From Chamaelirium japonicum (lineage: Eukaryota; Streptophyta; Magnoliopsida; Liliales; Melanthiaceae), in contig OX393555.1 of the NCBI GenBank assembly GCA_947650365.1, positions 84,077,995 to 84,141,994 of the forward strand: a stretch of DNA of 64,000 bases, given 5' to 3'. The notes beneath the pieces were generated by a model, which had not been told where the DNA came from, made no database searches, and saw only the letters and a program-made list of their open reading frames with translations. Positions 1-64,000 of this stretch are shown here, one piece after another. Position numbers and translations under genes: made by a program. Every line of letters starts with the position of its first letter. Positions within the stretch are counted from its first letter, which is position 1.

Positions 1-624
1 TCGTGCGCATGAATTAGGATGGATCGTGCGAATCAATTAGACTGGATCGTGCAAATGAATAAGAATAGATCATACGAATGAGTTAGAATGGATCGTACGA
101 AGGAATTAGAAAGGATCATACGAATGAAATAGAATGGATCGTACGAAGGAAGTAGAATGGATCGTCCTAAGGAATTAGAATGGATCGTACGAAGGAATTA
201 GAATGGATCGTACGAATGAATTAGAATGGAAATATTCGTGCAAATGAATTTGAATGGATCGTATGATTGAATTAGAATGGATCGTATGAGTGAATTAGAA
301 CGGATAGTACGAATGAAGTAGAATGGATCGTATGAATGAATTAGAATGGATATATTCGTGCGAATAAATTAGAATGGATCATCTGAATGAATTAGAATAG
401 ATTGTGTGAATGAATTAGAATGGATCGTACGAATGAATTAGAATGGATACATTCGTGCGAATAAATTAGAATGGATTGTATGAATGAATTAGAATGGATC
501 GTACGAATGAATTAGAATGGATCGTACGAATGAATTAGAATAGATTGTGCGAATGAATTAGAATGGATCGTACGAATGAATTAGAATGGATCGTACGAAG
601 GAATTAGAATGGATCGTACGAATG
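1..624 (+). repeat. Forward block
   Basis: About 27 monomers. Holds a run of GAAGG and GAAATAG variants (100-200), three long monomers with ATTCGTGC near 230, 350 and 445, and a GAACGGATAGTAC marker near 299. Confidence 0.93.
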
Positions 625-640
625 CGTACGATCCATTCTA
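612..640. repeat. Junction type J7
   Basis: Forward-to-reverse switch with core GTACGAATGCGTACGATCC, repeated near 8461. The reverse complement with one mismatch, GGATCGTTCGCATTCGTAC, makes the switch near 6306, with GAAGG monomers and CCTTCG monomers on the expected sides. Confidence 0.87.
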
Positions 641-850
641 ATTCCTTTGTACGATCCATTCTAATTCATTCGTACGATCCATTCTAATTCATTCATACAA
701 TCCATTCTAATTCTTTCACATGATCCATTCTAATTCATTTGTACGATCCATTCTAATTCATTCGTGCAATCCATTCTATTTCATTCGTACGATCCATTCT
801 TACTCATTCGTACGATCCATTCTAATTCATTCACACGAATGTATCCATTC
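625..850 (-). repeat. Reverse block with cassette A
   Basis: Carries CTTTCACATG, TGCAATCC, CTATTTC, CTTACTC and CACACGAATGTATCC in order. Copies at 8461-8686 and, more diverged, 24201-24400. Confidence 0.93.
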
Positions 851-1450
851 GTACGAATGAATTAGAATAGATTGTACGAATGAATTAGAATGGATCGCAC
901 GAATGAATTAGAATGGATCGTACGAAGGAATTAGAATGGATCGTACGAATGAATTAGAATGGATCGTACGAATGAATTAGAATAGATCGGACGAATGAAA
1001 TAGAATGGATCGTACGAAGGAATTAGAATGGATCGTATGAATGAATTAGAATGGATATATTCGTGCAAATGAATTAGAATGGATCGTATGAATGTATTAG
1101 AATGGATCGTATGAGTGAATTAGAATGGATCGTACAAATGAATTAAAATGGATCGTATGAATGAATTAGAATGGATACATTCATTGCGAATGAATTAGAA
1201 TTGATCGTACGAATGAATTAGAATGGATCGTGCGAATGAATTAGAATGGATCGTACGAATGAATTAGAATGGATCGTACGAATGAACTAGAATCGATACA
1301 TTCGTGCGAATTAATTAGAATGGATCGTACGAATAAATTAGAATGGATCGTACGAATGAATAAATTAGAATGGATCTTGGGAATGAATTAGAATGGATCG
1401 TACGAATGAATTAGAATGAATTTGCACAAATGAATTAGAATGGATACATT
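851..1450 (+). repeat. Forward block with cassette D
   Basis: Cassette D near 1050-1200. It ends in irregular monomers: a GAATGAATAAATTAG fused unit near 1347 and a GATCTTGGG spacer near 1375. Same content as 8687-9262. Confidence 0.93.
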
Positions 1451-2192
1451 TGTACGATCCATTCTAACTCATTCATACAATCCATTCTATTTCATTTGTA
1501 CGATCCATTCTTACTCATTCGTATGATCCATTCTAATTCATTCGCACGAATGTATCCATTCTAATTCATTCATACAATCCATTCTAATTCATTCCGTACG
1601 ATCCATTCTAATTCATTAGCATGAATGTAACCATTCTAATTCATTCATTTGATCCATTCTAATTCATTCGTACGATCCATTCTAATTCATTCGTCCGATC
1701 CATTCTAATTCATTCGCACGTATGTATCCATTCTAATTCATTCGTACGATTCATTCGTACGATCCATTCTAATTCATTCGTACGATCCATTCTTACTCAT
1801 TCGTATGATCCATTCTAATTCATTCATACGATCCATTCTAATTCAATCGTACAATCGATTCTAATTCATTCGCACTATCCATTCTAATTCATTCGTACGA
1901 TCCATTCTAATTCATTCGTATGATCCATTCTAATTTATTCGTTCAAATATATCCATTCTAATTCATTCGTACGATCCATTCTAATTCATTCGCACGATCT
2001 ATTCTAATTCATTCGCACGAATGTATCCATTCTAATTCATTTGCACGATCAATTCTAATTCATTCCTATGATCTATTCTAATTCATTCGTACGATCCATT
2101 CAAATTCATTCTAATTCATTCGTACGATCCATTTTATGATCCATTCTAATTCATTCGTATATTCCATTCTAATTCATTAGCACGATCCATGC
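1451..2192 (-). repeat. Reverse block with cassette B
   Basis: Cassette B at 1615-1730, then a TTCAAATATATCC marker near 1943 shared with 4650 and 5130. It ends in a GCTAATG junction (J10). Confidence 0.92.
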
Positions 2193-2225
2193 TAATGAAT
2201 TAGAATGGATCGTACGATCCAATCT
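2180..2225. repeat. Junction type J10: single inverted monomer
   Basis: One forward monomer (about 2193-2213) sits inside a reverse array, flanked by GATCCATGCTAATG and TGGATCGTACGATCCAATC. A second copy is at 27,770-27,815. The reverse complement is at about 23,625-23,680, where one reverse monomer sits inside a forward array between GATTGGATCGTACGATCCA and TTAGCATGAATCGTGC. Confidence 0.9.
2193..2213 (+). repeat. Single forward monomer
   Basis: One monomer inverted inside a reverse array; see junction type J10. Confidence 0.88.
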
Positions 2226-3343
2226 AATTCATTCATACGATCCATTCTTACTCATTCGTATGATCCATTCTAATTCAATCGTACGATCCATTCTAATTCA
2301 TTCGTACGATCCATTCTAATTCCTTCGTACGATCCATTCTAATTCATTCGTACGATCCATTCTAATTCATTCGTATGATCTATTCTAATTCCTTCGTACG
2401 ATCCATTCTAATTCATTCGTACGATCCATTCTAATTCATTCGCGCAATCTATTCTAATTCAATTGTACGATCCATTCTAATTCATTCGTACGATCCATTC
2501 TAATTCATTCATACAATCCATTCTAATTTATTCGCACGAATGTATCCATTCTAATTCATTCGTACGATCCATTCTAATTCATTCGCACAATCTATTCTAA
2601 TTCATTCATACGATCCATTCTAATTCATTCGCACGAATGTATCCATTCTAATTCATTCATACGATCCATTCTACTTCATTCGTACTATCAATTCTAATTC
2701 ACTCACACGATCCATTCTAATTCATTCATAAGATCCATTCTAATTCATTTGCACGAATATATCCATTCTAATTCATTCGTACGATCCATTCTAATTCCTT
2801 CGTACGATCCATTCTAATTCCTTCGTACGATCCATTCTAATTCCTTCGTACGATCCATTCTATTTCATTCGTATGATCCATTCTAATTCCTTCGTACGAT
2901 CCATTCTAATTCCTTCGTATCTATTCTAATTCACTCATACGATCCATTCTAATTCATTCGTACGAACCATTCTAATTCATTCATACAATCCATTCTAATT
3001 CATTCGCACGAATGTATCCATTCTAATTCATTCGTACGATCAGTTCTAATTCATTCACAAAATCTATTCTAATTCATTCATACGATCCATTCTAATTCAT
3101 TCACACGAATGTATCCATTCTAATTCATTCATACGGTCCATTCTAATTCATTCGTACGATCCATTCTAATTCACTCATACGATCCATTCTAATACATTCA
3201 TATGATCCATTCTAATTCAATTGCACGAATATATCCATTCTAATTCATTCGTACGATCCATTCTAATTCCTTCGTACGATCCATTCTAATTCATTCGTAC
3301 GATCCATTCTAATTCATTCGTAGGATCCATTCTAATTCATTCG
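2214..3343 (-). repeat. Reverse block with cassette D twice
   Basis: Two cassette D copies (2690-2830, 3165-3280) with runs of CCTTCG monomers, and a truncated CCTTCGTATCTATTC monomer near 2910. A broadly similar array lies at 27,804-28,822. Confidence 0.92.
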
Positions 3344-4052
3344 TACGAATGGATTAGAATGAATTAGAATGGATCGTACGAATGAATTAAAATGGATAGT
3401 ATGAGTGAATTAGAATGGATACGAAGGAATTAGAATGGATCGTACGAAGGAATTAGAATGGATCATACGAATGAAATAGAATGGATCGTACGAAGGAATT
3501 AGAATGGATCATACGAAGGAATTAGAATGGATCGTACGAAGGAATTAGAATGGATCGTACGAATGAATTAGAATGGATATATTCGTGCAAATGAATTAGA
3601 ATGGATCGTATGAATGAATTAGAATGGATCATATGAGTGAATTAGAACGGATAGTACCAATAAGGTAGAATGGATCGTATGAATGAATTAGAATGGATGC
3701 ATTCGTGCGAATGAATTAGAATGGATTGTATGAATGAATTAGAATAGATTTTGTGAATGAATTAGAATGGATCGTATGAATGAATTAGAATGGATACATT
3801 CGTGCGAATGAATTAGAATGGATTGTATGAATGAATTAGAATGGATCGTACGAATGAACAAGAATGGATTCATTCGTGCGAATGAATTAGAATGGATCGT
3901 ACGAATGAATTAGAATGGATCGTACGAATTAATTAGAATGGATCGTACGAATGAATTAGAATAGATTGCGCGAATGAATTAGAATGGATCGTGCGAATGA
4001 AATAGAATGGATACAAATGAATTAGAATGGATCATACGAATGAATTAGAATG
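3344..4052 (+). repeat. Forward block
   Basis: Opens with GAAGG-rich monomers, then the TATATTCGTGCAAATG long monomer and the GAACGGATAGTAC marker. Shares its right part with 16,970-17,396. Confidence 0.92.
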
Positions 4053-4190
4053 ACAATCCATTCTTACTCATTCGTATGATCCATTCTAATTTATTCGCAC
4101 GAATGTATCCATTCTAATTCATTCGTACGTCTAATTCATTCGTACGGTCCATTCTAATTCATTCGCACAATCCATTCTATTTCATTCGTA
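3575..4190. repeat. Direct duplication of a forward-reverse junction segment, copy 1
   Basis: Matches 16993-17560 in order: the TATATTCGTGCAAATG 28-mer, GAACGGATAGTAC, a GAAGTAG or GAGGTAG-like monomer, the forward-to-reverse switch at GAATGAC followed by ATCCATTCTTACTC, then the odd truncation CGTACGTCTAATTC. Copy 1 is about three monomers longer. Confidence 0.8.
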
Positions 4191-4580
4191 CGATCCATTC
4201 TAATTCATTCGTACGATCCATTCTAATTCATTCGTACGATCCATTCTAATTCATTCGCACGAATGTATCCATTCTAGTTCATTCGTACGATCCATTCTAA
4301 TTCATTCGTACGATCCAATCTAATTCATTCGCACGATCCATTCTAATTCATTCGTAAGATCCATTCTAATTCATTCGCACGAATGTATCCATTCTAATTC
4401 ATTCGTACATACGATCCATTCTAATTCATTCGCACGAATGTATCCATTCTAATTCATTTGTATAATCTATTCTATTTCATTCGTACGATCCATTCTTACT
4501 CATTCGTACGATCCATTCTAATTCATTCGCACGAATGTATCCATTCTAATTCATTCGTACGATCCATTCTAATTCATTCG

Positions 4581-5060
4581 CACTATCCATTCTAATTCAT
4601 TCGTACGATCCATTCTAATTCATTCATATGATCCATTCTAATTTATTCGTTCAAATATATCCATTCTAATTCATTCGTACGATCCATTCTAATTCATTCG
4701 CACGATCCATTCTAATTCATTCCCACGAATGTATCCATTCTAATTCATTTGCACGATCCATTCTAATTCATTCCTATGATCTATTCTAATTCATTCGTAT
4801 GATCCATTCTAATTCATTCGCTCGAATGTATCTATTCTAATTCATTCGTACGATCCATTCTAATTCGTTCGTACGATCCATTCTAATTCGTTCGTACGAT
4901 CCATTCTAATTCATTCGTATGATCCATTCTAATTCATTCCTACGATCTATTCAAATTCATTCGCTCGAATATATCCATTCTAATTCATTCGTTCGATCCA
5001 TTCTTATTCATTCGCACGATCCATTCTAATTCATTCGTACGATCCATTCTAATTCATTCG
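4581..5060 (-). repeat. Tandem segmental duplication within reverse array, copy 1
   Basis: A segment of about 480 bp starting at the CACTATCC variant is followed directly by a second copy. Shared rare variants are CACTATCC, TTCAAATATATCC, CCTATGATC versus CTTATGATC, GCTCGAATGTATC, a run of AATTCGTTCG monomers and TTCAAATTCATTCGCTCG. This shows tandem growth by blocks of about 20 monomers. Confidence 0.9.
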
Positions 5061-5563
5061 CACTATCCATTCTAATTCATTCGTACGATCCATTCTAATT
5101 GATTCATATGATCCATTCTAATTTATTCGTTCAAATATATCCATTCTAATTCATTCGTACGATCCATTCTAATTCATTCGCACGATCCATTCTAATTCAC
5201 TCGCACGAATGTATCCATTCTAATTCATTTGCACGATCTATTCTAATTCATTCTTATGATCTATTCTAATTCATTCGTATGATCCATTCTAATTCATTCG
5301 CTCGAATGTATCCATTCTAATTCATTCATACGATCCATTCTAATTCGTTCATGTGATCCATTCTAATTCGTTCGTACGATCCATTCTAATTCGTTCGTAC
5401 GATCCATTCTAATTCATTCGTATGATCCATTCTAATTCATTCCTACGATCTATTCAAATTCATTCGCTCGAATATATCCATTCTAATTCATTCGTTCGAT
5501 CCATTCTAATTCATTCGCACGATCCATTCTAATTCATTCGTATAATCCATTCTAATCCATTCG
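5061..5563 (-). repeat. Tandem segmental duplication within reverse array, copy 2
   Basis: Second copy of the segment at 4581. The offset is 480 at its start and 503 at the GCTCGAATATATCC marker (4961 versus 5464), so this copy gained one 23-bp monomer, a GTTCATGTGATCC variant near 5346. Confidence 0.88.
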
Positions 5564-6072
5564 TACGATCCAGTCTAATTCATTCGTACGATCCATTCTA
5601 ATTCATTCGTACGATCCATTCTAATTCATTCGCACGAATGTATCCATTCTAGTTCATTCGTACGATCCATTCTAATTCATTCGTACGATCCATTCTAATT
5701 CATTCGCACGATCCATTCTAATTCATTCGTACGATCCATTCTAATTCATTCATACGATCCATTCTAATTCATTCATACAATCCATTCTAATTCATTCGTA
5801 CGATCCATTCTAATTCACTCATACGATCCCTTCTAATACATTCATACGATCCATTCTAATTAATTTGCACAAATATATCCATTCTAATTCATTCGTACGA
5901 TCCATTCTAATTCCTTCATACGATCCATTCTAATTCATTCGTACGATCTATTCTAATTCATTCGTACGATCCATTCTAATTCATTCGTACGATCCATTCT
6001 AATTCCTTTGTACGATCCATTCTAATTCATTTGTACGATTCATTCTAATTCATTCATACAATCTATTCTAAT

Positions 6073-6110
6073 TCATTCGTACGAATGGATACATTCGTGT
6101 GAATGAATTA
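6073..6110. repeat. Junction type J8, forward example
   Basis: Reverse-to-forward switch with core CATTCGTACGAATGGATAC, followed by ATTCGTGTGAATG. The same junction lies near 22446, 28823 and 32076. Its reverse complement, core GTATCCATTCGTACGAATG, makes the switches near 851, 8687 and 24401, with matching flanks (CACACGAATG on one side, GAATAGATTGTACG on the other). Confidence 0.92.
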
Positions 6111-6305
6111 GAATGGATCGTACGAATGAGTAAGAATGGATCGTACGAATGAAATAGAATGGATTGCACGAATGAATTAGAATGGATCGTACGAATGAAT
6201 TAGAATGGATCGTGTGAAAGAATTAGAATGGATTGTATGAATGAATTAGAATGGATCGTACGAATGAATTAGAATGTATCATACGAAGGAATTAGAATGG
6301 ATCGT
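6081..6305 (+). repeat. Forward block with cassette A
   Basis: Begins at junction J8 and ends at inverted J7, so it is a whole inverted counterpart of the 625-850 reverse block. Confidence 0.92.
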
Positions 6306-7570
6306 TCGCATTCGTACGATCCATTCTAATTCCTTCGTACGATCCATTCTAAATCATTCGTACGATCCATTCTAATTCATTCACGCAATCTATTCTAATT
6401 CATTCGTACGATCCATTCTAATTCTTTCGTACGATCCATTCTAATTCATTCATACAATCCATTCTAATTTATTCGCACGAATGTATCCATTCTAATTCAT
6501 TCGTACAATCTATTCTAATTGATTCGCACAATCTATTCTAATTCATTCATATGATCCATTCTAATTCATTCGCACGAATGTATCCATTCTAGTTCATTCG
6601 TATGGTCCATTCTAATTCATTCGTAAGATCCATTCTAATTCATTCATACGATCTATTCTAATTCATTCATACAATCCATTCTAAATCTTTCACACGATCC
6701 ATTACAATTCATTCGTAAGATCCATTCTAATTCATTCGTACGATCCATTCTAATTCATTCGTACGATCCATTCTAGTTCATTCGCACAAATGTATCCATT
6801 CTAATTCATTCATACGATTCATTCTTACTCATTCGTATGATCCATTCAAATTCATTCGTACGATCCATTCTAATCCATTCGTACGATCCATTCTAATTCA
6901 TTCGCATGAATGTAACCATTCTAATTCATTCATTTGATCCATTCTAATTCATTCGTACGATCTATTCTAATTCATTTGTCCGATCCATTCTAATTCATTC
7001 GCATGAATGTATCCATTCTAATTCATTCATACGATCCATTCTAATTCATTTGTACGGTCCATTCTAATTCATTCGCACAATCCATTCTAATTCATTCGTA
7101 CGATCCATTCTAATTCATTCTAATTCTTTCACATGATCCATTCTAATCCATTCTAATCCATTCTAATTCTTTCACACGATCCATTCTAATTCATTCGTAC
7201 GTTCCATTCTAATTCATTAGCACGATCCATGCTAATTCGTTCGTTCGATCAATTCTAATTCATTAGCACGATCCATTCTAATTCATTCGTACGATCCATT
7301 CTAATTCATTCGTACGATCCATTCTAATTCATTCGTAAGATCCATTCTAATTCATTCGTACGATCCATTCTAATTCATTCGCACGAATGTATCCATTCTA
7401 GTTCATTCGTACGATCCATTCTAATTCATTCGTACGATCCATTCTAATTCATTCGCACGATCCATTCTAATTCATTTGTACGATCAATTCTAATTCATTC
7501 GCACGAATGTATCCATTCTAATTCATTCATACGATCTATTCTAATTCATTCGTACGATCTATTCTACTTC
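6306..7570 (-). repeat. Reverse block with cassette B
   Basis: Cassette B at 6850-7010. At 7137-7168 the 10-bp piece CCATTCTAAT repeats three times without spacers. A GCTAATTCGTTCGTTCG piece of inverted cassette C lies near 7230. Confidence 0.92.
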
Positions 7571-8460
7571 ATACGAATGAATTAGAATGGATCGTACGAA
7601 TGGATTAGAATTGATCGTACGAATGGATTAGAATGGATACATTCGAGCGAATGAATTAGAATGGATCGTACGAATGAATTAGAATGGATCGTACGAATGG
7701 ATTAGAATGGATCCTACGAATGGATTAGAATGGATACCTTTGTGCATATGAATTAGAATGGATCGTACGAATTAATTAGAATGGATCATATTAATGAATT
7801 AGAATGGATCGTACGAATGAATTAGAATGGATACATTCGTGCGCATGAATTAGAATGGATCGTGCGAATCAATTAGACTGGATCGTGCAAATGAATAAGA
7901 ATAGATCATACGAATGAGTTAGAATGGATCGTACGAAGGAATTAGAATGGATCATACGAATGAAATAGAATGGATCGTACGAAGGAAGTAGAATGGATCG
8001 TCCGAAGGAATTAGAATGGATCGTACGAAGGAATTAGAATGGATCGTACGAATGAATTAGAATGGAAATATTCGTGCAAATGAATTTGAATGGATCGTAT
8101 GATTGAATTAGAATGGATCGTATGAGTGAATTAGAACGGATAGTACGAATGAAGTAGAATGGATCGTATGAATGAATTAGAATGGATACATTCGTGCGAA
8201 TGAATTAGAATGGATCGTCTAAATGAATTAGAATAGATTGTGCGAATGAATTAGAATGGATCGTTCGAATGAATTAGAATGGATACATTCGTGCGAATAA
8301 ATTAGAATGGATTGTATGAATGAATTAGAATGGATCGTACGAATGAATTAGAATGGATCGTACGAATGAATTAGAATAGATTGTGCGAATGAATTAGAAT
8401 GGATCGTACGAATGAATTAGAATGGATCGTACGAAGGAATTAGAATGGATCGTACGAATG
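7571..8460 (+). repeat. Forward block
   Basis: Starts with GAATGGATTAG monomers and an ATTCGAGCG long monomer (cassette B tail), then GGATACCTTTGTGCAT and CATATTAATG as at the start of the large units. From 7837 it matches the window start. Confidence 0.93.
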
Positions 8461-8686
8461 CGTACGATCCATTCTAATTCCTTTGTACGATCCATTCTAA
8501 TTCATTCGTACGATCCATTCTAATTCATTCATACAATCCATTCTAATTCTTTCACATGATCCATTCTAATTCATTTGTACGATCCATTCTAATTCATTCG
8601 TGCAATCCATTCTATTTCATTCGTACGATCCATTCTTACTCATTCGTACGATCCATTCTAATTCATTCACACGAATGTATCCATTC
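8461..8686 (-). repeat. Reverse block with cassette A
   Basis: Near-identical to 625-850. Confidence 0.93.
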
Positions 8687-9262
8687 GTACGAATGAATTA
8701 GAATAGATTGTACGAATGAATTAGAATGGATCGTACGAATGAATTAGAATGGATCGTACGAAGGAATTAGAATGGATCGTACGAATGAATTAGAATGGAT
8801 CGTACGAATGAATTAGAATAGATCGGACGAATGAAATAGAATGGATCGTACGAAGGAATTAGAATGGATCGTACGAATGAATTAGAATAGATATATTCGT
8901 GCAAATGAATTAGAATGGATCGTATGAATGTATTAGAATGGATCGTATGAGTGAATTAGAATGGATCGTACAAATGAATTAAAATGGATCGTATGAATGA
9001 ATTAGAATGGATACATTCGTGCGAATGAATTAGAATTGATCGTACGAATGAATTAGAATGGATCATGCGAATGAATTAGAATGGATCGTACGAATGAATT
9101 AGAATGGATCGTACGAATGAACTAGAATCGATACATTCGTGCGAATAAATTAGAATGGATCGTACGAATGAATAAATTAGAATGGATCTTGGGAATGAAT
9201 TAGAATGGATCGTACGAATGAATTAGAATGAATTAGCACAAATGAATTAGAATGGATACATT
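8687..9262 (+). repeat. Forward block with cassette D
   Basis: Copy of 851-1450, one monomer shorter. Confidence 0.93.
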
Positions 9263-10961
9263 TGTACGATCCATTCTAATTCATTCATACAATCCATTCT
9301 ATTTCATTTGTACGATCCATTCTTACTCATTCGTATGATCCATTCTAATTCATTCGCACGAATGTATCCATTCTAATTCATTTATACAATCCATTCTAAT
9401 TCATTCCGTACGATCCATTCTAATTCATTAGCATGAATGTAACCATTCTAATTCATTCATTTGATCCATTCTAATTCATTCGTACGATCCATTCTAATTC
9501 ATTCGTCCGATCCATTCTAATTCATTCGCACGAATGTATCCATTCTAATTCATTCGTACGATCCATTCTAATTCATTCGTACGATCCATTATAATTCATT
9601 CGTACGATCCATTCTAATCCATTCGTACGATCCATTCTAATTCATTCGCACGAATGTATCCATTCTAATCCATTCGTATGATCCATTCTAATCCATTCGT
9701 ACGATCCATTCTAATTCATTCGCATGAATGTAACGATTCTAATTCATTCATTTGATCCATTCTAATTCATTCGTACAATCTATTCTAATTCATTCGTACG
9801 ATCCATTCTAATTCATTCGTACGATCCATTCTAATTCATTCGTCCGATCCAGTCTAATTCATTCGCACGAATGTATCCATTCTAATTCATTCGTACGATC
9901 CATTCTAATCCATTCTAATTCTTTCACAAAATCTATTCTAATTCATTCATACGATCCATTCTAATTCATTCACACGAATGTATCCATTCTAATTCATTCA
10001 TACGATCCATTCTATTCATTCGTACGATCCATTCTTACTCATTGGTACGATCCATTGTAATTCATTCGCACGATCCATTCTAATTCATTTGTACGTTCCA
10101 TTCTAATTCATTCGTACGATCCATTCTAATTCATTCGTACGATCCATTCTAATTCATACGATTCATTCTAATTAATTCTAATTCGTATGATCTATTCTAA
10201 TTCATTCGTATGATCCATTCTTATTCATTCGCACGATCCAGTCTAATGGATTCGCACGATCCATTCTAATTCATTCGCACGAATGTATCCATTCTAATTC
10301 ATTCGTACGATCCATTCTAATTCATTAATATGATCCTTTCTAATTCATTCGTACGATCCATTCTAATTCATATGCACAAAGGTATCCATTCTAATCCATT
10401 CGTAGGATCCATTCTAATCCATTCGTACGATCCATTCTAATTCATTCGCATGAATGTAACCATTCTAATTTATTCATTTGATCCATTCTAATTCATTCGT
10501 ACGATCCATTCTAATTCAATCGTCTGATCCATTCTAATTCAATCGCACGAATGTATCCATTCTAATTCATTCGTACGATCCATTCTAATTCTTTCATACG
10601 ATCCATTTTAATTCATTCATAAGATCCATTCTAATTCATTCGTACGATCCATTCTAATTCATTCGTACGATCCATTCTAATTCATTCGCACGAATGTATC
10701 CATTCTAGTTCATTCGTACGATCCATTCTAATTCATTCGTCCGATCCATTCTAATTCATTCGCACGAATGTATCCATTCTAATTCATTCGTACGATCCAT
10801 TCTAATTCATTCGTACGATCTATTCTAATTCATTCGTACGATCCATTCTTACTCATTCGTATGATCCATTCTAATTCATTCACACGAATGTATCCATTCT
10901 AATTCATTCATACAATCCATTCTAATTCATTCCGTACGATCCATTCTAATTCATTCGTACG
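9263..10961 (-). repeat. Reverse block with three cassette B copies
   Basis: Cassette B at 9425-9540, 9680-9870 and 10,390-10,560, spaced irregularly. Irregular joins ATACGATTCATTCTAATTAA near 10,155 and ATATGCACAAAGGTATCC near 10,370. Ends at the 46-bp palindrome. Confidence 0.92.
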
Positions 10962-10985
10962 ATCGTACGAATGAATTAGAATGGA
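10940..10985. repeat. Perfect 46-bp palindrome at reverse-to-forward switch
   Basis: The switch is centred on GATC inside CGTACGATCGTACG and both arms match perfectly for 23 bases. An identical type of junction, also 46 bp, lies at 31,511-31,556. The arms continue beyond with monomer-level similarity, so the foldback potential is much longer. Confidence 0.93.
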
Positions 10986-11432
10986 CCGTACAAATGAATT
11001 AGAATGGATCGTACGAATGAATTTGAATGGATCGTATGAAAGAATTAGAATGGATTGTATGAATGAATTAGAATAGATCGTATGAATGAATTAGAATGGA
11101 TTGTACGAATGAATTAGAATGGATCGTACGAATGAATTAGAATGGATACATTCGTGCGAATGAATTAGAATGGATACATTCGTGCGAAAGAATTAGAGTA
11201 GATCGTATGAATGAATTAGAATGGATCCTATGAATGAATTAAAATGGATCGTGCGAATGAATTAGAATGGATCGTACGAATGAATTAGAATGGATCGTGC
11301 TAATGAATTAGAATTGATCGAACGAATGAATTAGCATGGATCGTGCTAATGAATTAGAATGGATCGTGTGAAAGAATTAGAATGGATTGTGTGAAAGAAT
11401 TAGAATGGATTGTATGAATGAATTAGAATGAA
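10962..11432 (+). repeat. Forward block with cassette C
   Basis: From the palindrome to a J1 junction. The cassette C part (11,220-11,432) has two GTGTGAAAG monomers in a row. Confidence 0.92.
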
Positions 11433-11910
11433 TTCGTACGATCCATTCGAATTCATTCGCACGATCCATTCTAATTCATTCATACGATCCATTCTAATTC
11501 ATTCATACAATCCATTCTAATTTTTTCACACGATCCATTCTAATTCATTCGTAGGATCCATTCTTATTCATTCATACGATCCATTCTAATTCATTCGTAA
11601 GATCCATTCTAATTCATTCGTACGATCCATTCTAATTCATTCATACGATCCATTCTAATTCATTCGCACGAATGTATCCATTCTAGTTCATTCGTACGAT
11701 CCATTCTAATCCATTCGTACGATCCATTCTAATTCATTCGCATGAATGTAACCATTCTAATTCATTCATTTGATCCATTCTAATTCATTCGTACGATCCA
11801 TTCTAATTCATTCGTCCGATCCATTCTAATTCATTCGCACGAATGTATCCATTCTAATTCATTCGCACGATCAATTCTAATTCATTCGTACGATCCATTC
11901 TAATTCATTC
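11433..11910 (-). repeat. Reverse block with cassette B
   Basis: Follows J1 with the usual CATACG, CATACAATCC, TTTCACACG, GTAGGATCC order, then cassette B at 11,700-11,855, ending at a 36-bp palindrome. Confidence 0.92.
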
Positions 11911-11930
11911 GTACGAATGAATTAGAATGG
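11895..11930. repeat. Perfect 36-bp palindrome at seamless switch
   Basis: Centred on CGTACG at 11,910-11,915. One mismatch outside the perfect core (CGTAC against CGTGC), after which pairing resumes, gives a near-perfect inverted repeat of more than 60 bp. Confidence 0.92.
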
Positions 11931-13489
11931 ATCGTGCGAATGAATTAGAATGGATACATTCGTGCGAATGAATTATAATGGATCAGACGAATGAATTAGA
12001 ATGGATCGTACGAATGAATTAGAATGGATCGTACGAATGAATTAGAATGGATCGTGTTAATGAATTAGAATTGATCGTACGAATGAAATAGAATGGATTG
12101 TACGAATGATTTAGAATGGATCGTACGAATGAATTAGAATGGATACATTCGTGCGAATGAATTAGAATGGATACATTCGTGCGAAAGAATTAGAATAGAT
12201 CGTATGAATGAATTAGAATGGATCCTACGAATGAATTAGAATGGATCGTGCGAATGAATTAGAATGGATCGTACGAATGAATTAGAATGGATCGTACGAA
12301 TGAATTAGAATGGATCGTGCTAATAAATTAGAATTGATCGAACGAATGAATTAGCATGGATCGTGCTAATGAATTAGAATGGAACGTATGAATGAATTAG
12401 AATGGATCGTGTGAAAGAATTAGAATGGATTAGAATGGATCGTGTGAAAGAATTAGAATGAATTAGAATGGATCGTACGAATGAATTAGAATGGATTGTG
12501 TGAATGAATTAGAATGGACCGTATGAATGAATTAGAATGGATCGTATGAATGAATTAGAATGGATACATTCGTGCGAATGAATTAGAATGGATCGGACGA
12601 ATGAATTAGAATGCATCGTACGAATGAATTAGAATGGATCAAATGAGTGAATTAGAATGGTTACATTCATGCGAATGAATTAGAATGGATCATACGAATG
12701 GATTAGAATGGATCGTACGAATGAATTAGAATGGATCATACGAATGAGTAAGTATGAATCGTACGAATGAATTAGAATGGATACATTTGTGCGAATGAAT
12801 TAGAATGGATCGTACGAATGAATTAGAATGGATCGTACGAATGAATTAGAATGGATACATTTGTGCGAATGAATTAGAATGGATCGTACGAATGAATTAG
12901 AATGGATCGTATAAATGAATTAGAATGGATCGTACGAATGAATTAGAATGGATCGTACGAATAAACTAGAATGGATCGTACGAATGAATTAGACTGGATC
13001 GTACGAATGAATTTGAATGCATACATTTGTGCGAATGAATCTAAATGGATTGTATGAATGAATTACAATGGATCGTACGAATGAATTAGAATGGATCGTA
13101 CGAATGAATTAGAATAGCTCATACGAATGAATTAGAATGAATTGTATGAATGAATTAGAATGGTTACACGAGCGAATGAATTAGAATTGATCATACGAAT
13201 GAATTAGAATGGATCGTACGAATAAATTAGAATGGATCGTGGGAATGAATTAGAATGGATCGTACGAATGAATTAGAATGGATCCACCGAATGAGTTAGA
13301 ATGGATCATACGAATGAATTAGAATGGATTGTACGAATGAATTAGAATGGATTGTGCGAATGAATTAGAATGGATCGTATGAATGAATAAGAATGGATCG
13401 TACGAATGAATTAGAATGGATCGTGAGAATGAATTAGCATGAATCGTACGAATGTATTAGAATGGATCGTACGAATGAATTAGAATGAA
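11911..13489 (+). repeat. Forward block
   Basis: Has cassette C monomers without the junction near 12,210-12,420, spacer-less joins (GGATTAGAATGGAT near 12,427), part of cassette B near 12,590-12,720 and a GATCCACCGAATGAG monomer near 13,282 that recurs in the large units. Confidence 0.92.
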
Positions 13490-14310
13490 TCATACGATCC
13501 ATTCTAATTCATTCGTACGATCCATTCTAATTCATTCGCACGAATGTATCCATTCTAGTTCATTCGTACGATCCATTCTAGTTCATTCGTACGATCCATT
13601 CTAATTCATTCGTACGATCCATTCTAATTCATTCGTATGATCCATTCTAATTAATTCGTATGATCCATTCTAATTCATTCGTACGGTTCATTCTAATTCA
13701 TTCATACAATCCATTCTAATTCATTTACACGAATGTATCCATTCTAATTAATTCGTACGATCCATTCTAATTCATTTGTATGATCCATTCTTATTAATTC
13801 GCACGATCCAGTCTAATGGATTCGCACGATCCATTCTAATTCATTCGCACGAATGTATCCATTCTAATTCATTCGTACGATCCATTCTAATTCATTAATA
13901 TGATCCATTCTAATTCATTCGCACGATCCATTCTAATTCATTCATACGATCAATTCTAATTCATTCGTACGATCCATTCTAATTCATTCGCACGATCCAT
14001 TCTGATTCATTCGTACAATCTATTCTATTTCATTCGTACGATCCATTCTTACTCATTCGTATGCTCCATTCTAATTCATTCGGACGAATGTATCCATTCT
14101 AATTTATTCGTACGATCCATTCTAATTCATTCGGACGATCCATTCTAATTCATTCGTACGATCCATTCTAATTCATTTGTCCGATCCATTCTATTTCATT
14201 CGCACGAATGTATCCATTCTAATTCATTCGTACGGTCCATTCTAATTCATTCGCACAATCCATTCTATTTCATTCGTATGATCCATTCTTACTCATTCGT
14301 ATGATCCATT
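13490..14310 (-). repeat. Reverse block
   Basis: Shares the marker CCAGTCTAATGGATTCG near 13,808 with 10,231. Ends in the TTACTC monomer of junction J4. Confidence 0.92.
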
Positions 14311-14330
14311 ATGGATACATTCGTGCGAAT
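14295..14330. repeat. Junction type J4
   Basis: Reverse-to-forward switch with core GTATGATCCATTATGGATAC after a CATTCTTACTC monomer. Near copies at 36,105-36,135 and 46,948-46,978. Reverse-complement forms lie near 36,484-36,505 and 47,322-47,345 with one and two changed bases respectively; there GAATG and GAGTAAG follow, as expected for an inverted copy. Confidence 0.88.
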
Positions 14331-14680
14331 GAATTAGAATTGATCATACGAATGAGTAAGAATTGATCATACGAATGAGTAAGAATTGATCCTACAAATG
14401 ATATAGAATGGATTGTGCGAATGAATTAGAATGGATCGTACGAATGAATTAGAATGGATCGTGTGAAAGAATTAGAATGGATTGTATCAATGAATTAGAA
14501 TAGATCGTATGAATGAATTAAAATGGATTGTACGAATGAATTAGAATGGATCGTACGAATGAACTATAATGGATACATTCGTGCGAATGAATTAGAATGG
14601 ATCGTACGAATGAATTAGAATGGATCGTACGAATGAATTAGAATGGATCTTACGAATAAATTAGAATGGATCGTACGAAT
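14311..14680 (+). repeat. Forward block with cassette A
   Basis: Starts at J4 and has two GAGTAAG monomers in a row near 14,350-14,390, a local duplication. Confidence 0.92.
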
Positions 14681-15296
14681 GCACGATCCATGCTAATTCA
14701 TTCGTTCGATCAATTCTAATTCATTAGCACCATCCATTCTAATTCATTCGTACGATCCATTCTAATTCATTCGCAAGATCCATTCTAATTTATTCGTACG
14801 ATCCACTCTAATTCTTTCACACGATCCATTCTAAATCATTCGTATGATCCATTCTAATTCATTCGTATGATCTATTCTAATTCATTCGTACGATCCATTC
14901 TAATTTCATTCGTACGATCCATTCTAATTCATTCGCTCGAATATATCCATTCTAATCCATTCGTACGATCCATTCTAATACATTCGTACGATCCATTCTA
15001 ATTCATTCGCATGAATGTAACCATTCTAATTCATTCATTTGATCCATTCTAATTCATTCGTACGATTCATTCTAATTCATTCGTCCGATCCATTCTAAAT
15101 CATTCGCACGAATGTATCCATTCTAATCCATTCGTAAGATCCATTCTAATTCATTCGTACGATCCATTCTAATTCATTCGTACGATCCATTCTAATTCAT
15201 TAATATGATCCATTCTAATTCATTCGTACGATGCATTCTAATTCATATGCACAAAGGTATCCATTCTAATTCATTCGTACGATTCATTCTAATTCA
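14681..15296 (-). repeat. Reverse block with cassette B
   Basis: Opens with a GCTAATTC and TTCGATCAATTC pair from inverted cassette C; cassette B at 14,950-15,115; ends at J6. Confidence 0.92.
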
Positions 15297-15312
15297 GGAT
15301 CGTACGAATGAA
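15240..15312. repeat. Junction type J6
   Basis: Reverse-to-forward switch with core CTAATTCAGGATCGTACG, where a monomer is cut short. It is preceded by ATATGCACAAAGGTATCC. A second direct copy is near 16,925-16,985. The reverse complement, CGTACGATCCTGAATTAG followed by ATACCTTTGTGCATATG, is at about 21,308-21,372. Confidence 0.92.
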
Positions 15313-16089
15313 TTAGAATGGATACATTCGTGCGAATGAATTAGAATTGATCGTACGAATGAATTAGAATGGATCGTGCGAATGAATTAGAATGGATCGT
15401 ACGAATGAATTAGAATGGATCGTACGAATGAACTAGAATGGATACATTCGTGCGAATTAATTAGAATGGATCGTACGAATGAATTAGAATGGATCGTACG
15501 AATGAATTAGAATGGATCTTACGAATGAATTAGAATGGATCGTACGAATGAATTAGAATGGATACATTCGTGCGAATGAATTAGAATGGATCGGACGAAT
15601 GAATTAGAATGGATCGGACGAATAAATTAGAATGGATTAAATGAATGAATTAGAATGGTTACATTCATGCGAATGAATTAGAATGGATCGTACGAATGGA
15701 TTAGAATGGATCGTACGAATGGATTAGAATGGATACATTCGAGCGAATGAATTAGAATGGATCGTACGAATGAAATTAGAATGGATCATACGAATGAATT
15801 AGAATGGATCATACGAATGAATTAGAATGGATCATACGAATGATTTAGAATGGATCGTGTGAAAGAATTAGAATGGATCGTACGAATGAATTAGAATGGA
15901 TCATACGAATGAGGAAGAATGGATCGTACGAATGAAATAGAATAGATTGTATGAATGAATTAGAATGGATCCTACGAATGAATTAGAATGGATCGTGTGA
16001 AAGAATTAGAATGGATTGTATGAATGAATTAGAATGGATCGTATGAATGAATTAGAATGGATCGTGCAAATAAATTCGAATGGATCGTA
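15297..16089 (+). repeat. Forward block with cassette B
   Basis: Cassette B at 15,590-15,740, a GAATGAAATTAG one-base insertion near 15,772, then cassette A variants (one changed to GAGGAAG near 15,910). Confidence 0.92.
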
Positions 16090-16398
16090 ATTCATTCTAA
16101 TTCATTCTAATTCATTCGTACGTTCCATTCTAATTCATTAGCACGATCCATGCTAATTCATTCGTTCGATCAATTCTAATTCATTAGCACGATCTATTCT
16201 AATTCATTCGTACGATCCATTCTAATTCCTTCGTACGATCCATTCTAATTCATTCGTACGATCTATTCTAATTCATTCGTACGATCCATTCTAATTCATT
16301 CGTACGATCCATTCTAATTCATTCGTACGATCCATTCTAATTGATTCGTATGATCCATTCTAATTCATTCGTACAAATGTATCCATTCTAGTTCATTT
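16090..16398 (-). repeat. Reverse block
   Basis: Begins with the 11-bp piece ATTCATTCTAA repeated without spacers, then inverted cassette C monomers. Confidence 0.91.
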
Positions 16399-16920
16399 GT
16401 ACGAATGAAATAGAATAGATTGTATGAATGAATTAGAATGGATTAGAATGAATTAGAATGGATCGTGTGAATGAATTAGAATGGATCGTACAAATGAATT
16501 AGAATAGATTAGAATGGATCGTGCGAATGAATTAGAATGGATAGTACGAATGAATTAGAATGGATTGTATGAATGAATTAGAATGGATCTTACGAATGAA
16601 TTAGAATGGATAACGAATGAATTAGAATGGATCGTACGAATGAATTAGAATGGATCTTACGAATGAATTAGAATGGATCGTACGAATGAATTAGAATAGC
16701 TCATACGAATGAATTAGAATGAATCGTACGAATGAATTAGAATGGATCGTATGAATGAATTAGAATGGATACATTCGTGCGAATGAATTAGAATGGATCG
16801 TATGAATGAATTAGAATAGATTTTGTGAATGAATTAGAATGGATCGTACGAATGAATTAGAATAGATCCTATGAATTAGAATGGATCGTACGAATTAATT
16901 AGAATGGATACATTCGTGCG
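16399..16920 (+). repeat. Forward block with spacer-less joins
   Basis: Several monomers lack the spacer (near 16,440, 16,505 and 16,608), unusual irregularity for a 500-bp stretch. Confidence 0.91.
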
Positions 16921-16969
16921 AGCACAAAGGTATCCATTCTAATTCATTCGTACGATCCATTCTAATTCA
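16921..16969 (-). repeat. Short reverse block at J6
   Basis: About two monomers bearing CACAAAGGTATCC, the same lead-in to J6 as at 15,250. Confidence 0.9.
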
Positions 16970-17396
16970 GGATCGTACGAATGAATTAGAATGGATATAT
17001 TCGTGCAAATGAATTAGAATGAATCGTATGAATGAATTAGAATGGATCGTATAAGTGAATTAGAACGGATAGTACGAATGAAGTAGAATGGATCGTATGA
17101 ATGAATTAGAATGGATATATTCGTGCGAATGAATTAGAATGGATCGTATGAATGAATTAGAATAGATTGTGCGAATGAATTAGAATGGATCATACGAATG
17201 AATTAGAATGGATACATTCGTGCGAATAAACTAGAATGGATTGTATGAATGAATTAGAATGGATCGTACGAATGAATTAGAATGGATCGTACGAATGAAT
17301 TAGAATAGATTGCGCGAATGAATTAGAATGGATCGTGCGAATGAAATAGAATGGATACAAATGAATTAGAATGGATCATACGAATGAATTAGAATG
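16970..17396 (+). repeat. Forward block with cassette D
   Basis: Copy of the right part of 3344-4052, including GAACGGATAGTAC. Confidence 0.92.
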
Positions 17397-17560
17397 ACGA
17401 TCCATTCTTACTCATTCGTATGATCCATTCTAATTTAATCGCACGAATGTATCCATTCTAATTCATTCGTACGTCTAATTCATTCGTACGGTCCATTCTA
17501 ATTCATTCGCACAATCCATTCTATTTCATTCGTACGATCCATTCTTACTCATTCGTATGA
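16993..17560. repeat. Direct duplication of a forward-reverse junction segment, copy 2
   Basis: Partner of 3575-4190. Both copies keep the same broken monomer CGTACGTCTAATTC just after the switch, which makes independent origin unlikely. The offset drifts from about 13,418 to 13,344, the length of about three monomers. Confidence 0.8.
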
Positions 17561-17566
17561 TCCATA
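17397..17566 (-). repeat. Reverse block
   Basis: Opens with a TTACTC monomer and the truncated CGTACGTCTAATTC; ends abruptly at CCATAAAG. Confidence 0.92.
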
Positions 17567-18621
17567 AAGAATTAGAATGGATATATTCGTGCGAATTAAT
17601 TAGAATGGATACATTAGTGCGAAAGAATTAGAATAGATCGTATGAATGAATTAGAATGGATCCTATGAATGAATTAGAATGGATCGTGCGAATGAATTAC
17701 AATGGATCGTACGAATGAATTAGAATGGATACATTCATGCGAATGAATTAGAATGGATCGGACGAATGAATTAGAATGGATCGTACGAATGAATTAGAAT
17801 GGATTAAATGAATGAATTAGAATGGTTACATTCATGCGAAAGAATTAGAATGGATCGTACGAATGGATTAGAATGGATACATTCGAGCGAATGAATTAGA
17901 ATGGATCGTACGAATGAATTAGAATGGACCGTACGAATGAATTAGAATGGATCGTACGAATGAATTAGAATGGATCGTATGAAAGAATTAGAATGGATTG
18001 TATGAATGAATTAGAATAGATCGTATGAATGAATTAGAATGGATTGTACGAATGAATTATAATGGATCGTACGAATGAATTAGAATGGATACATTCGTGC
18101 GAATGAATTAGAATGGATACATTCGTGCGAAAGAATTAGAATAGATCGTATGAATGAATTAGAATGGATCCTATGAATGAATTAGAATGGATCGTGCGAA
18201 TGAATTAGAATGGATCGTACGAATGAATTAGAATGGATCGTGTGAAAGAATTAGAATGAATCGTACGAATGAATTAGAATGGATCGTGCGAATGAATTAG
18301 AATTGATCGTACGAATGAATTAGAATAGATAAATTTGTGCGAATGAATTAGAATGGATCATACGAATGAATTAGAATGTATCGTGCGAATGAATTAGAAT
18401 TGATCGAATGAATGAATTAGCATGGATCGTGCTAATGAATTAGAATGGATTGTACGAATGAATTAGAATGGATCATGCAAATGAATTAGAATGGATCGTA
18501 CGAATGAATTAGAATGGATACATTTGTGAGAATGAATTAGAATGGATCGTACAAATGAATTAGAATGGATCGTATGAATGAATTAGAATGGATTGTGCGA
18601 ACGAATTCGAATGGATCGTAC
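17567..18621 (+). repeat. Forward block with cassettes B and C
   Basis: Cassette B at 17,755-17,895; cassette C monomers near 18,380-18,440; ends at inverted J1. Confidence 0.92.
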
Positions 18622-19355
18622 GAATTCATTCTAATTCATTCATACAATCCATTCTAATTCTTTCACACGATCCATTCTAATTCATTCGTACGTTCCATTC
18701 TAATTCATTAGCACGATCCATGCTAATTCATTCGTTCGATCAATTCTAATTCATTAGCACGATCCATTCTAATTCATTCGTACGATCCATTCTAATTCAT
18801 TCGCACGATCCATTCTAATTCATTCATAGGATCCATTCTAATTCATTCATACGATCTATTCTAATTCTTTCGCACGAATGTATCCATTCTAATTCATTCG
18901 CACGAATGTATCCATTGTAATTCATTCGTACGATCCATTCTAATCCATTCTATTTCATTAGCACGATCCATTCTAATTCATTCATATGATCCATTCTAAT
19001 TCATTCGCACGATCCATTCTAATTCATTCGTACGATCCATTCTAATTCTTTCACACGATCCATTCTAATTCATTCATACGATCTATTCTAATTCATTCGT
19101 ACGATCCATTCTAATTCATTCGTACGATCCATTCTAATTCCTTCGTACGATCCATTCTAATTCATTCATACAATCTATTCTAATTCATTCATACAATCCA
19201 TTCTAATTCGTTCACACGATCCATTCTAATTCATTCGTACGATCCATTCTAATTCATTCGCACAATCCATTCTAATTCATTCGCACGAATGTATCCATTC
19301 TAAATCATTCATACAATCCATTCTATTTCATTCGTACGATCCATTTTTACTCATT
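18622..19355 (-). repeat. Reverse block led by inverted cassette C
   Basis: After the junction the whole of cassette C appears inverted (18,622-18,780), then cassette A in reverse near 19,205-19,350. The last monomer is cut at TCATTGTACG. Confidence 0.92.
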
Positions 19356-19680
19356 GTACGAATGAATTAGAATGGATCCTACGAATGAATTAGAATAGAT
19401 CGTGTGAAAGAATTAGAATGGATTGTACGAATGAATTAGAATGGATCGTACGAATGAATTAGAATGGATCGTACGAATGAATTAGAATGGATCGTACGAA
19501 TAAATTAGAATGGATACATTCGTCCGAATGAATTAGAATGGATCATACGAATGAGTAAGAATGGATCGTACGAATGAAATAGAATAGATTGTACGAATGA
19601 ATTAGAATGGATCCTACGAACGAATTAGAATAGATCGTGTGAAAGAATTAGAATGGATCGTACGAATGAATTAGAATGAA
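19356..19680 (+). repeat. Forward block with cassette A
   Basis: Two copies of the GAGTAAG, GAAATAG and GTGTGAAAG part in series; ends at J1. Confidence 0.92.
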
Positions 19681-21316
19681 TTCGTACGATCCATTCGAAT
19701 TCATTCGCACGATCCATTTTAATTCATTCATACGATCCATTCTAATTCATTCATACAATCCCTTCTAATTCTTTCACACGATCCATTCTAATTCATTCGT
19801 AGGATCCATTCTAATTCATTCGTACAATCTATTCTATTTCATTCGTACGATCCATTCTTACTCATTCGTATGATCCATTCTAATTCATTCGGACGAATGT
19901 ATCCATTCTAATTTATTCGTACGATCCATTCTAATTCATTCATACGATCCATTCTAATTCATTCGTACGATCCATTCTAATTCATTCGTCCGATCCATTC
20001 TAATTCATTCGCACGAATGTATCCATTCTAATTCATTCGTACGATCCATTCTAATTCATAAGTACGATCCATTCTAATTCATTCGTAAGATCTATTCTAA
20101 TTTATTCGTACGATCCATTCTAATTCATTCGCACGAATGTATCCATTCTAGTTCATTCGTACGATCCATTCTAATTCATTCGTACGATCCATTCTAATTC
20201 ATTCGCACGATCCATTCTAATTCATTCGTACGATCCATTCTAATTCATTCATACGATCCATTCTAATTCATTCGTATGATCCATTCTAATTCATTCGCAC
20301 AAATGTATCCATTCTAATTCATTCGTACGATCCATTCTAATTCATTCGCACGATCCATTCTAATTCATTCGTACGATCCATTCTAATTCATTCGCACGAT
20401 CTGTTCTTATTCATTCGCATAATCCATTCTAATTCATTCGCACGAATGTATCCATTCTAATTCATTCATACGATCCATTCTAATTCATTCGTACGATCCA
20501 TTCTAATTCATTCATATGATCCATTCTAATTAATTTGTATGATCCAATCGAATTCATTCGTACGATCCATTCTAATTCATTCGCACGATCTATTCTTATT
20601 CATTCGCACGATCCAGTCTAATTGATTCGCACGATCCATTCTAATTCATTCTCACGAATGTATCCATTCTAATTCATTCGTACGATCCATTCTAATTCAT
20701 TAATATGATCCATTCTAATTCATTCATATGATCCATTCTAATTCATATGCACAAAGGTATCCATTCTAATCCATTCGTATAATCCATTCTAATACATTCG
20801 TACGATCCATTCTAATTCATTCGTACGATCCATTCTAATTCATTCGCTCGAATGTATCCATTCTAATCCATTCGTACGATCCATTCTAATCCATTCGTAC
20901 GATCCATTCTAATTCATTCGCATGAATGTAACAATTCTAATTCATTCATTTGATCCATTCTAATTCATTCGTACGATCCATTCTAATTCATTCGTCCGAT
21001 CCGTTCTAATTCATTCGCACGAATGTATCCATTCTAATTAATTCGTACGATCCATTCTAATTCATTCGTATGATCCATTCTAATTCATTCGTAAGATCCA
21101 TTCTAATTCATTCATACGATCCATTCTATTTCATTCGTACGATCCATTCTAATTTATTCGCACGAATGTATCCATTCTAGTTCATTCGTACGATCCATTC
21201 TAATTCATTCGTACGATCCATTCTTATTCATTCGCACGATCCATTCTAATTCATTCGTACGATCAATTCTAATTCATTCGCACAAATGTATCCATTCTAA
21301 TTCATTCGTACGATCC
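19681..21316 (-). repeat. Reverse block with cassette B
   Basis: Standard post-J1 order, a CCAGTCTAATTGATTCG marker near 20,614 and cassette B at 20,850-21,020; ends at inverted J6. Confidence 0.92.
20850..21020 (-). repeat. Cassette B, reverse example (GTAACC marker)
   Basis: Reverse complement of cassette B: GCTCGAATG, two CTAATCCATTCG monomers, GCATGAATGTAAC, CATTTGATCC, GTCCGATCC, GCACGAATGTATCC. Other reverse copies near 1615-1730, 6850-7010, 9425-9540, 9680-9870, 10390-10560, 11700-11855, 14950-15115, 21700-21860, 40740-40835, 58910-59000 and 62595-62690. In the first 22 kb most copies are reverse; after 34 kb most are forward. Confidence 0.9.
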
Positions 21317-21482
21317 TGAATTAGAATGGATCGTACGAATGAATTAGAATGGATACCTTTGTGCATATGAATTAGAATGGATCGTACGAATGAATTAGAG
21401 TGGATCATATTAATGAATTAGAATGGATCGTACGAATGAATTAGAATGGATACATTCGTGCGAATGAATTAGAATGGATCGT
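21317..21482 (+). repeat. Forward block
   Basis: Reverse complement of the material left of J6 at 15,240: GGATACCTTTGTGCATATG then CATATTAATG. It joins the next block at GTGCACGAATG. Confidence 0.91.
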
Positions 21483-22445
21483 GCACGAATGTATCCTTTC
21501 TAATTCATTCGTACGATACATTCTAATTCATTGATATGATCCATTCTAATTCATTCGTACGATCCATTCTAATTCATATGCACAAAGGTATCCATTCTAA
21601 TCCATTCATAGGATCCATTCTAATCCATTCGTACGATCCATTCTAATTCATTCGTACAATCCATTCTAATTCATTCGCTCGAATGTATCCATTCTAATCC
21701 ATTCGTACGATCCATTCTAATCCATTCGTAAGATCCATTCTAATTCATTCGCATGAATGTAACCATTCTAATTTATTCATTTGATCCATTCTAATTCATT
21801 CGTACGATCCATTCTAATTCATTCGTCCGATCCATTCTAATTCATTCGCACGAATGTATCCATTCTAATTCATTCGTACAATCCATTCTAATTCATTCGT
21901 ACGATCCATTCTAATTCATTTGTAAGATCCATTCTAATTCATTCGTACGATCCATTCTAATTCATTCGTACGATCCATTCTAATTCATTCGCACGAATGT
22001 ATCCATTCTAGCTCATTCGTACGATCCATTCTAATTCATTCGTACGATCCATTCTTATTCATTCGCACGATCCATTCTAATTCATTCGTACGATCAATTT
22101 CTAATTCATTCGCACGAATGTATCCATTCTAATTCATTCATACGATCCATTCTAATTCATTCGTACGATCCATTCTAATTCACTCATACGATCCATTCTA
22201 ATACATTCATACGATCCATTCTAATTCATTTGCACGAATATATCCATTCTAATTCATTCGTACGATCCATTCTAATTCCTTCGTACGGATCGATTCTAAT
22301 TCATTCGTACGATCTATTCTAATTCATTCGTATGATCCATTCTAATTCATTCGTACGATCCATTCTAATTCCTTCGTACGATCCATTCTAATTCCTTCGT
22401 ACGATCCATTCTAATTCATTCGTACAATCTATTCTAATTCATTCG
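21483..22445 (-). repeat. Reverse block with cassettes B and D
   Basis: Repeats the order seen in the preceding reverse block (cassette B at 21,700-21,860), then cassette D at 22,180-22,290 and CCTTCG monomers; ends at J8. Confidence 0.92.
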
Positions 22446-23350
22446 TACGAATGGATACATTCATGTGAATGAATTAGAATGGATCGTACGAATGAGTAAG
22501 AATGGATCGTACGAATGAAATAGAATGGATTGCACGAATGAATTAGAATGGATCGTACGAATGAATTAGAATGGATCGTGTGAAAGAATTAGAATGGATT
22601 GTATGAATGAATTAGAATGGATCGTACGAATGAATTAGAATGGATCGTACGAATGAATTAGAATAGATCGTACGAATGAATTAGAATGGATCGTACGAAG
22701 GAATTAGAATGGATCATACGAATGAATTAGAATGGATATATTCGTGCAAATGAATTAGAATGGATCGTATGAATGTATTAGGATGGATCGTATGAGAGAA
22801 TTAGAATAGATCGTACGAATGAATTAGAATGGATCGTATGGATGAATTAGAATGGATACATTCGTGTGAATGAATTAGAATGGATCGTATGAATGAATTA
22901 GAATAGGTTTTGTGAATGAATTAGAACTGATCGTACGAATGAATTAGAATGGATTGTATGAGTGAATTAGAATAGATACGAAGGAATTAGAATGGATCGT
23001 ACGAAGGAATTAGAATGGATCATACGAATGAAATAGAATGGATCGTACGAAGGAATTAGAATGGATCGTACGAAGGAATTAGAATGGATCGTACGAATGA
23101 ATTAGAATGGATATATTCGTGCAAATGAATTAGAATGGATCGTATGAATGAATTAGAATGGATCGTATGAGTGAATTAGAACGGATAGTACGAATGAAGT
23201 AGAATGGATCGTATGAATGAATTAGAATGGATACATTCGTGCGAATGAATTAGAATGGATCGTATGAATGAATTAGAATAGATTGTGCGAATGAATTAGA
23301 ATGGATCGTACGAATGAATTAGAATGGATACATTCGTGCGAATAAATTAG
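22320..23350. repeat. Direct duplication related to 32.0-33.0 kb
   Basis: Contains the reverse-to-forward switch near 22446 (core CATTCGTACGAATGGATAC), then GAGTAAG, GAAATAG and TGCACG monomers, GTGTGAAAG, GAAGG monomers, the TATATTCGTGCAAATG 28-mer and the TTTTGTGAATGAATTAG plus GAACTGATC pair. The same order occurs at about 32,040-32,640, giving an offset near 9.65 kb. Monomer number between markers differs. Confidence 0.75.
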
Positions 23351-23635
23351 AATGGATTGTATGAATTAATTAGAATGGATCGTAGGAATGAATTAGAATG
23401 GATCGTACAAATGAATTAGAATAGATTGCGCGAATGAATTAGAACGGATCGTACGAATGAATTAGAATGGATCGTACGAATGAATTAGAATGGATCGTAC
23501 GAATGAATTAGAATGGATCGTACGAAGAAATTAGAATGGATCGTACGAATGAATTAGAATGGATCGGACGATTGAATTAGAATGGATCATACGAATGAGT
23601 AAGAATGGATCGTATGAATGAATTAGATTGGATCG
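22446..23635 (+). repeat. Forward block with cassettes A and D
   Basis: Cassette D twice (22,735 and 23,105); GAACTGATC marker near 22,924; runs of GAAGG monomers. Confidence 0.92.
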
Positions 23636-23660
23636 TACGATCCATTCTAATTTATTAGCA
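23636..23660 (-). repeat. Single reverse monomer
   Basis: Inverted counterpart of J10 (2193, 27,783). Confidence 0.9.
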
Positions 23661-24200
23661 TGAATCGTGCTAATGAATTAGAATGGAATATACGAATGAA
23701 TTAGAATGGATCGTACAAATGAATTAGAATGAATTAGAATGGATCGTACGAATGAATTAGAATAGATCATAGGAATGAATTAGAATGGATCGTGCAAATG
23801 AATTAGAATGGATACATTCGTGCGAATGAATTAGAATGGATCGTGCGAATGAATTAGAATGGATCATACGAATGAATTAGAATGGATATATTTGAACGAA
23901 TAAATTAGAATGGATCATACGAATGAATTAGAATGGATCGTACGAATGAATTAGAATGGATAGTGCGAATGAATTAGAATCGATCGTACGAATGAATTAG
24001 AATGGATCATAAGAATGAGTAAGAATGGATCGTACGAATGAATTAGAATGGATCGTACGAATGAATTAGAATGGATCGTACGAATAAATTAGAATGGATA
24101 CATTCGTCCGAATGAATTAGAATGGATCATACGAATGAGTAAGAATGGATCGTACGAATGAAATAGAATAGATTGTACGAATGAATTAGAATGGATCCTA
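23661..24200 (+). repeat. Forward block
   Basis: Starts with GTGCTAATG and a GGAATATACG monomer; ends with cassette A variants broken at GGATCCTAGTACG. Confidence 0.92.
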
Positions 24201-24400
24201 GTACGATCCATTCTAATTCATTCGTACGATCCATTCTAATTCATTCATACAATCCATTCTAATTCTTTCACACGATCCATTCTAATTCATTCGTACGATC
24301 CATTCTAATTCATTCGTGCAATCCATTCTATTTCATTCGTACGATCCATTCTTACTCATTCGTACGATCCATTCTAATTCATTCACACGAATGTATCCAT
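24201..24400 (-). repeat. Reverse block with cassette A
   Basis: Third relative of the 625-850 block, sharing TGCAATCC and the inverted J8 end. Confidence 0.92.
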
Positions 24401-25725
24401 TCGTACGAATGAATTAGAATAGGTTGTACGAATGAATTAGAATGGATCGTACGAAGGAATTAGAATGGATCGTACGAATGAATTAGAATGGATCGCACGA
24501 ATGAATTAGAATGGATATATTCGTGCAAATGAATTAGAATGGATCGTATGAATGTATTAGAATGGATCGTTTGAGCGAATTAGAATGGATCGTACGAATG
24601 ATTTAGAATGGATTGTATGAATGAATTAGAATGGATCGTACGAAAGAATTAGAATGGATCATACGAATTAATTAGAATGGATCATACAAATGAATTAGAA
24701 TGGATCGTACGAATGAATTAGAATGGATACATTCGTGCGAATGAATTAGAATGGATTGTGCGAATGAATAAGAACATATCGTGCGAATGAATTAGAATGG
24801 ATCGTACGAATGAATTAGAATGGATCGTGCGAATGAATTAGAATGTACGAATGAATTAGAATGGATACATTTGTGCGAATGAATTAGAATGGATCGTACG
24901 AATGAATTAGAATGGATCGTATGAATGAATTAGAATGGATCGTACGAATGAACTAGAATGGATCGTGCGAATGAATTAGAATGGATCGTACGAATGAATT
25001 AGAATGGATCGTGTGAAAGAATTAGAATGGATCGTACGAATGAATTAGAATGGATCGTGCGAATGAATTAGAAAGGATCATACGAATGAATTAGATTAGA
25101 TACATTTGTGCGAATGAATTAGAATGAATCGTACGAATGAATTAGAATGGATCGTATGAATAATTTAGAATGGATCGTACGAATGAATTAGAATGGATCG
25201 TGCGAATGAATTAGAATGGATCGTACGAATGAATTAGAATAGATCGTACGAATGAACTAGAATGGATACATTCATGTGAATGAATTAGAATGGATCGTAC
25301 GAATGAATTAGAATGGATCTTACGAATGAATTAGAATGGATCGTACGAATGAATTAGAATGGATCGTACGAATGAATTAGAATGGATACATTCGTGCGAA
25401 TGAATTAGAATGGATCGGACGAATGAATTAGAATGGATCGTACGAATAAATTAGAATGGATCGTATGAATGAATTAGAATGGATCGTACGAATAAATTAG
25501 AATGGATACATTCGTCCGAATGAATTAGAATGGATCATACGAATGAGTAAGAATGGATCGTACATATGAAATAGAATAGATTGTACGAATGAATTAGAAT
25601 GGATCCTACGAATGAATTAGAATGGATCGTGTGAAAGAATTAGAATGGATTGTATGAATGAATTAGAATGGATCGTATGAATGAATTCGAATGGATCGTG
25701 CGAATGAATTCGAATGGATCGTACG
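24401..25725 (+). repeat. Forward block
   Basis: Cassette D at 24,505-24,610; a shortened GAATGTACGAATG monomer near 24,841; cassette A near 25,500-25,640; ends at inverted J1. Confidence 0.92.
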
Positions 25726-26585
25726 AATTCATTCTAATTCATTCATACAATCCATTCTAATTGTTTCACACGATCCATTCTAATTCATTCGTACGTTCCA
25801 TTCTAATTCATTAGCACGATCCATGCTAATTCACCCGTTCGATCAATTCTAATTCATTAGCACGATACATTCTAATTCATTTGTACGATCCATTCTAATT
25901 CATTCGCACGATCCATTCTAATTCATTCATAGGATCCATTCTAATTCATTCATACGATCTATTCTAATTCTTTTGCACGAATGTATTTATTCTAATTCAT
26001 TCGCACGAATGTATCCATTTTAATTCATTCGTACGATCCATTCTAATTCATTCGTACGATCCATTCTAATTCATTCGTATGATCAATTCTAATTCATTCG
26101 CACGAATGTATCCATTCTAATTCATTCGTACATACGATCCATTCTTATTCATCCGCACGAATGTATCCATTCTAATTCATTTGTATAATCCTTTCTATTT
26201 CATTCGTACGATCCATTCTTACTCATTCGTATGATCCATTCTAATTCATTCGCACGAATGTATCCATTCTAATTCAATCGTACGATCCATTCTAATTCAT
26301 TCGCACAATCTATTCTATTTCATTCATACGATCCATTCTTACTCATTCGTACGATCCATTCTAATTCCTTCGTACGATCCATTCTATTTCATTCGTATGA
26401 TCCATTCTAATTCCTTCGTACGATCCATTCTAATTCCTTCGTATCCATTCTAATTCACTAAAACGATCCATTCTAATTCATTCGTACGATCCATTCTAAT
26501 TCATTTGCACGAATATATCCAATCTAATTCATTCGCACGATCTATTCTAATTCATTCGCACGATCCATTCTAATTAATTCGTACG
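25726..26585 (-). repeat. Reverse block led by inverted cassette C
   Basis: Closely parallels 18,622 onward, then a CGTACATACGATCC irregular spacer near 26,135 as at 4406. Confidence 0.92.
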
Positions 26586-26647
26586 ATCGTGCTAGTGAAT
26601 TAGAATCGATCGTACGAATGAATTAGAATGGATACATTCGTGCGAAT
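26586..26647 (+). repeat. Short forward block
   Basis: Under three monomers, opening with GTGCTAGTG. Confidence 0.9.
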
Positions 26648-27409
26648 CCTTTCTATCTCATTCGTACGATCCATTCTAATTCATTCATACGATCCATTCT
26701 CACTCATTCGTACGATCCATTCTAATTCATTCATACGATCCATTCTAATTCATTCGTACAATCCATTCTAATTCTTTCACACAATCCATTCTAATTCATT
26801 CGTACGATCTATTCTAATTCATTCGTACGATCCATTCTAATTCTTTCACACGATTCATTCCAATTCATTCGTACGATCCATTCCAATTCATTCGTACGAT
26901 CCAATCTAATTCATTCATACGATCCATTCTAATTCATTCGTACGATCCATTCTAATTCCTTCGTACGATCAATTCTAATTCCTTCCATTCTAATTCATTC
27001 GTACGATCCATTCTAATTCATTCGCACGATCCATTCTAATTCATTCATACAATCCATTCTAATTTATTCGTATGATCCATTCTAATTCATTCGTACGATC
27101 CATTCTAATTCCTTCGTACGATCCATTCTATTTCCTTTGTACGATCCATTCTAATTCCTTCGTACGATCCATTCTAATTCATTCATACGATCCAATCTAA
27201 TTCATTCCTACGATCCATCTTAATTCATTCGCACGATCCATTCTAATTCATTCGCACGATCTATTCTAATTCATTCGTACGATCCATTCTAATTCCTTCG
27301 TACGATCCATTCTAATTCATTCGCACGATCCATTCTAATTCATTCATACGATCCAATCTAATTCATTCATACGATCCATTCTAATTCATTCGTATGATCC
27401 ATTCTAATT
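26648..27409 (-). repeat. Reverse block
   Basis: Mostly consensus and CCTTCG monomers and no 28-bp forms, unlike its neighbours; a spacer-less CCTTCCATTC join near 26,980. Confidence 0.91.
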
Positions 27410-27515
27410 AGAATGGATCGTGCGAATGAATTAGAATGGATCGTACGAATTAATTAGAATAGATTATGCGAATGAATTAGAATGGATCGTGCGAATGAAT
27501 TAGAATGGATCGTAC
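27410..27515 (+). repeat. Short forward block
   Basis: About four and a half monomers entered through CTAATTAGAATGG, an AT-centred palindrome. Confidence 0.91.
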
Positions 27516-27782
27516 GGTATGATCCATTCTAATTCATTCGCACGATCCATTCTAATTCATTCATACGATCCAATCTAATTCATTCATACGATCCATTCTT
27601 ACTCATTCGTATGATCCATTCTAATTCATTCGTACAATCCATTCCTATTCATTCGTACAATCCATTCTATTTCATTCGTACGATCGATTCTAATTCATTC
27701 GTACAATCCATTCTAATTCATTCGTACGATCCATTCTAATTCATTCGTTTATTCCATTCTAATTCATTAGCACGATCCATGC
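27516..27782 (-). repeat. Reverse block before J10
   Basis: Ends in the same CGTTTATTCC or CGTATATTCC and TTAGCACGATCCATG order as 2140-2192. Confidence 0.91.
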
Positions 27783-27803
27783 TAATGAATTAGAATGGAT
27801 CGT
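27783..27803 (+). repeat. Single forward monomer (J10 copy)
   Basis: Same sequence and flanks as 2193-2213. Confidence 0.9.
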
Positions 27804-28822
27804 ACGATCCAATCTAATTCGTATATTCCATTCTAATTCATTAGCACGATCCATTCTTACTCATTCGTATGATCCATTCTAATTCAATCGTACGATCCAT
27901 TCTAATTCATTCATACGATCCATTCTAATTCCTTCGTACGATCCATTCTAATTCATTCGTACGATCCATTCTAATTCCTTCGTACGATCCATTCTAATTC
28001 ATTTGTACGATCCATTCTAATTCATTCAAGCAATCTATTCTAATTCATTCGTACGATCCATTCTAATTCATTCGTACGATCCATTCTAATTCATTCATAC
28101 AATCCATTCTAATTTATTCGCACGAATGTATCCATTCTAATTCATTCGTACGATCCATTCTAATTCATTCGCACAATCTATTCTAATTATTTCATATGAT
28201 CCATTCTATTTCATTCGCATGAATGTATCCATTCTAATTCTTTCATACGATCCATTCTACTTCATTCGTACTATCCGTTCTAATTCACTCATACGATCCA
28301 TTCTAATTCATTCATACGATCCATTCTAATTCATTTGCACGAATATATCCATTCTAATTCATTCGTACGATCCATTCTAATTCCTTCGTACGATCCATTC
28401 TAATTCATTCGTACGATCCATTCTATTCCATTCTAATTCATTCGTACGATCAGTTCTAATTCATTCACAAAATCTATTCTAATTCATTCATACGATCCAT
28501 TCTAATTCATTCACACGAATGCATCCATTCTAATTCATTCATACGATCCATTCTAATTCATTCGTACGATCCATTCTAATTCACTCATACGATCCATTCT
28601 AATACATTCATACGATCCATTCTAATTCATTTGCACGAATATATCCATTCTAATTCATTCGTACGATCTATTCTAATTCCTCCGTACGATCCATTCTAAT
28701 TCATTCGTACGATCTATTCTAATTCATTCGTACGATCCATTCTAATTCCTTCGTACGATCCATTCTAATTCTTTCGTACGATCCATTCTAATTCATTCGT
28801 ACAATCTATTCTAATTCATTCA
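27804..28822 (-). repeat. Reverse block with cassette D twice
   Basis: Tracks 2214-3300 with differing monomer numbers (cassette D at 28,285 and 28,580), so the duplication includes J10; ends at J8. Confidence 0.92.
28285..28395 (-). repeat. Cassette D, reverse example
   Basis: Inverted order: CTAATTCACTCATACG, CATTCATACG, the 28-mer CATTTGCACGAATATATCC, consensus, then CCTTCGTACG monomers. Other reverse copies near 2690-2830, 3165-3280, 5815-5920, 22180-22290, 28580-28690, 33795-33910, 41145-41290, 52050-52200 and 59310-59440. Confidence 0.87.
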
Positions 28823-29139
28823 TACGAATGGATACATTCGTGTGAATGAATTAGAATGGATCGTACGAATGAGTAAGAATGGATCGTACGAATGAAATAG
28901 AATGGATTGCACGAATGAATTAGAATGGATCGTATGAATGAATTAGAATGGATCGTACGAATGAATTAGAATGGATCGTACGAATGAATTAGAATGGATA
29001 CATTCGTGCGAATGAATTAGAATGGATCATACGAATGAGTAAGAATGGATCGTACGAATGAAATAGAATGGATTGTATGAATGTATTAGAATGGATCATA
29101 CGAATGAATTAGAATAGATTGTATGAATGAATTGGAATG
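28823..29139 (+). repeat. Forward block with cassette A twice
   Basis: Cassette A starts near 28,850 and 29,025; the block ends inside a monomer (GGAATGTATCC). Confidence 0.92.
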
Positions 29140-29549
29140 TATCCATTCTAATTAATACGTACGATCCATTCTATTACATTCGTACCATCCATTCTAATTC
29201 ATTCATACGATCCATTCTAATTCATTCATACAATCCATTCTAATTCTTTCACACGATCCATTCTAATTCATTCGTACGATCCATTCTAATTAATTCGTAC
29301 AATCCATTCTATTTCATTCGTACGATCCATTCTTACTCATTCGTACGATCCATTCTAATTCAATCCATTCTAATTCTTTCACACGATCCATTCTAATTCG
29401 TTCATACGATCCATTCTAATTCATTCGTATGATCCATTCCAATTCCTTCATACGATCCATTCTATTTCATTCATACGATGCATTCTTACTCATTCGTATG
29501 ATCCATTCTAATTCATTTGCACAAATATATCCATTCTAATTCATTCGTA
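29140..29549 (-). repeat. Reverse block with cassette A
   Basis: Three TTACTC monomers near 29,330, 29,485 and earlier remnants; spacer-less AATTCAATCC join near 29,360. Confidence 0.91.
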
Positions 29550-31105
29550 AAAATGAAATAGAATAGATCGTACGAATGAATTAGAATGGATCATACGAAT
29601 GAATTAGAATGGATCGTATGAATGAATTAGAATGGATCGTACGAATGAATTAGAATGCTTCGAATGAATGATTTAGAATAGATTGTGCGAATGAATTAGA
29701 ATGGATCGTAAGAATTAATTAATGAATTAGAATGGATCGTACGAAGGAATAAGAATGGATTGTACGAATGAATTAGAATGGATCATACGAATGAATTAGA
29801 ATGGATACATTCGTGCGAATGAATTAGAATGGATCGTGCGAAAGAATTCGAATGGATCGTGCGAATGAATTAGAATGGATCATATGAATGAATTAGAATG
29901 GATCGTGCGAATGAATTCGAATGGATCGTGCGAATGAATTAGAATGGATTTTATGAATGAATTAGAATAGATCGTCTGAATGAATTAGAATGGATCGTAC
30001 GAATAAATTAGAATGGATACATTCGTGCGAATGAATTAGAATGGATCATAAGAATGAGTAAGAATGGATCGTACGAATGAAATAGAATGGATTGTACGAA
30101 TGAATTAGAATGGATCGTAAGAATGAATTAGAATGGATCATGTGAAAGAATTAGAATGGATTGTATGAATGAATTAGAATGGATCGTACGAATGAATTAG
30201 AATGGATACAATCGTGCGAATGAATTTGAATGCATCATACGAATGAGTAAGAATGGATCGTACGAATGAAATAGAATGGATTGTACGAATGAATTAGAAT
30301 GGATCGTGCGAATGAATTTGAATGGATCGTACGAATGAATTAGAATGGATCGTGCTAATGAATTGGAATTGATCGTACGAATGAAATAGAATGGATTGTA
30401 CGAATGATTTAGAATGGATCGTACGAATGAATTAGAATGGATCATACGAATGATTTAGAATGGATACATTCGTGCGAATGAATTAGAATGGATCATACGA
30501 ATGAGTAAGAATGGATCGTACGAATGAAATAGAATGGATTGTATGAATGAATTAGAATGGATACATTCGTGCGAATGAATTAGAATGGATCGTACCAATG
30601 AGTAAGAATGGATCGTACGAATGAAATAGAATGGATTGTGCGAATGAATTAGAATGGATCGTACGAATGAATTAGAATGGATCGTGTGAAAGAATTAGAA
30701 TGGATTGTATAAATGAATTAGAATAGATCGTATGAAAAAATTTGAATGGATCGTACGAATGAATTAAAATGGATCGTACGAATGAATTAGAATGGATCGT
30801 ACGAATGAATTAGAATGGATACATTCGTGCGAATGAATTAGAATGGATACATTCGTGCGAAAGAATTAGAATAGATCGTATGAATGAATTAGAATGGATC
30901 CTATGAATGAATTAGAATGGATCGTGCGAATGAATTAGAATGGATCGTACGAATGAATTAGAATGGATCGTGCTAATGAATTAGAATTGATCGAACGAAT
31001 GAATTAGCATGGATCATGCTAATGAATTAGAAAGGAACGTACGAATGAATTAGAATGGATCATGTGAAAGTATTAGAATGGATTGTATGAATGAATTAGA
31101 ATGAA
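29550..31105 (+). repeat. Forward block rich in cassette A
   Basis: Cassette A begins near 30,015, 30,210, 30,460 and 30,561, the densest run in the window; then cassette C to J1. The longest chance open frame (30,445 to 30,197, minus strand) lies here because of the GAGTAAG and GAAATAG variants. Confidence 0.92.
30561..30719 (+). repeat. Cassette A, forward example
   Basis: Fixed order of variants: 28-mer with ACATTCGTGC, a GAGTAAG monomer, a GAAATAG monomer, a TGTGCG or TGTACG spacer, a consensus monomer, a GTGTGAAAG monomer, then TGTATG. Other forward copies are near 28830-28960, 30010-30180, 36120-36260, 38100-38230 and 45478-45560. Reverse copies read CTTTCACACG, CATTCTATTTC, CATTCTTACTC, then GCACGAATGTATCC, for example at 34045-34190 and 19205-19280. 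The GAAATAG and GAGTAAG changes remove the TAA that the reverse strand otherwise carries in each monomer. Confidence 0.9.
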
Positions 31106-31533
31106 TTCGTACGATCCATTCGAATTCATTCGCACGATCCATTCTAATTCATTCATACGATCCATTATAATTCATTCATACAATCCATTCTAATTCTTTC
31201 ACACGATCCCTTCTAATTCATTCGTAGGATCCATTCTAATTCATTCGTACAATCTATTCTATTTCATTCGTACGATCCATTCTTACTCATTCGTATGATC
31301 CATTCTAATTCATTCGGACGAATGTGTCCATTCTAATTTATTCGTACGATCTATTCTAATTCATTCGTACGATCCATTCTAATTCATTCGTACGATCCAT
31401 TCTTACTCATTCGTATGATCCATTCTAATTCATTCGTACGATCCATTCTAATTCATTCGTACGATCCATTCTAATTCATTCGCACAATCTATTCTAATTC
31501 ATTCGTACGCTCCATTCTAATTCATTCGTACGA
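31106..31533 (-). repeat. Reverse block after J1
   Basis: Standard post-J1 order with GTAGGATCC and CGGACGAATG; ends at the 46-bp palindrome. Confidence 0.92.
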
Positions 31534-31556
31534 TCGTACGAATGAATTAGAATGGA
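31511..31556. repeat. Perfect 46-bp palindrome, second copy
   Basis: Same GATC-centred reverse-to-forward switch as at 10,940-10,985. The flanks differ, so it is either an old shared copy or the same rearrangement arising twice at a favoured site. Confidence 0.93.
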
Positions 31557-31763
31557 TCGTACGGAATGAATTAGAATGGATTGTATGAATGAATTAGAAT
31601 GGATACATTCGTACGAATGAATTAGAATGGATCATACGAATGAATTAGAATGGATCATACGAATGAGTAAGAATGGATCGTACGAATGAAATAGAATAGA
31701 TTGTACTAATGAATTAGAATGGATCCTACGAATGAATTAGAATGGATCGTGTGAAAGAATTAG
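31534..31763 (+). repeat. Forward block
   Basis: One inserted G (CGTACGGAATG) near 31,563; cassette A variants; ends at GAATTAGATCC. Confidence 0.92.
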
Positions 31764-32075
31764 ATCCATTCGTACAATCCATTCTATTTCATTTGTACGA
31801 TCCATTCTTACTCATTCGTATGATCCATTCTAATTCATTCGCATGAATGTATCCATTCTAATTCATTCGTACGATCCATTCTAATTCATTCGTACGATCC
31901 ATTCTAATTCCTTCATACAATCCATTCTAATTCTTTCACACGATCTATTCTAAGTCATTCGTACGATCCAGTCTAATTCATTCGTACGATCCATTCTAAT
32001 TCCTTCGTACAATCCATTCTAATTCATTCGTACGATCCAGTTTAATTCATTCGTACAATCTATTCTAATTCATTC
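31764..32075 (-). repeat. Reverse block with cassette A
   Basis: TATTTC and TTACTC monomers, then CCTTCG monomers; ends at J8. Confidence 0.92.
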
Positions 32076-33321
32076 GTACGAATGGATACATTCGTGTGAA
32101 TGAATTAGAATGGATCGTACGAATGAGTAAGAATGGATCGTACGAATGAAATAGAATGGATTGAACGAATGAATTAGAATGGATCGTACAAATGAATTAG
32201 AATGGATCGTGTGAAAGAATTAGAATGGATTGTATGAATGAATTAGAATGGATCGTACGAATGAATTAGAATGGATCGTACGAAGGAATTAGAATGGATC
32301 GTACGAATGAATTAGAATGGATCGTACGAATGAATTAGAATAGATCGTACGAATGAATTAGAAAGGATCGTACGAAGGAATTAGAATGGATCATACGAAT
32401 GAATTATAATGGATATATTCGTGCAAATGAATTAGAATGGATCGTATGAATGTATTAGAATGGATCGTATGAGTGAATTAGAATGGATCGTACGAATGAA
32501 TTAGAATGGATCGTATGAATGAATTAGAATGGATACACTCGTGTGAATGAATTAGAATGGATCGTATGAATGAATTAGAATAGATTTTGTGAATGAATTA
32601 GAACTGATCGTACGAATGAATTAGAATGGATACATTCGTGCGAATGAATTAGAATGGATTGTATGAATGAATTAGAATGGATCGTATAAATGAATTAGAA
32701 TGGATCATATGAGTGAATTAGAATGGATACGAAGGAATTAGAATGGATCGTACGAATGAATTAGAATGGATCGTACGAAGGAATTAGAATGGATCGTACG
32801 AATGAACTAGAATGGATCGTACAAATGAATTAGAATAGATCGTATGAATGAATTAGAATGGATCGTACGAAGGAATTAGAATGGATCGTACGAATGAATT
32901 AGTATGGATCGTACGAATGAACTAGAATGGATACATTCGTGCGAACGAATTAGAATGGATTGTACGAATGAATTAGAATGGTTCGTACGAATGAATTAGA
33001 ATGGATCTTACGAATGAATTAGAATGGATCGTACGAATGAATTAGAATGGATACATTCGTGCAAATGAATTAGAATGGATCGTACGAATAAATTAGAATG
33101 GATACATTCGTCCGAATGAATTAGAATGGATCATACGAATGAGTAAGAATGGATCGTACGAATGTATTAGAATAGATTGTACGAATGAATTAGAATGGAT
33201 TAGACGAATGAATTAGAATGGATCGTGTGAAAGAATTAGAATGGATTGTATGAATGAATTAGAATGGATCGTATGAATGAATTATAATGGATCGTGCGAA
33301 TGAATTCGAATGGATCGTACG
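32076..33321 (+). repeat. Forward block; large unit 1 match begins inside
   Basis: Left third resembles 22,446 onward; from about 32,410 it matches 43,074 onward. Ends at inverted J1. Confidence 0.92.
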
Positions 33322-33530
33322 AATTCATTCTAATTCATTCATACAATCCATTCTAATTCTTTCACATGATCTATTCTAATTCATTCGTAGGATCCATTCT
33401 AATTCATTCGTACAATCTATTCTATTTCATTCGTACGATCCATTCTTACTCATTCGTATGATCCATTCTAATTCATTCAGACGAATGTATCCATTCTAAT
33501 TTATTCGTACGATCCATTCTAATTCATTCG
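33322..33530 (-). repeat. Reverse block
   Basis: Counterpart of the left part of 43,985-44,335, which is about 140 bp longer. Confidence 0.92.
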
Positions 33531-33786
33531 TACGAATGGAACGTATGAATGTATTAGAATGGATCGTATGAGTGAATTAGAATGGATCGTACGAATGAAT
33601 TAGAATGGATCGTATGAATAAATTAGAATGGTTACATTCGTGCGAATGAATTAGAATAGATCGTACGAATGAATTAGAATGGATCGTACGAATAAATTAG
33701 AATGGATCGTGGGAATGAATTAGAATGGATCGTACGAATGAATTAGAATGGATCCACCGAATGAGTTAGAATGGATCATACGAATG
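33531..33786 (+). repeat. Forward block
   Basis: Counterpart of 44,336-44,651; includes GATCGTGGG and GATCCACCG monomers. Confidence 0.92.
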
Positions 33787-34202
33787 ATCCATTCTAATTC
33801 ACTCATACGATCCATTCTAATTCATTTGCACGAATATGTCCATTCTAATTCATTCATACGATCCATTCTAATTCCTTCGTACGATCCATTCTAATTCCTT
33901 CGTACGATCCATTCTAATTCCTTCGTACGATCCATTCTAATATCATCGTACGATCCATTCTAATTCCTTCGTATCCATTCTAATTCACTCATACGATCCA
34001 TTCTAATTCATTCATACGATCTATTCTAATTCATTCATACAATCCATTCTAATTCTTTCACACGATCCATTCTAATTCATTCGTACGATCCATTCTAATT
34101 CATTCGCACAATCCATTCTATTTCATTCGTACGATCCATTCTTACTCATTGGTACGATCCATTCTAATTCATTCGCACGAATGTATCCATTCTAATTCAT
34201 TC
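33787..34202 (-). repeat. Reverse block with cassettes D and A
   Basis: Counterpart of 44,652-45,050; ends at the 40-bp palindrome. Confidence 0.92.
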
Positions 34203-34224
34203 GTACGAATGAATTAGAATGGAT
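34185..34224. repeat. Perfect 40-bp palindrome at seamless switch
   Basis: Reverse array passes into forward array exactly through the CGTACG shared by the two monomer orientations, with no added or lost base. The partner in unit 2, near 45,051, has one changed base (CATTTGTACG). Confidence 0.92.
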
Positions 34225-35537
34225 CGTATGAATGAATTAAAATGGACCATGCGAATGAATTAGAATGGATCGTACGAATAAATTAGAATGGATCGTACGA
34301 ATGAACTAGAATGGATACATTCGTGCGAATGAATTAGAATGGATCGTACGAATGAATTAGAATGGATCGTACGAATGAATTAGAATGGATCGTACGAATG
34401 AATTAGAATGGATCGTACGAATTAATTAGATTGGATCGTATGAATGGTTTAGAATGGATACATTCGTGCGAATGAATTAGAATGGATCGGACGAATAAAT
34501 TAGAATGGATCGTACGAATGAATTAGAATGGATCAAATGAATGAATTAGAATGGTTACATTCATGCGAATGAATTAGAATGGATCGTACGAATGGATTAG
34601 AATGGATCGTACGAATGGATTAGAATGGATCATACGAATGGATTAGAATGGATACATTCGTGCGAATGAATTAGAATGGATCATACGAATGAGTAAGAAT
34701 GGATCGTACGAATGAAATAGAATGGATTGTACAAATGAATTAGAATGGATCGTGCGAATGTATTTGAATGGATCGTACGAATGAATTAGAATGGATCGTG
34801 CTAATGAATTAGAATTGATCATACGAACGAAATAGAATGGATTGTACGAATGATTTAGAATGGATCGTACGAATGAATTAGAATGGATCGTACGAATGAT
34901 TTAGAATGGATACATTCGTGCGAATGAATTAGAATGGATCATACGAATGAGTAAGAATGGATCGTACGAATGAAATAGAATGGATTGTACGAATGAATTA
35001 GAATGGATTCGTACGAATGAATTAGAATTCGTGCGAATGAATTAGAATGGATCTACCAATGAGTAAGAATGGATCGTACGAATGAAATAGAATGGATTGT
35101 GTGAATGAATTAGAATGGATCGTACGAATAAATTAGAATGGATCGTGTGAAAGAATTAGAATGGATTGTATGAATGAATTAGAATAGATCGTATGAATGA
35201 ATTAGAATGGATCGTACGAATGAATTAGAATGGATCGTACGAATGAATTAGAATGGATACATTCGTGCGAATGAATTAGAATGGATACATTCGTGCGAAA
35301 GAATTAGAATAGATCGTATGAATGAATTAGAATGGATCCTATGAATGAATTAGAATGGATCGTGCGAATGAATTAGAATGGATCGTACGTTTGAAATAGA
35401 ATTGATCGTGCTAATGAAGTAGAATTGATCGAACGAATGAATTAGCATGGATCGTGCTAATGAATTAGAATGGAACGTACGAATGAATTAGAATGGATGA
35501 AAGAATTAAAATGGATTGTATGAATGAATTAGAATGA
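34203..35537 (+). repeat. Forward block with cassettes B, A and C
   Basis: Counterpart of 45,051-46,377; ends at J1. Confidence 0.92.
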
Positions 35538-36118
35538 ATTCGTACGATCCATTCGAATTCATTCGCACGATCCGTTCAAATTCTTTCATACGATCCATTC
35601 TAATTCATTCATACAATCCATTCTAATTCTTTCACACGATCCATTCTAATTCATTCGTAGGATCCATTCTAATTCATTCGTACAATCTATTCTATTTCAT
35701 TCGTACGATCCATTCTTACTCATTCGTATGATCCATTCTAATTTATTCGGACGAATGTATCCATTCTAATTTATTCGTACGATCCATTCTAATTCATTCG
35801 TACGATCCATTCTAATTCATTCGTCCAATCCATTCTAATTCATTCGCACGAATGTATCCATTCTAATTCATTCGTACGATCCATTCTAATTCATTCGTAA
35901 GATCCATTCTAATTCATTCGTACGATCCATTCTAATTCATTCGTACGATCCATTCTAATTCATTCGCACGAATGTATCCATTCTAGTTCATTCGTACGAT
36001 CCATTCTAATTCATTAGTATGATCCATTCTAATCATTCGCACGATCCATTCTAATTCATTCGTATAATCGATTGTATTTCATTCGTACGATCCATTCTTA
36101 CTCATTCGTATGATCCGT
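35538..36118 (-). repeat. Reverse block after J1
   Basis: Counterpart of 46,378-46,960; one monomer truncated at TAATCATTCGC near 36,032; ends at J4. Confidence 0.92.
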
Positions 36119-36318
36119 TATGGATACATTCGTGCGAATGAATTAGAATGGATCATACGAATGAGTAAGAATGGATCGTACGAATGAAATAGAATGGATT
36201 GTGCGAATGAATTAGAAGGGATCGTAGAATGGATCAGAATAGATCGTGTGAAAGAATTAGAATGGATCGTATGAATGAATTAGAATGGATCGTGCGAATG
36301 AATTCGAATGGATCGTAC
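36119..36318 (+). repeat. Forward block between J4 and inverted J1
   Basis: Cassette A with a broken GATCGTAGAATGGATCAG monomer that recurs near 47,061. Confidence 0.92.
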
Positions 36319-36491
36319 GAATTCATTCTAACTCATTCATACAATCCATTCTAATTCTTTCACACGATCTATTCTGATCCATTCTACGATCCATTCTAAT
36401 TCATTCACACAATCCATTCTATTTCATTCGTACGATCCATTATTACTCATTCGTATGATCCATTCTAATTCATTCGCACGAATGTATCCAT
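36319..36491 (-). repeat. Reverse block between inverted J1 and inverted J4
   Basis: Counterpart of 47,161-47,330; short broken monomer CTGATCCATTCTACG, the inverted form of the one in the preceding block. The two blocks together form a near-symmetric inverted pair. Confidence 0.92.
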
Positions 36492-38840
36492 AATGGATTA
36501 TACGAATGAGTAAGAATGGATCGTACGAATGAAATACGTACGAATGAATGGGAATTGATCGTACGAATGAACTAGAATGGATCGTACGAATGAAATAGAA
36601 TAGATTGTACGAATGAATTAGAATGGATTCGTACGAATGAATTAGAATCGATACATTCTTGCGAATGAATTAGAATGGATACATTCGTGCGAAGAAATTA
36701 GAATAGATCGTATGAATGAATTAGAATGGATCCTATGAATGAATTAGAACGGATCGTGCGAATGAATTAGAATGGATCGTACGAATGAATTAGAATAGAT
36801 CATACGAATGAATTAGAATGGATCGTACGAAGGAATTAGAATAGATCGTACGAATGAATTAGAATGGATATATTCGTGCAAATGAATTAGAATGGATCGT
36901 GCGAATGAATTAGAATGGATCGTACGAATGAATTAGAATGGATCTTACGAATGAATTAGAATGGATCGTACGAATGAATTAGAATGGATCGTACGAATGA
37001 ATTAGAATGGATACATTCGTGCGAATGAATTAGAATGGATTGGACGAATGAATTAGAATGGATCATACGAATGAATTAGAATGGATCAAATGAATGAATT
37101 AGAATGGTTACATTCATGCGAATGAATTAGAATGGATCGTACGAATGGATTAGAATGGATCATACGAATGGATTAGAATGGAAACATTCGAGCGAATGAA
37201 TTAGAATGGATCGTACAAATGAATTAGAATGGATCGTACGAATGGATCCTACGAATGGATTAGAATGGATGCCTTTGTGCATATGAATTAGAATGGATCG
37301 TACGAATGAATTAGAATGGATCATATTAATGAATTAGAATGGATACATTCGTGCGAATGAATTAGAATGGATCGTACGAATGAATTAGAATGGATCGTAC
37401 GAATGAATTAGAATGGATCTTATGAATGAATTAGAATGGATCGTACGAATGAATTAGAATAGCTCATATGAATGAATTAGAATGAATCGTATGAATGAAT
37501 TAGAATGGTTACATTCGTGCGAATGAATTAGAATAGATCGTACGAATGAATTTGAATGGATCGTACGAATAAATTAGAATGGATCGTGGGAATGAATTAG
37601 AATGGATCGTACAAATGAACTAGAATGGATCCACCGAATGAGTTAGAATGGATCATATGAATGAATTAGAATGGATTGTTCGAATGAATTATAATGGATT
37701 GTGCGAATGAGGTAGAATGGATCATATGAATGAATAAGAATGGATGAAATAGAATGGATCGTATCAATGAATTAGAATGGATACATTCGTGTGAATGAAT
37801 TAGAATGGATCGTATGAATGAATTAGAATAGATTTTGTGAATGAATTAGAACTGATCGTACGAATGAATTAGAATGGATACATTCGTGCGAATGAATTAG
37901 AATGGATTGTACGAATGAATTAGAATGGATCGTACAAATGAATTAGAATGGATCGTACGAATGAATTAGAATGGACACATGCGTGCGAATGAATTAGAAT
38001 GGATCGGACGAATGAATTAGAATGGATCGTACGAATGAATTAGAATGGATCGTACGAATAAATTAGAATAGATCGTACGAATAAATTAGAATGGATACAT
38101 TCGTCCGAATGAATTAGAATGGATCATACGAATGAGTAAGAATGGATCGTACGAATGAAATAGAATAGATTGTACGAATGAATTAGAATGGATCGTGTGA
38201 AAGAATTAGAATGGATCGTACGAAGGAATTAGAATGGATCGTACGAATGAATTAGAATAGATCGTATGAGTGAATTAGAATGGATAGTGCGAATGAATTA
38301 GAACGGATCGTATGAATGAATTAGAATGGATCGTGCGAATGAATTCGAATGGATCTTACGAATGAGTAAGAATGGATCGTACGAATGAAATAGAATGGAT
38401 CGTACGAATGAATTAGAATGGATCGTACGAATAAATTAGAATAGCTACATTCGTCCGAATGAATTAGAATGGATCATACGAATGAGTAAGAATGGATCGT
38501 ACGAATGAAATAGAATAGATTGTACGAATGAATTTGAATGGATCCTACGAATGAATTAGAATGGATCGTGTGAAAGAATTAGAATGGATTGTATGAATGA
38601 ATTAGAATGGATTGTATGAATGAATTAGAATGGATTCTATGAATGAATTAGAATGGATCGTGCGAATGAATTAGAATGGATCGTACGAATGAATTAGAAT
38701 GGATCGTGCTAATGAATTAGAATTGATCGAATGAATGAATTAGCATGGATCGTGCTAATGAATTAGAATGGAACGTACGAATGAATTAGAATGGATCGTG
38801 TGAAAGAATTAGAATGGATTGCATGAAGGAATTAGAATGA
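36492..38840 (+). repeat. Long forward block
   Basis: Counterpart of 47,331-49,617; cassettes D remnant, B, A and C in order; an abnormal GAAATACGTACGAATG fusion near 36,535; ends at J1. Confidence 0.92.
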
Positions 38841-39362
38841 ATTCGTATGATCCATTCGAATTCATTCGCACGATCCATTCTAATTCATTCATACGATCCA
38901 TTCTAATTCATTCATACAATCCATTCTAATTCTTTCACACGATCCATTCTAATTCATTCGTAGGATCCATTCTAATTCATTCGTACAATCTATTCTATTT
39001 CATTCGTACGATCCATTCTTACTCATTCGTATGATCCATTCTAATTCATTCGGACGAATGTATCCATTCTAATTTATTCGTACGATCCATTCTAATTCAT
39101 TACTACGATCCATTCTAATTCATTCGTACGATCCATTCTAATTCATTCGTCCGATCCATTCTAATTCAATCGCACGAATGTATCCATTCTAATTAATTCG
39201 TACGATCCATTCTAATTCATTCGTAAGATCCATTCTAATTCATTCGTACGATCCATTCTAATTCATTCGTACGATCCATTCTAATTCATTCGCACGAATG
39301 TATCCATTCTAGTTCATTCGTACGATCCATTCTAATTCATTCATACAATCCATTCTAATTCA
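38841..39362 (-). repeat. Reverse block after J1
   Basis: Post-J1 order; the same J1 and following order recur 600 bp later at 39,441, a local duplication retained in all three large units. Confidence 0.92.
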
Positions 39363-39440
39363 TTAGAATGGATCGTGCGAATGAATTAGAATGGATCGTA
39401 CGAATGAATTAGAATAGATTGTATGAATGAATTAGAATGA
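39363..39440 (+). repeat. Short forward block
   Basis: About three monomers between CTAATTCATTAGAATGG and J1; counterparts at 50,162 and 57,440. Confidence 0.92.
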
Positions 39441-41521
39441 ATTCGTACGATCCATTCGAATTCATTCGCACGATCCATTCTAATTCATTCATACGATCCA
39501 TTCTAATTCATTCATACAATCCATTCTAGTTCTTTCACACGACCCATTCTAATTCATTCGTAGGATCCATTCTAATTCATTCGTACAATCTATTCTATTT
39601 CATTCGTACGATCCATTCTTACTCATTGGTACGATCCATTCTAATTCATTCGCTCGAATGTATCCATTCTAATCCATTCGTACGATCCATTCTAATCCAT
39701 TCGTACGATCCATTCTAATTCATTCGCATGAATGTAACCATTCTAATTCATTCATACGATCCATTCTAATTCATTCGTATGATCCATTCTAATTCATTCG
39801 TACGATCCATTCTAATTCATTCGCACGAATGTATCCATTCTAATTCATTCATATGATCCATTCTAATTCATTCATACAATCCATTCTAATTCTTTCACAT
39901 GATCCATTCTAATTCATTCGTACGATCCATTCTAATTCATTCATACAATCCATTCTAATTTATTCGCACGAATGTATCCATTCTAATTCATTCATACGAT
40001 CCGTTCTAATTCATTCGTACGATCCATTCTAATTCCTTCGTACGATCCATTCTAATTCATTCGTACGATCTATTCTAATTCATTCATACGATCCATTCTA
40101 ATTCATTCGTAAGATCCATTCTAATTCATTCGTATGATCCATTCTAATTCATTCGTACGATCCATTCTAATTCATTCGCACGAATGTATCCATTCTAGTT
40201 CATTCGTACGATGCATTCTAATTCATTCGTACGATCCATTCTAATCCATTCGTACGATCCATTCTAATTCATTCATACGATCCATTCTAATTCATTCATA
40301 CAATCCATTCTAATTCATTCACATGATCCATTCTAATTCATTCGTAGGATCCAATCTAATTCATTCGTACAATCTATTCTATTTCATTCGTACGATCCAT
40401 TCTTACTCATTCGTATGATCCATTCTAATTCATTCGGACGAATGTATCCATTCTAATTTATTCGTACGATCCATTATAATTCATTCGTACGATCCATTCT
40501 ATCTAATTCGTATGATCCATTCTTACTCATTCGTATGATCCATTCTAATTCATTTGTACGATCCATTCTAATTCATTCGTACGATCCATTCTAATTCATT
40601 CGAATGAATGTATACATTCTAATTCATTCGTAAGATCCATTCTAATTCATTCGTATGATCCATTCTAATTCATTCGTACGATCCATTCTAAATCATTCGG
40701 ACGAATGTATCCATTCTAATTTATTCGTACGATCCATTCTAATTCATTCATTTGATCCATTCTAATTCATTCGTACGATCCATTCTAATTCATTCGTCCG
40801 ATCCATTCTAATTCATTCGCACGAATGCATCCATTCTAATTCATTCGTACGATCCATTCTAATTCATTCGTACGATCCATTCTAATTCATTCGTACGATC
40901 CATTCTAATTCATTCGTACGATCCATTCTAATTCATTCGCACGAATGTATCCATTCTAGTTCATTCGTACGATCCATTCTGATTCATTCGTACGATCCAT
41001 TCTAATTCATTCGCACGATCCATTCAAATTCATTCGAACGATCTATTCTAATTCATTCATACGATCCATTCTAATTCATTCGCACGAATGTATCCATTCT
41101 AATTCATTCATACGATCCATTCTACTTCATTCGTACTATCCGTTCTAATTCACTTATACGATCCATTCTAATTCATTCATACGATCCATTCTAATTCATT
41201 TGCACGAATATTTCCATTCTAATTCATTCGTACGATCCATTCTAATTCCTTCGTACGATCCATTCTAATTCCTTCGTACGATCCATTCTAATTCCTTCGT
41301 ACGATCCATTCTATTTCATTCGTATGATCCATTCTAATTAATTCGTACGATCCATTCTAATTCATTCGTATGATCCATTCTAATTCATTCGTATGATCCA
41401 TTCTTACTCATTCGTACGATCCATTCTAATTCATTCATACAATCCATTCTAATTCATTCCGTACCATCCATTCTAATTCATTCATACGATCTATTATTTC
41501 ATACAATCCATTCTAATTCTT
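39441..41521 (-). repeat. Long reverse block
   Basis: Counterparts at 50,241-52,450 and 57,518-59,665; cassette B, A and D in reverse; ends with a cut TCTATTATTTCATAC join and CTTTCGTGCG. Confidence 0.92.
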
Positions 41522-42757
41522 TCGTGCGAATGAATTAGAATGGATACCTTTGTGCATAAGAATTAGAATGGATCGTACGAATGAATTAGAATGGATCATA
41601 TTAATGAATTAGAATGGATCGTACGAATGAATTAGAATGGATCGTGCGAATCAATTAGACTGGATCGTGCGAATGAATAAGAATAGATCATACGAATGAA
41701 TTTGAATGGATCGTACGAATTAATTAGAATTGGTACATTCGTGCAAATGAATTAGAATGGATTGTATGAATGAATTAGAATGGATCGTACGAATGAATTA
41801 GAATGGATCATACGAATTAATTAGAATGGATCATAGGAATGAATTAGAATGGATCGTACGAATGAATTAGAATGGATCGTGCGAATGACTTAGAATAGAT
41901 CGTGCGAATGAATTAGAATGGATACATTTGTGCGAATGAATTAGAATGGATCGTACGAATGAATTAGAATGGATCGTATGAATGAATTAGAATGGATCGT
42001 ACGAATGAATTAGAATGGATCGTGCGAATGAATTAGAATGGATCGTACGAATGAATTAGAATGGATCGTGTGAAAGAATTAGAATGGATCGTACGAATGA
42101 ATTAGAATGGATCGTGCAAATGAATTAGAATGGATCGTACGAATGAATTAGAATAGATACATTTGTGCGAATGAATTAGAATGGATCGTACGAATGAATT
42201 AGAATGGATCGTACGAATGAATTAGAATGGATCGTATGAATGAATTAGAATGGATCGTGCGAATGAATTAGAATGGATCGTACGAATGAATTAGAATGGA
42301 TCATACGAATGAACTAGGATGGATACATTCGTGCGAATGAATTAGAATGGATCGTACGAATGAATTAGAATGGATCGTACGAATGGATTAGAATGGATCA
42401 TACGAATGAATTAGAATGGATCGTGCGAATGAATTCGAATGGATCGAACGAATGAATTAGAATGGATATATTCGAGCGAATGAATTAGAATAGATCGTAG
42501 GAATGAATTAGAATGGATCATACGAATGAATTACAATGGATCGTACGAATGAATTAGAATGTATCGTACGAATGAATTAGAATGGATCGGGTGAATGTTT
42601 TAGAATGGATACATTCATGCGAATGAATTAGAATAGATCGTACGAATGGATTAGAATGGATCTTACGAATGAATTAGAATGGATACATTTATGCGAATGG
42701 ATTAGAATGGATCGTACGAATGAATTAGAATGGATCGTATGAATGAATTAGAATGGA

Positions 42758-42945
42758 TACATTCGTGCGAATGAATTAGAATGGATCGGACGAATGAATT
42801 AGAATGGATCGTACGAATGAATTAGAATGGATCAAATGAATGAATTAGAATGGTTACATTCATGCGAATGAATTAGAATGGATCGTACGAATGGATTAGA
42901 ATGGATCGTACGAATGGATTAGAATGGATACATTCGAGCGAATGA
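42758..42945 (+). repeat. Cassette B, forward example (GGTTAC marker)
   Basis: Order: 28-mer, CGGACG spacer, consensus, ATCAAATG spacer, GGTTACATTCATGCG long monomer, two GAATGGATTAG monomers, then a 28-mer with ATTCGAGCG. Forward copies also near 15590-15740, 17755-17895, 34485-34650, 37030-37200, 45330-45480, 47830-47995, 53655-53830, 55045-55195 and 60145-60310. Confidence 0.9.
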
Positions 42946-43059
42946 ATTAGAATGGATCATACGAATGAATTAGAATGGATCGTACGAATGGATTAGAATG
43001 GATCCTACGAATGGATTAGAAAGGATACCTTTGTGTATATGAATTAGAATGGATCGTAC

Positions 43060-43215
43060 GAATGAATTAGAATGGATATATTCGTGCAAATGAATTAGAA
43101 TGGATCGTATGAATGTATTAGAATGGATCGTATGAGTGAATTAGAATGGATCGTACGAATGAATTAGAATGGATCGTATGAATGAATTAGAATGGATACA
43201 TTCGTGTGAATGAAT
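43060..43215 (+). repeat. Cassette D, forward example (TATATTCGTGCAAATG marker)
   Basis: Order: consensus, 28-mer with TATATTCGTGCAAATG, a CGTATGAATGTATTAG monomer, CGTATGAGTGAATTAG, consensus, then 28-mer. It is often preceded by GAAGGAATTAG monomers. Forward copies near 1050-1200, 3575-3700, 8880-9010, 16993-17110, 22735-22870, 23105-23240, 32410-32545, 44372-44520 and 54936-54990. Confidence 0.87.
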
Positions 43216-43984
43216 TAGAATGGATCGTATGAATGAATTAGAATAGATTTTGTGAATGAATTAGAACTGATCTTACGAATGAATTAGAATGGATACATTC
43301 GTGCGAATGAATTAGAATGGATTGTATGAATGAATTAGAATGGATCGTACGAATGAATTAGAATGGATCGTATGAGTGAATTAGAATGGATACGAAGGAA
43401 TTAGAATGGATCGTACGAATGAATTAGAATGGATCGTACGAATGAATTAGAATAGATCGTACGAATGAATTAGAATGGATCGTACGAAACAATTAGAATG
43501 GATCGTATGAATGAATTAGAATGGATCGTACGAATGAACTAGAATGGATACATTCGTGCGAATGAATTAGAATGGATCGTACGAATGAATTAGAATGGAT
43601 CGTACGAATGAATTAGAATGGATCGTACGAATGAATTCGAATGGATCGTACAAATGAATTAGAATGGATACATTCATGCGAATGAATTAGAATGGATCAG
43701 ACGAATGAATTAGAATGGATCGTACGAATGAATTAGAATGGATCGTACGAATAAATTAGAATGGATACATTCGTCCGAATGAATTAGAATGGATCATACG
43801 AATGAGTAAGAATGGATCGTATGAATGTATTAGAATAGATTGTACGAATGAATTAGAATGGATTAGACGAATGAATTAGAATGGATCGTGTGAAATAATT
43901 AGAATGGATTGTATGAATGAATTAGAATGGATCGTATGAATGAATTAGAATGGATCGTGCGAATGAATTCGAATGGATCGTACG

Positions 43985-44335
43985 AATTCATTCTAATTCA
44001 TTCATACAATCCATTCTAATTCTTTCACATGATCTATTCTAATTCATTCGTAGAATCCATTCTAATTCATTCGTACAATCTATTCTATTTCATTCGTACG
44101 ATCCATTCTTACTCATTCGTATGATCCATTCTAATTCATTCGGACGAATGTATCCATTCTAATTTATTCGTACGATCCATTCTAATTCATTCATATGATC
44201 CATTCTAATTCCTTCGTACGATCCATTCTAATTCATTCGTACGATCCATTCTAATTCATTCATACGATCCATTCTAATTCATTCGTACGATCCATCCTAA
44301 TTCATTCGCACAAATGTATCCATTCTAATTCATTC
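43985..44335 (-). repeat. Reverse block
   Basis: Post-junction order with CATGATC, CTATTTC, CTTACTC and CGGACGAATG; about 140 bp longer than its unit 1 counterpart. Confidence 0.92.
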
Positions 44336-44651
44336 GTACGAAGGAATTAGAATGGATCGTACGAATGAATTAGAATGGATATATTCGTGCAAATTAATTA
44401 GAATGGATCGTATGAATGTATTAGAATGGATCGTATGAGTGAATTAGAATGGATCGTACGAATGAATTAGAATGGATCGTATGAATAAATTAGAATGGTT
44501 ACATTCGTGCGAATGAATTAGAATAGATCGTACGAATGAATTAGAATGGATCGTACGAATAAATTAGAATGGATCGTGGGAATGAATTAGAATGGATCAT
44601 ACGAATGAATTAGAATGGATCCACCGAATGAGTTAGAATGGATCATATGAA
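44336..44651 (+). repeat. Forward block with cassette D
   Basis: Opens with GAAGG at the switch, then TATATTCGTGCAAATTAATTAG; ends at GAATGATCC. Confidence 0.92.
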
Positions 44652-45050
44652 TGATCCATTCTAATTCATTCATACGATCCATTCTAATTCATTTGCACGA
44701 ATATATCCATTATAATTCATTCGTACAATCCATTCTAATTCCTTCGTACGATCCATTCTAATTCCTTCGTACGATCCATTCTAATTCCTTCGTACAATCC
44801 ATTCTATTTCATTCGTATGATCCATTCTAATTCCTTCGTATGATCCATTCTAATTCCTTCGTATCCATTCTAATTCACTCATACGATCCATTCTAATTCA
44901 TTCATACGATCTATTCTAATTCATTCATACAATCCATTCTAATTCATTCATACGATCCATTCTAATTCATTCGTATGATCCATTCTAATTCATTTGTACG
45001 AATGTATCCATTCTAATTCTTTCGCACGAATGTATCCATTCTAATTCATT
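44652..45050 (-). repeat. Reverse block with cassette D
   Basis: Runs of CCTTCG monomers and a truncated CCTTCGTATCC monomer near 44,858, as in 33,965. Confidence 0.92.
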
Positions 45051-46377
45051 TGTACGAATGAATTAGAATGGATCGTACGAATGAATTAGAATGGATCGTG
45101 CGAATGAATTAGAATGGATCGTATGAATGAATTTGAATGGATCGTACAAATGAACTAGAATGGATACATTCGTGCGAATGAATTAGAATGGATCGGACGA
45201 ACGAATTAGAATGGATCGTACGAATGAATTAGAATGGATCTTACGAATGAATTAGAATGGATCGTCCGAATAAATTAGAATGGATCGTATGAATGGTTTA
45301 TAACGGATACATTCGTGCGAATGAATTAGAATGGATCGGACGAATGAATTAGAATGGATCGTACGAATGAATTAGAATGGATCAAATGAATGAATTAGAA
45401 TGGTTACATTCATGCGAATGAATTAGAATGGATCGTACGAATGGATTAGAATGGATCGTACGAATGGATTAGAATGGATACATTCGTGCGAATGAATTAG
45501 AATGGATCATACGAATGAGTAAGAATGGATCGTACGAATGAAATAGAATGGATTGTACAAATGAATTAGAATGGATCGTGCGAATGAATTTGAATGGATC
45601 GTACGATTGAATTAGAATGGATCGTGCTAATGAATTAGAATTGATCGTACGAATGAAATAGAATGGATTGTACGAATGATTTAGAATGGATCGTACGAAT
45701 GAATTAGAATGGATCGTAAGAATGATTTAGAATGGATACATTCGTGCGAATGAATTAGAATCGATCATACGAATGAGTAAGAATGGATCGTACGAATGAA
45801 ATAGAATGGATTGTACGAATGAATTAGAATGGATTCGTACGAATGAATTAAAATGGATACATTCGTGCGAATGAATTAGAATGGATCGTACCAATGAGTA
45901 AGAATGGGTCATACGAATGAAATAGAATGGATTGTGTGAATGAATTAGAATGGATCGTACGAATGAATTAGAATAGATCGTGTGAAAGAATTAGAATGGA
46001 TTGTATGAATGAATTAGAATAGATCATATGAATGAATTAGAATGGATCGTACGAATGAATTAGAATGGATCGTACGAATGAATTAGAATGGATACATTTG
46101 TGCGAATGAATTAGAATGGATACATTCGTGCGAAAGAATTAGAATAGATCGTATGAATGAATTAGAATGGATCCTATGAATGAATTAGAATGGATCGTGC
46201 GAATGAATTAGAATGGATCGTACGAATGAATTAGAATTGATCGTGCTAATGAATTAGAATTGATCGAACGAATGAATTAGCAGGGATCGTGCTAATGAAT
46301 TAGAATGGAACGTACGAATGAATTAGAATGGATCGTGTGAAAGAATTAGAATAGATTGTATGAATGAATTAGAATGA
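45051..46377 (+). repeat. Forward block with cassettes B, A and C
   Basis: Counterpart of 34,203-35,537. A chance minus-strand open frame at 45,912-45,727 lies over cassette A. Confidence 0.92.
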
Positions 46378-46410
46378 ATTCGTACGATCCATTCGAATTC
46401 ATTCGCACGA
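46165..46410 (+). repeat. Cassette C with EcoRI-type forward-reverse junction (J1), type copy
   Basis: Fixed order: ATCCTATG, CGTGCG, CGTACG, a GTGCTAATG monomer, GATCGAACG, a GAATTAGCA monomer, GTGCTAATG, GGAACGTACG, GTGTGAAAG, TGTATG, then the switch with core GAATTCGTACGATCCATTCG. Similar copies end near 11433, 31106, 35538, 38841, 49618 and 56918. Shorter J1 junctions lie near 19681, 39441, 50241 and 57518. The reverse complement (core CGAATGGATCGTACGAATTC) lies near 18622, 25726, 33322, 36319, 43985 and 47161; at 18622 and 25726 the flanking cassette is inverted too. GAATTC is largely confined to these junctions and a few GAATTCGAATGG monomers. Confidence 0.92.
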
Positions 46411-46960
46411 TCCATTCTAATTCATTCATACGATCCATTCTAATTCATTCATACAATCCATTCTAATTTTTTCACACGATCCATTCTAATTCATTCGTAG
46501 GATCCATTCTAATTCATTCATACAATCTATTATATTTCATTCGTACGATCCATTCTTACTCATTCGTATGATCCATTCTAATTCATTCGGACGAATGTAT
46601 CCATTCTAATTTATTCGTACGATCCATTCTAATTCATTCGTACGATCCATTCTAATTCATTCGTACGATCTATTCTAATTCATTCGTCCGATCCATTCTA
46701 ATTCATTCGCACGAATGTATCCATTCTAATTCATTCGTACGATCCATTCTAATTCATTCGTAAGATCCATTCTAATTCATTCGTACGATCCATTCTAATT
46801 CATTCGTACTATCCATTCTAATTCATTCGCACGAATGTATCCATTCTAGTTCATTCGTACGATCCATTCTAATTCATTCGCACGATCCATTCTAATTCAT
46901 TCGTACAATCCATTCTATTTCATTCGTACGATCCATTCTTACTCATTCCTATGATCCATT
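46378..46960 (-). repeat. Reverse block between J1 and J4
   Basis: Counterpart of 35,538-36,118, keeping the monomer truncated in unit 1. Confidence 0.92.
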
Positions 46961-47160
46961 ATGGATACATTCGTGCGAATGAATTAGAATGGATCATACG
47001 AATGAGTAAGAATAGATCGTAGGAATGAAATAGAATGGATTGTGCGAATGAATTAGAATGGATCGTAGAATGGATCAGAATAGATCGTGTGAAAGAATTA
47101 GAATGGATCGTATGAATGAATTGGAATGGATAGTGCGAATGAATTCGAATGGATCGTACG
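46961..47160 (+). repeat. Forward block between J4 and inverted J1
   Basis: Counterpart of 36,119-36,318 at an offset of 10,841-10,842. Confidence 0.92.
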
Positions 47161-47330
47161 AATTCATTCTAATTCATTCATACAATCCATTCTAATTCTT
47201 TCACACGATCTATTCTGATCCATTCTACGATCCATTCTAATTCATTCGCACAATCCATTCTATTTCATTCGTACGATCCATTCTTACTCATTCGTATGAT
47301 CCATTCTAATTCATTCGCCCGAATGTATCC
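47161..47330 (-). repeat. Reverse block
   Basis: Counterpart of 36,319-36,491; ends at GTATCCAAAATGG, a mutated inverted J4. Confidence 0.92.
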
Positions 47331-49617
47331 AAAATGGATTATACGAATGAGTAAGAATGGATCGTACGAATGAAATACGTACAAATGAATTAGAATGGAT
47401 CGTACGAATGAACTAGAATGGATCGTACGAATGAAATAGAATGGATACATTTGTGCGAATGAATTAGAATGGATACATTTGTGCGAAAGAATTAGAATAG
47501 ATCGTTTGAATGAATTAGAATGGATCCTATGAATGAATTAGAATGGATCGTGCGAATGAATTAGAATGGATCGTACGAATGAATTAGAATAGATCGTACG
47601 AATGAATTAGAATGGATCGTACGAAGGAATTAGAATGGATCGTACGAATGAATTAGAATGGATATATTCGTGCAAATGAATTACAATGGATCGTGCGAAT
47701 GAATTAGAATGGATCGTACGAATGAATTAGAATGGATCGTACGAATGAATTAGAATGGACCTTACGAATGAATTAGAATGGATCGTACGAATGAATTAGA
47801 ATGGATACATTCTTGCGAATGAATTAGAATGGATCGGACGAATGAATTAGAATCGATCATACGAATGAATTATAATGGATCAAATGAATGAATTAGAATG
47901 GTTACATTCATGCGAATGAATTAGAATGGATCGTACGAATGGATTAGAATGGATCATACGAATGGATTAGAATGGATACATTCGAGCGAATGAATTAGAA
48001 TGGATCGTACAAATGAATTAGAATGGATCGTACGAATGGATTCGAATGGATCCTACGAATGGATTAGAATGGATACCTTTGTGCATATAAATTAGAATGG
48101 ATCGTATGAATGAATTAGAATGGATCATATTAATGAATTAGAATGGATACATTCGTGCGAATGAATTAGAATGGATCGTACGAATGAATTAGAATGGATC
48201 GTACGAATGAATTAGAATGGATCTTACGAGTGAATTAGAATGGATCGTACGAATGAATTAGAATAGCTCATACGAATGAATTAGAATAAATCGTATGAAT
48301 GAATTAGAATGGTTACATTCGTGCGAATGAATTAGAATAGATCGTACGAATGAATTTGAATGGATCATACGAATAAATTAGAATGGATCGTGGGAATGAA
48401 TTAGAATGGATCGTACGAATGAATTAGAATGGATCCACCGAATGAGTTAGAATGGATCATACGAATGAATTAGAATGGATTGTACGAATGAATTAGAATG
48501 GATTGTGCGAATGAATTAGAATGGATCGTATGAATGAATCAGAATGGATGAAATAGAATGGATCGTATGAAAGAAATAGAATGGATACATTCGTGTGAAT
48601 GAATTAGAATGGATCGTATGAATGAATTAGAATAGATTTTATGAATGAATTAGAACTGATCGTACGAATGAATTAGAATGGATACATTCGTGCGAATGAA
48701 TTAGAATGGATTGTATGAATGAATTAGAATGGATCGTACGAATGAACTAGAATAGATACATTCGTGCGAATGAATTAGAATGGATCGTACGAATGAATTA
48801 GAATGGATCTTACGAATGAATTAGAATGGATCATAGGAATAAATTAGAATGGATCGTACGAATGAATTAGAATGGATCATACGAATGAGTAAGAATGGAT
48901 CGTACGAATGAAATAGAATAGATTGTACGAATGAATTAGAATGGATCCTACGAATGAATTAGAATGGATCGTGTGAAAGAATTAGAATGGATCGTATGAA
49001 GGAATTAGAATGGATCGTACGAATGAATTAGAATGGATCGTATGAGTGAATTAGAATGGATAGTGCGAATGAATTAGAATGGATCGTATGAATGAATTAG
49101 AATGGATCGTGCGAATAAATTCGAATGGATCGTACGAATGAGTAAGAATGGATCGTACGAATGAAATAGAATGGATCGTACGAATGAATTAGAATGGATC
49201 GTACGAATATATTAGAATGGATACATTCGTCCGAATGAATTAGAATGGATCATACGAATGAGTAAGAATGGATCGTACGAATGAAATAGAATAGATTGTA
49301 TGAATGAATTAGAATGGATCCTACGAATGAATTAGAATGGATCGTGTGAAAGAATTAGAATGGATTGTATGAATGAATTAGAATGGATTGTATGAATGAA
49401 TTAGAATGGATCCTATGAATGAATTAGAATGGATCGTGCGAATGAATTAGAATGGATCGTACGAATGAATTAGAAAGGATCGTGCTAATGAATTAGAATT
49501 GATCGAACGAATGAATTAGCATGGATCGTGCTAATGAATTAGAATGGAACGTACGAATGAATTAGAATGGATCGTGTGAAAGAATTAGAATGGATTGTAT
49601 GAATGAATTAGAATGAA
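47331..49617 (+). repeat. Long forward block
   Basis: Counterpart of 36,492-38,840; from about 47,800 also matched by 55,020-56,917. Confidence 0.92.
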
Positions 49618-50161
49618 TTCGTACGATCCATTCGAATTCATTCATACGATCCATTCTAATTCATTCATACGATCCATTCTAATTCATTCATACAATCCAT
49701 TCTAATTGTTTCACACGATCCATTCTAATTCATTCATAGGATCCATTCTAATTCATTCGTACAATCTATTCTATTTCATTCGTACGATCCATTCTTACTC
49801 ATTCGTATGATCCATTCTAATTCATTCGGACGAATGTATCCATTCTAATTTATTCGTACGATCCATTCTAATTCATTCGTACGATCCATTCTAATTCATT
49901 CGTACGATCCATTCTAATTCATTCGTCCGATCCATTCTAATTCATTCGCATGAATGTATCCATTCTAATAAATTCGTACGATCCATTCTAATTCATTCGT
50001 ACGATCCATTCTAATTCATTCGTAAGATCCATTCTAATTCATTCGTACGATCCATTTTAATTCATTCGTACAATCCATTCTAATTCATTCGCACGAATGT
50101 ATCCATTCTAGTTCATTCATACGATCCATTCTAATTCATTCATACAATCCATTCTAATTCA
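49618..50161 (-). repeat. Reverse block after J1
   Basis: Counterpart of 38,841-39,362, with one extra monomer (CTAATAAATTCG near 49,966). Confidence 0.92.
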
Positions 50162-50240
50162 TTAGAATGGATCGTGCGAATGAATTAGAATGGATCGTAC
50201 GAATGAATTAGAATAGATTGTATGAATGAATTAGAATGAA
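50162..50240 (+). repeat. Short forward block
   Basis: Counterpart of 39,363-39,440. Confidence 0.92.
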
Positions 50241-52450
50241 TTCGTACGATCCATTCGAATTCATTCACATGATCCATTCTGATTCATTCATACGATCCAT
50301 TCTAATTCATTCATACAATCCATTCTAATTCTTTCACACGATCCATTCTAATTCATTCGTAGGATCCATTCTAATTCATTCGTACAATCTATTCTATTTC
50401 ATTCGTACGATCCATTCATACTCATTGGTACGATCCATTCTAATTCATTCCATTCTAATTCATTCGCTCGAATGTATCCATTCTAATCCATTCCTATGAT
50501 CCATTCTAATCCATTCGTACGATCCATTCTAATTCATTGGTACGATCCATTCTAATTCATTCGTACGATCCATTCTACTTCATTCGCACGAATGTATCCA
50601 TTCTAATTCATTCATATGATCCATTCTAATGCATTCATACAATACATTCTAATTCTTTCACACGATCCATTCTAATTCATTCGTACGATCCATTCTAATT
50701 CATTCATACAATCCATTCTAATTCATTCGCACGAATGTATCCATTCTAATTCATTCATACGATCAATTCTAATTCATTCGTACGATCCATTCTAATTCCT
50801 TCGTACGATCCATTCTAATTCATTCGTACGATCTATTCTAACTCATTCATACGATCCATTCTAATTCATTCGTAAGATCCATTCTAATTCATTCGTACGA
50901 TCCATTCTAATTCATTCGTACGATCCATTCTAATTCATTCGCACGAATGTATCCATTCTAGTTCATTCGTACGATCCATTCTAATTCATTCGTACGATCC
51001 ATTCTAATCCATTCGTACGATCCATTCTAATTCATTCATATGATCCATTCTAATTCATTCATACAATCCATTCTAATTCTTTCACATGATCCATTCTAAT
51101 TCATTTGTAGGATCCATTCTAATTCATTCGTACAATCTATTCTATTTCATTCGTACGATCCATTCTTACTCATTCGTATGATCCATTCTAATTCATTCGG
51201 ACGAATGTATCCATTCTAATTTATTCGTACGATCCATTCTAATTCATTCGTACGATCCATTCTAATTCATTCGACGATCCATTCTTACTCATTTGTATGA
51301 TCCATTCTAATTCATTCGTACGATCCATTCTAATTCATTCGTACGATCGATTCAAATTCATTCGCACTATCCATTCTAATTTATTCGTACGATCCATTCT
51401 AATTCATTCGTATGATCCATTCTAATTTATTCGTTCAAATATATACATTCTAATTCATTCCGTACGATCCATTCTAATTCATTCGTACGATCCAATCTAA
51501 TTCATTCGTACGAATGTATCCATTCTAATTCATTCGTACAATCCATTCTAAATCATTCGTACGATCCATTCTAATTCATTCGGACGAATGTATCCATTCT
51601 AATTTATTCGTACGATCCATTCTAATTCATTCATTTGATCCATTCTAATTCATTTGTCCGATCCATTCTAATTCATTCGTCCGAACCATTCTAATTCATT
51701 CGCACGAATGTATCCATTCTAATTCATTCGTACGATCCATTCTAATTCATTTGTACGATCCATTCTAATTCATTCGTAAGATCCATTCTAATTCATTCGT
51801 ACGATCCATTCTAATTCATTCGTATGATCCATTCTAATTCATTCTCACAAATGTATCCATTCTAGTTCATTCGTACGATCCATTCTAATTCATTCGTACG
51901 ATCCATTCTAATTCATTATCACGATCCATTCTAATTCATTCGTACGATCCATTCTAATTCATTCATACGATCCATTCTAATTCATTCGCACGAATGTATC
52001 CATTCTAATTCATTCATACGATCCATTTTACTTCATTCGTACTATCCGTTCTAATTCACTCATACGATCCATTCTAATTTATTCATACGATCCATTCTAA
52101 TTCATTTGCACGAATATATCCATTCTAATTCATTCGTACGATCAATTCTAATTCCTTCGTACGATCCATTCTAATTACTTCGTACGATCCATTCTAATTC
52201 CTTCGTACGATCCATTCTAATTCCTTCGTACGATCCATTCTATTTCATTCGTATGATCCATTCTAATTAATTCGTACGATCCATTCTAATTCATTCGTAT
52301 GATCCATTCTAATTCATTCGTACGATCCATTCTTACTCATTCGTACGATCCATTCTAATTCATTCATACAATCCATTCTAATTCATTCCGTACGATCCAT
52401 TCTAATTCATTCATACGGTCTATTCTATCATACAATCCATTCTAATTCTT
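50241..52450 (-). repeat. Long reverse block closing unit 2
   Basis: About 130 bp longer than 39,441-41,521. The extra length includes a CACTATCC and TTCAAATATATAC segment near 51,365-51,445, which is also in unit 3 near 58,650-58,730. Confidence 0.92.
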
Positions 52451-54209
52451 TCGTGCGAATGAATTAGAATGGATACCTTTGTGCATATGAATTAGAATGG
52501 ATCGTACGAATGAATTAGAATGGATCATATTAATGAATTAGAATGGATCGTACGAATGAATTAGAATGGATACATTCGTGCGAATGAATTAGAATGGATC
52601 GTGCGAATCAATTAGACTGGATCGTGCGAATGAATAAGAATAGATCATACGAATGAATTAGAATGGATCGTACGAATTAATTAGAATGGGTACATTCGTG
52701 CGAATGAATTAGAATGGATTGTATGAATGAATTAGAATGGATCATACGAATGAATTAGAATGGATCATACGAATTAATTAGAATAGATCATACGAATGAA
52801 TTAGAATGGATCGTACGAATGAATTAGAATGGATACATTTGTGCGAATGAATTAGAATGGATCGTACGAATGAATTAGAATGGATCGTATGAATGAATTA
52901 GAATGGATCGTACGAATGAATTAGAATGGATCGTGCGAATGAATTAGAATGGATCGTACGAATGAATTAGAATGGATCGTGTGAAAGAATTAGAATGGAT
53001 CGTACGAATGAATTAGAATGGATCGTGCGAATGAATTAGAATGGATCGTACGAATGAATTAGAATAGATACATTTGTGCGAATAAATTAGAATGGATCGT
53101 ACGAATGAATTAGAATGGATCATATGAATGAATTAGAATGGATCGTACGAATGAATTAGAATGGATCGTGCGAATGAATTAGAATGGATCGTACGAATGA
53201 ATTAGAATGGATCGTACGAATGAACTAGAATGGATACATTCGTGCGAATGAATTAGAATGGATCGTAAAAATGAATTAGAATGGATCGTACGAATGAATT
53301 AGAATGGATCGTACGAATGGATTAGAATGGATCATACGAATGAATTAGAATGGATCGTGCGAATGAATTAGAATGGATCGAACGAATGAATTAGAATGGA
53401 TATATTCGAGCGAATGAATTAGAATAGATCGTAGGAATGAATTAGAATGGATCATACGAATGAATTACAATGGATCGTACGAATGAATTAGAATGGATCG
53501 TACGAATGAATTAGAATGGATACATTCATGCGAATGAATTAGAATGGATCGTACGAATGAATTAGAATGGATACATTTGTGCGAATGGATTAGAATGGAT
53601 CGTACGAATGAATTAGAATGGATCGTATGAATGAATTAGAATGGATACATTCGTGCGAATGAATTAGAATGGATCGGACGAATGAATTAGAATGGATCGT
53701 ACGAATGAATTAGAATGGATCAAATGAATGAATTAGAATGGTTACATTCAGGCGAATGAATTAGAATGGATCGTACGAATGGATTAGAATGGATCGTACG
53801 AATGGATTAGAATGGATACATTCGAGCGAATGAATTAGAATGGATCGTACGAATGAATTAGAATGGATCGTACGAATGGATTAGAATGGATGCTACGAAT
53901 GGATTAGAATAGATACCTTTGTGCATATGAATTAGAATGGATCGTACGAATGAATTAGAATGGATCATATTAATGAATTAGAATAGATCGTACGAATGAA
54001 TTAGAATGGATCGTACGAATGAATTAGAATGGATCGTACGAAGGAATTAGAATGGATCGTACGAATGAATTAGAATGGATCGTACGAATGAATTAGAATA
54101 GATCGTACGAATGAATTAGATTGGATCGTACGAAGGAATTAGAATGGATCGTACGAATGAATTAGAATGGATATATTCGTGCAAAAGAATTAGAATGGAT
54201 CATATGAAT

Positions 54210-54990
54210 GAATTAGAATGCATTGTATGAATGAATTAGAATGGATCGTATGAATAAATTAGAATGGATCGTGCGAATGAATTCGAATGGATCGCATGAT
54301 CCATTCGAATAGAATGGATCGTATGAATGAATTCGAATGGATCGGGCGAATGAATTAGAATGGATTGTAGGAATGAATTAGAATGGATCGTATGAATGAA
54401 TTAGAATGGATCGTATGAATGAATTAGAATGGATCGTGCGAATGAATTAGAATGGATCGTACGAATGAATTAGAATGGATCGTACGAATGAATTAGAATG
54501 GATCATACGAATGAATTAGAATGGATCGTACGAATGAATTAGAATGGATCATACGAATGAATTAGAATTGATCGTACGAAGTAATTAGAATGGATCGTAC
54601 GAAGGAATTAGAATTGATCGTACGAATGAATTAGAATGGATCGGACGAATGAATTAGAATGGATCGTACGAATGAATTAGAATGGATCAAATGAATGAAT
54701 TAAAATGGTTACATTCATGCGAATGAATTAGAATGGATCGTAGGATCGTATGAATGAATTAGAATGGATCGTGCGAAAGAATTAGAATAGATCATATGAA
54801 TGAGTTAGAATGGATCGTACGAATGAATTAGAATGGATCGTACGAATGAATTAGAATAGATCGTACGAATGAATTAGAATGGATCGTACGAAGGAATTAG
54901 AATGGATCGTACGAATGAATTAGAATGGATATATTCGTGCAAATGAATTAGAATGGATCGTATGAATGTATTAGAATGGATCGTACGAAT
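54210..54990 (+). repeat. Replacement segment in shortened unit 3
   Basis: Occupies the place where unit 2 has about 4.6 kb of mixed-strand blocks. Markers: GAATGCATTG monomer at 54,216, an embedded inverted monomer near 54,296, ATCGGGCG and TGTAGG spacers, a GAAGTAATTAG monomer and a short CGTAGGATCGTATG monomer near 54,745. The same order recurs at 60,715-61,500, and the left third recurs inverted at 63,083-63,315. Confidence 0.85.
54280..54312. repeat. Junction type J3: embedded inverted half-monomer
   Basis: Inside a long forward array the core GATCGCATGATCCATTCG forms a short hairpin with the preceding CGAATGGATC. Second direct copy near 60,785-60,815, inverted copy near 63,213-63,245. 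Confidence 0.9.
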
Positions 54991-56917
54991 GAATTAGAAT
55001 GGATTCGTACGAATGAATTAGAATGGATACATTTGTGCGAATGAATTAGAATGGATCGGACGAATGAATTAGAATGGATCATACGAATGAATTAGAATGG
55101 ATCAAATGAATAAATTAGAATGGTTACATTCATGCGAATGAATTAGAATGGATCGTACGAATGGATTATAATGGATACATTCGAGCGAATGAAATAGAAT
55201 GGATCGTACGAATGAATTAGAATGGATCGTACGAATGGATTAGAATGGATCCTACGAATGGATTAGAATGGATACCTTTGTGCATATGAATTAGAATGGA
55301 TCGTACGAATGAATTAGAATGGATCATATTAATGAATTAGAATGGATACATACGTGCGAATGAATTAGAATGGATAGTACGAATGAATTAGAATGGATCG
55401 TACGAATGAATTAGAATTGATCTTACGAATGAATTAGAATGGATCGTATGAATGAATTAGAATAGCTCATACGAATGAATTAGAATGAATCGTATGAATG
55501 AATTAGAATGGTTACATTCGTGCGAATGAATTAGAATAGATCGTACGAATGAATTTGAATGGATCGTATGAATAAATTAGAATGGATCATGGGAATGAAT
55601 TAGAATGGATCATACGAATGAATTAGAATGGATCCACCGAATGAGTTAGAATGGATCATACGAATGAATTAGAATGGATTGTACGAATGAATTAGAATGG
55701 ATTGTGCGAATGAATTAGAATGGATCGTATGAATGAATAAGAATGGATGAAATAGAATGGATCGTATGAATGAATTAGAATGGATACATTCGTGTGAATG
55801 AATTAGAATGGATCGTATGAATGAATTAGAATAGATTTTGTGCATGAATTAGAACTGATCGTACGAATGAATTAGAATGGATACATTCGTGCGAATGAAT
55901 TAGAATGGATTGTATGAATGAATTAGAATGGATCGTACGAATGAACTAGAATGGATACATTCGTGCGAATGAATTAGAATGGATCGTACGAATGAATTAG
56001 AATGGATCGTACGAATGAATTAGAATGGATCGTACGAATGAATTAGAATGGACACATTCGTGCGAATGAATTAGAATGGATCGGACGAATGAATTAGAAT
56101 GGATCGTACGAATGAATTAGAGTGGATCGTATGAATAAATTAGACTGGATACATTCGTCCGAATGAATTAGAATGGATCATACGAATGAGTAAGAATGGA
56201 TCGTACGAATGAAATATAATAGATTGTACGAATGAATTAGAATGGATCCTATGAATGAATTAGAATGGATCGTGTGAAAGAATTAGAATGGATCGTACGA
56301 AGGAATTAGAATAGATCGTACGAATGAATTAGAATGGATCGTATGAGTGAATTAGAATGGATAGTGCGAATGAATTAGAATGGATCGTATGAATGAATTA
56401 GAATGGATCGTGCGAATGAATTTGAATGGATCGTACGAATGAGTAAGAATGGATCGTACGAATGAAATAGAATGGATCGTACGAATGAATTAGAATAGAT
56501 CGTACGAATAAACTAGAATGGATATATTCGTCCGAATGAATTAGAATGGATCATACGAATGAGTAAGAATGGATCGTACGAATGAAATAGAATAGATTGT
56601 ACGAATGAATTAGAATGGATCCTACGAATGAATTAGAATGGATCGTGTGAAAGAATTAGAATGGATTGTATGAATGAATTAGAATGGATTGTATGAATGA
56701 ATTAGAATGGATCCTATGAATGAATTAGAATGGATCGTGCGAATGAATTAGAATGGATCGTACGAATGAATTAGAATGGATCGTGCTAATGAATTAGAAT
56801 TGATCGAATGAATAAATTAGCATGGATCGTGCTAATGAATTAGAATGGAACGTACGAATGAATTAGAATGGATCGTGTGAAACAATTAGAATGGATTGTA
56901 TGAATGAATTAGAATGA

Positions 56918-57439
56918 ATTCGTACGATCCATTCGAATTCATTCGCACGATCCATTCTAATTCATTCATACGATCCATTCTAATTCATTCATACAATCCA
57001 TTCTAATTCTTTCACACGATCCATTCTAATTCATACGTAGGATCCATTCTAATTCATTCGTACAATCTATTCTATTTCATTCGTACGAACCATTCTTACT
57101 CATTCGTATGATCCATTCTAATTCATTCGGACGAATGTATCCATTCTAATTTATTCGTACGATCCATTCTAATTCATTCGTACGATCCATTCTAATTCAT
57201 TTGTACGATCCATTCTAATTCATTCGTCCGATCCATTCTAATTCATTCGCACGAATGTATCCATTCTAATTAATTCGTACAATCTATTCTAATTCATTCG
57301 TACGATCAATTCTAATTCATTCGTACGATCCATTCTAATTTATTCGTACGATCCATTCTAATTCATTCGCATGAATATATCCTTTCTAGTTCATTCGTAT
57401 GATCCATTCTAATTCATTCATACAATCCATTCTAATTCA
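56918..57439 (-). repeat. Reverse block after J1
   Basis: Third copy of the 38,841 and 49,618 blocks. Confidence 0.92.
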
Positions 57440-57517
57440 TTAGAATGGATCGTGCGAATGAATTAGAATGGATCGTACGAATGAATTAGAATAGATTGTA
57501 TGAATGAATTAGAATGA
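57440..57517 (+). repeat. Short forward block
   Basis: Third copy of the 39,363 and 50,162 blocks. Confidence 0.92.
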
Positions 57518-59665
57518 ATTCGTACGATCCATTCGAATTCATTCGCACGATCCATTCTAATTCATTCATACGATCCATTCTAATTCATTCATACAATCCA
57601 TTCTAATTCTTTTACACGATCCATTCTAATTCATTCGTAGGATCCATTCTAATTCATTCGTACCATCTATTCTATTTCATTCGTATGATCCATTCTTACT
57701 CATTGGTACGATCCATTCTAATTCATTCCATTCTAATTCATTCGCTCGAATGTATCCATTCTAATCCATTCGTACGATCCATTCTAATTCATTCGCATGA
57801 ATGTAACCATTCTAATTCATTCATACGATCCATTCTAATTCATTCGTACGATCCATTCTAATTCATTCGTACGATCCATTCTAATTCATTCGCACGAATA
57901 TATCCATTCTAATTCATTCATATGATCCATTCTAATTCATTCATACAATCCATTCTAATTCTTTTACACGATCCATTCTAATTCATTCGTACGATCCATT
58001 CTAATTCATTTATACAATCCATTCTAATTCATTCGCACGAATGTATCCATTCTAATTCATTCATACGATCCATTCTAATTCATTCCTACGATCCATTCTA
58101 ATTCCTTCGTACGATCCATTCTAATTCATTCGTATGATCTATTCTAATTCATTCATACGATCCATTCTAATTCATTCGTACGATCCATTCTAATTCATTC
58201 GTACGATCCATTCTAATTCCTTCGCACGAATGTATCCATTCTTGTTCATTCGTACGATCCATTCTAATTCATTCGTACGATCCATTCTAATCCATTCGTA
58301 CGATCCATTCTAATTCATTCATACGATCCATTCTAATTCATTCATACAATCCATTCTAATTCTTTCACACGATCCATTCTAATTCATTCGTAGGATCCAT
58401 TCTAATTCATTCGTACAATCTATTCTATTTCATTCATACGATCCATTCTTACTCATTCGTATGATCCATTCTAATTCATTCGGACGAATGTATCCATTCT
58501 AATTTATTCGTACGATCCATTCTAATTCATTCGTATGATCCATTCTAATTCATTCGACGATCCATTCTTACTCATTCGTATGATCCATTCTAATTCATTC
58601 GTACGATCCATTCTAATTCATTCGTACGATCGATTCTAATTCATTCGCACTATCCATTCTAATTTATTCGTACGATCCATTCTAATTCATTCGTATGATC
58701 CATTCTAATTTATTCGTTCAAATATATCCATTCTAATTCATTCCGTACGATCCATTCTAATTCATTCGTACGATCCATTCTAATTCATTCGTACGAATGT
58801 ATCCATTCTAATTCATTCGTATGATCCATTCTAATTCATTCGTACGATCCATTCTAATTCATTCGGACGAATGTATCCATTCTAATTTATTCGTACGATC
58901 CATTCTAATTCATTCATTTGATCCATTCTAATTCATTCGTACGATCCATTCTAATTCATTCGTCCGATCCATTCTAATTCATTCGCACGAATGTATCCAT
59001 TCTAATTCATTCGTACGATCCATTCTAATTCATTCGTACGATCCATTCTAATTCATTCGTAAGATCCATTCTAATTCATTCGTACGATCCATTCTAATTC
59101 ATTCGCACAAATGTATCCATTCTAGTTCATTCGTACGATCCATTCTAATTCATTCGTACGATCCATTCTAATTCATTTTCACTATCCATTCTAATTCATT
59201 CGTACGATCCATTCTAATTCATTCATACGATCAATTCTAATTCATTCGCACGAATGTATCCATTCTAATTCATTCATACGATCCATTCTACTTCATTCGT
59301 ACTATCCGTTCTAATTCACTCATACGATCCATTCTAATTCATTCATACGATCCATTCTAATTCATTTGCACGAATATATCCATTCTAATTCATTCGTACG
59401 ATCCATTCTAATTCCTTCGTACGATCCATTCTAATTCCTTCGTACGATCCATTCTATTTCATTCGTATGATCTATTCTAATTAATTCGTACGATCCATTC
59501 TAATTCATTCGTATGATCCATTCTAATTCATTCGTACGATCCATTCTTACTCATTCGTACGATCCATTCTAATTCATTCATACAATCCATTCTAATTCAT
59601 TCCGTACGATCCATTCTAATTCATTCATACGATCTATTCTTTCATACAATCCATTCTAATTCTTT
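57518..59665 (-). repeat. Long reverse block closing unit 3
   Basis: Third copy of the 39,441 and 50,241 blocks, closer to the unit 2 version (shares TTCAAATATATCC and AATTCATTCCATTCTAATTC near 57,722). Confidence 0.92.
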
Positions 59666-61650
59666 CGTGCGAATGAATTAGAATGGATACCTTTGTGCAT
59701 ATGAATTAGAATGGATCGTACGAATGAATTATAATGGATCATATTAATGAATTAGAATGGATCGTACGAATGAATTAGAATGGATACATTCGTGCGAATG
59801 AATTAGAATGGATCGTACGAATGAATTAGAATGGATATATTCGAGCGAATGAATTAGAATAGATCGTAGGAATGAATTAGAATGGATCATACGAATGAAT
59901 AACAATGGATCGTACGAATGAATTAGAATGGATCGTACGAATGAATTAGAATGGATCGTGTGAATGTATTAGAATAGATACATTCATGCGAATGAATTAG
60001 AATGGATCGTACGAATGGATTAGAATGGATCGTACGAATGAATTAGAATGGATACATTTGTGCGAATGGATTAGAATGGATAATACGAATGAATTAGAAT
60101 GGATCGTATGAATGAATTAGAATGGATACATTCATGCGAATGAATTAGAATGGATCGGACGAATGAATTAGAATGGATCGTACGAATGAATTAGAATGGA
60201 TCAAATGAATGAATTAGAATGGTTACATTCATGCGAATGAATTAGAATGGATCATACGAATGGATTAGAATGGATCATACGAATGGATTAGAATGGATAC
60301 ATTCGAGCGAATAAATTAGAATGGATCGTACGAATGAATTAGAATGGATCGTACGAATGGATTAAAATGGATGCTTCGAATGGATTAGAATGGATACCTT
60401 TGTGCATATGAATTAGAATGGATCGTACGAATGAATTAGAATGGATCATATTAATGAATTAGAATGGATCGTACGAATGAATTAGAATGGATCGTACGAA
60501 TGAATTAGAATGGATCGTATGAATGAATTAGAATGGATCGTACGAAGGAATTAGAATGGATCGTACAAATGAATTAGAATGAATCGTACGAATGAATTAG
60601 AATAGATCGTACGAATGAATTAGAATGGATCGTACGAAGGAATTAGAATGTATCGTACGAATGAATTAGAATGGATATATTCGTGCAAATGAATTAGAAT
60701 GGATCGTATGAATGAATTAGAATGCATTGTATGAATTAATTAGAATGGATCGTATGAATGAATTAGAATGGATCGTGCGAATGAATTCGAATGGATCGCA
60801 TGATCCATTCGAATAGAATGGATCGTATGAATGAATTAGAATGGATCGGGCGAATGAATTAGAATGGATTGTAGGAATGAATTAGAATGGATCGTATGAA
60901 TGAATTAGAATGGATCGTATGAATAAATTAGAATGGATCGTGCGAATGAATTAGAATGGATCGTACGAATGAATTAGAATGGATCGTACGAATGAATTTG
61001 AATGGATCATACGAATGAATTAGAATGGATCGTACGAATGAATTAGAATGGATCATACGAATGAATTAGAATAGATCGTACGAATGAATTAGAATGGATC
61101 GTACGAAGGAATTAGAATTGATCGTACGAATGAATTAGAATGGATCGGACGAATGAATTAGAATGGATCGTACGAATGAATTACAATGGATCAAATGAAT
61201 GAATTAGAATGGTTAAATTCATGCGAATGAATTAGAATGGATCGTAGGATCGTATGAATGAATTAGAATGGATCGTGCGAAAGAATTAGAATAGATCATA
61301 TGAATGAATTAGAATGGATCGTACGAATGAATTAAAATGGATTGTACGAATGAATTAGAATAGATCGTACGAATGAATTAGAATAGATCGTACGAAGGAA
61401 TTAGAATGGATCGTACGAATGAATTAGAATGGATATATTCGTGGAAATGAATTAGAATGGATCGTATGAATGTATTAGAATGGATCGTACGAATGAATTA
61501 GAATGGATTCGTACGAATGAATTAGAATGGATATATTTGTGCGAATGAATTAGAATGGATCGTACCAATGAGTAAGAATGGATTGTACGAATGAATTAGA
61601 ATGGATCGTGTGAAAGAATTAGAATGGATTGTATGAATGAATTAGAATGA
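59666..61650 (+). repeat. Forward block opening unit 4
   Basis: Cassette B at 60,145; GAATGCATTG and J3 at 60,720-60,815; ends at a new join GAATGAATTCGTTCG, a mixture of J1 and inverted cassette C. Confidence 0.92.
60715..61500 (+). repeat. Direct copy of the 54.2-55.0 kb segment
   Basis: Follows 54,210-54,990 at an offset of about 6,504, including the GAATGCATTG monomer, the palindrome with GATCGCATGATCC, the ATCGGGCG and TGTAGG spacers and the CGTAGGATCGTATG short monomer near 61,245. Confidence 0.87.
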
Positions 61651-61925
61651 ATTCGTTCGATCAATTCTAATTCATTAGCACGATCCATTCTAATTTATTC
61701 ATATGATCCATTCTAATTCCTTCGTACGATCCATTCTAATTCCTTCGTATCCATTCTAATTCACTCATACGATCCATTCTAATTCATTCAAACGATCTAT
61801 TCTAATTTATTCATACAATCCATTCTAATTCTTTCACACGATCCATTCTAATTCATTCGTACGATCCATTCTAATTCATTCGCACAATCCATTCTATTTC
61901 ATTCGTACGATCAATTATAATTCAT
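61651..61925 (-). repeat. Reverse block
   Basis: GATCAATTC and TTAGCACG monomers, CCTTCG monomers, then cassette A; ends at TTATAATTCATTAG. Confidence 0.91.
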
Positions 61926-62455
61926 TAGAATGGATCGTACGAATGAATTAGAATGGATCATATTAATGAATTAGAATGGATCGTACGAATGAATTAGAAT
62001 GGATCGAACGAATGAATTAGAATGGATCTTAAAAATGAATTAGAATAGATCGTACGAATGAATTAGAATGGATCATACGAATTAATTAGAATGGATCGTA
62101 CGAATGAATTAGAATGAATTAGAATGGATCGTACGAATGAATTAGAATGGATCGTACGAATGAATTAGAATGGATCGTACGAATGAAATAGAATGGATCG
62201 TGTGAAAGAATTAGAATGGATTGTATGAATGAATTAGAATGGATCGTATGAATGGATCGTACGAATGGAATGGATACATTCGTGCGAATGAATTAGAATG
62301 GATCGTACGAATGAATTAGAATGGATCATATGAATGAGTAAGAATGGATCGTACGAATGAATTAGAATGGATCGTATGAATGAATTAGAATGGATCGTAC
62401 GAATAAATTAGAATGGATACATTCGTCCGAATGAATTAGAATGGATCATACGAAT
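61926..62455 (+). repeat. Forward block with irregular monomers
   Basis: Spacer-less joins near 62,110 and a GGATCGTATGAATGGATCG short monomer near 62,240-62,270. Confidence 0.91.
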
Positions 62456-63370
62456 GCATTCTAATTCCTTCGTACGATCCATTCTAATTCCTTCGTACGA
62501 TCCATTTTATTTCATTCGTATGATCCATTCTAATTCCTTCGTACGATCCATTCTAATTCCTTCGTATCCTTTCTAATTCACTCATACGATCCATTCTAAT
62601 CCATTCGTACGATCCATTCTAATTCATTCGCTTGAATGTAACCATTCTAATTCATTCATTTGATCCATTCTAATTCATTCGTACGATCCATTCAAATTCA
62701 TTCGTACGATACGTTGTAATTCATTTATACAATCCATTTAGATTCATTCACACAAATGTATCCATTCAAATTCATTCGTACGATCCAGTCTAATTCATTC
62801 GTACGATCCATTCTAATTCATTCGCACGAATATATCAATTCTAATTCTTTCGTACGATGCATTCTAATTCATTCGTACGATCCATTCTAATTCATTCGTA
62901 TGATCCATTCTAATTCATTCGCACGAATGTATCCATTCTAATTTATTCGTACAATCCATTCTATTTCATTCGTACGATCCATTCTTACTCATTCGTATGA
63001 TCCATTCTAATTCATTCGTATGATCCATTCTAATTCATTCGTACGATCCATTCTAATTCATTCGTACGATCCATTCTAATTCATTCGCACGATCCATTCT
63101 AATTCATTCATACGATCCATTCTAATTCATTCATACGATCCATTCTAATTCATTCCTATAATCCATTCTAATTCATTCGCCCGATCCATTCTAATTCATT
63201 CATACGATCCATTCTATTCGAATGGATCATGTGATCCATTCGAATTCATTCGCACGATCCATTCTAATTCATTCATACGATCCATTCTAATTCATTCATA
63301 CAATGCATTCTAATTCTTTCACACGATCCATTCTAATTCATTCGTACGATCCATTCTAATTCATTAATAT
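62456..63370 (-). repeat. Reverse block with cassette B and an inverted segment
   Basis: Cassette B near 62,595-62,690, cassette A near 62,950, then the 63,083-63,315 inverted segment, which includes a forward half-monomer near 63,219. Confidence 0.92.
63083..63315 (-). repeat. Inverted copy of 54,210-54,442
   Basis: These 233 bases read as the reverse complement of 54,210-54,442 (and of about 60,715-60,946) with only a few mismatches. Rare diagnostics appear in inverted order: CGCCCGATCC for ATCGGGCG, CCTATAATCC for TGTAGG, CGAATGGATCATGTGATC for the palindrome and CAATGCATTC for GAATGCATTG. This is direct evidence of an inverted segmental duplication about 9 kb from one partner and 2 kb from the other. 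Confidence 0.9.
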
Positions 63371-64000
63371 GATCGTACGAATGAATTAGAATGGATCATA
63401 CGAATGAATTAGAATGGATACATTTGTGTGAATGAATTAGAATGGATCCTACGAATGAATTAAAATGGATCGTATGAATGAATTAGGATGGATCGTACGA
63501 AAGAATTAGAATGGATCGTGCGAATGAATTAGAATGGATCGTACGAATGAATTAGAATGGATCGTACGAATGAATTAGAATGGATCATATTAATGAATTA
63601 GAATGGATCGTATGAATGAATTAGAATGGATCGTACGAATAAATTAGAATGGATACATTCGTCCGAATGAATTAGAATGGATCATACGAATGAGTAAGAA
63701 TGGATCGTACGAATGAAATAGAATAGATTGTACGAATGAATTAGAATGGATCCTACGAATGAATTAGAATAGATCATGTGAAAGAATGTATCGTACGAAT
63801 GAATTAGAATGGATCGTACGAATGAGTAAGAATGGATCGTACGAATGAATTAGAATGGAATAGAATAGATTGTACGAATGAATTAGAATGGATCGTACGA
63901 ATTAATTAGAATGGATCATACGAATGAATTAGAATGGATCGTACGAATGAATTAGAATGGATCGTACGAATGAATTAGAATGGATACATTTGTGCGAATG
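63371..64000 (+). repeat. Forward block cut by window end
   Basis: Entered through TAATATGATCGTACG; cassette A near 63,650-63,790, followed by a GGAATAGAATAG irregular monomer near 63,858. Confidence 0.92.

Follow-up and report, generated by a model that had tools for sequence, protein, structure and literature searches.

Strand switches in a 23-bp satellite of Chamaelirium japonicum look like old inversions multiplied mainly by direct block copying

The window, a 64-kb stretch of DNA (positions 1..64000), is entirely covered by a satellite that changes strand repeatedly, and many of its strand-switch junctions recur in both orientations. The pattern looks like the product of many old inversions that were later multiplied mainly by same-direction copying of blocks, and not by a special inverted-copying machinery.

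The satellite array and its strand switches

The repeat unit is a 23-bp monomer, TCGTACGAATGAATTAGAATGGA, accompanied by a 28-bp variant. The two-unit, two-strand model matches 93.8% of the bases over 84 kb of C7, where the satellite is uninterrupted. The 23-base satellite is very abundant and dispersed in the plant genome, an exact 58-mer being present 84445 and 85257 times on the two strands, and its monomer contains the palindrome TCGTACGA. A scan of the window returned no Rfam family at the gathering score, the monomer sequence strings had no match in the literature searched, and 401 bases around junction J1 found no match in a genome-wide similarity search that leaves out simple repeats and words of very high frequency.

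The strand HMM places 82 switches in the window and 104 over the 84 kb of C7, where they are spaced by about 0.8 kb and delimit same-strand runs of 24-4471 bp (median 543 bp). Switch density ranges from 1.23 to 1.40 per kb on three chromosomes (1.24, 1.40 and 1.23 for C7, C9 and C1, respectively). The assembly comprises 3253 contigs and is known here from assembled sequence alone, so that contigs might have been misjoined or flipped in a repeat unresolvable by assemblers. Such an artefact is very improbable, given that junctions recur exactly, J1 and J10 thousands of times and J7 on many contigs, that the switches are close enough to lie well inside one long read, and that their density is similar on the three chromosomes.

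Recurrence of junctions in both orientations

Seven junction types were described in the initial annotation as occurring directly and as reverse complements with matching flanks. All were found at the places given when their cores were searched in the window with two to three mismatches tolerated, and the 26 direct and 15 inverted cores are alignable by eye (direct plus inverted: J1 11+6, J3 2+1, J4 3+2, J6 2+1, J7 2+1, J8 4+3, J10 2+1). Every entry below comes from the core search; the first direct J1 core was also aligned by eye, all entries other than direct J1 were aligned, and the first J10 was supported by clustering as well.

11425..11454, +, J1 direct
19673..19702, +, J1 direct
31098..31127, +, J1 direct
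35531..35560, +, J1 direct
38834..38863, +, J1 direct
39434..39463, +, J1 direct
46371..46400, +, J1 direct
49610..49639, +, J1 direct
50233..50262, +, J1 direct
56911..56940, +, J1 direct
57511..57540, +, J1 direct
18603..18632, -, J1 inverted
25706..25735, -, J1 inverted
33302..33331, -, J1 inverted
36300..36329, -, J1 inverted
43965..43994, -, J1 inverted
47141..47170, -, J1 inverted
54280..54317, +, J3 direct (short inverted insert)
60784..60821, +, J3 direct
63209..63246, -, J3 inverted
14298..14331, +, J4 direct
36107..36140, +, J4 direct
46948..46981, +, J4 direct
36471..36504, -, J4 inverted
47312..47345, -, J4 inverted
15276..15310, +, J6 direct
16949..16983, +, J6 direct
21303..21337, -, J6 inverted
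611..638, +, J7 direct
8447..8474, +, J7 direct
6295..6322, -, J7 inverted
6070..6105, +, J8 direct
22436..22471, +, J8 direct
28813..28848, +, J8 direct
32067..32102, +, J8 direct
828..863, -, J8 inverted
8664..8699, -, J8 inverted
24380..24415, -, J8 inverted
2179..2224, +, J10 direct (two switches 24 bp apart)
27769..27814, +, J10 direct
23626..23671, -, J10 inverted

Extra reverse matches to J7 at 607 and 8443 are its near-palindromic core matching itself. J3, by eye a ~14-base inverted insert within a plus run, is not scored as a switch by the strand HMM.

At a score of at least 96 the 104 switches fall into 38 clusters, of which 20 are multi-copy and contain 86 of the junctions. Both orientations occur in 10 of these 20, a result that shifts with the threshold (11/19, 10/20, 8/19 and 9/20 at scores of at least 92, 96, 100 and 104); the range 92-104 was used, and scores of 70-80 merge nearly all junctions because every flank is satellite. 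The view that most recurrent junctions are bidirectional thus applies to about half of them. Exact cores are balanced between strands genome-wide, with 6703 forward and 6650 reverse copies of J1 (13,353 in total), 1435 and 1423 of J10 (2,858 in total), and 94 and 81 of J7, the last spread over many contigs. When C1, C7 and C9 are pooled, 15 of 24 multi-copy clusters (score at least 96) are present on more than one chromosome.

Flanking homology was followed by x-drop extension in pairs from 84 kb of C7, 20 kb of C9 and 34.8 kb of C1. Among opposite-orientation pairs it reaches at least 100 bp on both sides in 42 of 165 for J1, 74 of 140 for J8, 4 of 10 for J10, 3 of 18 for J4, 3 of 4 for J6, 2 of 5 for J3 and 7 of 7 for J7, whose near-palindromic core makes the labels in this test unreliable for all copies but the one at 6295. 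Random phase-matched C7 starts reach that length on one side in 16% of cases (n = 3000), corresponding to about 2.6% on both sides. Many opposite-orientation pairs are therefore homologous well past the core, as had been claimed, and flanks exceed the background on both sides, with J4 the weakest and J3, J6 and J10 represented by few pairs. In fixed 150-bp flank slices, one of the two sides frequently did not rise above background (J1 left 0.79-0.81 vs 0.81 random), and the extension replaced them because indels and short homology tracts break slices. The slices nevertheless show that many J1 copies have only one flank in common at length. Junction homology extends over at least 2 x 2500 bp in the same orientation (C9 tandem copies) and ends at 1169 bp in the opposite one (a C7-C1 pair).

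The tree of 26 J1 copies, limited to rows with at most two mismatches (a four-mismatch set of 63 rows, contaminated by non-junction sequence, was left out), requires five orientation changes (bootstrap 4-6), three of them forced by well-supported branches, and by eye the inverted C7 tips, taken by themselves, fall in about three places. The tree of 25 J8 copies requires seven changes, two forced, and includes one row, C1 1383582, whose branch is long and whose composition is unusual. Copies from C1, C7 and C9 stand together in both trees, and orientation there is defined contig by contig. Neither junctions nor HSPs can be counted as independent events. Orientation changed repeatedly, in agreement with the suggestion that copying went in both directions.

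Direct and inverted segmental copies

Self-comparison gave 524 direct and 478 inverted HSPs, the longest of 3212 and 1269 bp, and five monomer-shuffled controls gave 40-79 HSPs per orientation with longest values of 254-410 bp. Those that span a switch with at least 100 bp per side number 38 direct and 24 inverted. Together with the clusters and the flank extension, the self-comparison upholds the proposal that a few founders were copied repeatedly inside larger segments. On C7, copies of at least 1000 bp at 95% identity or more are 10 direct and none inverted, and copies of at least 500 bp at 97% or more are seven direct and none inverted. Copies of at least 300 bp are 15 direct and four inverted at 97% or more, and 31 and 23 at 96% or more; these inverted copies, and those between C9 and C7 given below, show that not all of them are old, an observation that counts against the explanation preferred below. 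Direct copies inside the window are only partial, with 93-98.8% identity, and include the following pairs.

1-1334 and 7837-9169 (span 1..9169), no strand: most similar long direct pair among those listed, 98.8%
34589-36601 and 45415-47442 (span 34589..47442), no strand: direct segmental copies, 2038 bp aligned, 95.3%, spacing ~10.8 kb

C9 carries a higher-order repeat, a multi-kb tandem unit at very high identity (period 9,486 bp, 99.46% identity over 10.2 kb, both strands within), with a direct match of 4.8 kb to C7 at 97.6%. All of the 14 longest C9-C7 matches are direct, and those of at least 300 bp at 96% or more are 24 direct and 16 inverted. Among the J1 and J10 marks listed for C1, blocks are repeated directly in 10 pairs and two triples, and inversely in one pair, self-symmetric and counted as direct too, and in no triple. 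Judged by sequence, mixed-strand blocks have been copied directly.

Such blocks might also have spread as extrachromosomal circles, excised, amplified by rolling circle and reinserted at homologous runs, or by break-induced copying. Runs of both strands occur everywhere, so circle-derived blocks could re-enter either way and yield inverted copies without inversion or mirrored arms. The tandem 9.5-kb unit of C9 with its relative on C7, the clusters shared between chromosomes and the mixed orientation of the C9-C7 matches would fit this route. Plants commonly contain circles of satellite origin (PMC2543021), and Tribolium freemani is reported to have circles that bear satellite arrays (PMC13081366). 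Nevertheless, re-entry is expected to be unbiased, yet the longest similar C7 copies and the longest C9-C7 matches are direct, and we consider the route unlikely. The longest match of C1 left-end blocks to the C7 right end is inverted in seven of seven blocks, a pattern more in keeping with telomere-oriented exchange than with random insertion. Such exchange is tempered by the balance of all C1-C7 matches (411 direct, 401 inverted; 26 and 34 at 500 bp or more).

Arms, stems and breakpoints

Template switching, by fold-back at a break or by an ODIRA-like switch between leading and lagging strands, would write the inverted copy and its switch in one step, later erosion hiding the mirrored arms. 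Mirrored arms rise above the null 99% at 0 of 84, 0 of 74 and 0 of 39 switches at 100, 200 and 400 bp (2, 0 and 0 above the null 95%), in a test of limited power, as a simulated fold-back mix kept them at 7% of junctions. Founder hairpin stems exceed the null 99% in one of 38 cases and show no excess length over those of random junctions (p = 0.50). The founder at 27516 has a perfect stem of 42 bp closed by a 9-nt loop. Inverted homologies on C7 are no more concentrated nearby than direct ones, and the long, highly similar inverted copies expected of template switching are absent in the size classes given above. What speaks for it are the microhomology and short palindromes at founders, the stem at 27516, the four inverted C7 copies of at least 300 bp at 97% or more, the simulated fractions given below, and the resemblance of the 28-bp unit, J3 (both by eye) and J10 to very short inverted patches of ~6, ~14 and ~24 bases. 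The reading of J10 as a hairpin templated from a common arm variant was rejected, that variant being frequent elsewhere in the array (46 occurrences). Fold-back as the main source was likewise rejected on the arm and stem tests; it is kept as a rival, an unlikely one, because the simulated power is low.

In simulations, two mixes of direct duplication and plain inversion gave 40% and 52% bidirectional clusters, compared with the 10 of 20 observed; a fold-back mix gave 46% and insertion of inverted copies 52%. Since direct duplication with inversion yields a similar fraction, both orientations do not imply inverted duplication. Unequal crossover alone produces no switches and is excluded as the sole cause, as the initial annotation had held. 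Its further conclusion that the pattern implies an inverted-duplication mechanism does not follow, since direct duplication with plain inversion suffices, mirrored arms were not found at the switches and the longest copies are direct; the intra-array inversion that it offered as an alternative is the part that survives.

Founder microhomology averages 2.1 bp (mean of cluster medians) vs 0.63 in 599 synthetic junctions (p = 1.7e-6), and 2.9 vs 1.15 in 999 synthetic junctions with a variant-tolerant profile (p = 3.4e-6). Much of the excess lies at the monomer palindrome, in a share that depends on the threshold: this dyad class comprises 10 of 38 clusters vs 39 of 999 synthetic junctions, and at rising thresholds 2/11 (p = 0.07), 2/17 (p = 0.15), 5/28 (p = 0.005), 10/38, 13/46 and 14/48; dyad junctions may be over-split. 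Pooled with C1 and C9 it amounts to 4/32 (p = 0.04), 11/50 and 14/55. Clusters without a C7 member give 0/9, 1/12 and 1/12, no excess, so that the dyad excess finds no independent replication. Plain inversions should leave reciprocal breakpoint pairs, and these show only a weak excess (12 matched vs 8.4 expected, p = 0.043; 7 vs 5.4 outside the dyad class, p = 0.24).

A model of inversion and block multiplication

We propose, with slightly less than even confidence, that a dispersed satellite has been shuffled by two separate processes, intra-array inversion and mainly direct multiplication of blocks. In the model: (i) inversions within the array would give rise to the strand switches, with part of the breakpoints, to judge from their position, at short palindromes within the 23-bp unit, above all TCGTACGA; (ii) multi-kb blocks already holding both strands have, as homology shows, been multiplied mainly directly, by tandem duplication and in higher-order repeats, and have passed from chromosome to chromosome with the switches as passengers; and (iii) later block inversions would flip some copies, so that founder junctions come to stand in both orientations. 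That the flipping step is plain inversion is inferred from the lack of fold-back traces at the switches and from the simulated sufficiency. Against the model, the dyad excess depends on clustering and is unreplicated in C7-free clusters, the reciprocal pairs are only weakly in excess, and the mirrored-arm test has limited power.

A bolder version, which we regard as somewhat unlikely, is self-inversion of the satellite. Through the palindrome, any two monomers form a pair of inverted repeats, and recombination or template switching at this site would continually flip segments. Strand polarity would thereby be lost and the array would come to use both strands equally, as in the 58-mer counts, a steady state dictated by the symmetry of the monomer itself. 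If the palindrome sets the inversion rate, satellite architecture could be predictable from monomer sequence.

Comparison with known systems

Satellite turnover is often modelled as one-directional unequal crossover. As the array shows, both strands may lie within a duplicated block, and every switch serves as a shared mark by which inversion and duplication can be counted separately; junctions in both orientations alone do not demonstrate an inverted-duplication mechanism.

In fold-back and ODIRA events of human and yeast, breakpoints carry short inverted sequence (PMC3907307), as may a share of those here, and the products are palindromic junctions or inverted duplications with a spacer (PMC3907307, PMC10766186), whereas the arm and stem tests detected no near-identical mirrored arms with a short spacer, within their limited power. 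The CUS-TR24 loci of Cuscuta europaea, another plant satellite, are shaped by segmental duplications and inversions (PMC8091179); they are interrupted by SSRs and LINEs, in contrast to the 84 kb of uninterrupted satellite found here. The macro-dyads of Tribolium madens TmSat1 and TmSat2 (2044 and 3486 detected) have a few conserved inversion sites, in thousands of copies intermingled between contigs (PMC13081366), and J1 and J10 are likewise inversion sites in very many copies. The Tribolium arrays mostly consist of two subarrays tending to symmetry, while here the runs are short, irregular and not mirror-symmetric, large symmetrical palindromic arms being absent from the arm test over 84 kb. 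Comparable, too, are the large human arrays with many internal inversions, more than 200 within hSat3 on chromosome 9 and betaSat on chromosome 1 and the acrocentrics (PMC10813616), which the present array resembles in its 104 switches and in their recurrence as homologous copies. It differs in a switch every ~0.8 kb, the human density being compared by description only, in its palindrome-bearing 23-bp unit, and in junctions, J1 and J10, with thousands of exact genomic copies. The array is a dense new example of the known strand-switching satellites represented by human HSat3, beta satellite and Tribolium.

Satellite composition and extent

A single satellite fills the entire 64-kb window, with runs of both strands, and two forms of the repeat are found:

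Both strands: satellite unit, 23 bp, TCGTACGAATGAATTAGAATGGA
Both strands: satellite variant unit, 28 bp, with CATTCGTGCGAATG

The 28-bp variant accounts for 16.5% of the bases over 84 kb (the window and 10 kb of neighbouring sequence on each side). The bases it adds make up an inverted repeat, CATTCG-TG-CGAATG, resembling a six-base inverted patch. In the unit profile, positions 1-6 present CpG decay, the second core C being T in 25% of units and the first CG being TG or CA in 12-13%, a pattern that fits the expectation under cytosine methylation. The 23-bp unit had no match in the literature searched with four sequence strings.

Within the 85.87-Mb contig of chromosome C7, the window spans 84.078-84.142 Mb; the assembly totals 1.52 Gb. 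At sampled points (1-kb samples and pattern hits) the satellite was seen from 83.08 to 84.37 Mb and was missing at 82.08 and 84.64 Mb. Genome-wide, an exact 58-mer is nearly equally frequent on the two strands (84445/85257). Junctions J1 and J10 have 13,353 and 2,858 copies in the genome. Scaling up the 84-kb densities of the 58-mer and of these two junctions gives a genome total of very roughly 75-250 Mb; the 4.9 Mb obtained from J7, a rare junction, is uninformative. Among the places listed, junction patterns are also located inside chromosomes, beyond the near-end sites, as on C1 near 10, 17-18 and 27-28 Mb and on C7 near 20-21 and 41-43 Mb. COX1 matched with equal top score at least 59 separate small contigs, mitochondrial sequence remaining in many pieces in the assembly. 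A COX1 segment of 448 residues scored 939 bits against chain 7jro_a (7jro is from mung bean), well clear of the runner-up at 689 bits, which points to a plant.

Strand-switch junctions in both orientations

For the recurrent strand-switch junctions J1, J3, J4, J6, J7, J8 and J10, all cores sit where the initial annotation had placed them and in the orientations assigned there, 26 direct and 15 inverted. A two-strand model placed 104 switches over the 84 kb, 82 of them inside the window. Clustering of their 120-bp contexts on both strands (score ≥96) produced 38 clusters, and the 20 with several members contain 86 of the 104 junctions. Both orientations were present in 10 of these 20, and in 11/19, 8/19 and 9/20 multi-copy clusters at scores ≥92, ≥100 and ≥104, respectively. 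Pooling the 84 kb of C7 with stretches of C9 (20 kb) and C1 (34.8 kb) raised the totals to 175 switches, 174 of them usable as junctions, in 50 clusters (score ≥96); of 24 multi-copy clusters, 12 held both orientations and 15 were on more than one chromosome.

Homology between opposite-orientation pairs extends past the core above background, strongly for J1, J8, J10 and J7 and modestly for J4 (3 of 18 pairs), while J6 and J3 rest on few pairs. The J1 and J8 trees require several orientation changes, at least three and at least two, respectively, on well-supported branches. The clusters are not all of a single orientation, the flanks are more similar than random monomers, and hence the both-orientation observation stands, with the "most" junction types originally claimed read as "about half".

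The two orientations had been taken to imply inverted duplication, by template switching or intra-array inversion, and not unequal crossover alone. In a simple forward simulation, read out as the percentage of multi-copy junctions with both orientations, direct duplication alone yielded zero switches, and direct duplication with plain inversion yielded 40-52%, near the observed half, which inverted-copy insertion (52%) and fold-back (46%) fitted equally well. Since several mixes fit, the pattern establishes that inversion of some kind occurred but cannot by itself demonstrate inverted duplication.

Direct and inverted copies

Compared with itself, the C7 sequence yields 524 matches in direct and 478 in inverted orientation, where five controls with shuffled monomers had 40-79 per orientation. 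Length and similarity differ between the two, though not absolutely: direct/inverted matches number 184/159 at ≥300 bp and ≥93%, 15/4 at ≥300 bp and ≥97%, 7/0 at ≥500 bp and ≥97%, and 10/0 at ≥1000 bp and ≥95%. Their origins overlap, and about five independent direct events are estimated among those listed. Homology flanking a junction extends to the 2 × 2500-bp limit between same-orientation copies (C9 tandem copies) and no further than 1169 bp between opposite-orientation ones.

A 9,486-bp higher-order repeat on C9 (C9:73884001-73904000) contains both strands, with 28 switches in 20 kb. Between its copies identity is 99.46% along 10.2 kb, and its direct match to C7 spans 4.8 kb at 97.6%. Among shorter C9-C7 matches (≥300 bp, ≥96%) both directions occur, 24 direct and 16 inverted. 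The repeat is close to the end of the 74.04-Mb contig. On C1, using as marks the first 100 listed J1 places and 28 J10 places below 2.83 Mb, direct blocks recur among the places listed as at least ten pairs and at least two triples, one displaced by 169.8 kb; the sole inverted pair is self-symmetric and counted as direct too. Shuffled marks gave means of 1.9 direct and 1.7 inverted pairs (maximum 7 and 6). Recent large-scale multiplication thus appears to have involved mainly mixed-strand blocks in direct orientation.

Among the places listed, C1:2490317-2502333 and C1:2660117-2672133 share four J1 marks at an identical 169,800-bp displacement, a large direct duplication within the satellite. 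A J7 minus/plus pair spaced by 2,480 bp (once 2,479) occurs in at least nine places on C5, C6, C7 and C9, among the first 100 of 175 places, as an inverted module common to four chromosomes. Between the C1 left end and the C7 right-end array the longest match is inverted in 7/7 blocks, which lie close together and so are not independent, and between the C9 and C7 right ends the longest matches are direct. These directions may reflect exchange preserving orientation to the telomere; C1-C7 matches taken all together are balanced.

Origin of the switches

Fold-back copying would leave mirrored arms. Arms above the null 99th percentile were present at 0/84 (100 bp), 0/74 (200 bp) and 0/39 (400 bp) switches, in a test that is not strong, the simulated fold-back mix having kept mirrored arms in just 7% of switches. 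Perfect stems near founders, the original junctions of each cluster, matched those of random joins in length (p = 0.50), except at window position 27516. The singleton switch there, whose perfect stem measures 42 bp and whose loop 9 nt, is the sole founder above the null 99% and a candidate recent fold-back event.

Founders have more microhomology than synthetic joins, the longer stretches being largely at palindromes of the unit, chiefly GGA-TCGTACGA-TCC and CAT-TCGTACGA-ATG, the two products expected from inverting a segment between two palindromic cores. Breakpoints at such palindromes (dyad class) occur in 10/38 clusters versus 39/999 synthetic joins, in 2/17 and 2/11 clusters at looser thresholds, and in 1/12 clusters lacking a C7 member. 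The link of founder breakpoints to unit palindromes is suggestive. Reciprocal breakpoint pairs are in weak overall excess (p = 0.043), with no excess outside the dyad class (p = 0.24).

Comparison with known systems

Many inversions are recorded in human HSat3 and beta satellite (PMC10813616), conserved inversion sites present in thousands of copies in Tribolium madens (PMC13081366), and segmental duplication with inversion in a Cuscuta satellite (PMC8091179). In contrast, human alpha-satellite higher-order units are reported to hold few internal inversions (PMC9859433). The array in the window is a new dense example, organized without large mirror symmetry.
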